From contig CAJNOJ010000139.1 of assembly GCA_905250025.1 (NCBI GenBank), forward strand, positions 62,001-126,000: a DNA stretch of 64,000 nt, given 5' to 3'. The notes beneath the pieces were generated by a model, which did no database searches, was not told the origin of the DNA, and worked only from the letters and a program-made list of their open reading frames with translations. This DNA comes from Adineta ricciae. Lineage: Eukaryota > Rotifera > Eurotatoria > Adinetida > Adinetidae. Positions 1 through 64,000 of the stretch are shown piece by piece. The translations under genes and the position numbers were made by a program. Numbering within the stretch: the first letter of the stretch is position 1; each line of letters opens with the position of its first letter.

Positions 1-1419
1 AACCAAATTCTCGAATACGATCGTTTGAAGTTCCTTACTTCCGATCTCCGGTAGAATAAATGTAGATAATTTACTTAAACAATTTTTCAGCGTCCTTTTC
101 GCTGATGAACTACTTTGAAAACTTCGTGTGTCTTGAACATTTTCATCATAAATTAACTCCAAATAAATCAACCAAAGTCGTTCGTTTTCGATATAATTAA
201 CTTCGCCAACTTCGAATAGCGTTCCGATCATGAATAGAATTTCATCTTCGGTTTGAAAATGACTTAAATGAGATATGTCAGCAAACGATCGACTTTGAAC
301 TTGGCAATCGATTTTGACTTCAAATAAAACGTTTTGCAATTGATCATCACTTTGCGCAAGTGAATTCAGATAAAATGTTGCTAATTGACGATGCTTTGTT
401 GTCGAAAAGAAGCTATTAGTTATCGCTAAACGATAACTCGCCAGTTCGTCAATTTCATTACGTGACATTGTTTGACCACGATAGACAGTAAGCTTCGGAC
501 TGTCGATATGTTTTGTTCGAAATTTTTCATATTCATCAGTCAATTGTTTGTATAGGTCTTGGATGAACCAGCCAAACAAAAATAACAATTCAACATTGTG
601 TTTTCGGAGGGCTTGGTTAAGTAGACGATAGAGAAATGTATCACGACTATACCACCAGACGGCATTGCGTGGTTGGTAATTCAATTGAAATTCATCGATT
701 AAATTGGTTTGTGTAATATTTCCGATGTAGTGTTCTTTTAATAGATCGAATTTTTGCCGACAGTAGTCGATTGGATATGGAAGATGGACTAAAATTTCAA
801 TAAATCTTACCCATCAGGACCATTCTTTATCAGTTGTGTTTTCTTCTTCGATATCAGATTTACTTGTGATTTGGGTGAAAACTATTCTATCATCGTGTTT
901 TCTGAAGTTATTCAGACTATTGGATAAGTTCAATATCAGGTTGTCTGATGAATCATAGACGTTTACAGTTTTAAAAAATTCGCTTCCATGTTCATGTTGA
1001 TTTTGACGGAGAACATGGATCGATTGAATGTTGTGTAAATCGACTAGTTGAGGGAATAACATATCGTTAAGCGAATGGCAGCATACTAAAAACGTTATAA
1101 AACCATCCTGCTCCGATTGCTGTAGATGGGCTAAACATTCGTCGATATTGTTGAATCGCATCGTTTTATCAACAACATTTATAAACTTTTCAAACATTAT
1201 ATTCTCATTGATGCGTTCAGTATTGAACATCGGAGGAGATGAAATTAACCACACTAATTGATACAATTCAAGTTTGATTCGTCTCGCACAATCTTTCGTT
1301 GAATCAAAAGTTCGTGAGAATGGTGGAAGTGTCTCAGATACAGAATCTACTATTTTTGTCATAGTGCAATGCCGATTCACCATATTTTCATTTGACTCAT
1401 CCATACTGTACTTCACCAT
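1..1419 (-). pseudogene. ADP-ribosyltransferase, bdelloid type, with an internal stop (haplotype 1, runs off window)
   Basis: Reads leftwards from ATG at 1417-1419 and stays open to base 1 except for one in-frame TGA at 814-816 (codon 202). The other allele (8947-9818) has TGG there, so this is a Trp-to-stop change. Residues ~45-190 form an N-terminal alpha/beta-looking domain seen in bdelloid ARTs. The catalytic ART part follows: YRGQ at codons 313-316 (the R of the R-S-E triad), SFFSTT around 336-341 (S), and E-D-E at 391-393, an ExE motif that in the family marks arginine-specific mono-ADP-ribosylation. The C-terminus lies outside the window; in related rotifer proteins TPRs often follow, but none is visible. 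Upstream, 580 bp separate it from the divergent polycystin gene. ART assignment is firm; whether the allele is dead or read through is unknown. Confidence 0.85.
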
Positions 1420-2001
1420 AAATGGTAGCAGAGCTGAAAGATGTTGAATACTTATTGTGAATCACAGGTGCAACATAAAAATTGCTTGGTTTTTTCCAAC
1501 AATTTTTTTTTTGTTCTCTCCCGTACTTCTATAACACACACTTCATAGACAGAAGAGAAAAAGTGTTTTACAAAAAATATTTTTGGATAAAGTCTTTCTC
1601 TTTACACATACATGGACAACAGAAGTATAAAAATAGCTCGGTTCGATTTCTGTTGCAGTTGAAGACTTTTTTCATCAGACAGTATTGTAAATCATACATT
1701 CGTTCTTGTATGTTATAAAGGATGGAAAATAATGCAAAACTATAACAACAAGAAAAGTAGGAGATCACTTAGTCGAATGAAAAAGCATGATATACATCAT
1801 TTGAGTTTTTCTAAACTACTCAAATAATCATGTTTGTATAAATGAACGGAAATGTAATAAGTATCTCCATTGTCAGCATAAATAAAGCTGTGAAATAGTA
1901 CAACTTATCATTCTCCGGATATTTAAAAAGTCCATTTCCTTTTGGAATGCTGCTGAAACGAAAGAAATAACGATATCATTCTATATTAAAATAGTGGCAA
2001 G
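1420..2001. promoter_or_regulatory. Divergent intergenic region between the ART and polycystin genes (haplotype 1)
   Basis: About 580 bp separate the two outward-facing start codons, so this stretch should hold both promoters. It is conserved by eye with 9819-10398 of the other allele. Short frames on both strands start and stop at different places in the two alleles and do not look coding. I recognise no specific operator or RNA gene. Confidence 0.5.
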
Positions 2002-5000
2002 ATGCGGATGCTATACTCGTTGTCCGTTGGTCTTGTAAAGTTTTGGTTCATTATGATGATTGTACAAAACGAATCAGGTTAGGATAATGAAGAAATTCTG
2101 ATTCTATCGTAATCTAAGAGCACATGTTGTCTATTTAGCTGCAATACTAAGCTCTCCTCAGTGTAACAACTACACATTGATAGATGATCCGACGAGAAGC
2201 GTTAATGCAACCAATACTGGAAATTATACCTGTGATCGAGACTTTTTCACTTCTGTTCCAATGTGGTTTCGATTTGTTGGCGCTGGCGGTTCGCAACTGA
2301 CAACGGATCCAGTGGAAATCTATCACTGCACCACTCATGCACCGGGCTGGTATTCATCAGAAATGCCCCTTAGTTCGGACACAACTGTGAACGGAACTGT
2401 ATGTTTTACATGGTCAGGAAGCTATTGCAATTGGAATAATACCATTTCGGTCACCAATTGTGGATCGTACTATGTTTATCAATTGAGTCAACCGCCAACG
2501 TGCCGATTACGCTACTGTACTACTATAGTACCAACTGATTGGTTAACATCAACAGCAAAAATTACCACAAAAGGTAAAATACCTAATGCAAAAACATTAC
2601 CTATACTTTGAATATCATATATGAGCAATCATTGCCATTCTTGGCTTGATCTTTTCCTATAATGCAAATATCAGATATTTTCAAAAACAATTTCATACAG
2701 TGTAACAGTCTTCGGTTAACAATGTACGCAAATGCTTAGAATATTCGTCACAGATTTATCACTTGGAAATAGTTTACCCGGAGCACAGAATGATTGAAAA
2801 CCTGAGAAGACATAGAAAATACTCTATCTCTCCTTTCCTTCAATGGATTATTTTTTCTTCTTAAACAGGCGAAACTCAAATCCAGACTACAATGAGCCTA
2901 TCCACCACAAAAATCCAGACGACTACTGATCTATCTACTACAAAGATCCAGACTACTAATGGTTTATCTACCACGAAGCTTCCGACAACTATGGGCCTAT
3001 CAACCACAAAAATCCAGACAACTACTGATCTAGCTACTACAAAAATCGAGACTAGTGCTGAGCTACTCACGACAAAAGTTCCCTTTACTACTAGCGAATC
3101 TAGTGCGAAAGCTCAGACAGGTTCGTTAATTAGATTAATCTCAATCATTAAGACGATAAATGATTGATGTATGTATATGAAAGAGATTTTACCGTCCGAT
3201 TTATTCTTAGGATGCTTTTCTCCAAAAGTAATACTCATTCCCAGTGTATCAACACTCTCATCACCAACGCAATTTCGTCGAAGCCAAGATTTTACCATAG
3301 TTTCAATAATTGAACTGAATTGTAACAATTCATTCTTAACAAGTTCACAATGGACAATGAAGAATTGTACTTCGACTTGCTTACAACAAATTCCCATAGA
3401 TCCCACAATTCCGACAACATTCAATGAATTGTATATTCCTGCACGAACTTTACCTTATGGTGTATATGAAGTCAGATTAACAGTTACAATGACTCAAATG
3501 CCAAGTTTATTTTCCTCGGAGGTTACTTATATTCAAATAACTCCATCAGGCATAACGGCAAATTTAGTTCAATATGGAACATCAATGATTACACGAGGTG
3601 ATCAGCAAGACCTTCAATTAGATCCAGGAAGTTATTCTGTTGATCCAGATCAAAATAGTTTCAATGCTAGTGTAAGAATGATTCATATAAAAGCAGACTT
3701 TTCAAGTTACATCGTCATTCTATAGGCATGGAAATATCAATACTATTGTCGAATATACGGATTATCTATGTTTCCAAATTCGCAAGGTTCATTGATGACA
3801 ATTGACGACATGAGAAATGATTCATCGAATCCGTCATGTTTGTCATTGAATCGAGCAGGATGGCGGTTTGACAATTCCATCAATTCGTCCTTGACAATTC
3901 TTGCCGGGACGTTACAATCCAATCGTACCTATCAATTTATGGTCTACATGGAAAATCGTCGAAATTCTTCTCTTCAAGCTACTGGATACGTTCTTGTCAA
4001 TGTCGAAGATACTCGTCCACAAATGATTCTCATAGGGTAAAGCATAGTTTATTCGATTTTTCATAGCAGAATTTGTCATTCTATAGCTGTGTGATATGGA
4101 CAATGTGTCAGCCAAATCTCGAATTTCAACTTGTTAATCCGACAACTCAAGTTGCTTTGTTTGCAGTTTGCGTGGGAAGCTGTTTGACAATTCAAAATAT
4201 CACGTGGAATATCTACCATGGTTCAATGAATTCAATAGCGAATTTTACTCGGTGGATTTCATTCAATCAAACAACATCATATCAGAATAATTGGTTTTTC
4301 GGTAACGAAATCATGTTTCCCTTCATAAAAAAAAAGAAATGGATCAATCTTCATAGGTACAATCACGTGTAATTTCACTGCTGTCAATCAATTGTTTTTG
4401 TCCAATCCGGATATTGAACTTTGGCGATTTGAAGTCGTTTACACTTTTACATCGGAAACAAGTTCAAGTTCATTGAATTTTGTTATCAATCAACCACCAC
4501 GAAATGGCTCATGTTCAATCAGTCCTGTCAATGGAACAACAAGTACTTTATTCGATATTTCATGTCCAGATTGGTTTGACGAAGACAAAATTAAAGATTA
4601 CACTATTTACGGTAACTCTCGCGTATCTTCACTATTAAATGAAACGTTCTTTCATTATTAGGATGGACAGATAGCTCAACAAAGAAAATGATGGTTGCAT
4701 ATTCAACAGTACCGATATTTCAAGTTCGACTGCCACTTGGTGATAATCGAACATCCTTACTTCATTTGATTGTTGAAATTCGAGATGAACTTGATTGTAT
4801 TACACAGTACAACATTTCTTCTGTGACTGTGATCGCTGATTCAGTGGCTATTATCAGTCTAGTGAATGATATTCAACATTCGCCGGCAAGAAACCCGATT
4901 ATTCAATTACTCGCAAGCGGGAATCAAAATGTAGTCGGACAAGTGATTACTTCAGTCTCACTACAGTTTAATCAAATGAATAATGAAAATATTGACCAAG

Positions 5001-8000
5001 CAATCTCAAGTATACGTTTATATAATAAATTTCAACTTATTTTAAACTTTTTTCAGACGGTGTTCCGATGGCAAGCATCGTCATTTCATCATTAAACAGT
5101 CTGCATGAACAACAGGTAATTTTCTCGTCGTATGAATCTTCTTGTTTCACTTATTTGAAACTGATAGTCATCAATGCCATTGAATCAGTCAGCATTGGAC
5201 GAATACAATAAGGAACTAAATTCTCGTGCAGCTGCACGAGACTACCTCATCAGGTTCACAACACAACTATTAATAACAACAGTGAATAACATCAAATTGC
5301 AAGCATCAACATTAGCGCAATTAACTCAAGCGACCAATGAACTGACAAGAGAAACTTTAGTACGTAAAATATTTCAACTTTGCATCTTTCTCCGAAGATT
5401 TTATTTGAATTTAGAAAACGGCTTCTAATCGATGTTATCAGTTAGCATTGACTTTGGAATCCATGAAAGAAAAAACGCCATACGAAGATGTACAACAAGC
5501 TTCACTTGATCTTTTTCAATGTGCAGCTAATCTTATGAGCGTGAGATGCTTTCGAAATAAAGATAAACGCTAGCGTTTGTGTATCTAGGCTGTTAATGGA
5601 CCGTTGCAACAGCGAACAGCCATTCTCAATTTAGATTTTGATCGAGGCACGAATTTTCCCGATGACTATGATACGAATCTTGAACTTGAATGGGCTAAGC
5701 TAAGTAAAGCACTGCATTACATTCCATAGTATCTGTATCAGAAAATGTTCAGGTCTATTTGCTGATGGCGATGATTTTTCGTGGGAAACAATACAAAAGA
5801 ATCGAAATCTATATTATCAAAAACTATTGGCTAAGCAAATCAGCGATGATATGACCAAGTTGATTTCGTTATTAACGTCATCACTGAACATCAATTTGAA
5901 CGTTGGACAAGATTTCAACATCTCTACAGCACAGATATTGATGTCATTGGAAACAAAAGTTAGTCAATCACTTTCATCTTCATATACAAAACAAATCGGA
6001 TATGGGCAAGTTCAACTTCCAGATAATTTCAGTTCTTATCTTGGCGCAAATGAAAAAATCTCCATTCGGGTAAGATCTATCTTCTCAATGTGCTCTCTAA
6101 GACGAATGGCTTTAGTCTATGATACAACCATTGGCTTCATATGGGAATTCCAAATCATCATTCAACACAAATCTATCAAGATCATTATCATTTTCAATTC
6201 TTGATCAAAATCAAAATGAAATCCCTATCCGAACACCTACGAATCATTCTATCAAATTGATCATTCCTCGCGATCCCAATCTTCTCATTCCATCAATGAT
6301 TTTGTATAATGTCACATCGATGAACTCGACACCTCATAATCTCATTTTCAACTATCATTATTTGAACCTGTCTTCAACACTTCCCATTTCGGTCCATTGG
6401 CAGATTCAACCATTGAATATAACTGTTGCTTATTTGTTCATCTATCGATTTGACCAAATACCACAACTGAACAGTTCCACAAACGACCTCGATGGATGGA
6501 CACTTTTCTGTCCTGATGAATTGACGAATGAGAGTATTTACACATATTTTATTGATAATCAACGTACAGCTGGCCACCAATCAGTGATATTTGGCCTCCG
6601 AGAACTGAATGCAACAGAGATGGGTCAACGATGCTTGAATATATCGGAGGAGACCCTTCCGATTACAAATGAACCATTTCATTTTACATCCAATTATCAA
6701 TTGAGAGCTTATACATCGAGTTGTTATTATCTGGACGACGATCAGCAATGGAAATCCAATGGGTTATTGGTTGGATCATCAACTAATCTTTATCAAACAG
6801 AATGTCATTCAACGCATTTAACAACGTTTGCAAGTGGTTTTGTTATTTTTCCTAAAGCGGTCGACTGGAGTTATGTGTTTGCCAATGCTGATTTCACGAA
6901 GAATAAAACTGTGTACTTAACGGTGATTTGTGCTTCTGTGATTTACATTATTTTAATCGTTTATGCACGTCACCATGACAAAAAAGACGTTGAAAAATTG
7001 GGTGTAACAATTCTAGCTGACAATCGCAAAAAGGATCAATATTTCTATCAGATCATCGTATTTACCGGCGGAAGAAAAAACGCTGGGACGAAATCGAATG
7101 TACACTTCATCTTACACGGGAACGATGATCAAACTCGGATTCGAACATTGGCTGATTCTCATCGTCGGATTCTTCGGCGAAGTGGCATTGATTCATTTCT
7201 CATGAGTGTTCCCAAGTCGTTAGGACTATTGAACTGTGTTCGAATTTGGCATGATAATAGTGGAAAAGGCTCATCGGCATCCTGGTTTTTGAAGTATCTA
7301 ATTGTTCGTGATTTGCAAACAATGGAAACGTTTTATTTTATTTGTCAACGGTGGTTTGCTGTTGAGAATGATGATGGCAAAATTGAACGCGTCGTGCCTG
7401 TGGCAGGTGAGCTCGAAACACGTCAATTCTCATTCGTGATAACCAAGCGAACGTATCATAGCATTTCTGATGATCATTTATGGTTTTCAATCTTCTCACG
7501 TCCACCCTCGAATCAGTTCACCCGTGTTCAACGATGTACCTGTTGTTTCGTTCTTCTGTTTGTTGCCATGTTTCTGAATATCATGTATTATGATTTATCA
7601 AATGAAGGAAAAGCAACAAATGCATCAAGCATATCATTTGGTTCACTTTATATATCTCCTCGACAGGTATGTCAGACTGTAACTCGTCGAGTGTTTTTCT
7701 ATATAGATATTTACACCTAGGTTGTCATTGGTATTATTGTGGAATTCTTTGCTTTTATTCCAAGCTTGTTGCTTGTTCAGTTCTTTCGACGACTTCGTCC
7801 TCGTCGCAAACGACATTCACCCATTCGACAAGCCCTATCGCAAGCCAAGGGATCTGTTCAAGACAGTCCTGATCGAAAATCGTTATTCACCTTTCCGTGG
7901 TGGTGCATATTCATAGCGTATGGTTTATGTGTAACACTAGTTGGTCTTTCGATTCTATTTATCATTGCTCGTGGCATTGAATTTGGTGATACAAAGACAC

Positions 8001-8257
8001 AAAAATGGCTCACATCGATACTAAGTGGATTCTTTTCCTCGATTCTTCTCACTCAACCATTGAAAGTAATACGAGACTTTGTTGTCGATTTTCAATGCAT
8101 TATACGCCTTTTTCACACGCTTTAGATCGTGGTAATGGCGATCATCTTTACTTGTTTTTGTCGAAAATCTCAAAAAGATCGCGAAGCAAATGAATTCCTG
8201 GATGATGATCAGATTGGTCTAGAAGCAGATGAAGAATATTTTCACAAAACTAATAAG
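2002..8257 (+). CDS. Polycystin-1-like protein, N-terminal and middle part (haplotype 1 allele)
   Basis: Multi-exon gene with short introns. Exon 1 (2002-2077) starts with a hydrophobic signal peptide; exon 2 starts at 2139. Domains in order: D8C domain of the uromodulin type (about 2150-2560, cysteine-rich with a THAPGW motif); Thr-rich 11-residue repeats, 6 units (2892-3089); REJ region (about 3210-4860); a GPS/GAIN end with a HLT cleavage-like site (about 6700-6835); first TM segment (6910-6970); PLAT domain (about 7035-7400); then further TM segments (7535-8130). The last exon seen ends at 8257 before a GT donor. The intron that follows contains a mobile element and is cut at the N at 8946; the rest of this allele is at 19590-21555. 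The family (PKD1/PKD1L) forms receptor-channel complexes with TRPP subunits in ciliary or sensory membranes; the role here is inferred. Confidence 0.85.
2892..3089 (+). repeat. Coding minisatellite, 33-bp units (6 copies), mucin-like linker of polycystin
   Basis: Six tandem 33-bp units, each coding an 11-residue motif of the pattern L-S/A-T-T-K-I/L-Q-T-T-x-x. The Thr and Ser richness suggests an O-glycosylated stalk between the D8C and REJ domains. The other allele has 12 units at 11289-11684. A long open frame on the opposite strand is a by-product of the repeat. Confidence 0.85.
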
Positions 8258-8275
8258 GTAGACCTTTTAGATATC

Positions 8276-8945
8276 GGCATAAACGCGCGTGACGCGATGA
8301 CGTTTTGGCCAGAGTGTACGCATCTTTTCTCCTAGACTAGTGCCTTTAAAAATTTTCTTTTTTTGCCAGAATATGTACCTCATAGCCATCTATCAATCTT
8401 AAAAAAATCGATTCGTTTGAATGCACCGTTCGGAAGTTATAGCTGAAATACGTCGCGTAACACGATGACGAAAAAAAGACAAAAAACTGAGGGTGCCTCA
8501 CTTGTGACTTGTTTTTCTCTACCTATGTTTTACTCTTACAAAATTGTGTCCGTCGTGGATATTAGAAAACACTTTGGTCTACCTGACGAGAGAAGAAAAT
8601 TCTCCAAACATCATTCACTGTTAGTCGATATCTACATCTCATTAACGTAACGCGATGACGACTTCGTAACGCGATGATGGTGTTTTTTTCGCTGAGTTTG
8701 GACCTATTTTTTTCTCATCTTGGTGTATATATGTCAACCAATACTTATTACGTTTTAAACGTCTATGTGAGGGCTCTCGATATCATAGAACTGTTCGATG
8801 CTAGTCAAATCTATATGTGTCCGGAAGTCAGGTACAAATCCCAAAATTTGCATCTTTCGGATAGGGACACGATGCTTTTTGCTTTTAAAATTCTGATAAT
8901 GTTCGATGGAAATACAGAAAATGTTTTGTTTTTAATCATACAACA
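8276..8945. mobile_element. Left part of an intronic transposon with GGCATAAACGCG terminus
   Basis: After the duplicated target GATATC (8270-8275) the sequence turns into GGCATAAACGCGCGTGACGCG. The right end of the same element, in reverse complement GGCTTAAACGCGTAACGCG, is at 19414-19554 and is again followed by GATATC. The other allele has a single GATATC (16857-16862) with no insert. The last 60 bp (8886-8945) are repeated exactly at 19354-19413, so the joined element is about 811 bp. It contains several copies of a motif like CGTAACGCGATGACG (near 8287, 8452, 8645, 8665). No transposase frame is evident, so it looks non-autonomous. Confidence 0.7.
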
Positions 8946-8946
8946 N
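8946..8946. other. Single-N contig join
   Basis: Left sequence is inside the intronic transposon; right sequence begins in the middle of the ART gene, homologous to position 548. The two sides are unrelated, so this is an assembly join. Confidence 0.9.
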
Positions 8947-9818
8947 TTGTATAGGTCTTGGATGAACCAGCCAAACAAAAATAACAATTCAACATTGTGT
9001 TTTCGGAGGGCTTGGTTAAGTAGACGATAGAGAAATGTATCACGACTATACCACCAGACGGCATTGCCTGGTTGGTAATTCAATTGAAATTCATCGATTA
9101 AATTGGTTTGTGTATTATTTCCGATGTAGTGTTCTTTTAGTAGATTGAATTTTTGCCGACAGTAGTCGATTGGATATGGAAGATGGACTAGAATTTCAAT
9201 AAATCTTACCCACCAGGACCATTCTTTATCCGTTGTGTTTTCTTCTTCGATATCAGATTTATTTGTGATTCGGGTGAAAACTATTCTATCATCGTGTTTT
9301 CTGAAGTTATTCAGACTATTTGATAAGTTCAATATCAGACTTTCTAATGAATCATAGACGTTTACAGTTTTGAAAAATTCGCTTCCATGTTCATGTTGAT
9401 TTTGACGAAGAACATGGATCGATTGAATGCTGTGTAAATCAACTAGTTGAGGAAATAACATATCGTTAAGCGAATGGCAGCATACTAAAAACGTTATAAA
9501 ACCATCCTGCTCCGATTGCTGTAGATGGGCTAAACATTCGTCGATATTGTTGAATATCATTGTTTTATCAACAACATTTGTAAACCTTTCAAACATTAAA
9601 TTCTCATTGATTTGTTCACTATTGAACATCGGAGGAGATGAAATTAACCACACTAATTGATACAATTCAAGTTTGATTCGTCTCGGACAATCTTTCGTTG
9701 AATCAAAAGTTCGTGAGAATGGTGGAAGTATCTCAGATGCAGAATCGACTATTTTTGTCATAGTGCAATGTTGATCCACCATATTTTCATTTGACTCATC
9801 CATACTGTACTTCACCAT
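8947..9818 (-). CDS. ADP-ribosyltransferase, N-terminal fragment (haplotype 2 allele)
   Basis: Allele of the ART gene at 1-1419, starting at ATG 9816-9818 and cut by the join at 8946 after about 290 codons, before the YRGQ catalytic motif. It carries TGG where the other allele has the stop. The visible part is the N-terminal bdelloid extension (with the VWL motif near residue 56 and a D-E-C-x-x-H segment) and the stretch leading into the ART domain. No other lesion is visible within the 872 bp. An apparent continuation leftwards past the N is an artefact of the join. Confidence 0.85.
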
Positions 9819-10398
9819 AAATGGTAGCAGAGCTGAAAGATGTTGAATACTTATTGTGAATCACAGGTGCAACATAAAAATTGCTTGGTTTTTTCCAACA
9901 TTTCTTTTCTGTTCTCTCCCGTACTTCTATAACATACACTTCATAGACAGAAGAGAAAAAGTGTTTTACAAAAAATATTTTTGGATAAAGTCTTTCTCTT
10001 TACACATACATGGACAACAGAAGTATAAAAATAGCTCGGTTCGATTTCTCTTGCAACTGAAGACGTTTTCATCAGACAGTATTGTAAATGAAGCATTCGT
10101 TCTTGCATGTTATAAAGGATGGAAAATAATGCAAAACTATAACAACAAGAAAAGTAGGAGATCACTAAGTCGAATGAAAAAGCATGATATACATCATTTG
10201 AGTTTTTCTAAACTACTCAAATAATCATGTTTGTATAAATGAACGGAAATGTAATAAGTATCTCCATTGTCAGCATACATAAAGCTGTGAAATAGTACAA
10301 CTTATCATTCTCCGGATATTTAAAAACTCCATTTCCTTTTGGAATGCTGCTGAAACGAAAGAAATAACGATATCATTCTATATCAACATAGTGGCAAC
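9819..10398. promoter_or_regulatory. Divergent intergenic region between ART and polycystin (haplotype 2)
   Basis: Allelic counterpart of 1420-2001, with scattered substitutions and small indels. It should hold the promoters of both divergent genes. No gene is visible in it. Confidence 0.5.
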
Positions 10399-13300
10399 AT
10401 GCGGGTGCTATACTCGTTGTCCGTTAGTCTTGTAAAGTTTTGGTTCATTACGATGATTGTACAAAACGAATCAGGTCAGGATAATCAAGAAATTTTGATT
10501 CTGTCGTAATCTAAGAGCACATGTTGTCTATTTAGCTGCAATACTAAGCTCTCCTCAATGTAACAACTACACATTGATAGATGATCTGACGAGAAGCGTT
10601 AATGCAATCGATACTGGAAATTACACCTGTGATCGAGACTTTTTCACTACTGTTCCAATGTGGTTTCGATTTGTTGGCGCTGGCGGTTCGCAGCTGACAA
10701 CGGATCCAGTGGAAATCTATCACTGCACGACTCATGCACCGGGCTGGTATTCATCAGAAATGCCCCTTAGTTCGGGCACAACTGTGAACGGAACTGTATG
10801 TTTTACATGGTCAGGAAGCTATTGCAATTGGAATAATACTATTTCTGTCACCAATTGTGGATCGTACTATGTTTATCAATTGAGTCAACCGCCAGCGTGC
10901 CGATTACGCTACTGTACTACTATAGCACCAACTGATTGGTTAACAACAACAGCAGAAATTACCACAAAAGGTAAAATACCTAATGCGAAAATATTACGTG
11001 TACTTTGAATACCATATCTGAACAATCATTGCCATTCTTGGGTTGATCTTGTCCTATAATGCAAATATAAGTTATTTTCAAAAACAATTTCATACAGTAT
11101 AACAGTCTTCGGTTAACAACGTATGCAAATGCTTAGAATATTCGTCACAGATTTATCACTCGGAAATAGTTTACCCGGAGCATAGAATGATTGAAAACCT
11201 GAGAACACATAGAAAATACTCTATCTCTCCTTTCCTTCAATGGATTACTTTTTCTTCTTAAACAGGTGAAACTAAAATCCAGACTACAATGAGCCTACCT
11301 ACCACAAAGCTTCAGACAACTATGGGCCTATCAACCGCAAAGCTTCAGACAACTGTAGGTCCATCAACCACAAAGATTCAGACGACTGCTGATCTACCTA
11401 CCACAAAGCTTCAAACAACTATCGGCCTATCAACCACAAAAATCCAGACTACAATGAGCCTATCCACCACAAAGCTTCAGACAACTCTAGGCCCATCAAC
11501 CACAAAGATCCAGACGACTGCTGATCTACCTACCACAAAGCTTCAGACAACTCTAAGCCCATCAACCACAAAGATCCAGACGACTGTTGGTCTACCCACA
11601 ACAAATGTTCAGACAACTACTGATCTAGCTACTACAAAGATCCAAACTAGTGCTGAGCTACTCACGACAAAAGTTCCCTTTACTACTAGCCAATCTAGTG
11701 CGAAAGCTCAGACAGGTTAGTTAATTAGATTAATTTCAATCATTAAGACGATAAATGATTGATGTATATGAAAGAGATTTTACCGTCCGATTTATTCTTA
11801 GGATGCTTTTCTCCAAAAGTAATACTTATTCCCAGTGTATCAACACTATCATCACCAACGCAATTTCGTCGAAGTCAAGATTTTACCATAATTTCAATAA
11901 TTGAACTGAATTGTAATAATTCATTATTAACAAGTTCACAATGGACAATGAAGAATTGTACTTCGACTTGCTTACAACAAATTTCCATAGATCCCACAAT
12001 TCCGACAACATTCAATGAATTGTATATCCCTGCGCGAACTTTACCTTATGGTGTATATGAAGTCAGATTAACAGTTACGATGACTCAAATGCCAAGTTTA
12101 TTTTCCACTGAGGTTACTTATATTCAAATAACTCCATCAGGCATAACGGCAAATTTAGTTCAATATGGAACATCAATGATTACACGAGGTGATCAGCAAG
12201 ACCTTCAGTTAGATCCAGGAAGTTATTCTGTTGACCCAGATCAAAATAGTTTCAATGCTAGTGTAAGAATAATTCATATAAAGACAGACTTTTCAAGTTA
12301 CATCGTCATTCTATAGGCATGGAAATATCAATACTATTGTCGAATATACGGATTATCTATGTTTCCAAATTCGCAGGGTTCATTGTTGACAATTGACGAC
12401 ATGAGAAATGATTCATCGAATCCGTCATGTTTGTCATTGAATCGAGCAGGATGGAGGTTTGACAATTTCATCAATTCGTCTTTGACAATTCTTGCCGGGA
12501 CGTTGCAATTCAATCGTACCTATCAATTTATGGTATACATGGAAAATCGTCGAAATTCTTCTCTTCAAGCTACTGGATACGTTCTTGTCAATGTCGAAGA
12601 AACTCGTCCACAAATGATTCTCATAGGGTAAAGCAATTCATTCGATTTTTCATAGAAGAATTCGTCATTCTATAGCTGTGTGATATGGACAATGTGTCAG
12701 CCAAATCTCGAATTTCAACTTGTTAATCCGACAACTCAAGTTGCTTTGTTTGCAGTTTGCATGGGAAGCTGTTTGACAATTCAAAATATCACGTGGAATA
12801 TCTACCATGGTTCAATGAATTCAACAACGAATTTTACCCGGTGGATTTTATTCGATCAAACAACATCATATCAGAATAATTGGTTTTTCGGTAATTAATT
12901 CATGTTTTCCTTCATAAAATAGAAACGGATCGATCTTCATAGGTACAAACACGTGTAATTTCACTGTTGTCAATCAATTGTTTTTGTCCAATCCGGATAT
13001 TGAACTTTGGCGATTTGAAGTCGTTTACACTTTTACATCGGAAACAAGTTCAAGTTCATTGAATTTTGTGATCAATCAACCACCACGAAATGGCTCATGT
13101 TCAATCAGTCCTCTCAATGGAACAACAAGCACTTTATTCGATGTTTCATGTCCAGATTGGTTTGACGAAGACAAAATTAAAGATTACACTATTTACGGTA
13201 ACTCCAACATATCTTCACTATTAAATGAAACGTTCTTCCATTATTAGGATGGACAGATAGTTCAACAAAGAAAATGATCGTTGCATATTCGACAGTACCA

Positions 13301-16300
13301 ATATTTCAAGTTCGCCTGCCACTTGGTGATAATCAAACATCCTTACTTCATTTGATTGTTGATATTCGAGATGAACTAGACTGTATTACACAGTACAACA
13401 TTTCTTCTGTAACTGTGCTCGCTGATTCAGCGGCTATTATCAGTCTAGTGAATGATATTCAACATTCACCGACAAGAAACCCGATTATTCAATTGCTCGC
13501 AAGTGGAAATCAAAATGTAGTCGGACAAGTGATTACTTCAGTCTCACTACAGTTTAATCAAATGAATAATGAAAATCTTGATCAAGCAATCTCAAGTATA
13601 CTTTTATAATTATAATAAACTTCAACTTATTTTAGACTTTTTTTCAGACGGTGTTCCGATGGCAAGCATCGTCATTTCATCATTAAACAGTCTGCATGAA
13701 CAACAGGTAATTTTCTCCTCATATGAATCTTCTTGTTTCACTTATTTGAAACTGATAGTTATCAATGTCATTGAATCAGTCAGCATTGGACGAATACAAT
13801 AAGGAACTAAATTCTCGCGCAGCTGCACGAGACTATCTCATCAGGTTCACACCACAACTATTAATAACAACAGTGAATCACATCAAATTACAAGCATCAA
13901 CATTAGCGCAATTAACCCAAGCAACCAATGAACTGACAAGAGAAACTTTAGTAAAAAATTTCAACTTTGCATCTTTCTTCGCAAATTTTATCTGAATTTA
14001 GAAAACGGCTTCTAACCGATGTTATCAGTTAGCATTGACTTTGGAATCCATGAAAGAAAAAACGTCATACGACGATGTACAACAAGCTTCCCTTGATCTT
14101 TTTCAATGTGCAGCGAATCTTTTGAGCGTGAGATTCTTTCGAAATAAAGATAAAAGCTAACGTTAGTGTATCTAGGCTGTTAATGGACCGTTGCAACAGC
14201 GAACAGCCATCCTCAATTTAGATTTTGATCGAGGCACGAATTTTCCCGATGATTATGATACGAATCTTGAACTTGAATGGGCTAAGCTAAGTAAATCACT
14301 GCATTCCATTCCATAGTATCTGTATGAGAAAATGTTCAGGTCTATTTGCTGATGGCGATGATTTTTCGTGGGAAACGATACAAAAGAATCGAAATCTATA
14401 TTATCAAAAACTATTGGCTAAGCAAATCAGCGATGATATGACCAAGTTGATTTCGTTATTAACATCATCACTGAACATCAATTTGAATGTTGGACAAGAT
14501 TTCAACATCTCCACAGCACAGATATTGATGTCATTGGAAACAAAAGTTAGTCAATCACTTTCATCTTCATATACAAAACAAATCGGATATGGGCAAGTTC
14601 AACTTCCAGATAATTTCAGTTCTTATCTTGGCGCAAATGAAAAAATCTCCATTCGGGTAAGATCTATCTTCTCAATGTGCTCTCTAAAACGAATGGTTTT
14701 AGTCCATGATGCAACCATTGGCTTCATATGGTAATTCCAAATTATCATTCAACACAAATCTATCAAGATCATTATCATTTTCAATTCTTGATCAAAATCA
14801 AAATGAAATTCCCATCCGAACACCCACTAATCACTCTATCAAGTTGATCATTCCTCGTGATCCCAATCTTCTCATTCCATCAATGATTTTGTATAATGTC
14901 ACTTCGATGAACTCGACACCTCATAATCTCATTTTCAACTATCATTATTTGAATCTCTCTTCAACACTTCCCACTTCGGTCCACTGGCAGATTCAACCAT
15001 TGAATATAGCTGTTGCTTATCTGTTCATCTATCGATTTGATCAAACACCACAACTGAACAGTTCCACGAACGACCTCGATGGATGGACACTTTTCTGTCC
15101 TAATGACTTAACGAATGAGAGTATTTACACATATTTTGTCGATAATCAACGTACTGCTGGTCATCAATCAGTGATATTTGGTCTCCGAGAACTGAATGAA
15201 ACAGAAATGGGTCAACGATGCTTGAATATATCGAAGGAGAATCTTCCGATTACAAATGAACCATTTCATTTTACATCGAATTATCAATTGAGAGCTTATA
15301 CATCGGGTTGTTACTATCTGGACGACGACCAACAATGGAAATCCGATGGGTTATTGGTTGGATCACCAACCAACCTTTATCAAACAGAATGTCATTCAAC
15401 GCATTTAACAACTTTTGCAAGTGGTTTTGTTATTTTTCCTAAAGCGGTCGACTGGAGTTATGTGTTTGCCAATGCTGATTTCATGAAGAATAAAACTGTG
15501 TACTTGACGGTAATTTGTGCTTCTGTGATTTACATTATTTTGATCGTTTATGCACGTTACTATGACAAAAAAGACGTTGAAAAATTGGGTGTAACAATTC
15601 TAGCTGACAATCGCAAAAAGGATCAATATTTCTATCAGATCATCGTATTTACCGGCGGTAGAAAAAACGCTGGGACGAAATCGAATGTACACTTCATCTT
15701 ACACGGAAACGATGATCAAACTCGGATTCGAACATTGGCTGATTCTCATCGTCGGATTCTTCGGCGAAGTGGCGTTGATTCATTTCTCATGAGTGTTCCC
15801 AAGTCCTTAGGACTATTGAACTGTGTTCGAATTTGGCATGATAATAGTGGCAAAGGCTCATCGGCATCCTGGTTTTTGAAGTATTTAATTGTTCGTGATC
15901 TACAAACAATGGAAACGTTTTATTTTATTTGTCAACGATGGTTTGCTGTTGAGAATGATGATGGCAAAATTGAACGTGTCTTGCCTGTGGCAGGCGAGCT
16001 CGAGACACGTCAATTCTCATTCGTGATAACCAAGCGAACGTATCATAGCATTTCCGATGGTCATTTATGGTTTTCAATCTTCTCACGCCCACCATCGAAT
16101 CAATTCACTCGCGTTCAACGATGTACATGTTGTTTCGTTCTTTTCTTTGTTTCCATGTTTCTGAATATTATGTATTATGATTTATCAAATGAAGCAAAAT
16201 CAACAAATGCATCAAGCATATCATTTGGTTCGCTTTATATATCTCCTCGACAGGTATGTCAGACTATAATTACTCGTCGATTGTTTTTTCTATATGGATA

Positions 16301-18856
16301 TTCACGTTTAGGTTGTTATTGGTATTATTGTGGAATTCTTTGCTTTTATTCCAAGTTTGCTGCTTGTTCAGTTCTTTCGACGACTTCACTCCCGTCGCAA
16401 ACGACTTTCACCCGTTCGAAAAGCTCTATCGCAAGTTACGGGATCCCTTCAAGATAATCCTGATCGAAAGTCACCATTAACCTTTCCGTGGTGGTGTATA
16501 TTCATAGCTTATGGTTTATGTGTAACACTAGTTAGTCTTTCGATCCTATTTATCATAGCTCGTGGCATTGAATTTGGTGATACAAAGACACAAAAATGGC
16601 TCACATCGATATTAAGTGGCTTCGTTTCCTCGATTCTCTTCACTCAACCATTGAAAGTAATACGAGACTTTGTTATCGATTTTCAATGAATTATACGCCT
16701 TTTTTCACGCTTTAGATCGTGGTAATGGCGATCTTCTTCACTTGTTTTTGTCGAAAATCTCAGAAAGATCGCGAAGCAAATGAATTCCTGGATGATGATC
16801 AGATTGGTTTAGAAGCAGATGAAGACTATTTTCACAAAACTGAGGTTGACTTTTTAGATATCTTTCAATATCGATAGCGATAGATGATGTTATTTTTAGA
16901 AGAAGTCGATGATTGCTCGTCCATCTTCGATTCGTCCTGGTCGTTTGAGTGAAGCTGACCTCATTCATCTTCGTCAACAACGTCTGAAAGAAATTCACAT
17001 GTGGACAGTCATTCGAGAAATTTTGATGTATATATGTTTCATCTCCGTTCTCTACGTGATCGTCTATTCCAATCCTTATTCAAATGCATTCCTACAAGCC
17101 AATCATCTACGAAAATATTTTCTCAATTCAAGACAGACTGACCTAGATTTGACAAAAGTTTGTTTTCTTCTTCTCAACTTTCATTCTATCTTAAGTATAA
17201 ATTGATTGTAGGTGTCGACGATTGATGAGTATTGGCAATGGTTGGAGAGTAGCTTTGTTGAAAATCTTCGCGCACAAAAGTGGTACAATGGCGACCCACC
17301 TCGCAATCTCAGCGGTTTTATCAATGATAAATCTCATCGATTAATTGGATGGGCAACCATGCGACAACTACGTGTCAAATCCGAACAGTGCCGAATAGTT
17401 TCGACATGTCACGCCGATTATAGTTTCTTCAACGAAGATAAACATTCATACACGCCAACATGGCTTAATGAAACATTGCGAGTGTCCGATTCGCCGGTTG
17501 AAAAAGCATTCACATACCAATCTAGTGATGAACTCGATACATTTATTTATGCTGGAAATTATGCAAGTTATGGAAGTGGTGGTTATGTGTATGAATTTCG
17601 TGGTGGTTTCATAGATGTTCAGAATAATATTTCTCGACTCCATGCACTTAGATGGATTGATGAAAAAACACGAGCTGTGATTATTCAGCTCACTCTTTAT
17701 AATCCAAATGTTCGGTTGTTCACAGCTGTGACAATCCTGGCCGAATTCTTATCATCAGGTGGAGTGTTCACTTCAGCTCGATTTGAGCCAATTAGCTTTG
17801 ACGGTAATCGATTCTTATTTTTGGTTCGGAAGTTCAGTTTTCTCTGTTTCTTGTAGCATTTGTATCACGTTCTCAATTGCTTTGCACTATTATTTACATG
17901 TTACTGGTAGTTTATTTCATGTGGATTGAGTTACGATCATTCATCGAGTTGAAAAGGAAATATTTCTGTCAATTCTGGTCTTACGTTCAACTTGGACTGA
18001 TTGTGTGTTCCTGGACAAGTGTTGGTATCTATACTTGGCGCTATAACGAATGTCAACGAATTGGTCAATTGTTTTCTGAAACCAACGGATATGTTTACAT
18101 TAATTTGCAATTCGCATCGTATGTCAATGATCTACTGACATATCTATTGGGTTTTTGTTGTTTCTTCGGTACAATTCAGTTGATTCGATTGTGTCGTTTC
18201 AATCCACGCCTGTGTTTGTTTGTTCATACGCTTCAACACTCAGCGAAAGAGCTACTATCGTTTATGTTGATGTTTGCAATTATGTTCATGTCATTTCTTT
18301 GTCTATTTTATTTGCTGTTTATGTCGCAGCTGCCGGAATGTGCAAGTCTGTTAGGAACAGCACAAATGTTATTTGAAATGACATTGATGAAATTTGATAC
18401 ACATGACTTGAGTGAAGCTGCAGCATTTCTCGGTCCATTCTGCTTTAGTTTATTTATTGTGTTCGTGGTGTTTATTTGTATAAGTATGTTTTTATCAATC
18501 GTTGCTGACAATTTTCGTCGTGTAAGAGCAACTCTTGATGACAAAAGTGATGGAATATTTTCATTTATGTTCGAACGATTTCACCGGTGGACAGGTAGAG
18601 CAAATAGGGTTGGATTTTGATCATAGGAAAACGTTTATTTAGGTTGGAAGAAAATAACAGAAGAAGAAGACATGAATGCTGAAAGAAATCAACGATTGAG
18701 TGGACAGTATTATCATCCGGCTGACATGTTGTCAAAAAAGATTGATGAATTACTATATGCACTTGATCGAGTATGTAACCTTTTGAATTTGAAATTCTAA
18801 AGTTTGTTGATTTTGATTATGAATAGATTTATATGGATCAAACAAGAAAGTTCTAA
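10399..18856 (+). CDS. Polycystin-1-like receptor-channel, full-length allele (haplotype 2)
   Basis: Complete gene. Exon 1 (10399-10474) encodes a signal peptide; exon 2 starts at 10536. Domains: D8C (10547-10960), Thr-rich repeat stalk of 12 units (11289-11684), REJ (about 11810-13460), GPS with HLT (about 15300-15430), TM1 (15490-15555), PLAT (15630-15995), TM segments at about 16115-16190, 16315-16400, 16490-16570 and 16600-16750, another TM near 17015-17070, the extracellular TOP/polycystin domain (17210-17800, with a W-x-D-E-x-T-R-A motif), and the polycystin cation channel block (17877-18540). A cytosolic tail rich in charged residues follows, and two short last exons end at TAA 18854-18856. 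Introns are mostly about 50-60 bp. The architecture is PKD1-like with its own channel domain. No disruption was found at the junctions I checked; I did not check every one. Confidence 0.88.
11289..11684 (+). repeat. Coding minisatellite, 33-bp units (12 copies), mucin-like linker of polycystin
   Basis: Twelve tandem 11-codon units with L/P-P/S-T-T-K-L/I-Q-T-T-x-x consensus. Some form higher-order repeats: the pair ending in Q-T-T-A-D followed by L-P-T-T-K-L recurs. The last two units match the last two of the 6-unit allele at 2892-3089, so the difference lies in the upstream and middle units. Confidence 0.85.
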
Positions 18857-19200
18857 TCATTTATTTGAAACGCTTTCGTGATTAGATATTTTCCAAACTA
18901 ATAAAATCACTTCTTCGTAGACAAAACTTTCTGTTTCGAAGACAACCGAAACGAAGATATGAGTGAAATGTATTTTATATTCTATATCTTCGCATCCACC
19001 CTTCGAGATGGACTTGGTCAATCTTATGATAACCATAATTAGCCTTTCACATTTGAAATGATTGTTTATTTGAGATGGATAAATATAAATGAAAAGGATG
19101 AGGTGAAAGCAACGTGTTTGATTAAAGTTCATCGTTCGAACCAAAGCCACCGAATAATTTATATTTGATGAATGTCTGTTGATAGCTATCTTCAAAAGTT
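18857..19200. other. Convergent 3' intergenic region (haplotype 2)
   Basis: About 340 bp between the polycystin stop and the stop of the discoidin-like gene on the opposite strand. It should contain both polyadenylation regions. It is conserved with 21556-21877. No gene is seen. Confidence 0.5.
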
Positions 19201-19352
19201 TTAATAGCCATAGAATTGTATTTCAGAATACTGAACGGAATCATCTGATCCACGTTTCAGAGTGACGAGAAAGCGATAACTTGTATAACTAATTGAGTTG
19301 TTGACACATTGTCTTGTTGCACAGTCATATCTCGCCGGAGACACTCCTAGAC
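19201..19352 (-). CDS. Discoidin-like membrane protein, last 50 codons only (haplotype 2)
   Basis: Matches the C-terminal end of the gene at 21878-23469, through the SVQYSEIQFYGY terminus, and is cut by the join at 19353. Only the end of the galactose-binding-like ectodomain is present. Confidence 0.85.
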
Positions 19353-19353
19353 N
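19353..19353. other. Single-N contig join
   Basis: The left side is the discoidin-like gene. The right side is transposon sequence whose first 60 bp (19354-19413) equal 8886-8945 exactly. Confidence 0.9.
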
Positions 19354-19413
19354 TAAAATTCTGATAATGTTCGATGGAAATACAGAAAATGTTTTGTTTT
19401 TAATCATACAACA

Positions 19414-19554
19414 CAATTAGAGGTATGTGTGAACATAAATCAGTAAGATCCGATGCGAATTGATTTATAACTCACGCATTTCGAACTGTAAATTAGATGA
19501 AAAAGATGATATAAATACTACATTTTCTGAGGTGACGCGTTACGCGTTTAAGCC
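19414..19554. mobile_element. Right part of the intronic transposon (continues from 8276-8945)
   Basis: Ends in ACGCGTTTAAGCC, the inverted partner of GGCATAAACGCG at 8276, followed by GATATC (19555-19560), the second copy of the 6-bp target repeat. It lies in the same polycystin intron as the left half. Confidence 0.7.
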
Positions 19555-19589
19555 GATATCTTTCAGCATCGATAGCAATAGATGATGTC

Positions 19590-21555
19590 TTTTTTAAGAA
19601 GAAATCGATGATTACTCGTCCATCTTCGATTCGTCCTGGCCGCTTGAATGAAGCTGAGCTCATTCGTCTTCGTCAAAAGCGTCTGAAAGAAATTCACATG
19701 TGGACAGTCATTCGAGAAATTTTGATGTATATATGTTTCATCTCAGTTCTCTACATGGTCGTCTATTCCAATCCTTATTCAAATGCATTCCTACAGGCCA
19801 ATCATCTACGAAAATATTTTCTCAATTCAAGACAGGCTGATTTAGATTTGACAGAAGTTTGTTTTCTCCTTCTCAACTTTCATTCTATCTTAAGTATAAA
19901 TTGATTGTAGGTGTCGACGATTGATAAGTATTGGCAATGGTTGGGGAGTAGCTTTGTTGATAATCTTCGCGCACAAAAGTGGTACAATGGCGACCCACCT
20001 CGCAATCTCAGCGGTTTTATCAATGATAAATCTCATCGATTAATCGGATGGGCAACCATGAGACAACTACGTGTCAAACCCGAACAGTGTCGAATAGTTT
20101 CGACATGTCACGCCGATTATAGTTTCTTCAACGAAGATAAACATTCATACACACCGACATGGCTTAATGAAACATCGCGAATGTCCGATTCGCCAGTTGA
20201 AAAAGCATTCACATACCAGTCTAGTGATGAACTGGATACATTTATTTATGCTGGAACTTATGCAAGTTATGGAAGCGGTGGTTATGTGTATGAATTTCGT
20301 GGTGGTTTCATAGATGTTCGGAATAATATTTCTCGACTGCATGCGCTTGGATGGATTGATGAAAAAACACGAGCTGTGATTATTCAGCTCACTCTTTATA
20401 ATCCAAATGTTCGATTGTTCACGGCTGTGACAATCCTGGCCGAATTCTTATCCACAGGTGGAGTGTTCACTTCAGCTCGATTTGAGCCAATTAGCTTTGA
20501 CGGTAGTCGATTCTTATTTTTGGTTCGGAAGTTCAGTTTTCTCTGTTTCTTGTAGCATTTACATCACGTTCTCAATTGCTTTGCACTATTATTTACATGT
20601 TACTGGTAGTTTACTTCATGTGGATTGAGTTACGATCATTCATCGAGTTGAAACGGAAATATTTTTATCATTTCTGGTCTTACGTTCAACTTGGACTGAT
20701 TGTGTGTTCCTGGACAAGTGTTGGTATCTATACTTGGCGCTATAATGAATGTCAACGGATTGGCCAATTGTTTTCTGAAACCAACGGATACGTTTACATT
20801 AATTTGCAATTCGCATCGTATGTCAATGATCTACTGACATATCTATTGGGTTTTTGCTGTTTCTTCGGTACAATTCAGTTGATTCGATTGTGTCGTTTCA
20901 ATCCACGCCTGTGTTTATTTGTTCATACGCTTAAACACTCAGCGAAAGAGCTACTATCATTTATGTTCATGTTTGCAATTATGTTCATGTCATTTCTTTG
21001 TCTATTTTATTTGTTGTTTATGTCGCAGCTGCCGGAATGTGCAAGTCTGTTAGGAACAGCACAAATGTTATTTGAAATGACATTGATGAAATTTGATGCA
21101 CATGACTTGAGTGAAGCCGCCGCATTTCTCGGTCCATTCTGCTTTAGTTTATTTATTGTGTTCGTGGTGTTTATTTGTATAAGTATGTTTTTATCAATCG
21201 TTGTTGATAATTTTCGTCGTGTAAGAGCAACTCTTGATGACCAAAGTGATGGAATATTTTCATTTATGTTGGAACGATTTCAGCGGTGGACAGGTAGAAC
21301 AAATAGGGTTGGATTTTGATCATAGGAAAACGTTTGTTTAGGTTGGAAGAAAATGACAGAAGAAGACATGAACGCTGAAAGAAATGAACGATTGCGTGCT
21401 GGACAGTACTATCATCCGGCTGACATGTTGTCAAAAAAGGTTGATGAATTACTATATGCACTTGATCGAGTATGTAGCCTTTTGAATTTGAAATTCTAAA
21501 GTTTGTTGATTTTGATTATGAATAGATTTATATGGATCAAGCAAGAAAATTCTAA
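19590..21555 (+). CDS. Polycystin-1-like protein, C-terminal channel part (haplotype 1 allele, continues 2002-8257)
   Basis: Corresponds exon for exon to 16900-18856 of the full allele. It contains the cytosolic KKS-start exon with a TM segment (about 19605-19870), the TOP/polycystin domain (19911-20500), the channel TM block (20576-21240), the charged tail exon starting near 21343, and a final short exon after a 54-bp intron ending at TAA 21553-21555. The acceptor before the first exon is AAG rather than the TAG of the other allele. The ion channel block has the features of the PKD_channel family: several TM helices, a long hydrophobic pore region with LPECASLLG, and a final helix ending in VVDNF. 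Physically it belongs after 8257. Confidence 0.87.
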
Positions 21556-21877
21556 TCATTTATTGGAAATGCTTTCGTGATTCGGTATTTTTCAAGCTAA
21601 TAAAACCACTTCTTCGAAGACAACCGAAAAAAGATATGAGTGAAATGTATTTTATATTCTATATCTTCGTATCCACCCTTCGAGATGGACTTGGTCAATC
21701 TGATAACCATAATTAGTCTTTCACATTTGAAATGATTGTTTATTTGAGATGGATAAATATAAATTACGAAAAGGATGAGGCGAAAGCAACATGTTTGATT
21801 AAAGTTCATCGATCGAACCAAAGCCACCGAATAATTTATATTTGGTGGATGTCTGTTGATAGCTATCTTCAAAAGTT
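21556..21877. other. Convergent 3' intergenic region (haplotype 1)
   Basis: Allelic to 18857-19200, with a small deletion. It holds the 3' ends of polycystin and of the discoidin-like gene. No gene is seen. Confidence 0.5.
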
Positions 21878-23469
21878 TTAATAGCCATAGAACTGTATTT
21901 CAGAATACTGAACGGAATCATCTGATCCACGTTTCAGAGTGACGAGAAAGCGATAACTTGTATAACTAATTGAGTTGTTGACACATTGTCTTGTTGCACA
22001 GTCATATCTCGCCGGAGACACTCCTAGACCAGTAAATCCATTATATATAAGAGTCCAACTTTTACCTAACGTGAGATTAGCTCCTTGTTCATTACTTCCT
22101 TCTAACGTGATTCGNTGTATTTCAGAATACTGAACGGAATCATCTGATCCACGTTTCAGAGTGACGAGAAAGCGATAACTTGTATAACTAATTGAGTTGT
22201 TGACACATTGTCTTGTTGCACAGTCATATCTCGCCGGAGACACTCCTAGACCAGTAAATCCATTATATATAAGAGTCCAACTTTTACCTAACGTGAGATT
22301 AGCTCCTTGTTCATTACTTCCTTCTAACGTGATTCGTATTGGGTCACGTCTCACCTGATCATTGGCTACACAGATTTGAAATGCTTTCACCATTGACAAA
22401 CCTCTTTTCAACGTTAAATAAAAGCCAGTATTTAGACCACATTCATCATTTCCATATCCATTATTAATACATGAGCCGAAGTTCAAATATTTCGTTAAAG
22501 TGTTGTTGTCAATCGCATTTTCCGGTCGTTCTGCTGGGGGATAATTGCCGACTGTTGAACCTGCTGTTGAAGCTGTACTATCAGCGCCCATAGTCGTATT
22601 GTACACGCCATAGATACTATCGTTAGGATGGATCAGTGCGATGAGATCTATCAAAGAAGAGAAACCGACCACTGCACTTGGTTAAATAAAAATTATTTAC
22701 AAACTCACCTGATATTTGAACAGAATTCATTCGCATAATTTGGACTTTCTTCGGACCTTGACTGATGATTGAAAACTTTCCTGTTCTATTTGAATGATAT
22801 GTTGTAACTACCAAAATATACGTTACAAATGACTGAAGCGTCAACTGAATTTGAAATTGTAAAACATCATCTGCAATATCATCATTTTCTTGCAGAAGAT
22901 TTTGACAAGGCATCAATGGATCAAATTCATTATAGTATAGATAACCATACGTATCAATACTACTAACGCTAGTAAATGTATAGTTTCCACTCATTGATAT
23001 ATTTATCATTAATGCTTCATAGTAGAGTTTTCTTGATGACATTGTTGAGTAGAATACTTTGCTTTGATGTGTTAGCTCACTCATATAGTCGTATGATAAA
23101 TTAGACGATGAGTTAAAACTGGTTGCTATAGAGAAAGAATGAGTGAAGTTTTCATATTTTGAATGAAATCGATTTGTTTTTGTCATGGATACATACCAGT
23201 GGTGGATATAATTGTATGGTTGGTGCCGGATAGTAGTTCATTACTTCTTTTTAATACCAATGGTAAAACAATGACTATGGTTATAATACATGCAAAAATA
23301 GTGCTCATCGCAATGATCGACAGCATCTTTTTCCATGAACTGTGTATTTTAAAGGAAAAATCATGTTAGTATAGATTCAAGTAGATATATTTTACTTTTC
23401 CGTTGTTTTCAATTGATTTGCGGATACAGAGACAGGCTCAGTTTTCATAGTAGATGGCGTTTGACTCAT
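21878..23469 (-). CDS. Single-pass membrane protein with discoidin-like ectodomain
   Basis: Four exons fit in frame: 23469-23396 (short cytosolic N-terminus rich in Ser/Thr), 23339-23197 (TM helix, SIIAMSTIFACIITIVIVL), 23125-22709 (Asn-glycosylation-rich ectodomain) and 22671-21878. The last exon has an F5/8-type or galactose-binding-like pattern with PPAERPENAIDNNTLTKYLN and paired cysteines. Type II topology is inferred from the TM position. The last exon is corrupted by the join at 22115: 21894-22114 is repeated as 22116-22336, so the true exon lacks one of these copies. It converges on the polycystin gene. The fold suggests carbohydrate or lipid surface binding; the ligand is unknown. 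Confidence 0.75.
21894..22336. repeat. 221-bp direct duplication around N 22115 (unmerged contig overlap)
   Basis: 21894-22114 and 22116-22336 are the same 221 bp, separated only by an N. The length is identical to the duplications at three other joins, which marks it as an assembly overlap and not a genomic tandem repeat. Confidence 0.92.
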
Positions 23470-24603
23470 CTATATCAAAAACAGAATGATTTCAGAAACA
23501 AAAGCTAGTATAGATGCATTGTTAAAATTATCACGTATGATACGATGTTGGACTAGTTGCTCACACTACTCATACAATAAGATGTGAATTCAAATCTGCT
23601 AGTCATTGGGAGTATAAGAGAAAACTATGAATGTTTTTCTGAAAACATTTTCTTTTTGGCAGTACTCTGTGAGCCAGGAGAATAACAACGCAAGCTATGC
23701 TTCTCTTTCAATATTTTAAGTGATATCACGCTTCACGAAGTAGAGTAGTGCGCAAATGAGTTTGACTTCAATTGTCCTATTCATAAAATCTGTAAACGAT
23801 GAAGTTCTATCTAATTTTTATGATGATTAAAACGGGATTAGAGCGACAACGTTACTGGGACAGAATAATAAATATTATAATAATTTCCTAGAAATGAAAT
23901 ACTTCCTCGACACACACAATCACGGACTATTTTACCAAAACTCATTCAACAAATGTCGATTCACCGAAGATTAGGCATTCGTACACACGATTTTTTAAAA
24001 TGTTTTAATAGATAACAGCTTTAAACAAACACAATCATAACGGATTAGTAGTCAATAGGCTTTTCGTGCCGTCTTTCAAATATCCTCACTTACTTCCATG
24101 TTTGTTTGCAAGAGAAACAACAGTTCATTAAACCTGGTGACTACACAATAAAACTAAAGAAGTGAATATTCTTCTTTCTTTTAGATTGGAAAAAGTTATT
24201 ACTTAAAAGTGCAAAACCAATTTTTGTGTAGATGTAGTTACTAAAATTGAAACCCTCTCTTGTAAATGAGTATGAGAAGATGCTATTGTTTGTTTCTAGG
24301 GCGAACCTTCCAATCTTTGTTAAACGCTCTAGAAAACAGCATCTTAACAAAAAAGACGGGAAAGTAAATCGAACATTATATTATTAATGCTAAACCGAAA
24401 TAGTAATGTTGTGCACAATAGTGCGGTATGCCCGTACAGATATGTTGTCAAAAGACGTTTGTCTTTGTACAATATCGTAAATTTTCTTCTCCAAAGAAAA
24501 AAGATAATTGGCTGAGTTTAAAAAAATTATAAGAAAAAACTAAAGTCAATACTTATTTAGTTTCTATAAGCAAACCAAAATTTTCTTCGATCTCTTTGGA
24601 ATA
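23470..24603. other. Intergenic region without recognisable gene
   Basis: About 1.1 kb upstream of the discoidin-like gene. An AG immediately before its ATG (TTGATATAG) suggests an intron in the 5' UTR. Short open frames exist on both strands (for example 24141-24350, minus), but they lack homology I can recognise and are not supported. Confidence 0.4.
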
Positions 24604-25046
24604 TTGGACCTGGATATTTTCATTTGCTACGATGTTTGTTTTCTTTTCTTAACTACGTCAATCGTCTTTCTTCACTAGTCATATGTAATATTCGCGGTTC
24701 AAAGATGCTTCTACATGGCAAGGCAATTTTTTTCATCGGCAATAACAGAAAATTAGTTTTCATGCAATTGTATAACTCTGAGGACAAATGAAAGGCTCCG
24801 CACAATACTTTTACTTCCTTCAACNTTGGACCTGGATATTTTCATTTGCTACGATGTTTGTTTTCTTTTCTTAACTACGTCAATCGTCTTTCTTCACTAG
24901 TCATATGTAATATTCGCGGTTCAAAGATGCTTCTACATGGCAAGGCAATTTTTTTCATCGGCAATAACAGAAAATTAGTTTTCATGCAATTGTATAACTC
25001 TGAGGACAAATGAAAGGCTCCGCACAATACTTTTACTTCCTTCAAC
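24604..25046. repeat. 221-bp direct duplication around N 24825 (unmerged contig overlap)
   Basis: 24604-24824 recurs as 24826-25046 after a single N. Same length as at the other overlap joins. The underlying sequence is noncoding as far as I can see. Confidence 0.92.
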
Positions 25047-25384
25047 ATTTCAAAGCAGCATCTTTTTAGCTGCATAACTTAGATACTTCAAGTTCTTATA
25101 TACGTTCAGAATCGCATGTCATTCGCTATTTCGAAAAGAAGAATGTTGACACTGCTGAAATATTCAAGAACAGAGCTTTTTTTTCTAGATCCGGTTTTCA
25201 GATTAACCATTGTTGAAACATATTGCGCATCGACGCACTCGAATAAAAAGTATGTATTCTTCTTTTTCGGCAGATTCCAAGAACGAAATAATGATCTGTC
25301 AGGTTGCATCGATTCTCAATTGAATATTTCTAAAAGAAATTTGTTACACTAAAAAATCTCAGCGATGTTCTTATCGTTGGTTGA

Positions 25385-28652
<3,268 letters not shown>

Positions 28653-28725
28653 CATACGGACTTTATTACAAGAAATATATCACTTTGTCTGTGCTGCTGA
28701 ATCTATTTTTGAATGGAACTAATAA

Positions 28726-29997
<1,272 letters not shown>

Positions 29998-31212
29998 GTC
30001 TCAATTATTGGTAACTAATGAACTTGTGTGGTTCGTTTTCCTCAAGACATTCATTGAAACTTCTTTCCTACAAAAATTACTCTTTTAATGAGTATTTTAA
30101 TATGTCAACAAATACTTTTTATTCTACGCTTTATTTGTTGTGCATATATTTATTTTGTCATAGTAAAATGAAAGAAACTTGTACTTTGCACATATCCGAC
30201 GTATAGAATAGTGGTGTAGCCAGAGATTTAAAAGGCTGATAGGCTCAGTCCTTATATCAAAACATAATTCCAGATGCCAAAAACATCGAAACCTGGTCTT
30301 TATGGCGTTTCATTATAGTTTTTACTTGTGAATCACTGTTCCGTTTTATAATAGGTAAACAGACGTACTATGATAAGTCAGGTAGCGAATGTGAACACGG
30401 CCGAACCAACAAAGATATTCAGTGGAACACAGAGAAAACCAGCTGACTGGTCAACAAAAGTATCCAGAACGAGTGATCCGATAGGGTGCATATGTCCTGA
30501 GTACTTAAGAAAACCCAATGCATCTGATTATGCTAGAAAGATAAGCTTAAATACCGTTAACTATGATATTACACCAAAAATGTCGATGTACAAGAGCCGC
30601 ACCATAGTGACACGCAACTAAAAGACAATAAAACAGCAGTTATGTCGTTTACAATAACTCTCATATTGTATGTGCAGTTTGGTCTCTTCTGTGTTAGAAA
30701 AAGAATCGTTTAATGGAAACACTTTAATATTAATTAATGTGTTGAGTAGTGTCCACATAATTCCGTAGATATAGGCTAAAACTGCATTTCAACATCGAAG
30801 TATAAACAATATGCTAAATTATATTCATATATGAGACATTCAATGTGTTACAGCACCTCAGTAACTACCCAATCCCTGACAAAAACAATTTTTATATGTA
30901 TAGAGGCGATGTGCCTAATTCGAACATGTGTGTCAGCAGCCTCTATTATTTTGCGTTTTTCGCAGTTATTCCTCCACATTAAAAAATTATTTTCACATTT
31001 TTGGGCAGAGACGCATTGTGCGCATCGGATGATGTAAGACTCAATTAGTTATCTCATTAATTAACTGAGTAATTAGCGATATAAATTGGAGAAGTGGATT
31101 TGTTCGTATTAGGGATCATGTTCGCAATACGAGCAATCCAGCTAAATAATGTTTCTAATACGAATACGAACACTCAATGGAAAATATATAGAAAATGAAA
31201 ACTGTTTAGTAA
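29998..31212. other. Intergenic region without recognisable gene
   Basis: About 1.2 kb of AT-rich sequence. One 83-codon frame (30370-30621, plus) exists, but it has no recognisable domain and no supporting second copy. It should contain the promoter and 5' exons of the GH116 gene. Confidence 0.4.
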
Positions 31213-33305
<2,093 letters not shown>

Positions 33306-33306
33306 N
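33306..33306. other. Single-N contig join
   Basis: Interrupts the GH116 gene. The right-hand contig starts inside a MITE end. Confidence 0.85.
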
Positions 33307-33336
33307 CGGATCCAGCATCGGATTTGTTGACCTGGG
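33307..33336. mobile_element. Terminal 30 bp of a CCCAGGTC-type MITE
   Basis: Differs at one base from 58281-58310, the right end of the MITE at 58071-58310. Repetitive sequence here probably caused the assembly break. Confidence 0.7.
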
Positions 33337-34083
33337 CAGTCATTATACACCAGGAAAAATCTTTCATAATACAGTAAGTTTTGAAACTGACGCTATATTC
33401 AATCTTATGTTTCTTTCATTGCCTTACGATGAAAAAATGATATCCTTAGTTGTCTTTTGAATATCATTAAGGTTCTGAAAGTGTCTGTATAAAGCAAGTG
33501 AGTATGCTGAAAACAGGATTGTTTTCCAGACACAACCTTGGTCTTTCATATCTATAAAGAAAAGATCTCGGACAACCTTTGATCTAATATTGTCGATGTA
33601 CCAATATCAATACCTCCATCATCAGTACCACAATATCTTCTTGATATAGTAACATTTCTGACTGCGTGTGAGAAGTATTCTGATATTTAGTCGAGAGTCT
33701 TTGAATCAACTGATGACTTTCCTCAGGACGAGTAATCTGACTGCCTGATCCTCTCCGGAAGAATACTGAATTTTATCGGGTCCGATGGGGTAAGTTCGAT
33801 CTGGACCGTTAAAACTTCACTAATTGGAGTAGATCAAGCAAAATTACTTTACCTCGAGTACTCACCTGTTGTCGTTGGCGATCTAGCTCCAACAGACAAA
33901 GAACAAGAAAACCAAGTTTTAAATCCTTTTAAGAGTGTAAGCAAACTTTTTATTGTTAAAATCGAACAGCAAATGAAAATTAACAACTAAAGCACACACA
34001 CTTAAGCTAAGAAATGTGGTCTATATATATATCTGATCAAACGGATATTCCCAATATGATTATATCGGAAAACACCTGTACTA
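33337..34083. other. Intergenic region without recognisable gene
   Basis: About 750 bp. The GH116 frame cannot be continued convincingly here: the first ~45 codons after the join read through MITE sequence and then stop. No gene is supported. Confidence 0.4.
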
Positions 34084-34704
34084 TTACATATATACATGAC
34101 TCGTACCCAGGTCGATCATTCCGGCGACTGGATCCGTTGGAATCTTAGTAGGTTCCGGTACAGCTCTTCTCGATTCCGGCACAATTTTCGCCGATTCCAG
34201 CCGGAATTGCACAGGAAATATCCGATCAGTTCCTGACCGTTTCCAGCTCGAAGTTTGCAGGAAACGGAACACACGTATTGGAGCTGGAAAAGTCCTTTGA
34301 GCAGGTATGGATATTAAAAATCCCACACAGCCAACAATGAGACCACATAACTTCTCGTTAACTTTCCAAACAAAATAATATCGAAACATTTTTGGAAAAT
34401 TATCAAACGTGGACGAGTTAATGAAATCAGGTACACCTGCATAAACTCCAAGGATAAGTGTGAGAACACCTGTGACATATTGAGCAATTTTCACCCAATC
34501 ACGCGCAGACACAAGTTGTTCTTTATTTTTTCGACGCTGTTGGCTTCGATGCCGTAAATGGATTAAATGCCTTTCTTGTGCGTCCGCATGTGACTTTGCT
34601 TCGAGAACTTGTCGCCGAAGTATTGCATTATCCACCCTCAAGGCTCTTATTTGATTTTCCAACATTTCTCGAGACAATTTTGCACCAGATGGATTAGAAG
34701 CCAT
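34084..34704 (-). CDS. Small coiled-coil/two-TM protein with a MITE-derived C-terminus
   Basis: A 206-codon frame from ATG 34702-34704. Residues ~10-65 are a charged, heptad-like coiled coil (E-N-Q-I-R-A-L-R-V-D-N-A). TM helices lie at about residues 72-92 and 117-132. From about residue 135 the frame runs through a MITE (34106 to about 34290) and codes a Pro/Arg-rich tail, then stops at 34084-34086. The original 3' end is therefore lost, spliced out, or replaced. I do not recognise the N-terminal family. Whether the tail is translated needs transcript data. Confidence 0.5.
   Translation of the reverse strand: MASNPSGAKLSREMLENQIRALRVDNAILRRQVLEAKSHADAQERHLIHLRHRSQQRRKNKEQLVSARDWVKIAQYVTGVLTLILGVYAGVPDFINSSTFDNFPKMFRYYFVWKVNEKLCGLIVGCVGFLISIPAQRTFPAPIRVFRFLQTSSWKRSGTDRIFPVQFRLESAKIVPESRRAVPEPTKIPTDPVAGMIDLGTSHVYM
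34106..34290. mobile_element. MITE (CCCAGGTCGATCATTCCGG family) in the 3' end of a gene
   Basis: Starts CCCAGGTCGATCATTCCGGC and is homologous, in inverse orientation, to 63680-63854. It is GC-richer than its surroundings, with repeated GATTCC/TTCCGG words. The right boundary is approximate and no clear second terminal repeat is seen. Confidence 0.65.
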
Positions 34705-35594
34705 TTGCTAAAATTGTTAAAAGATGATTTTATTCATTATTCGCCATACGAACTGTCAAATTAAGGCAGATTACACAATAACTCCTATTAGCTAAGATGC
34801 ACAAACGTTCGTTGGATTCAAATTCATGACAAAAATCATTCTCATCATTTACTGTATCCAACAACCAACGGAATAGCTTTTTTTCATTCAAATCAACAGG
34901 GAAACCAACGTACTGGCGGACGGAAGTCTCATCAAAGAAACATATTCTTACGAAGTTTGACAGACTCTATACAAACAATCGAAAACTCTTCCTTCGAAAT
35001 GTACACCGAATCACAACAGACAAACGATACTGGTTGTGCAAGCAAAGTCCTTCGAATTAAGTACTCCTAACGATCTTAATTGGTAATCATCAAAACTTTA
35101 CGTTTATTATGATTGAACATTTATCTTTACATCAATTTTGATTTGAAGTACGTCAATTTCGATTCCAACCTCTAGTGAATTAACAGTCAGTTACTTCGTG
35201 GAACTTCGTATCGTAAAATTATTGATGCAACAACATCGGTAAACTCGGTGTTCATATACAGAGCACACCCTCACTCTGGTTTCAAACTAATTTTTCAAAT
35301 TGGATACTAACTCAAGCTTCATACAAAGACAGGATGTAGTAAGTGTCTTTACCTTTAGTAAAAAACGATGATGGTGTGAGCAGAACGTAGTTAAATGAAA
35401 CATGCACACTTCGTGCGATTATATCTGTTTTCTCTCGGAGAAAATGTACAGAGAGAAAAGATTTCGGAAAAATGCACATGTATCATACTACACTGAATGA
35501 AACACGACGTATCCAGGGATAATTCATATATGTACATATAGAACAAGCAGTATTCGTTTCGCTCACTTATTACCGAAACAAAGAAATTTGTTTA
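34705..35594. other. Intergenic region without recognisable gene
   Basis: About 890 bp upstream of the small membrane-protein gene. I see no convincing frame, RNA gene or repeat. Confidence 0.4.
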
Positions 35595-36037
35595 TTTCAA
35601 ATCAAGCATCTTTCTCCTTTTCTTCACGCACAGAATAGTGAAAAATTTTCGATTCGATAAGGTTTTTCTATCGATCAAATGATTAGATCGTTTGATTAAA
35701 CATTTCATTTGATTCTCCTTGTCTTCAATTGAGCACACAGACTCATGTTTAACACTATCTGAAAAAGAGCTAGTTTCGCACATCAAAATCAACGATTTGT
35801 GAAATTCGACAATTTNTTTCAAATCAAGCATCTTTCTCCTTTTCTTCACGCACAGAATAGTGAAAAATTTTCGATTCGATAAGGTTTTTCTATCGATCAA
35901 ATGATTAGATCGTTTGATTAAACATTTCATTTGATTCTCCTTGTCTTCAATTGAGCACACAGACTCATGTTTAACACTATCTGAAAAAGAGCTAGTTTCG
36001 CACATCAAAATCAACGATTTGTGAAATTCGACAATTT
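35595..36037. repeat. 221-bp direct duplication around N 35816 (unmerged contig overlap)
   Basis: 35595-35815 is repeated as 35817-36037. Each copy holds the same short minus-strand frame of about 66 codons (basic C-terminus KKRRKMLDLK). It might be the end of a real gene, but I cannot support that. Confidence 0.9.
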
Positions 36038-36541
36038 ATAACTAATGAAACCTTTATCTATTGATTGAATCATTCATTAAAGAGCTCATTCAATCACCGG
36101 TTCTGAATATCTATTAAAATTCACTGATGAATAAAAGTATGAAATATTCTTCAAGATTTATGGAAGTTTTCGCTTCTCCATCATTGACAACAAATATAAA
36201 ATTCTCCATTTTGATTGCGTGTACTTCAGTTATCAACAGTTATGATTTGATCGCATGGAAATTATAGTTTAAATACTTTTCATCTTCTCTCCTCTGGTGC
36301 ACAACAGAGAGAAAAGATTTTTTCGTTCTTTCGCGTAGAAAACGATCAAGAAATGAACAGCACTTGCTTTTTGTGCCTGCAATCAAATATACTACATATC
36401 ATCATCTAATGCAGTAAAGAAAGAAGCATGGGTTTTGTTTTCAAAGTAATATTCATTTCCATACTATGCGGATGCGTACATTTATAACTGAATAAAGTCT
36501 TCTGCTTTGTATATGGGTACAAAAATAACGAGAAGAAACAT
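36038..36541. other. Intergenic region without recognisable gene
   Basis: About 500 bp of AT-rich sequence. Nothing recognised. Confidence 0.4.
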
Positions 36542-36593
36542 TTATATATACACAAACAACAATAACTTTATTTTATTACCATAACAGTGCGCA

Positions 36594-37023
36594 TTAGAAT
36601 AACCTTCCCATGAGATGTCGCCGTAAGTATCGAAGTGATTGGCGTTTAGTATAGATTCCTTTGACAACGATAAATCGACGAATAAAACAGTGGAGTTTGC
36701 CCATTCTCCTGCGTCTCCACTGTCGTCCTGGTACATATCTCGGAGGAACATAAGCTGGTCGTGGACCACGGTACCAAACCGTTAGCGATTGGTACGCACT
36801 GCAGTCATCGGAATTCAGTGTGCATCTAATGTCAAATAAAGCCCAAATACTCATTAAAATCATTCCACCATCACGAGCTAAGACCCATCCATATGAACAC
36901 GTACGCCACCAAGGAAAATAAATCAACTTATGTAAAAAATCACGACAAAAATCGAGATCATTCTCGTCGAAGTCTAAGACGGACCAAAAACAATGGCAAA
37001 GACAAGTGAACAGAAAAAGCAAA
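36594..37023 (-). CDS. Hypothetical protein, 5' end cut by contig join
   Basis: A minus-strand frame of 142 codons touching the N at 37024. It begins with a hydrophobic leader-like stretch (LFLFTCLCHCFWSVL), continues with a Trp/Cys-rich part, and ends Arg-rich. An overlapping frame (36542-36769, minus) has a more protein-like composition (DDSGDAGEWANST), so an intron around 36770 joining the two frames is possible. No family is recognised. No allele is available in the window for comparison. Confidence 0.3.
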
Positions 37024-37024
37024 N
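37024..37024. other. Single-N contig join
   Basis: Left and right sequences share no overlap. The 37025-47008 contig starts here. Confidence 0.8.
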
Positions 37025-37464
37025 TTCCGATGTATTTTTCGATCTAATTAGGATTAGCTTTGTTCACTTTCATATGTATACTTCAGAGAAACGTATTGAA
37101 TCAGTTTTCTTTCCATCTACCGAAAGCGTATCTAGGTTACAGACGAAAGAAGAACGTTTAACATAATATTGGTAATTTATTTATCGCGACAGAATCTTTT
37201 TGTGATCAAATAACTCGGATCCATTTGACCCTGTTGACCAATCTCTCCCTTCACGCTGTAAATAAACAACTAAACGTATATTATTTATATAATGTGCGCA
37301 GTTGTCTCATGCAGAACGAGTCGAGTTTCACATTTGAATCCCATAAGAGTTATACTAACAGCTTTTCTTCTCTAGACTATATGCTATTGAAGTTCGTCGA
37401 AACTAATATAGATGCAGTGAGAATACTTCTTAGATTTGGAAGTAAATTTAAAAAAAACGCAAAA
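37025..37464. other. Intergenic region downstream of the nuclear receptor gene
   Basis: About 440 bp. A plus-strand frame at 37225-37470 is not supported by any domain. It lies 3' of the receptor gene. Confidence 0.4.
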
Positions 37465-38804
37465 TCATGACCTATGTAGAAGTGTTTGCATAAGTGGCGC
37501 AAGTCTATGCATTATGTCTGTGGTCATCATTTTTTCAGAGAAAAAATCTCGAATTTTTTTGCCTGCCACTTGAATCCGAATAATTAAAGTAACTAAATGA
37601 ATAAACTGCTTTCGCGCTTGAATTTCATCTCGTTTCCCAACCAAATATTTCCAAAGTAATGCCGTGTAATAACAATGAGCTCGGTTGACAGCCAATGAAT
37701 CATTCAATGTTGGTTCATTTTCATTCATCGATAAACCTTGAGTGAAAAGTAACATTATTGAAAGAAGAGATAAGAATACTGGATCTTGTTCCGTTACTTT
37801 GACAAGTAAAAGTACCATATCGACAAAAGTGTCGCGAATTCCATATGTATCACCACATAACATAAAAAATCGACGATGTCTTCGAGATAATTCACAATCA
37901 TCATTAGAACAACAATCATCTTCTGGTTTATAATAAAAACATTTCGACATTAAACAGAGAGAGAAAACATTGTATTTAACGAGAATAAAACGATCATCTT
38001 CAGATAAATCTTCGAATTGATGAATTTGACGTAACAGACGAATGAATTTTAAAGCAACTCGACTGACGAATTGTGACCAAGAAATCAGAGCAGACATACG
38101 GTCAGATACGTCGACACAAGCACATTGAACATCATATTTTTCAAAAATGAGTAAAAATAAGGATCGAAGGTTTTCAGTTAGAACTAAATCGTCGTCGGGT
38201 AATATTGCTATTGTTGTAGAATTCAGTTGATTTAAATAAACACTATCGTTCTTCATTGATAAAAAAAAACGAAAAAATAAATTATGATGAACCTCAGAAG
38301 AGTTTTACCTTTCGAGTTTCTTGGAAATATTTTCTTCTTTGCTGCTTTCGTTCTTCACTAAGTAGAAAATCTTTCCTCATTCCCATTCTCACACATCGTT
38401 CTAACCGACATTGTGGACATCGACGACGTATTCCATACGAAACCAAACATTGCCTTTCGCCTAACAAACATTTCAATTTTTCCTTTCAAAAAAAAACAAA
38501 CATCATTAAAGTCAGATCAATATATCAAAAAGGAACTAACCCTTTGATGAATGTTACGCCGAAAAAAGATTTTACAGGAAGCACAGGAAAGAGCATTGTA
38601 ATTAAATCCACTAGCACGATCACCACAAATAGTACACCTACAATCAGTCGGTTTCTTCGAAACTTGAGTTGATTTGGATTGAGTATAATGATTAGCGAAA
38701 ACATCCAAATTAACAATGTGTGTATCGGAAGCGTTACTCAAAGACACTTGACGAATTAAATCTTTATTTGATGTTACGATCATCATCATAGTTTGATTAG
38801 CCAT
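37465..38804 (-). CDS. Nuclear hormone receptor (haplotype 1)
   Basis: Three exons fit in phase: 38804-38541, 38482-38309 and 38250-37465, giving about 407 residues. The DNA-binding domain spans exons 1 and 2. Finger 1 is [21 protein letters not shown] (C-x2-C-x13-C-x2-C) with a P-box region [10 protein letters not shown]; finger 2 has C-x6-C-x9-C-x2-C (CLLGERQC ... CPQC). A basic C-terminal extension follows, then a ligand-binding-like helical domain with [20 protein letters not shown]. The P-box lacks the Gly of the usual CEGCKGFFRR, as in some divergent invertebrate receptors. It is expected to act as a nuclear DNA-binding transcription regulator; the ligand is unknown. It is transcribed divergently from the MFS transporter with about 245 bp between start codons. 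Confidence 0.9.
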
Positions 38805-38990
38805 TACTTTTATTCACCGTAACACGTGTTTTCTCTCGATATGAAAGTATATCGCTGACAACCTCAACTACCTTTATGAAAAACAAGAGAATGAATAAAT
38901 AATGATCACTAGACGGTGATGTATAGAACATGTTCGAAAGAACAGTGTACACACCAACGCGTTACCTTTTCCGTACGAAGGTTATACGCC

Positions 38991-38998
38991 TATATAAG
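38991..38998 (+). promoter_or_regulatory. TATA box of the MFS transporter (haplotype 1)
   Basis: TATATAAG lies 60 bp before ATG 39051. It implies transcription starts at about 39020-39025, which rules out the earlier in-frame ATGs at 38916 and 38919 as translation starts. It is conserved at 48123-48130. Confidence 0.65.
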
Positions 38999-39050
38999 GA
39001 GACCAATAGTTGTTGTCTATGCAAGAACAAGCAAATTCTCCTATAACAAC

Positions 39051-40649
39051 ATGCTACCAGATTTATCGACGAATAGTGCTTCAGGAAGTGATATGATCAG
39101 ATCATGGTTACCATGGAAGGTGAAACAATTAGGAACTTTTACCCTATTAAAAGAAAAATATCCAGGTGATGGTACGAAAGATTCACCGTTTACCATTAAT
39201 TGGCTTGATAATGATCCAGAAAATCCTAAGAAATGGCCGACTCTCTACAAATTCTTTCTCATATTGATTACATGCAACATAGGTTTTTCTATTGGATTTG
39301 TCACGTCAGCTTATATTGGTCCATTTAATGAAATTAAAAATCAATTTGATACAGATGGCGAACTCGTCATCCTTGGTTTATCATTATTTTCTTTAAGCTT
39401 TGCAATTACGCCTCTATTCTGGGCGCCATTCTCCGAAATGTTTGGCCGACGACCACTGTTCATTCTCACATTTGGTATACTAACGGTATTCAATGCTGCT
39501 ACGGCAGGTTCACAAAATATATGGACATTGATTATTTTAAGAGTTTTTGCTGGAGCCTTTGGTGCTTCATCAATGGTGAATGCTGCAGGTGTCATTGCTG
39601 ATCTATTTGACGCAGCTGAACGTGGTATACCATTATCTATCTTTGTGGCAGCAACATTCTTAGGTATAGTAATAGGACCTATCGTTGGAGCGTTCATGGG
39701 TGAAACTGTCGGTTGGCGTTGGGTTGAAGGAGTGATGGGCATTTTGGATGGAATACTATGGATCATTATGTGCTTGTTTTTACCGGAAACCTATAATCCA
39801 CTTCTTCTACATAAAAGAGCAGTTAAACTATCAGACGCAAGCAAAAAGGTGTATCGCACAAAATTTGAAGCACAGCACTTACCGAAATTTCGTGAAATTC
39901 TGAAAACTTCTCTTTTCCGTCCATGGATTATTCTATTTCGTGAACCGATTGTGCTTCTTCTTTCCATCTATATGGCGATTATTTTTGGAATTCTCAATAT
40001 GTTTGTTGCTGCTTTTCCAATTGTTTACGAAGAGAAACGTGACTGGAGTGAAGGAATCAGTCAACTACCTTTTCTCGGTATTCTACTTGGCGTAGTGCTT
40101 TGCACGATCTATTCATTATTGGACAATGTTCGATACAATAATAGTGCAAAGAACAGCCATGACGGACATGCTCCACCGGAACTTCGTCTCCCACCAGCTA
40201 TCGTTGGCTCCATTTGTTTACCTGCTGGATTATTTTGGTTTGCTTGGAGTAATTCTCCATCTGTTCACTGGATCGTCTCAGTTCTCGCCACGGTACCATT
40301 TGGCTTTGGTATCAATGCAATTTTTGTCGGTATCTTCAATTACTTAATTGATGCCTATACGATTTATGCCGCTTCAACATTAGGAGCCAACATGATTATT
40401 CGTTATACTTTCGGAGCAGCTTTCGTTTTATTTACAACACAAATGTATGACAAATTAGGAATTCATTGGGCGACATCTATCATAGCTTTTTTAACATTGA
40501 TTTGTGCACCATTCCCTTTTCTCTTCTATAAATATGGTGCACGTATACGAAAAAGATGTCGATTCGCTGCTGAAGTTGAACAACTTACTCAACAGACCTT
40601 CCCTACGAAAGTCAATGTGCAAGAAGAGATTCTTGAAATATATGTCTAA
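39051..40649 (+). CDS. MFS transporter of the fungal DHA1 (drug/polyamine proton antiporter) type, intronless
   Basis: 532 codons with 12 predicted TM helices and no intron. The start is set at ATG 39051 by the TATA box 60 bp upstream. Hallmarks: NWLDNDPENPKKWP before TM1; motif A APFSEMFGRRP between TM2 and TM3; GWRWVEGVMGI after TM5; and LPETYNPLLLHKRAVKL at the end of TM6. That combination is typical of fungal TPO/FLR1-like multidrug and polyamine exporters in the plasma membrane. With the lack of introns it points to acquisition from fungi, a common event in bdelloids; this is inference. The substrate cannot be told. A divergent nuclear receptor gene lies just upstream. Confidence 0.9.
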   Translation: MLPDLSTNSASGSDMIRSWLPWKVKQLGTFTLLKEKYPGDGTKDSPFTINWLDNDPENPKKWPTLYKFFLILITCNIGFSIGFVTSAYIGPFNEIKNQFDTDGELVILGLSLFSLSFAITPLFWAPFSEMFGRRPLFILTFGILTVFNAATAGSQNIWTLIILRVFAGAFGASSMVNAAGVIADLFDAAERGIPLSIFVAATFLGIVIGPIVGAFMGETVGWRWVEGVMGILDGILWIIMCLFLPETYNPLLLHKRAVKLSDASKKVYRTKFEAQHLPKFREILKTSLFRPWIILFREPIVLLLSIYMAIIFGILNMFVAAFPIVYEEKRDWSEGISQLPFLGILLGVVLCTIYSLLDNVRYNNSAKNSHDGHAPPELRLPPAIVGSICLPAGLFWFAWSNSPSVHWIVSVLATVPFGFGINAIFVGIFNYLIDAYTIYAASTLGANMIIRYTFGAAFVLFTTQMYDKLGIHWATSIIAFLTLICAPFPFLFYKYGARIRKRCRFAAEVEQLTQQTFPTKVNVQEEILEIYV

Positions 40650-40989
40650 TAGCAATGAATATTTTCTTTTGTTTTTGTTATTATACTTCATTTAATTAGT
40701 AGTCTAATATATTTATATAGAGAGAAAGTCCTAAGAGTGCTGCGTCTTTTCGTATATTTACACTGAATATCAAATGCCAGTTTAAAATGTGAAAAATGTA
40801 TTATTTTTATTTAGTGCATATCTCGACTGTGGTCAAATGTTCTTTTAGAAGAGGCGCTATTAAAGATTCTACAAGAATTAATTCGAGACAAAAAATTGTG
40901 CAATATTTGGATGCATTAGACTTCGAATATTCGAATTAATTAGTAGATAACTGTCACTGATGTTCAACTATTTGCTTCATCCTCTGGCG
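40650..40989. other. Convergent 3' region between the MFS and MIT-domain genes
   Basis: 340 bp of AT-rich sequence between two stop codons on opposite strands. It is conserved with 48736-49058 apart from small indels. No gene is seen. Confidence 0.45.
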
Positions 40990-41991
40990 TTATGAGGCTG
41001 ATAACTCTTTATTATTTTCGTTCGTCAAACTATCACAGTTTTGTACAATAATGTCAACTGGCTCCTCATTGTAAATACTTCTGATCGTGTCTGCTCGACT
41101 AGCGTAGCTATCTAATTTTTCTTGGACTTGTTGTTTCATCTGATCAGGCAATCTAATGTCTAAACACGTACATAATTAGATTCAAATGTCATGTTAACAA
41201 GAAGTAATATGACAACTTACATTTTAATGAATGCGCAAGCCATTTTACTGCCGACCTATAAGATTCTTCGGCGACTAGGTAATTATGATTGTTGTCTTCT
41301 GTTACAGCTCTTTCAGCATGTTGAATAGCTTTCTATCAGTTGAAGAAAAGAAACGTTTTTTTTTCACTGTCAAAAACGATGGCTATATGGTGTCAGTTAC
41401 CCAGATATAGTAATTTCTATCGATTCTTATCTCTGCAGGTTGACGCCCATTCGGACGATTGATTCGATTTAATATCCAACTGTTGTTTCGACAGATATTC
41501 ACTGATCCTGCATTTTTTACTTCCGCACTTGATGCCAACATTGATTTATCTATTTGAATCGAAAATTGTTCTCGAATATCACATAATTGTTTTAATACAG
41601 TCGATGTATCATCAAAAATGTATTTGATTCTTTGGTTCGAGAGTAATTGTGTATTAGAATTAGAATTCAGTTGAGATTCGTCGATAACGACGTAGATCAT
41701 TTTCACTTGAACTAAACTGAGCATATCTTCGATTGTTTTTTGATCGATCGCATACTCGTCGGATATAACAAGAACAGCTGAGGATTCCGATGAAGTAATG
41801 TGATTGGTACAATCGATCGACGTATCGAGAAAAACTATCGTATCGCGAAGCTTGTGTGTAAAGGTGGGTATAGTATGGTTTGCTTGGGAACCAAGCCAAA
41901 CGACACACTGTTCGTCAAGAATACCACGCAAAAGACTACCATTCCGTGCACGTCCTTCGCCAAAATAGACGTTTTTTTGTGTCCCAGACAT
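40990..41991 (-). CDS. Protein with bdelloid ART-type N-terminal domain and C-terminal MIT domain (haplotype 1)
   Basis: Three exons in phase: 41991-41401 (197 codons), 41332-41221 and 41159-40990, about 290 residues. Residues ~25-150 resemble, by eye, the N-terminal extension of the ART at 814-1419 (CVVWL, a D-C-x-x-H segment, a hydrophobic strand, then MIYVV). Exons 2 and 3 encode a MIT domain: KAIQHAERAV, YRSAVKWLAHSLKY, then a third helix with KLDSYASRADTIR. MIT domains bind ESCRT-III tails on VPS4, spastin and related proteins, so an endosomal or membrane-remodelling partner is likely. No ATPase domain is present. The two introns are about 60-70 bp. Confidence 0.75.
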
Positions 41992-42447
41992 TGACTCTAA
42001 GAGAACAGTCGTTTAACAACAAGTAAATGACGTTGGCAGTATGAAAAAAAATATTACAAATATAAAAAACTTTATTCTTTTTCCTTCTCTTTCTGAAAGA
42101 AAATGCTTTCTTTTTAGACAAACAGACATACCTACTACTCTAATACAGTCGTTGATTTGCATTAAGCAAATAAAGGTGCAGTAGTTATTTAATCGGTTGA
42201 TTCTTTACCTTCCTTTTCTCGTAAATAAAAGTATTTGCTTGTCGAACGCAAAGAGATATTTTCAAAATAAATCAACTTTTCATTGTCTTCTATCCAACAT
42301 AAAAACTACATACAGACTAGCAAAGGAAAGTTCTGATTTTTATTATTTGCCGTTAAGCTGAGCTATTTGTTAGATTACAACAACTTTGACTCAAATTTAT
42401 TTGTCATTTCAATCGTCAACATATATTTTGTACAGGGTTATGCTTTG
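41992..42447. other. Intergenic region between the RING/VWA and MIT-domain genes
   Basis: About 455 bp, 5' of the MIT-domain gene and 3' of the RING/VWA gene (both on the minus strand). No further gene. Confidence 0.45.
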
Positions 42448-44437
42448 TTATTGATAATGAAGCGCAAGTGATCGAAAACGTTCTTGGCCTGATGACACAT
42501 ACCAACCAGCACTGCAAGTTGCACCTGTTGAATAGGTAGCTCGCTCTTGTCCATGTTGCATGTACATATTAGTCATAGTGGTGAAGAATTCACGCTGATT
42601 AGCATATTGATATTCAAGATCACGAATTAGTTGTTGACACAGTGGATCTGCAACTGAAACAGACGCTCGAATCTTTGCTAGTTGAGCATTGATCAGTTCT
42701 CGAGCACGTTCATAATTTTGTTCATTGACGGCTGCTTTCAAAACGCGACTTGTCTCAGCACGGTTACGTTGTAAGTCTAGTGCATAGTTGACAATCAACA
42801 GTGGCGAATCAGGAGCTAGCTGAGTAGGACGTGTCAACAAGAATGGAACAGCTGATGTTTGAACTTGACGACCACTAATAGCATCTGTGTATTCGAGTGA
42901 CACACGACCTATCCGCAACAAATGAATAGTCTACATATTGCACCTAAGAAAATGAAAAGTTCTACTTACCGATTGTATCATTCGTCTCATTCGAGCATTC
43001 AGGAAGTGCTGGAATGTTCAGTTGAAAAACAAGATTGCGCTTTTCTTCACTATTTAGATCAGTTAGTCGAAAAACAACGCGCGACGATGGTAACTGCGTC
43101 GGTTCGTGTTTGTACATAGAATGAGAATGTGTTACGGCGTATTCACCGTCGAAATCAAGTTTGACACTCAAGTTTTGTGCAACACAAGTAAACAGGCTGC
43201 CTAGAGCCGTAGCAAATGCCACAGCAATAGCATCCAGTTGATCGATAAAAGTAAAAGTACCTCCGCGGCCTAGTTCTGCTAATTGAGAGAGCAATCCTGC
43301 TCGATGGCCTAAGCCGTAACCGAATGTGTGACAAACAACGCCATCGGGAAGAGTTTGCATTAACTGAGAATAATCATGGTGCTGATTGTCTTGTCCATCG
43401 GTAAGAAGAAGTATAGCACCAATTGGATTCTTCGTTCGACGGTTCCTTAACATACCGATTCCCATCTCAAGACCAGAACCAATATAAGTACCGCCATTTG
43501 CATGAATATTCTGTGCTACGGCATTGTGAAGTGTCTGTTGTCTAGAACCGAAGAATGTTTAAAGTACACATCGATACCGATGCAAGACTTACTTTGCTTG
43601 TGTCATCAAATTGAGACCATTGGATCGATTGTATGCACTCGTGTCAAAAGAAACTATGGCCAATCGATCGAGTGGACTCATTTGATCAATAATAAAATCT
43701 AAAGTCTTCTTCAGTAGTGCCATTTTTTCACCTTGCATCGAGCCACTTTGGTCGACCACACAAACAAGATCAACTGGAACACGCAGTTCTGTCATGTCCT
43801 TTTCACTTGCAGTTACTGGAAGAAGAGAAGGTGCTTTAAGTGTTACCATTCCATAAATATTTGATGCCTCAGCCGATACCTGACCACCGAATTCCAGTGT
43901 TGTCGTAGCAGTGATCAGGGTTGGTTCAGCGGTACTGTTCATTGCTGTTTGGCGAGCAGTTTGAATGCGATCGGTGACAGTACGAACAGCTGCTTCATCT
44001 ACCAAATCTTCATGTGAAAGAGAAAGCAGCTGATCAACTTGATTGACATTTCGCGTTGGTGTTTGCGATGAAGGAGAATTTCGACTAGTTCTCCAATTGA
44101 ATGCATTGTTGAATGATCTTGTCAATGTAGACCATATTCCAGAATTTGTTGACGATGAAGTGATCGGCTGTACAGGGGCTTGGACTGGAGGGATAGTATT
44201 TGCGGCGGGTGGGCGAATAATACTGCTTAGAGCATCTAATCGAGTTCGGCAGAGCGGACATTCATGATTCTGTGCTGCAACACTTTTAACTAAACAATTA
44301 AAATGGAATTGATGTTGACAGGCTGTTTTGAATACGTCCATGCCTGGCTGCACTAATGAGCTCAAGCAGATCGAGCAAACATCAGTATCAGAATTTGAAG
44401 AATTCTGCGCTGTAGACGTTACAGTATCCTCAGTCAT
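42448..44437 (-). CDS. RING-H2/VWA domain protein, putative E3 ubiquitin ligase (haplotype 1, altered splice acceptor)
   Basis: Exon 1 is 44437-43593, exon 2 43541-42970, exon 3 about 42930-42448. Near the N-terminus a RING-H2 finger reads CSICL ... CQHQFHFNC ... CPLC. A linker follows, then a von Willebrand A domain with MIDAS motif DQSGS and later TDGQD, and a C-terminal beta/helical region. The same RING plus VWA order occurs in plant WAV3-type E3 ligases; substrate unknown. In this allele the exon 3 acceptor reads ATATGTAG, where the other allele has ATATAGAG. The usable AG is moved 2 bp and exon 3 would be read out of frame, ending early. A TATA box lies at 44477-44485. Confidence 0.8.
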
Positions 44438-44476
44438 TTCAAAAGTGACAATGAAAGAGACAGAGAAATGTCACCC

Positions 44477-44485
44477 TTATATAAA
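44477..44485 (-). promoter_or_regulatory. TATA box of the RING/VWA gene (haplotype 1)
   Basis: TTTATATAA on the minus strand, about 40-48 bp before ATG 44437. A similar box is in the other allele at 52541-52548. Confidence 0.55.
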
Positions 44486-44980
44486 CGTGTAATTGCGCAA
44501 GACCAGCAATATCTATCCAACGTGGCGAAGATGAATCATTAAGGTAGATTGTATGACTTATATTGACACATGCATACGCAAGAATGACTAAGAATATAAT
44601 GGAATACTTCTTATATTTATAATATTTTGCCATGCCTCAAATTGAAACCCAGTAAACTTTTATTATATGCTCAATAGCTGACTTTGTGCTTGTACAATAT
44701 AGTAAACGCAGAGATCCAAATGAATAGGAGATCGTTGCAAGAGATAAACTGAGAACTGTCCCCATCATTCTGTTCTTTTATGTGAGTTTCAATTTGAGAA
44801 TGTGCCTCAAGATAGATGACAGGTGATCAAAGACTGTAATTTCGCTCATAGCACTATATGATTATATTGATGAGAATTACAAAAGAGTTGGTATCAATAA
44901 GATATGTTGAATGTCGTGGTCTGATCGGACGCCCACTGTTTCCATTTTTTGTGTGTTGGTTACTAGTTTGATTCGAAATT
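44486..44980. other. Intergenic region upstream of the RING/VWA gene (haplotype 1)
   Basis: About 500 bp with no gene. It matches 52549-53200 except that the latter has about 165 extra bp (roughly 52996-53159). Confidence 0.45.
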
Positions 44981-46126
44981 TCATTCCTCAACATATTTAA
45001 TCAACAATCGAGTAAACTCGTCAAATCTTCTTCTTGTCACTCTATTTTCTATTTTCACTTCAAAATTACAAAAAAAACAATAAAACCAAATATATTTTTC
45101 ATTCACAAATTAAATCAAACATTTGAATTCGGGCGTTTCCCCAATCAGCAACACACAGATTCCATTCCGTATCAAACGATAAGTCAAGAGGAGAAGAAAA
45201 TTGATTTGATTCGTCTCCTTCGCCCTCACCCACCATCGAATCACTCGTTTGTTCCATTGATCAGTAATAATTAGTGAATTATTTTAGTTCTTTCAATTGA
45301 TCAGTTCTGTCTCCCCATCCATTTCCATCTGCAGCAATGTTTCCTTGATTTTTATTTAATTTCCTTCCACTTCCACTTCCTCCCGGCGCGGTTATTCCAT
45401 TTTTTCAGTTTGATTTCTTCTGAAAGACTTTCAATAAAATTCCTCTTATTCGCAATCTCTTCGAAATGAAACTTTGAACACACTTTTATCATTTTCCATT
45501 GTTTTCACCTCTAAATTGTTCACTACTGATGCCAAAGGCTCTTAATTTTGACAATCAATAATTTCAACTAAATGAAAATGAAATGGCCCTTTTGGATGTT
45601 CTAAAACATCACCCTGTTGAACACAAAAACCGGATCCCCTTTTTAGAATAACTTCATTTTCATGTTCTTGATCACTATTACTCGAGATTTTCTTTCCATT
45701 CGATCTTTCAATTAGAAATATTGTTGAATTTGTTTCCTTGCCAAAAGAAAATCCTCGATAACATTAATTGAAGAAGAACAAGAATTGACATTCCACCATG
45801 TTTTTGTTTGATTTTTAGGGAAATTATTTCCAACATCATTTGAAGCTCCACGCCAATCATTTCCCCGAACAGTTGGTAATTTGTCTAAAGTTGATTCATC
45901 ACGTGTTAAACCATGTTCAGATGGACAATGACAACGTTTGTTGACAACTTTAATAAAACGATTCGAACCAACGATTTGAGATTGTATTGGTTCCAAAGCT
46001 TTTTCTAATGAAACTAATTCTTAGATTTGATAAGCATAAACAGCCGGAAGTGTTTTCAGTGAACAGTCAATATCGCAAAAATGATTCATTTGAAAGAAAA
46101 CACATTTATCTAAGTATTTCGAAATT
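44972..46126. other. Haplotype-specific 1,146-bp segment flanked by 9-bp direct repeats
   Basis: TTCGAAATT occurs at 44972-44980 and 46118-46126. The other allele has one copy (53192-53200) with the flanks directly joined. The segment carries an ART-NHL pseudogene. It may be an insertion with target duplication in this allele, or a microhomology deletion in the other. Confidence 0.75.
45110..46089 (-). pseudogene. Decayed ADP-ribosyltransferase with NHL-repeat remnant
   Basis: Reading from ATG 46087-46089: an in-frame TAA at 46021-46023, then a bdelloid-type ART signature around GLTRDEST and TWWNVNSCSSSI. A frameshift near 45725-45745 moves the reading frame to one continuing SNGKKIS and ILKRGSGF until a stop at 45542-45544. 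Further on, at about 45115-45240, a single NHL repeat remains (SPLDLSFDTEWNLCVADWGNARIQMF split by weak frame). The family transfers ADP-ribose to arginine; NHL repeats form beta-propellers. The copy has at least one nonsense codon and one frameshift, and is absent from the other haplotype. Confidence 0.7.
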
Positions 46127-46831
46127 GAATTTAGTTTTACAAAGAAAGCTTTGTTAGATGAGTAACTTAGTTTTTTGTATAACAATTGAATATTCGTTCA
46201 TTTGGAATGAATTAAATCCAACTGAAAAATTTTGACTTTAAATTGAAAAAGAAAGACAAAATCAAATGATCAATCAGATTTGTATTTGAACAAAAGCTTG
46301 CATGATATTCATTTTCTACACTTTCTCATGAAGTATTATCAAATAAAGTTTGTTCGTATCTTTAACCAATCATTATGCAAACACAAAGAAAGATAATCGG
46401 ATTAATTCAATACAAATCTTTGCTTTTTATCTTTATTTCTACGAAATTCTTTCTGTTCTATTTCTTAACAGAACAAGCATAAAATGTTGACTATAACAAT
46501 TGATATGATGTCTGCAATGAATATAGGTATTTCTTCTCTACAAACATATAAAACTTTCGAATTTATCTGAAAAGAAAAGTTTTTCTTTGTTCCAAAGTTC
46601 ACGATCGAAATCTGGTAATCACAAATCGGAGAAAAACCGACTGTTCGTTTTCAAAATTTCCCTCATATATGAGAGCAGATATTGTCCCTCGTCACATGTT
46701 CAACTTTGGTCAAATCATTCATTTCATTCCACTCAGGATAATTCACAGGCGAAAAATGAAATAAATTAACCGATGACGCGGACGACAAACTGACTGTGAC
46801 AAATTGACCGAAAAAAACATCGCTCGCCGAC
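46127..46831. other. Intergenic region upstream of the F-box gene (haplotype 1)
   Basis: About 700 bp, conserved with 53201-53905. A 60-codon frame (46587-46769) is kept in both alleles, but it shows no domain and lies in the promoter region. I do not call it a gene. Confidence 0.45.
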
Positions 46832-46839
46832 TATATAAT
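46832..46839 (+). promoter_or_regulatory. TATA box of the F-box gene (haplotype 1)
   Basis: TATATAAT, 74 bp before ATG 46906. The same spacing recurs at 53906-53913 and in its duplicated overlap copy at 54128-54135. Confidence 0.55.
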
Positions 46840-46905
46840 TTATCGAATGACACACCAAGGTCACATTTTCCTCGATCAAGTTATCTATTTCCGCCAACAT
46901 AGAAC

Positions 46906-47008
46906 ATGAATGAATTCGATGTTTCCCTTCTGGATCTCCCCAACGAGGTCCTGCTTATGATTTTGAAAAAGCTCAACAATACCGATGTACTTTATTCGTT
47001 CTTAAATA
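46906..47008 (+). CDS. F-box protein, first 34 codons (haplotype 1)
   Basis: Starts with a typical F-box (LLDLPNEVLLMILKKLNNTDVLYS) and is cut by the join at 47009. Its continuation is most likely 55671-57420: this contig ends with TTAAATA and that one begins with AAATATC at the same gene position. The family recruits substrates to SCF ubiquitin ligases via Skp1. Confidence 0.75.
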
Positions 47009-47009
47009 N
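47009..47009. other. Single-N contig join
   Basis: Left is F-box exon 1. Right begins inside the receptor gene of the other haplotype, homologous to 37881. Assembly join between haplotypes. Confidence 0.9.
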
Positions 47010-47936
47010 TTCGAGATAATTCACAATCATCATTAGAACAACAATCATCTTCTGGTTTATAATAAAAACATTTCGACATTAAACAGAGAGAGAAAACATT
47101 GTATTTAACGAGAATAAAACGATCATCTTCCGATAAATCTTCGAATTGATGAATTTGACGTAACAGACGAATAAATTTTAAAGCAACTCGACTGACGAAT
47201 TGTGACCAAGAAATCAGAGCAGACATACGGTCAGATACGTCGACACAAGCACATTGAACATCATATTTTTCAAAAATGAGTAAAAACAAGGATCGAAGGT
47301 TTTCAGTTAGAACTAAATCGTCGTCGGGTAATATTGCTATTGTTGTAGAATTCCGTTGATTTAAATAAACACTATCATCCTTCATTGATAAAAAAAAACG
47401 AAAAAATAAATTATGATGAACCTTAGAAGAGTTTTACCTTTCGAGTTTCTTGGAAATATTTTCTTCTTTGCTGCTTTCGTTCTTCACTAAGTAGAAAATC
47501 TTTTCTCATTCCCATTTTCACACATCGTTCTAGCCGACATTGTGGACATCGACGACGTATTCCATATGAAACCAAACATTGCCTTTCGCCTAACAAACAT
47601 TTCAATTTTTCCTTTCAAAAAAAGAAAACAAACATCATTAAAGTCAGATCAACATATCAAAAAGGAACTAACCCTCTGATGAATATTACGCCGAAAAAAA
47701 ATTTTACAAGAAGCACAGGAAAGAGCATGGTAATTAAATCCACTAGCACGATCACCACAAATAGTACACCTACAATCAGTCGGTTTCTTCGAAACTTGAG
47801 TTGATTTGGATTGAGTATAATTATTAGCGAAAACATTCAAATTAACAATGTGTGTATCGGAAGCGTTACTCAAAGACACTTGACGAATTAAATCTTTATT
47901 TGATGTTACGATCATCATCATAGTTTGATTAGCCAT
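47010..47936 (-). CDS. Nuclear hormone receptor, 5' part (haplotype 2)
   Basis: Allele of 37465-38804: exon 1 (47936-47673), exon 2 with the second zinc finger ([11 protein letters not shown] here, [11 protein letters not shown] in haplotype 1), and the start of the ligand-binding exon, cut by the join at 47009. All eight zinc-binding cysteines are intact. Differences are a few conservative substitutions, for example Asn-Tyr-His in finger 1 where the other allele has Asn-Tyr-Asn. Confidence 0.88.
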
Positions 47937-48122
47937 TATTTTTATTCACCGTAACACGTGTTTTCTCTCGATATGAAAGTATATCGCTGACAACCTCAAC
48001 TACCTTTATGAAAAAGAAGAGAATGAATAAATAATGATCACTAGACAGTGATGTATAGAACATGTTCGAAAGAACAGTGTACACACCAACGCGTTACCTT
48101 TTCCGTACGAAGGTTATATGCC

Positions 48123-48130
48123 TATATAAG
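48123..48130 (+). promoter_or_regulatory. TATA box of the MFS transporter (haplotype 2)
   Basis: TATATAAG exactly 60 bp before ATG 48183, as in haplotype 1. Confidence 0.65.
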
Positions 48131-48182
48131 GAGACCAATAGTTGTTGTCTATGCAAGAACAAGCAAATTCTCCTATAACAAC

Positions 48183-48735
48183 ATGCTACCAGATTTATCG
48201 ACGAATAATGCTTCAGGAAGTGATATGATCAAATCATGGTTACCATGGAAGGTGAAACAATTAGGAACTTTTACCCTATTAAAAGAAAAATATCCAGGTG
48301 ATGGTACGAAAGATTCACCGTTTACCATTAATTGGCTTGATAATGATCCAGAAAATCCTAAGAAATGGCCGACTCTCTACAAATTCTTTCTCATATTGAT
48401 TACATGCAACATAGNGTATCTTCAATTACTTAATTGATGCCTATACGATTTATGCCGCTTCAACATTAGGAGCCAACATGATTATTCGTTATACTTTCGG
48501 AGCAGCTTTCGTTTTATTTACAACACAAATGTATGATAAATTAGGAATTCATTGGGCGACATCTATCATAGCTTTTTTAACATTGATTTGCGCACCATTC
48601 CCTTTTCTCTTTTATAAATATGGTGCACGTATACGAAAAAGATGTCGATTCGCTGCTGAAGTTGAACAACTTACTCAACAGACCTTTCCTACAAAAGTCA
48701 ATGTGCAAGAAGAGATTCTTGAAATATATCTCTAA
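48183..48735 (+). CDS. MFS transporter, middle missing at a contig join (haplotype 2)
   Basis: Allele of 39051-40649. N-terminal part 48183-48414 (through the first TM helix) and C-terminal part 48416-48735 (last TM helices and tail). The single N at 48415 replaces what is 1,047 bp (39283-40329) in the other allele. This is probably an assembly gap, not a deletion, since all other single Ns are joins. The C-terminal residue is Leu instead of Val. Confidence 0.8.
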
Positions 48736-49058
48736 TAGCATAATGAATATTTTCTTTTGTTTTTGTTATTATACTTCTTTTAATTAGCAGTCTAATATAT
48801 TTATACAGAGAGAAAGTCCTGCGTCTTTTCGTATATTTACACTGAATGCCAGGTTAAAATGTGAAAAATTTATTATTTTTATTTAGTGTATATCTCGATT
48901 GTGGTCAAATGTTAAATATTCTTTTAGAAGGGGCGCTATTAAAGGCTAATTCGAGACAAAAAAATTGTGCAATATTTGGATGCATTAGACTTCGAATATT
49001 CGAATTAATTAGTAGATAATTGCCACTGATTTTCAACTATTTGCTTCATCCTCTGACG
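48736..49058. other. Convergent 3' region between the MFS and MIT-domain genes (haplotype 2)
   Basis: Allelic to 40650-40989, with several small indels. No gene. Confidence 0.45.
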
Positions 49059-50054
49059 TTATGAAGCTGATATCTCTTTATTATTTTCGTTTGTCAAACT
49101 ATCACAGTCTTGTACAATAATATCAACTGATTCCTCATTGTAACTACTTCTGATCGTGTCTGCTCGACTAGCGTAGCTATCTAATTTTTCTTGGACTTGT
49201 TGTTTCATCTGATCAGTCAATGTAATGTCTAAACACGTACATAGATTCAAACGTCATGTTAACAAGAAGTAATATTACTACTTACATTTTAATGAATGCG
49301 CAAGCCATCTTACTGCCGTCCTATAGGATCTTTCGGCGACTAGATAATTCTCATTTTGGTCTTCTGTTACAGCTCGTTCAGCATGTTGAATAGCTTTCTA
49401 TCAGTTGAAGAGAAGAAACGGTTTTTTTTCACTATCAAAAATGATGGTAATGGTGTCAGTTACCCAGATATAGTAATTTCTATCGATTCTTATCTCTGCG
49501 GGTTGATGCCCATTGGGACGATTGATTCGATTTAATACCCAACTGTTGTTTCGACAGATCTTCACTGATCCTGCATTTTTTACTTCCGCACTTGATGCCA
49601 ACATTGATTTATCTATTTGAATCGAAAATTGTTCTCGAATGTCACATATTTGTTTTAATACAGTCGATGCATCGTCAAAAATGTATTCGATTCTTTGGTT
49701 CGAAAGCAATTGTGTACTAGAACTCGAACTCAATTGAGATTCGTCGATAACGACGTAGATCATTTTCACTTGAACTACACTGAGCATATCTTCGATTGTT
49801 TTTTGATGGATCGCATACTCGTCGGATATAATAAGAACAACTGAGGATTCCGATGAAGTAATATGATTGGTACAATCGATCGACGTATCTAGAAAAACTA
49901 TCGTATCGCGAAGTTTGTGAGTAAAGGTAGGTATAGTATGGTTTGCTTGGGAACCAAGCCAAACGACACACTGTTCGTCAAGAATGCCACGCAAAAGACT
50001 ACCATTCCGTGCATGTTCTTCGCCAAAATAGACGCTCCTTTGTGTCCCAGACAT
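49059..50054 (-). CDS. Protein with bdelloid ART-type N-terminal domain and C-terminal MIT domain (haplotype 2)
   Basis: Allele of 40990-41991. Exons are 50054-49464 (591 bp, same length), 49397-49286 (112 bp) and 49228-49059, with the same intron phases. The N-terminal alpha/beta domain and the three MIT helices are intact. Conservation of exon lengths and frame between alleles supports the gene model. In the MIT domain the alleles differ slightly (LTDQMKQQ against LPDQMKQQ). Confidence 0.75.
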
Positions 50055-50515
50055 TGACTCTAAGAGAACAGTCGTTTAACAACAAGTAAATGACGTTGGC
50101 AATATGAAAAAAAAATACTACAAATATAAAACACTTTATTCTTTTTCCTTTTCTTTCTGAAAGAAAATGCTTTCTTTTTAGGCAAACAGACATACCTACT
50201 ACTCTAATACAGTCGTTGATTTGCATTAAGCAAACAGAGACGCAATAGTTATTTAATAAGTTAATTCTTTTTTTTTCCTTCTTTTTTGTAAATAACAGTA
50301 TTTGCTTGTCGAACGCAAAGAGATATTTTCAAAACAAATCAACTTTTCACTGTCTTCTATCCAACATGAAGACTACATACAGACTATAGCAAACGAAAGT
50401 TCTGACTTTTGTTATTTGTCGTTAAGCTGAACTATTTGTTAGATTATAACAATTTTTACTCAAATTTATTTGTGATTTCAATCATCAACAGATTTTTGTA
50501 CACGGTTATGCTTTG
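50055..50515. other. Intergenic region between the RING/VWA and MIT-domain genes (haplotype 2)
   Basis: Allelic to 41992-42447. No gene. Confidence 0.45.
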
Positions 50516-52502
50516 TTATTGATAATGACGCGCAAGTGATCGAAAACGTTCTTGGCCTGATGACACATACCAACCGGCACTGCAAGTTGTACCTGTTGAA
50601 TAAGTAGCTCGCTCTTGTCCGTGTTGCATGTACATATTAGTCATAGTTGTGTAGAATTCACGCTGATTAGCATATTGGTATTCAAGATCACGAATTAGTT
50701 GTTGACATAGTGGATCTGCAACTGAAACAGACGCTCGAATCTTTGCTAGCTGAGCATTGATCAGTTCTCGAGCACGTTCATAATTTTGTTCATTGACGGC
50801 TGCTTTCAAAACGCGACTTGTCTCAGCACGGTTACGCTGTAAGTCTAGTGCATAGTTGACAATCAGCAGTGGCGAATCAGGAGCCAGCTGAGCAGGACGT
50901 GTCAACAAGAATGGAACAGCTGGCGTTTGAACTTGACGACCACTAATAGCGTCTGTGTATTCGAGTGACACACGACCTATCCGCAACAAATGAATAGTCT
51001 CTATATCGCACCTAAGAAAATGAAAAGTTCTACTTACCGATTGTATCATTCTCATTCGAGGATTCAGGAAGTGCTGGAACGTTCAGTTGAAAGACAAGAT
51101 TGCGCTTTTCTTCACTATTTAGATCAGTTAGTCGAAAAACAACGTGCGACGATGGTAACTGCGCCGGTTCGTGTTTGTAGATAGAATGGGAATGTGTTAC
51201 GGCGTATTCACCGTCGAAATCAAGTTTGACACTCAAATTTTGTGCAACACAAGTAAACAGACTGCCTAGAGCCGTAGCAAATGCCACAGCGATAGCATCC
51301 AGTTGATCGATAAAAGTAAAAGTACCTCCGCGACCTAGTTCTGCTAATTGAGAGAGCAATGCTGCTCGATGTCCTAAGCCGTAACCGAATGTGTGACAAA
51401 CAACACCATCAGGAAGAGTTTGCATCAGCTGAGAATAATCATGGTGCTGATTGTCTTGTCCATCGGTAAGAAGAAGCATGGCACCAATTGGATTCTTCGT
51501 TCGACGGTTCCTTAACATACCAATTCCCATCTCAAGACCAGAACCAATATAAGTACCGCCATTTGCATGAATATTCTGTGCTACGGCATTGTGAAGTGTC
51601 TGTTGTCTAGAATCGAAGAATGTTTAAAGTGCATATCGATTCCGATGCAAGACTTACTTTGCCTGTGTCATCAAATTGAGACCATTGGATCGATTGTATG
51701 CACTCGTGTCAAAAGAAACTATGGCTAATCGATCGAGTGGACTCATTTGATCAATAATAAAATCTAAAGTCTTCTTCAGTAGCGCGATTTTTTCACCTTG
51801 CATCGAGCCGCTTTGGTCGACCACACAAACAAGATCAACTGGAACGCGCAGTTCTGTCATGTCCTTTTCACTTGCAGTTACTGGAAGAAGAGAAGGTGCT
51901 TTAAGTGTTACCATTCCATAAACATTTGATGCCTCAGTCGATACCTGACCACCGAATTCCAGTGTTGTCGTTGCAGTGATCAAGGTTAGTTCAGTGGTGC
52001 TGTTCATTGCTCTTTGGCGAGCAGCTTGAATGCGATCGGAGACAGTACGAACAGCTGCTTCATCTACCAAATCTTCATGTGAAAGAGAAAGCAGCTGATC
52101 AACTTGATTGACATTTCGTGTTGGTGTTTGCGATGAAGGAGAATTTCGACTAGTTCTCCAATTGAATGCATTGTTGATTGATCTTGTCAATGTAGACCAT
52201 ATTCCAGAATTTGTCGACGATGAAGTGATCGGCTGTACAGGGGCTGGGACTGGAGGGATAGTATTTGCGGCGAGTGGGTGAATAATACTGCTTAGAGCAT
52301 CTAATCGAGTTCGACAGAGCGGACATTCATGATTCTGTGCTGCAACACTTTTAACTAAACAATTAAAATGGAATTGATGTTGACAGGCTGTTTTGAATAC
52401 GTCCATGCCTGGTTGCACTAATGAGCTCAAGCAGATCGAGCAAACATCTGTATCAGAATTTGACGAATTCGGCGCTGTAGACATCACAGTATTCTCAGTC
52501 AT
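50516..52502 (-). CDS. RING-H2/VWA domain protein, putative E3 ubiquitin ligase (haplotype 2, intact)
   Basis: Exons 52502-51658 (845 bp), 51606-51038 (569 bp) and 51000-50516 join in phase throughout: the third exon begins after ATATAG, giving a T-I-E-T-I-H junction. It has the same RING-H2, linker, VWA with DQSGS MIDAS, and C-terminal region as the other allele, with one codon fewer in exon 2. An ATG further upstream (52583) is less likely because the TATA box lies at 52541-52548, inside that extension. Confidence 0.85.
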
Positions 52503-52540
52503 TTCAAAATTGATAATGAAAGAAACAGAAATGTCACCAC

Positions 52541-52548
52541 TATATAAA
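52541..52548 (-). promoter_or_regulatory. TATA box of the RING/VWA gene (haplotype 2)
   Basis: Minus strand TTTATATA, about 40 bp before ATG 52502. Supports the chosen start. Confidence 0.55.
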
Positions 52549-53905
52549 AGTGTAATTGCGCAAGAGCAGCAATATCTGTCCAACGTGGCGAAGATGAATC
52601 ATTAAGGCAGATTGTATGACTTATATTGACACATGCATACGCAAGAATGACTAAGAATATAATGGAATACTTCTTATATTTATAATATTTTGCCATGCCT
52701 CAAATTGAAACCCAGTAAACTTTTATTATATGCTCAATAGCTGACTTTGTGCTTGTACAATATAGTAAACGCAGAGATCTAAATGAATAGAAGATCGTTG
52801 CAAGAGATAAACTGAGAACTGTCCCCATCATTCTGTCCTTTTATGTGAGTTTCAATTTGAGAATGTGCCTCAAGATAAATGACAGGTGATCAAAGACTAT
52901 AATTTCGCTCATAGCACTATATGATTATATTGATGAGAATTACAAAAGAGTTGGTATCAATAAGATATGTTGAATGTCGTGGTCTGATCGGACGCCGTCA
53001 TGTTACTCACTCAATCCTGATTAAGCCATTAGTCGTCACCTTCCCCAATGAATCTATTTAAACTGCAAATCTTTTCTTTCAAAGATCTTTAATAAAAGTA
53101 ACCTCTTTGAAGCTATATCGAAATGAAATAGATCAAACTGTTTAACTATTTTGTATAATGTTTCCATTTTTTGTGTTGGTTACTAGTTTGATTCGAAATT
53201 GAATTTAGTTTTACAAAGAAAGCTTTGTTAGATGAGTAACTTAGTTTTTTGTATAACAATTGAATATTCGTTCATTTGGAATGAATTAAATGCAACTGAA
53301 AAATTTTGACTTTAAATTGAAAAAGAAAGACAAAATTAAATGATCAACCAGATTTGTATTTGAACAAAAGCTTGCATGATATTCATTTTCTACACTTTCT
53401 CATGAAGAATTATCGAATAAAGTTTGTTCGTATCTTTATCCAATCATTATGCAAACACAAAGAAAGATAATCGGATTAATTCAATACAAATCTTTGCTTT
53501 TTATGTATATTTCTACGAAATTCTTTCTGTTCTATTTCTTAACAAAACAAGCATAAAGTGTTGACTATAACAATTGATATGATGTCTGCAATGAATATAG
53601 GTATTTCTTCTCTACAAACATATAAAACTTTCGAATTTATCTGAAAGAAAAAGGTTTTCTTTGTTCCAAAGTTCACGATCGAAATCTGGTAATCACAAAT
53701 CGGAGAAAAGCCGACTGTTCGTTTTCAAAATTTCCCTCATATATGAGAGCAGATATTGTCCCTCGTCACATGTTCAACTTTGGTCGAATCATTCATTTCA
53801 TTCCACTCAGGATAATTCACAGGCCAAAAATGAAATAAATTAACCGATGACGCGGACGACGAACTGACTGTGACAAATTGACCGAAAAAAACATCGCTCG
53901 CCGAC
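52549..53905. other. Intergenic region between the RING/VWA and F-box genes (haplotype 2)
   Basis: About 1.36 kb without a gene. It lacks the ART-NHL pseudogene segment of haplotype 1 (empty site TTCGAAATT at 53192-53200) and has about 165 bp of its own (roughly 52996-53159). Confidence 0.5.
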
Positions 53906-54304
53906 TATATAATTTATCGAATGACACACCAAGGTCACATTTTCCTCGATCAAGTTATCTATTTCCGCCAACATAGAACATGAATGAATTCGATGTTTCC
54001 CTTCTGGATCTCCCCAACGAGATCCTGCTTATGATTTTGAAAAAGCTCAACAATACCGATGTACTTTATTCGTTATTAAATANAACTGACTGTGACAAAT
54101 TGACCGAAAAAAACATCGCTCGCCGACTATATAATTTATCGAATGACACACCAAGGTCACATTTTCCTCGATCAAGTTATCTATTTCCGCCAACATAGAA
54201 CATGAATGAATTCGATGTTTCCCTTCTGGATCTCCCCAACGAGATCCTGCTTATGATTTTGAAAAAGCTCAACAATACCGATGTACTTTATTCGTTATTA
54301 AATA
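53862..54304. repeat. 221-bp direct duplication around N 54083 (unmerged contig overlap)
   Basis: 53862-54082 recurs as 54084-54304, including the TATA box, 5' UTR and F-box start codon. The F-box N-terminus at 53980-54082 is therefore the same DNA as 54202-54304, not a second gene. Confidence 0.92.
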
Positions 54305-55669
54305 TCAATCATGGACGACTTGAAACGTTAGCACAAGAACACGTCTTCAGTGGTACACTTAATTTCGTCTCGTTCGATCCTACTTCTTCGATGGATCGTT
54401 TGAGACTCGATCGCTTTCGTATTCATATCTTGCCAAGCATTTATGAAAATGTCAAATATTTGATTCTTAAACCAGATTTGATAGAATGTATTTTGCTTGC
54501 TAGTCACTATCCAAATCTAACCAAGATCAAACTTTGTGATTTCAATGAAGAATGCGCTCTTCATTATTTTGGAGGTAAGTGAAATCAAAACAGACTAATC
54601 AAAAGATGCTGATGTTTTTCTTGTTTAGATGAATCACCTCTTCGATATATTTTCCAGCACCAAATTACAAATCTCATTCTTGTCAATCATGACAAGGAAA
54701 TGTTAATAAAATCATTGAAAACTTATATTCTAAATGTGTATACACAGATTTTGAATATTTTTCAAAATTTAAAACATTTGAGCATTATTGGATCATCCAA
54801 CATGTCCACTCCATGCTTGGCACTGCGTGGTCTACCATCAAATACTTTCTGTTCATCGAGTCTCACTTACTTATCTATCGATGTGTACAGTTTGGACGAT
54901 TGTCTTTATTTACTTGATGGTAGACTCGAACAACTGGCTACACTTATTGTTCGTATAGGCTACATGGAGAACTCATCATCAATCGTTCACAACATGGTAA
55001 GTCATAACAAGTTCTGTACACATTGATTTGAAAAAAACCCAGAGGTTATATATTGAATATAAGTAGGACTTGATGAGACTATAAATATCCTCAAGAGATT
55101 ATTCTGCTGATGACTCACACAGATGTGAACAATGATTCCAAAACTGAATGAATGCACCACTTGAAGTGTATTACACATTCATCCTAGTCAAGAGATGTTG
55201 ATTCTTCTTTTTAGGATCATTTACCCAATCTAAAATGTTTCTCTTTGACATTTCAAAATTGTATTACTTTACTCAATACCAACTTTTTACTTCTTTTTCG
55301 TCGAATGTCAAATTTGGAAAATTTAACTTTATATCTTCGTATAAAAGATCAAGACAAATTCGTTGATGGTACTTTTCTTCAAAGTGAAATTCTTGCCTAC
55401 ATGCCACTACTTCATTCATTCACTTTCTATATTTGTACCTATGTCACGACTATTGATTCGTTACATCATCCAACCAGTCAAGACGTCCAGCGAACATTTA
55501 CCAATTTAGGACAAAAGCAGGTGGTCTGCATTATCAATAACATTAGTCCTGAAGACATAGTATGCTCTGTCTTCTCAACTCCTTTCACATTTGATTATAT
55601 AGAAGATTTTGGTCATACGATTCCAAATATTATATTTAATCATGTAACGTATTTAATGATACACGACAT
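54202..55669 (+). CDS. F-box/LRR-like protein, 5' and middle part (haplotype 2)
   Basis: Exons 54202-54574, 54629-54996 and 55215 onward join in phase. The F-box is at residues ~8-33; then come leucine-rich, LRR-like strands (LKYLILKPDLIECILLA, SLTYLSIDVYSLDD, LENLTLYLRI) suited to substrate binding in an SCF ubiquitin ligase. Cut by the join at 55670. The rest is at 58796-59395, since 55449-55669 (221 bp) is repeated there with very few differences. The introns are 54 bp and about 218 bp. Confidence 0.82.
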
Positions 55670-55670
55670 N
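55670..55670. other. Single-N contig join
   Basis: The right contig begins inside F-box exon 1 (homologous to 54300) and comes from the other haplotype. Confidence 0.9.
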
Positions 55671-57420
55671 AAATATCAATCATGGACGACTTGAAACGTT
55701 AGCACAAGAACAAGTCTCCAGTGGTACACTTAATTTCGTCTCGTTCGATCCTACTTCTTCGATGGATCGTTTGAGACTCGATCGCTTTCGTCTTCATATC
55801 TTGCCAAGCATTCATGAAAATATCAAATATTTGATTCTTAAACCAGATTTGATAGAATGTATCTTGCTTGCTAGTCACTATCCAAATTTAACCAAGATCA
55901 AACTTTGTGATTTCAATGAAGAATGCGCTCTTCATTATTTTGGAGGTAAGTGAAATCAAAACAGACTAAACAAAAGATGCTGATGTTTTTCTTGTTTAGA
56001 TGAATCACCGCTTCGATATATTTTCCAGCACCAAATTACAAATCTCATTCTTGTCAATCATGACAAGGATATGTTAATAAAATCATTGAAAACTTATATT
56101 TTAAATGTGTATATACAGATTTTGAATGTTTTTCAAAATTTAAAACATTTGAACATTATTGGATCATCCAACATGTCCACTCTATGCTTGGCATTGCGTG
56201 GTCTACCATCAAATACTTTCTATTTATCGAGTCTCACTTACTTATCTATCGATGTGTACAGTTTGGACGATTGTCTTTATTTACTTGATGGTAGACTCAA
56301 ACAACTGGCTACACTTATTGTTCGTATAGGCCACATGGAGAACTCATCATCAATCATTCACAACATGGTAAGTCGTAACAAGTTCTGTACACTCATTGAT
56401 TGGAGAAAAAACCCAGAGGTTATATATTGAATATAAGTAGGACTTGATGAGACTAGAAATATCCTCAAGAGATTATTCTGCTGATGACTCACACAGATGT
56501 GAACAATGATTCCAAAATTGAATGAATGCACTACTTGAAGCGTATTACACATTCATCCTAGTCAAGAGATGTTGATTCTTCTTTTTAGGATCATTTACCC
56601 AATCTAAAATGTTTCTCTTTGACATTTCAAAATTGTATTACTTTACTCAATACCAAATTTTTACTTCTTTTTCGTCGATTGTCAAATTTGGAAAATTTAA
56701 CTTTATATCTTCGTATAAAAGATCAAGACAAATTCGTTGATGGTACTTTTCTTCAAAGTGAAATTCTTGCCTACATGCCACTACTTCATTCACTCACTGT
56801 CTATTTGTACCTATGTCACGACTATTGATTCGTTACATCATCCAACCAGTCAAGACGTCCAGCGAACATTTACCAATTTAGGACAAAAGCAGGTGGTCTG
56901 CATTATCAATAACATTAGTCCTGAAGACATAGTATGCTCTGTCTTCTCAACTCCTTTCACATTTGATTATATAGAAGATTTTGGTCATACGATTCCAAAT
57001 ATTATATTTAATCATGTAACGTATTTAATGATACACGACATTGTTTCGTTCAACCGTGAATTCTTTATCGAACTTGCTCGAGCTTTTCCGTTGCTACAAA
57101 CTCTTCGGGTTTTAAACATGGGAGCAGAGCCATGCCAACTCAACAATAGTCAGTCATACAAGATAGCTGAGTTTCCTCATCTTACCTACCTTGATATGCG
57201 ACGCGCAAATAGCCCTTACCTTGAACAATTCTTGAATGAAACAAAGACGTATCTGCCGTCTCTAACAAAATTAAACGTGATTTACAACAATCTGAGGATT
57301 GTTACCGATAACTTTACAAGAAGAGAGACACGACGCAATTGCGCTAAGGTCGAACAGGTACTGGTGTCATCTCCATTGGCACATACGAAAGACTTTTATC
57401 TTCATTTTCCATTGTTATAA
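55671..57420 (+). pseudogene. F-box/LRR-like protein lacking its first 34 codons and frameshifted (haplotype 1)
   Basis: Continues the 46906-47008 fragment. Same exon structure as haplotype 2 (exon 1 to about 55945, exon 2 from about 56000, exon 3 from about 56589). Near 56801-56806 the sequence reads GTCTATTTG where the other allele has TTCTATATTTG, a 2-bp loss that shifts the frame and stops at 56826-56828. The downstream part (to the stop at 57418-57420) is otherwise open in the shifted frame. Either this allele is truncated or an assembly error is present. Confidence 0.75.
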
Positions 57421-57522
57421 ATGAGATTCTGTTTCGATTTACTCAATGAAGATTGAGAAGAGGCTTCTGAGGATGATGATGATCATGAACTTTATTCATT
57501 TTTCTTTTAAAAAACCAAAAAC

Positions 57523-57977
57523 TTAATTCTTGTCCGTGATTTTGCTTTGTTTCTCGCGAAGATCCTCTAAAATACAATACGAAATCAAATATTAAAAATC
57601 TCGGATTACTTTCTTTACCGATTTTAGTTTTTAACTTTTTAATCGAGTTAGAAATTTCACTTTCTTGAATGATAAGCGTGTCAATTTCCTGTTTCAGTTT
57701 GCGTATAAATTCTTCCTTAGAATTTATCTTGTCCCAAGCTAAACCATGTAATTTGAGTTCGTGCTTCAGCTAAAACAGAAAAGGAAACGATTCCAAGAAG
57801 AACTCAATCGGATTTATTCACTTGATGTTCGCATTTGTCGATTTTCAGTTGAATATTCTAAAGAGATGAGGTCAATTTACTTGCACTTGCTCAAGAGTTA
57901 CTTACACATTAACAGATAGTAGATACAGTCGAATTAGCTGCTGCATTAGGAGTCTTTCTTGAACTGTTATCACTCAT
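57523..57977 (-). pseudogene. Small coiled-coil protein, internal stop in exon 1 (haplotype 1)
   Basis: Four short exons from ATG 57975-57977. Exon 1 reads to TGT TAA TGT before the donor; the other allele has GAA at that stop. Exon 3 is open (LKHELKLHGLAWDKI) and the last exon ends DLREKQSKITDKN. About 105 residues when intact, mostly a charged helical coiled coil. No family recognised. It converges on the F-box gene, with about 100 bp between stops. Confidence 0.6.
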
Positions 57978-58070
57978 AGTCACTTTGATAAACACGGTTG
58001 AGATTGATGTTTATCTAAAACAAGGTTTGCCTTTCGACGTACTATTTGGTCCACAAATATTTGGAAAGAA
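57978..58070. other. 5' flank of the coiled-coil gene (haplotype 1)
   Basis: Short upstream region up to the MITE. Matches 59954-60047. Confidence 0.4.
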
Positions 58071-58310
58071 CCCAGGTCGAACAATCCTATACTCGGATCC
58101 CATCGGATCCGAAACATGGATTTCCTGGATTTTCTAAGGGTCATCATAGAATATAGCTAGAAAGATCGCTCATAAAATTTGCAACAACCGACGGGATTTT
58201 TCTAGTCGGATTCCAATGCAATTCCGTTTCCAGGAGTCCGATCGGATTTTGTCAGATGGTCGGACCCGGTAAGATCCAATCGGATCCAGCATCGGATTTG
58301 TTGACCCGGG
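58071..58310. mobile_element. 240-bp MITE with CCCAGGTC...GACCCGGG ends (haplotype 1 only)
   Basis: Ends are CCCAGGTCGAACAA and, in reverse complement, CCCGGGTCAACAA: imperfect inverted repeats of about 13 bp. The other haplotype is uninterrupted at this place (GGAAAGAAGTGTATTTG, near 60040-60056). It contains repeated CGGATCC words and has no coding capacity. Confidence 0.75.
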
Positions 58311-58794
58311 AAATGTATTTGAAGAAAACGTGGTAGATGTCGAATGGAGACAGAGACAAGCATAGATAAGAAGAGAGTTGGAAGAAAAGAAACGAATACG
58401 GAGAAAGATAGTCTATGATACGACGGCCTAATAGTGAACGAATCAATTTAACATTCCTCAACAATTATATCCTGCCAGCTATTTTATGTTCGAGCACGTG
58501 TTTGTCTAAACCCTCGAATACGCATAACACTTTAACCATTGAGAGATACGTAATAAATTTAAATAAATCGTATGCCTAGATATTTATCGAATAAGAAATG
58601 AATGTTAGCGCGATGAAGAAAGATTTCGAATTTCTTTGGCGCGAAGAATAAAAGAGTACCTAGAATACAGGGGAATATGATTTGTAATGCCGAGATAATT
58701 TGTTTTTACTTTTTATGGTAACGACGAGATAGATATTTGGACAAAAGAACGAAAAGAGGAGCTTAGATATTGTGTGAATATTATCAATTTGTTC
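58311..58794. other. Intergenic region, ends at contig join 58795
   Basis: About 480 bp conserved with 60048-60535. No gene. Confidence 0.45.
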
Positions 58795-58795
58795 N
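58795..58795. other. Single-N contig join
   Basis: The right contig starts in F-box exon 3 and continues the haplotype 2 contig that ended at 55669 (221-bp near-identical overlap). Confidence 0.9.
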
Positions 58796-59395
58796 ACTAT
58801 TGATTCGTTACATCATCCAACCAGTCAAGACGTCCAGCGAACATTTACCAATTTAGGACAAAAGCAGGTGGTCTGCATTATCAATAACATTAGTCCTGAA
58901 GACATAGTATGCTCTGCCTTCTCAACTCCTTTCGCATTTGATTATATAGAAGATTTTGGTCATACGATTCCAAATATTATATTTAATCATGTAACGTATT
59001 TAATGATACACGACATTGTTTGGTTCAACCGTGAATTCTTTATCGAACTTGCTCGAGCTTTTCCGTTGCTACAAATTCTTCGGGTTTTAAACATGGGAGC
59101 AGAGCCATGCCAACTCGACAATAGTCAGTCATACAAGATAGCTGAGTTTCCTCATCTTACCTACCTTGATATGCGACGCGCGGATAGTCCTTACCTTGAA
59201 CAATTCTTGAATGAAACAAAGATGTATCTACCGTCTCTAACAAAATTAAACGTGATTTACAACAATCTGAGGATTGTTACAGATAACTTTACAAGAAGAG
59301 AGACACGACGCAATTGCGCTAAGGTCAAACAGCTACTGGTGTCATCTCCATTGGCACATACGAAAGAGTTTTATCTTCATTTTCCATTGTTATAA
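58796..59395 (+). CDS. F-box/LRR-like protein, C-terminal part (haplotype 2)
   Basis: Open in one frame to the stop at 59393-59395 (LHFPLL). It contains leucine-rich segments (LLQILRVLNMG, HLTYLDMRRA, SLTKLNVIYNNLR). The first 221 bp overlap 55449-55669 with a couple of substitutions. Together with 54202-55669 it completes an intact-looking allele. Confidence 0.82.
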   Translation, partial: TIDSLHHPTSQDVQRTFTNLGQKQVVCIINNISPEDIVCSAFSTPFAFDYIEDFGHTIPNIIFNHVTYLMIHDIVWFNREFFIELARAFPLLQILRVLNMGAEPCQLDNSQSYKIAEFPHLTYLDMRRADSPYLEQFLNETKMYLPSLTKLNVIYNNLRIVTDNFTRRETRRNCAKVKQLLVSSPLAHTKEFYLHFPLL

Positions 59396-59499
59396 ATGAG
59401 ATTCTGTTTCGATTTATTCAAGAAAGATTGAGAAGAGGCTTCTGAGGATGATGATGATCAAGAACTTTATTCTTTTTTCTTTAAAAAAAAACCAAAAAC

Positions 59500-59953
59500 T
59501 TAATTCTTGTCCGTGATTTTGCTTTGTTTCTCGCGAAGATCCCCTAAAATACAATACGAAATGAAATATTAAAAATCTCGGATTACTTTCTTTACCGATT
59601 TTAGATTTTAACTTTTTAATCGAGTTAGAAAGTTCACTTTCTTCAATGATAAGCGTGTCAATTTCCTGTTTCAGTTTGCGTATAAATTCTTCCTTAGAAT
59701 TTATCTTGTTCCAAGCTAAACCATATAATTTGAGTTAGTGCTTCAGCTAAAACAGAAAAGAGACGATTCCAAGAAGAACTCAATCGGATTTATTCACTTG
59801 CTGTTCGCATTTGTCGATTTTCAGTTGAAGATTCTAAAGAGATGAGGTCAATTTACTTGCACTTGCTCAAAAATTACTTACATATTCACAGACAGTAGAT
59901 TCAGTCGAATTAGCTGCTGCATTAGGAGTATTTTTCGAACTGTTATCACTCAT
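59500..59953 (-). pseudogene. Small coiled-coil protein, internal stop in exon 3 (haplotype 2)
   Basis: Allele of 57523-57977. Exon 1 is open (STESTVCEY before the donor), exon 2 reads NLQLKIDKCEQQ, but exon 3 starts LKH then TAA (at about 59735), where the other allele has GAA. The remainder stays open and ends DLREKQSKITDKN. Both alleles thus carry a stop, each at a different place. Confidence 0.6.
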
Positions 59954-62407
59954 ATTCACTATGATAAACACGGTTGAGATTGATGTTTATCTAAAACAAG
60001 GTTTGCCTTTCGACGTACTATTTGGTCCCCAAATATTTGGAAAGAAGTGTATTTGAAGAAAACGTGGTAGATGTTGAATGGAGACAGACAGACGGACAGA
60101 AACAAGCATAGATAAGAGGAGAGATGGAAGAAAAGAAACAAATACGGAGAAAGATAGTCTATGATACGACGGCCTAATAGTGAACGAATAAATTTAACAT
60201 TCCTCGACAATTATATCCTGCCAGCTATTTTATGTTTCAGCACGTGTTTGTCTAAACCCTTGAATACGCATAACACTTTAACCATTCAGAGATACGTAAT
60301 AAATTTAAATGAATCGTATGCCTAGATATTATCGAATAAGAAATGAATATTAGTGCGATGAAGAAAGATTTCCAACTTCTTTGGAACAAAGAATAAAAAG
60401 GTACCTAGAATGCAGGGGAATATGATTTGTAATGCCGAGATAGTTTGTTGTTACTTTTTATGATAAAGACGAGATAGATATTTGGACAAAAGAACGAAAA
60501 GAGGAGCTTGGATATTGTGTGAATATTATCAATTTATTCACAGTTTTCTTCAGATAAAACTGCTTTCATCTCTAATTTTGATTCACATCACATTTGGAAT
60601 GGTTTGTCTTCATTATTGGAATCTTCAGCCATTTAATTGATTGTTCTTGTTTCAGTTAGGTTCATCATCCAACTTTGTCGAAACTTTTCTTTTGAATGAA
60701 AGCAGTCAATGCAATGTTGATCTTCATTTGAGTGTTGTTCATATACATTCATGATCTCATTCGAGATCGAGCGTGCAATTCATTGTTTAATATGACAAAT
60801 AATTGATCTTCGACTTTCTAATCTTCACAATGATCCAATTTTGTACGTGTGCAGAATGTAGATGATGAAAACGAGGGAAATTTTTATCGAAAAATATTCG
60901 CAAGAAGAGATATGCGAATTCGCGTTAGTTTCAACAAAATATTCTCCTTCATTCACTAAAGATTTGCATTTGGAAATGTTCGTCTCAACGAAATTATTCT
61001 CCCTTGATGATAAATGAGTAAAAGTAGAAAAGAAAAGAGACAAAGAAGTTTGTATTATATGATTGGAAAGTCGTTTTGATTTTTAAGTATAGATTGTTGA
61101 TAAAGAGGATTTTGTCGTGGAAACTGTTTCGACTTGATTCAGAATTGAAAGGATTATTCAATTGAAAGATTGACCTCATGAATACTCTGCGTTGTAATGA
61201 TGCTCATCGGTAATTAATTCGTCTTGAAACTATTGTGAAGAATTCTTTCCACTTAAAGTCAAGGGTGGAATGTGTTCAGAAGATTACAAAGTCTCATTTG
61301 TCGACTAAAATTTCTTTTAAAACAATTCTTTTCATTCAGTGAAGATCAAATCGACTTCTGTTCGATTTATCATAGCTGATTCTAAACACTCATTAATTCT
61401 CATTCCATTTTCACGCCTTATTCAATTAAAACCAATTTCTTCTCGGGAATGAGAATGAAGTCATTCGGCAATCATCGAAATTTGATCTAATCCCGGAAAG
61501 AAAGTGTATTACTAGAAAGAAGATTCTTTCTGTGGAATGTTAAAAAGTAAGAATTTACTTTATTTTTAGAAAAACTAAGAATGAATGACAGAGCATTCCA
61601 TAATGCTTCTTTTATTTTCCATCATTCCATCAATCTGGATTCGATGGTATTGAAAGCATCTGAGAACACTGCTTTTATCATTTCCTTAAAGCTAAAGCTA
61701 CCTTTGTAATTCTGTTACCCAAACTTTCACATAGTACTGATGGTTACGAATCATTTTATTCGAAACAAAAACAATGAAACATCATATCGAAGAAAGTAGA
61801 GCAAATGATAATGAGTAGTGCACGAGACAAATACGAGCGAAAGGATATACTGTAAAAAAAGGTATATTCCACAGATTCTAAATACGTTTCGATCAAATGG
61901 GCAACTTTTCGTCTATATTTTAGTTTCTACTCTGTTTTTTAACTGAATAATTTGGGTTTGAGTTTGACGACATTTGCAGAAATTGAAGAGTCGATTCATC
62001 AGTGGTTGCATTGATTTGTGAAATGTCTTCCGAAACATAGAGCTCGTGCCATAGCTAATATAAAATGGCAAAGCAAATTTGTAATAAAAAAGCTTTCAGC
62101 GCAATCCCTACGGGATTAAAACGTGGAACACGACGCAGCTATCATTCCGAAATACTGAGTTTGGTCTATAGCATACGTAATGTGTAAGTTGTTTGATTAG
62201 GTTCTTCATAGAAGCGCAAGGGACGTCTGATACCAAACACACGTATGGTCACGTCAGGTATTTGAGATGCTGCTGATTCATCCCCAGCAAACTAGATAGA
62301 CTAAGTTCATTTATATAAATACACCAGCGCTTTTCTTTGTCTGGGATTAAACAACTATAGATCTTTTACTTTGGTCGATTACAATATCGGATGCTACCAG
62401 TTACTCA
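59954..62407. other. Gene-poor region
   Basis: About 2.4 kb. 59954-60540 matches the region upstream of the coiled-coil gene in haplotype 1, without the MITE. From 60540 to 62407 I find no convincing frame on either strand, no RNA gene and no clear repeat. Minus-strand frames at 60825-61179 have low-complexity AT-driven composition. Confidence 0.45.
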
Positions 62408-62859
62408 CACTGAACAAAAATAAGGTGTTTTACCAAATCCGTCGAGAAAGTTTCGTAGATCCTAAAAGCTTCCAAATGTGTCGACATATTGAACAAAATG
62501 GTTTTCAAAAATCTACGAAACCAAAAAGGATCGGTCGGCGGGCACACGCTCCGAACCATCGTCTCGAAACCTTTTTAAGTTTCGCACGGTCCCAATAAAG
62601 GTTCGCCGCAAAATACGGAGCCTTAAGGTTTCGCACTAAGGTTTTGTACGAATCCATTAAGGTTTCGTATTTTGCGGCGAAACTTAAAAAGGTTCCGTGA
62701 TGAGGGTTCGTAGCGTGTGCCCGCCGACCGATCCTTTTTGGGTTTTGTAGATTTTTGAAAACCATTTTTTTGACATATCGACACATTTGGAAGCTTTGAG
62801 CATCTACGAAACTTTTTTTATGGGCTTGGTAGAATACCTTATTTTTTTTCCGTGCAGTG
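62408..62859. mobile_element. Fold-back (palindromic) element, about 452 bp
   Basis: The left arm begins CACTGAACAAAAATAAGGT and the right arm, in reverse complement, CACTGCACGGAAAAAAAATAAGGT. The arms (about 200 bp each) stay complementary through GATCGGTCGGCGGGCACACGCT, with a short centre of AAGGTTTCG repeats. The opposed frames here (62371-62598 plus, 62505-62885 minus) mirror each other because of the palindrome and are not genes. No clear target duplication. Confidence 0.75.
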
Positions 62860-63579
62860 ATATAATTGCACTGTAGATCGGTCACTCTTTATGTCGATAA
62901 GGAAACCTATCGATCATGGTTCGTGACTATCGTCATAATTACTGGTCCCAATATATGCCAATTTTTCCATGTGACGATTATAGTCTGTGACAATCCGAAT
63001 ATCTGTCACATGTTTGTGGAGGGGGGGGGGGGGGAGGGGTCCAGATTTTTACCCCTAAACCTTCAACACCCCCTTCCAGGTCGTGTTTCACAAAATGCTT
63101 ATAAGTTTTTAAATCAACAACTTTTCTTAGAATGCAATAATTTCTGTAGGAGAGATGCCCATTTGGCTGTAGTTTTCGAATATGCAAGCTAAAAGCTGAT
63201 ATTATACTCAGGGCCAAAATTGAGTTTTCATCTAATATTTTGAGTGAATCCTGCTTTGGACTAGCTCAAACTAAGATCTCAATATGCCGTAGGCCAATCG
63301 TAGATTGGCCTACGGCATACATATCGCTCACATAGAAACTTAAAGAACATTCTCGAGCGTTCTATGAAAATTTGAAAACAAAAGACAAAAATTTCTTGCC
63401 AATCCAATATATATCCCTTTCATGATATACGTACCAAAAGAAATAGTTTGATCGGTGGAGGTTCATTACTGTGTTTAGAGTGGTGATCAGGACGCGTAGA
63501 CTGATCGCCAGCGTTTTGTTCAGCCAATAGCCCACACAAAGCAGAGAAACTAGAAAAAATCAGAAGGTTACAGTATTTT
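62860..63579. other. Noncoding region with a G-tract and hairpin
   Basis: Contains a G-rich run (about 63017-63038) and a strong hairpin (63283-63319). No gene is supported up to the gap. Confidence 0.45.
63283..63319. repeat. Perfect 17-bp inverted repeat (hairpin, 3-nt loop)
   Basis: TATGCCGTAGGCCAATC, loop GTA, then GATTGGCCTACGGCATA. No T-tract or gene end lies beside it. It could be a structured RNA, a small mobile-element core, or a cruciform. Confidence 0.8.
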
Positions 63580-63679
63580 NNNNNNNNNNNNNNNNNNNNN
63601 NNNNNNNNNNNNNNNNNNNNNNNNNNNNNNNNNNNNNNNNNNNNNNNNNNNNNNNNNNNNNNNNNNNNNNNNNNNNNNN
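63580..63679. other. Scaffold gap of exactly 100 N
   Basis: The round length suggests a gap of unknown size. The right side resumes within a MITE. Confidence 0.95.
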
Positions 63680-63854
63680 TGGAACAGGCCAGGGACTGAT
63701 CGTATATTTCCTGTGCAATTCCGGCCGGAATCCGGCGGCAAGGAACCTGTCGGAACTTGCTGGAATCGGCGAAAACTGTGCCGGAATCGAGAAGAGCTGT
63801 ACCGAAACCGACTCAGATTTCAACGGATCCAGTCGCCGGAATGATCGACCTGGG
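63680..63854. mobile_element. MITE (CCCAGGTCGATCATTCCGG family), partial at gap
   Basis: Reverse complement begins CCCAGGTCGATCATTCCGGC and is homologous to 34106-34290. The other end is lost in the gap. Confidence 0.7.
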
Positions 63855-64000
63855 TACGGACAGAAACAAGCATAGATAAGAAGAGAGATGGAAGAAAAGA
63901 AACAAATATGGAGAAAGATAGTCTATGATACAACGGCCTAATAGTGAACGAATAAATTTAACATTCCCCGACAATTATATCCTGCCAGCTATTTTATGTT
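63855..64000. other. Third copy of the region upstream of the coiled-coil gene
   Basis: Closely matches 58345-58490 and 60095-60237, with a few substitutions, and lies directly after a MITE that neither of those copies has at this place. Confidence 0.75.

Follow-up and report, generated by a model that had tools for sequence, protein, structure and literature searches.

In bdelloid rotifers, homologous blocks that lie colinear or palindromic on the same scaffold have been taken as signs of an ameiotic chromosome structure (PMC5916493). An earlier assembly of Adineta ricciae contained only two such linked homologous blocks, both of them tandem, and its authors cautioned that scaffolding errors may lie behind breaks at N gaps (Nowell et al. 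2018, PMC5916493). Another assembly of Adineta vaga is reported with a single palindrome only (PMC7749112). Among assembly errors, the closest described systems are the false heterotype (haplotypic) duplications of the Vertebrate Genomes Project (PMC9516828) and the erroneous duplications of Kelley and Salzberg 2010 (PMC2864568). In our literature search, no title or abstract opening reported the arrangement described below in the later A. ricciae assembly. Simion et al. are said to have produced a chromosome-level A. vaga genome in 2021.

Here, we describe a locus of A. ricciae in which one allele of a polycystin-1-like gene stands between the two halves of the other, an order that can be written A-B-A'. 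We conclude that this order is almost certainly a linearised assembly bubble, that is, a scaffolding artefact in which haplotype 2 has been placed inside a split haplotype 1. This reading draws on the overlaps, repeats and copy numbers found in the assembled sequence. Similar arrangements recur along the same scaffold, and the exact overlaps at contig ends offer a means of finding them.

Structure of the locus

The window, which is the whole stretch of 64,000 nucleotides that was analysed, corresponds to C139:62001-126000 in an assembly of 130,461,839 bases and 1033 contigs. Its GC content is 35.9%, beside published values for A. ricciae of 35.5-35.6% (PMC5916493, PMC7943196). The contigs of the first part of the window, here named c1 to c4, are separated by single Ns (Table 1). 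Further single Ns occur at 24825, 33306, 35816, 37024, 47009, 48415, 54083, 55670 and 58795, and a run of 100 Ns occupies 63580-63679. A single N is written by some scaffolders where an overlap is predicted but unconfirmed.

Table 1. Contigs, joins, overlaps and gene features of the locus. Positions are those of the window unless prefixed by C139; haplotype and bubble assignments follow the preferred reading.
Feature	Position	Strand	Remarks
c1	1..8945	+	C139:59261-70945; left end lies outside the window
c1 stretch up to 547	C139:61870-62547	+	without partner on C139
Haplotype 1 arm in c1	from 548	+	aligned to c2
Branch overlap	548..668	+	121 bp identical to c2 start, 8947-9067; base 122 differs
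Haplotype 1 open frame, GPS and PLAT	6116..7717	+	5' half of split gene, c1
Element, left part	8271..8945	+	haplotype 1 only, missing in c2; flanking ATAT at 8271-8274
First 221 bp of exact repeat	8725..8945	+	c1 stops on base 221 of the 356-bp repeat
c1/c3 overlap	8886..8945	+	60 bp identical to c3 start, 19354-19413
N-join c1/c2	8946..8946	.	single N
c2, haplotype 2 arm	8947..19352	+	all polycystin-1-like domains; element site empty
Haplotype 2 open frame, PLAT and sub-cut-off GPS	14703..16454	+	c2
Haplotype 2 open frames, Polycystin_dom and PKD_channel	17212..18617	+	c2
Putative bubble closing, arm 2	19217..19352	+	final 136 bp of c2 match c4 start exactly, 22116-22251
N-join c2/c3	19353..19353	.	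single N
c3, remainder of haplotype 1	19354..22114	+	right part of element to ~19559, then 3' half of gene
121-bp identity	19428..19548	+	identical to first 121 bp of C777 and to C342:63294-63414
Haplotype 1 open frames, Polycystin_dom and PKD_channel	19911..21316	+	3' half of split gene, c3
Putative bubble closing, arm 1	21894..22114	+	final 221 bp of c3 match c4 start exactly
N-join c3/c4	22115..22115	.	single N
c4	22116..24824	+	interior 22340-24600 has one close copy genome-wide
Putative second linearised bubble	37881..54304	+	arm 1 37025-47008; arm 2 47010-48414 and 48416-54082
Third set, tandem allelic contigs	54297..60539	+	like joins at 55670 and 58795

The initial annotation had proposed that 1-8945 and 19414-22114 together make up one haplotype, that 8947-19352 is a second, uninterrupted copy of the region lacking a transposon, and that a scaffolder laid the two in line. 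These proposals hold up well. The last 60 bp of c1 are repeated exactly at the start of c3, and the Ns stand exactly at 8946 and 19353. When 1-8945 and 19414-22114 are joined by script, colinearity with 8947-19352 is restored except at the transposable element and at a 33-bp repeat array of unequal length, and beyond these two features the copies show ordinary allelic differences. Identity is 94.4% between 548-3054 and 8947-11451, again 94.4% between 2896-8275 and 11491-16862, and 94.6% between 16857-19352 and 19555-22029, for a local allele divergence of ~5-6%. The colinear region is real, but it starts at 548 and not at position 1 as first proposed; the c1 stretch preceding it, for which partners were sought on C139, is probably collapsed sequence.

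The gene content of the region had been described as ART, polycystin and discoidin. The polycystin part stands: the open frames tested contain the Pfam domains D8C, REJ, GPS, PLAT, Polycystin_dom and PKD_channel of a polycystin-1-like gene. ART and discoidin, on the other hand, found no Pfam support in these frames, which cover part of the exons. The first four domains lie on c1 and the last two on c3, while c2 has all six, its GPS domain scoring 21.6 bits, slightly below the Pfam cut-off of 22.5. As written, the scaffold order reads gene 5' half, whole gene, gene 3' half, and the animal would be expected to carry two whole polycystin-1-like alleles.

The end of c1 and the start of c3 both lie inside one ~815-bp element with terminal inverted repeats, whose termini read ATATCGGC at both ends and agree at 19 of their first 30 bases. 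In c2 the corresponding site is empty and clean (TTTTAGATATCTTTC), and the other copy reads GATAT-CGGC...GCCG-ATATC. With inverted termini and an allelic empty site, the element fits a terminal-inverted-repeat DNA transposon. Its target-site duplication reads as ATAT or TA, two forms that cannot be distinguished because the target GATATC is palindromic. Judging from the reading frames, the element appears to sit in a short intron of the polycystin-1-like gene. Diverged relatives (70-81%) occur on ten other contigs, across its first ~215 bp.

A second copy of this element, at C342:62609-63425, is unbroken and runs from the sequence at the c1 end straight into the continuation found in c3. Since the element is intact there, the step from 8945 to 19414 is its natural order, and a chance origin of the 60-bp identity was rejected on the same ground. 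The 8 kb around the C342 element match C139 over the element only, which places it at a different genomic site; we accordingly discarded the idea that the C342 locus is a third allele.

Copy numbers bear on whether the two copies are alleles at all. A genome-wide search with 12000-16800, covering the best 40 of 124 candidates, recovered the stretch itself plus one further full-length copy at 95%, and both lie on C139. The stretch C139:196001-201000 likewise has two full-length copies at ~95%. A third, partial copy of a gene part, also among the best 40 of 124, lies at C139:51374-51802 (~430 bp, 96% to c2); it has a further piece at 29702-30014, positionally its own allelic counterpart, and is taken for a nearby duplicated gene fragment. 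Both arms converge on c4, the interior of which is single copy and which would represent a collapsed or homozygous continuation.

An old tandem duplication would also put two copies on a shared scaffold, if a transposon had later entered one of the paralogues and the scaffolder had mis-ordered them. The gene family does have many paralogous matches elsewhere at 63-81%, and the ~430-bp partial copy shows that pieces of it lie nearby. However, paralogues should each have an allele, and no extra full-length copies at 95% were present among the best 40 of 124 candidates. Convergence of the arms on a single-copy contig likewise speaks against paralogues, as does the weighted divergence of 5.9% (identity 94.1%) over the 32 same-strand pairs of the scaffold described below, which is near the value of 5.5% reported for heterozygosity between alleles in A. 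ricciae (PMC7953838). We consider a paralogous origin highly improbable, and treat the copies as alleles in what follows.

Contig ends and graph overlaps

The contigs of this locus end at exact sequence overlaps. The arms of a bubble in a de Bruijn graph are expected to have an exact overlap of fixed length with the contig at the branch and to diverge at the base that follows. Here the two alleles share 121 bp at the opening and then a mismatch, and the closing overlaps are 221 bp for arm 1 and 136 bp for arm 2, the latter not a fixed length. Between these points, an exact repeat of 356 bp is common to haplotype 1 (8725 to 19548, across the join) and C342:63059-63414. The end of c1 falls on base 221 of this repeat, and the final 121 bp of the repeat are also the first of C777, after which C777 and C342 part at the next base.

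The same lengths recur at other joins. Our survey covered C139:1-246000, with 25 contig blocks, 24 of which start at a join. An exact 121-bp run to another place on the scaffold is found at 7 of the 24 contig starts, and an exact 221-bp overlap at 5 of the 24 adjacent joins; two more pairs of non-adjacent contigs have a 221-bp overlap with 2 mismatches. At half of the joins (12/24), neither 121 nor 221 appears among the overlaps listed, or near values only, and other contig ends show different run lengths or none. Runs of exactly 121 occur with a frequency of 0.0002 among 63,382 interior allelic columns, and the excess at contig starts (~5e-21) leaves room for the fact that the length of 121 was picked after inspection of the data.

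Away from C139, C541 and C724 share 121 bp, and C541 and C358 share 221 bp. Overlap across a contig's own N was sought on C366, C717, C541, C777 and C724 and found on C717 only (220/221); at the C366 locus, just 33 bp of sequence follow the N on its right side. As an origin of the 221-bp overlaps we had considered Platanus with k = 222, and dropped it after the exact 121-bp runs were found. The 'maxhap' assemblies were built by SPAdes, whose last k was 121, in a section that is silent on the scaffolding of ARIC003 (Nowell et al. 2021, PMC7943196).

Proposed origin of the arrangement

The linearised bubble most probably arose as follows. In a highly heterozygous genome, a k-mer graph assembler would have put the two divergent alleles into separate arms, opening inside c1 and closing on c4. 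The haplotype 1 arm would then have been cut again at the transposon, because the 356-bp exact repeat that it has in common with C342 exceeds the assembler overlap. A scaffolder would have strung the four resulting contigs, which have agreeing neighbours, in one line with single-N joins. With both arms in one line, c2 would have ended up between c1 and c3, the two halves of haplotype 1. One homologue would truly read c1-c3-c4 and the other (left part of c1)-c2-c4, and the line c1-c2-c3-c4 holds both. Contig ends that fall at branch points of a k-mer graph, with exact runs of 121 and 221 bp, speak for an artefact, as the initial annotation proposed, and against an inserted block. We infer both the programs used and that read links caused this particular order.

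Several details fit the bubble less well. At 60 bp (c1/c3) and 136 bp (c2/c4), two of the overlaps have neither of the lengths 121 and 221, and c3 begins 74 bp upstream of the site that a 121-bp overlap would predict. Trimming or gap filling would have to be assumed for both overlaps and for the c3 start. The extra 100 bp in 221 over 121 is not explained by this account. A cause is found for the main cuts, and the arrangement belongs to a class of artefact that is already known and is not biology.

Two alleles of one diploid are not the only possible source of such arms. If the sample contained two individuals or clones, a copy contributed by each would produce an artefact of identical appearance, and sequence alone cannot tell the two sources apart. 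If the assembly is that of ARIC003, however, its DNA was taken from ~200 animals that all descend from a single individual (PMC7943196), and we regard a mixed origin as extremely improbable.

Recurrence along the scaffold

The same arrangement is found again at other places in the window and on the scaffold, which the initial annotation did not mention. In the second case (Table 1), both arms end on the contig starting at 54084, over 221 bp with 2 and 0 mismatches, and the anatomy is the same as in the first. Large partner pairs elsewhere on the scaffold are C139:7838-34104 with 34100-56418 and C139:162828-192439 with 211471-245837. With matches counted from 150 bp and 85% upwards, local and dispersed repeats included, same-strand partners cover 175,062 of 245,760 bases (71.2%) of C139:1-246000, a range that stops 26 kb short of the end of C139 and so misses partners there, such as that of C139:196001-201000. 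Within the same range, an N-join stands between the copies in 32/32 same-strand pairs of at least 800 bp and at least 85%, although joins are frequent on C139 (24 in 246 kb) and this count is not independent of contig density.

These pairs bear on the view that the order is real, with a 10.4-kb allelic copy inserted in the transposon of its own homologue as one of the tandem-linked homologous blocks of bdelloids. The order does stand so in the sequence, 71.2% of C139:1-246000 (repeats included) is matched on the same strand of the same scaffold, and 25 linked blocks, 2 of them tandem, were reported in the A. vaga 2013 assembly (PMC5916493). Yet both breakpoints of the supposed insertion are Ns, and contiguous sequence across the junction is found in none of the 32 pairs of at least 800 bp. 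Moreover, the block starts at the 121-bp graph branch in c1 and ends in the c4 overlap, and c1 breaks off on base 221 of the exact repeat; a simple insert would not have ends matching 548 and 22251. With block ends that are graph overlaps and no pair free of a join, we rejected a real insertion or tandem chromosome architecture, to which we now attach almost no credence.

How far the linearised bubbles extend beyond C139 is a separate matter. Of four C139 stretches used as genome-wide queries, two found a colinear partner on C139 and one (the c4 interior) is single copy; for the fourth, 29000-33300, C139 holds an inverted partner that is partial, and C924 a piece of 660 bp at 97%. A direct partner on the same contig, at 90% or more, was found for 0/4 loci queried on C342, C34, C231 and C541. 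The C342 query gave one inverted self-match at 75% and the C231 query none; the C541 query has a 91% partner on C302 across 1.4 kb, and the C34 query gave dispersed repeats and two inverted ~210-bp pieces, at 89%, on its own contig. The lack of such partners at these four loci weighs against extending the claim to the entire assembly. We can speculate, with somewhat less than even confidence, that many bubbles were laid in line assembly-wide, that linked blocks, tandem gene clusters and interrupted genes are largely artefacts of this kind, and that the 121- and 221-bp overlaps flag them. If so, exact contig-end overlaps of these lengths would mark false joins without recourse to reads.

The interest of this locus lies in the density of artefacts on C139 and in this read-free test. 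The linkage of homologous blocks can be traced here to scaffolding at base-pair resolution, and a polycystin-1-like gene appears falsely split into two fragments around a whole allele. Such false splits would inflate gene counts and tandem-duplicate counts taken from scaffolds of this type. Terminal exact overlaps may provide a simple test for the same error elsewhere.

Comparison with described duplications

False heterotype duplication, as described by the Vertebrate Genomes Project, shares with the present locus the separate retention of divergent alleles and the gaps between copies (PMC9516828); here, these are the Ns at 8946 and 19353 and the joins in all of the 32 pairs. The divergence is also at the level of alleles, with 94.1% identity against the published heterozygosity of 5.5%. 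In both cases genes are falsely duplicated or interrupted, an example being three ALDH2 exons placed inside ACAD10 (PMC9516828). The extent differs: in the older assemblies of that project, 7-24% of the false duplications fell on a single scaffold (PMC9516828), and here, on the one scaffold surveyed, same-scaffold pairs take up most of the sequence.

The erroneous duplication of Kelley and Salzberg 2010 allows for one misplaced, contained contig between two overlapping contigs, which is the order A-B-A' (PMC2864568). At our locus the outer contigs overlap by 60 bp, and c2 is colinear inside them, except for the element and the repeat array. Their test relied on mate-pair distances (PMC2864568), whereas ours uses sequence overlaps. 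Unlike their case, it takes both outer contigs together to contain c2, and the cut in the outer contig is accounted for by a transposon repeat.

The linked blocks of the A. vaga 2013 assembly are, as here, colinear and on one scaffold, and many of their breaks span N gaps (PMC5916493). Of those blocks, 23/25 are palindromes, and an ameiotic architecture was considered possible on their account (Nowell et al. 2018, PMC5916493). The blocks on C139, in contrast, stand in direct order and carry the marks of graph overlaps at their joins.

An inverted pair and an apparent local duplication

Within positions 1-246000 of C139, the scaffold that holds the window, a single inverted pair of at least 500 bp and at least 85% identity was found. 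Its window copy lies at a contig end, where an open frame encodes PAN and GH116 domains, and a 660-bp piece matching this stretch at 97% is present on another contig, C924. Elsewhere in the window, three open frames have DNA segments in common and gave no confident match in Pfam. They apparently represent a real local duplication, because the similar segments sit inside a single contig.

Coordinates of the repeats and the gap
Feature	Position	Counterpart	Identity
Inverted pair, 2,077 bp	window 31229-33305 (C139:93229-95305)	C139:4650-6726	97.3%
Open frames of 439, 452 and 423 aa	window 25385-29997		72-93%
Segments of these frames	window 25490-25792	window 28807-29109	93%
33-bp array, two alleles	window 2878-3077	window 11271-11676
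Partial polycystin-like copy, ~430 bp	C139:51374-51802	window 16501-16929	96%
Partial polycystin-like copy	C139:29702-30014
Relatives of element start, ~215 bp (loci L028-L037)	C358, C366, C446, C541, C717, C743, C777, C805, C34, C269		70-81%
Gap of 100 Ns	window 63580-63679

Repeats of the polycystin-1-like gene and scaffold structure

The polycystin-1-like gene includes a 33-bp repeat array (period 33/66/132) of unequal length between alleles, with about 5-6 units in one and 10-11 in the other. Left of the window, C139 carries partial copies of the part of this gene that surrounds the site of the element (the ~815-bp transposon of haplotype 1): one of about 430 bp at 96%, and shorter pieces near 92%. 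The two tabulated copies probably represent a gene fragment that was duplicated and that both alleles carry. The first part of the element has relatives on ten contigs; those on C358 and C743 lie near contig ends, and the element's repeat family may therefore cause contig breaks at several sites.

In contrast to the single Ns, the 100-N gap suggests a different kind of scaffolding step, and parts of window 58349-62092 have their allelic partners beyond it.
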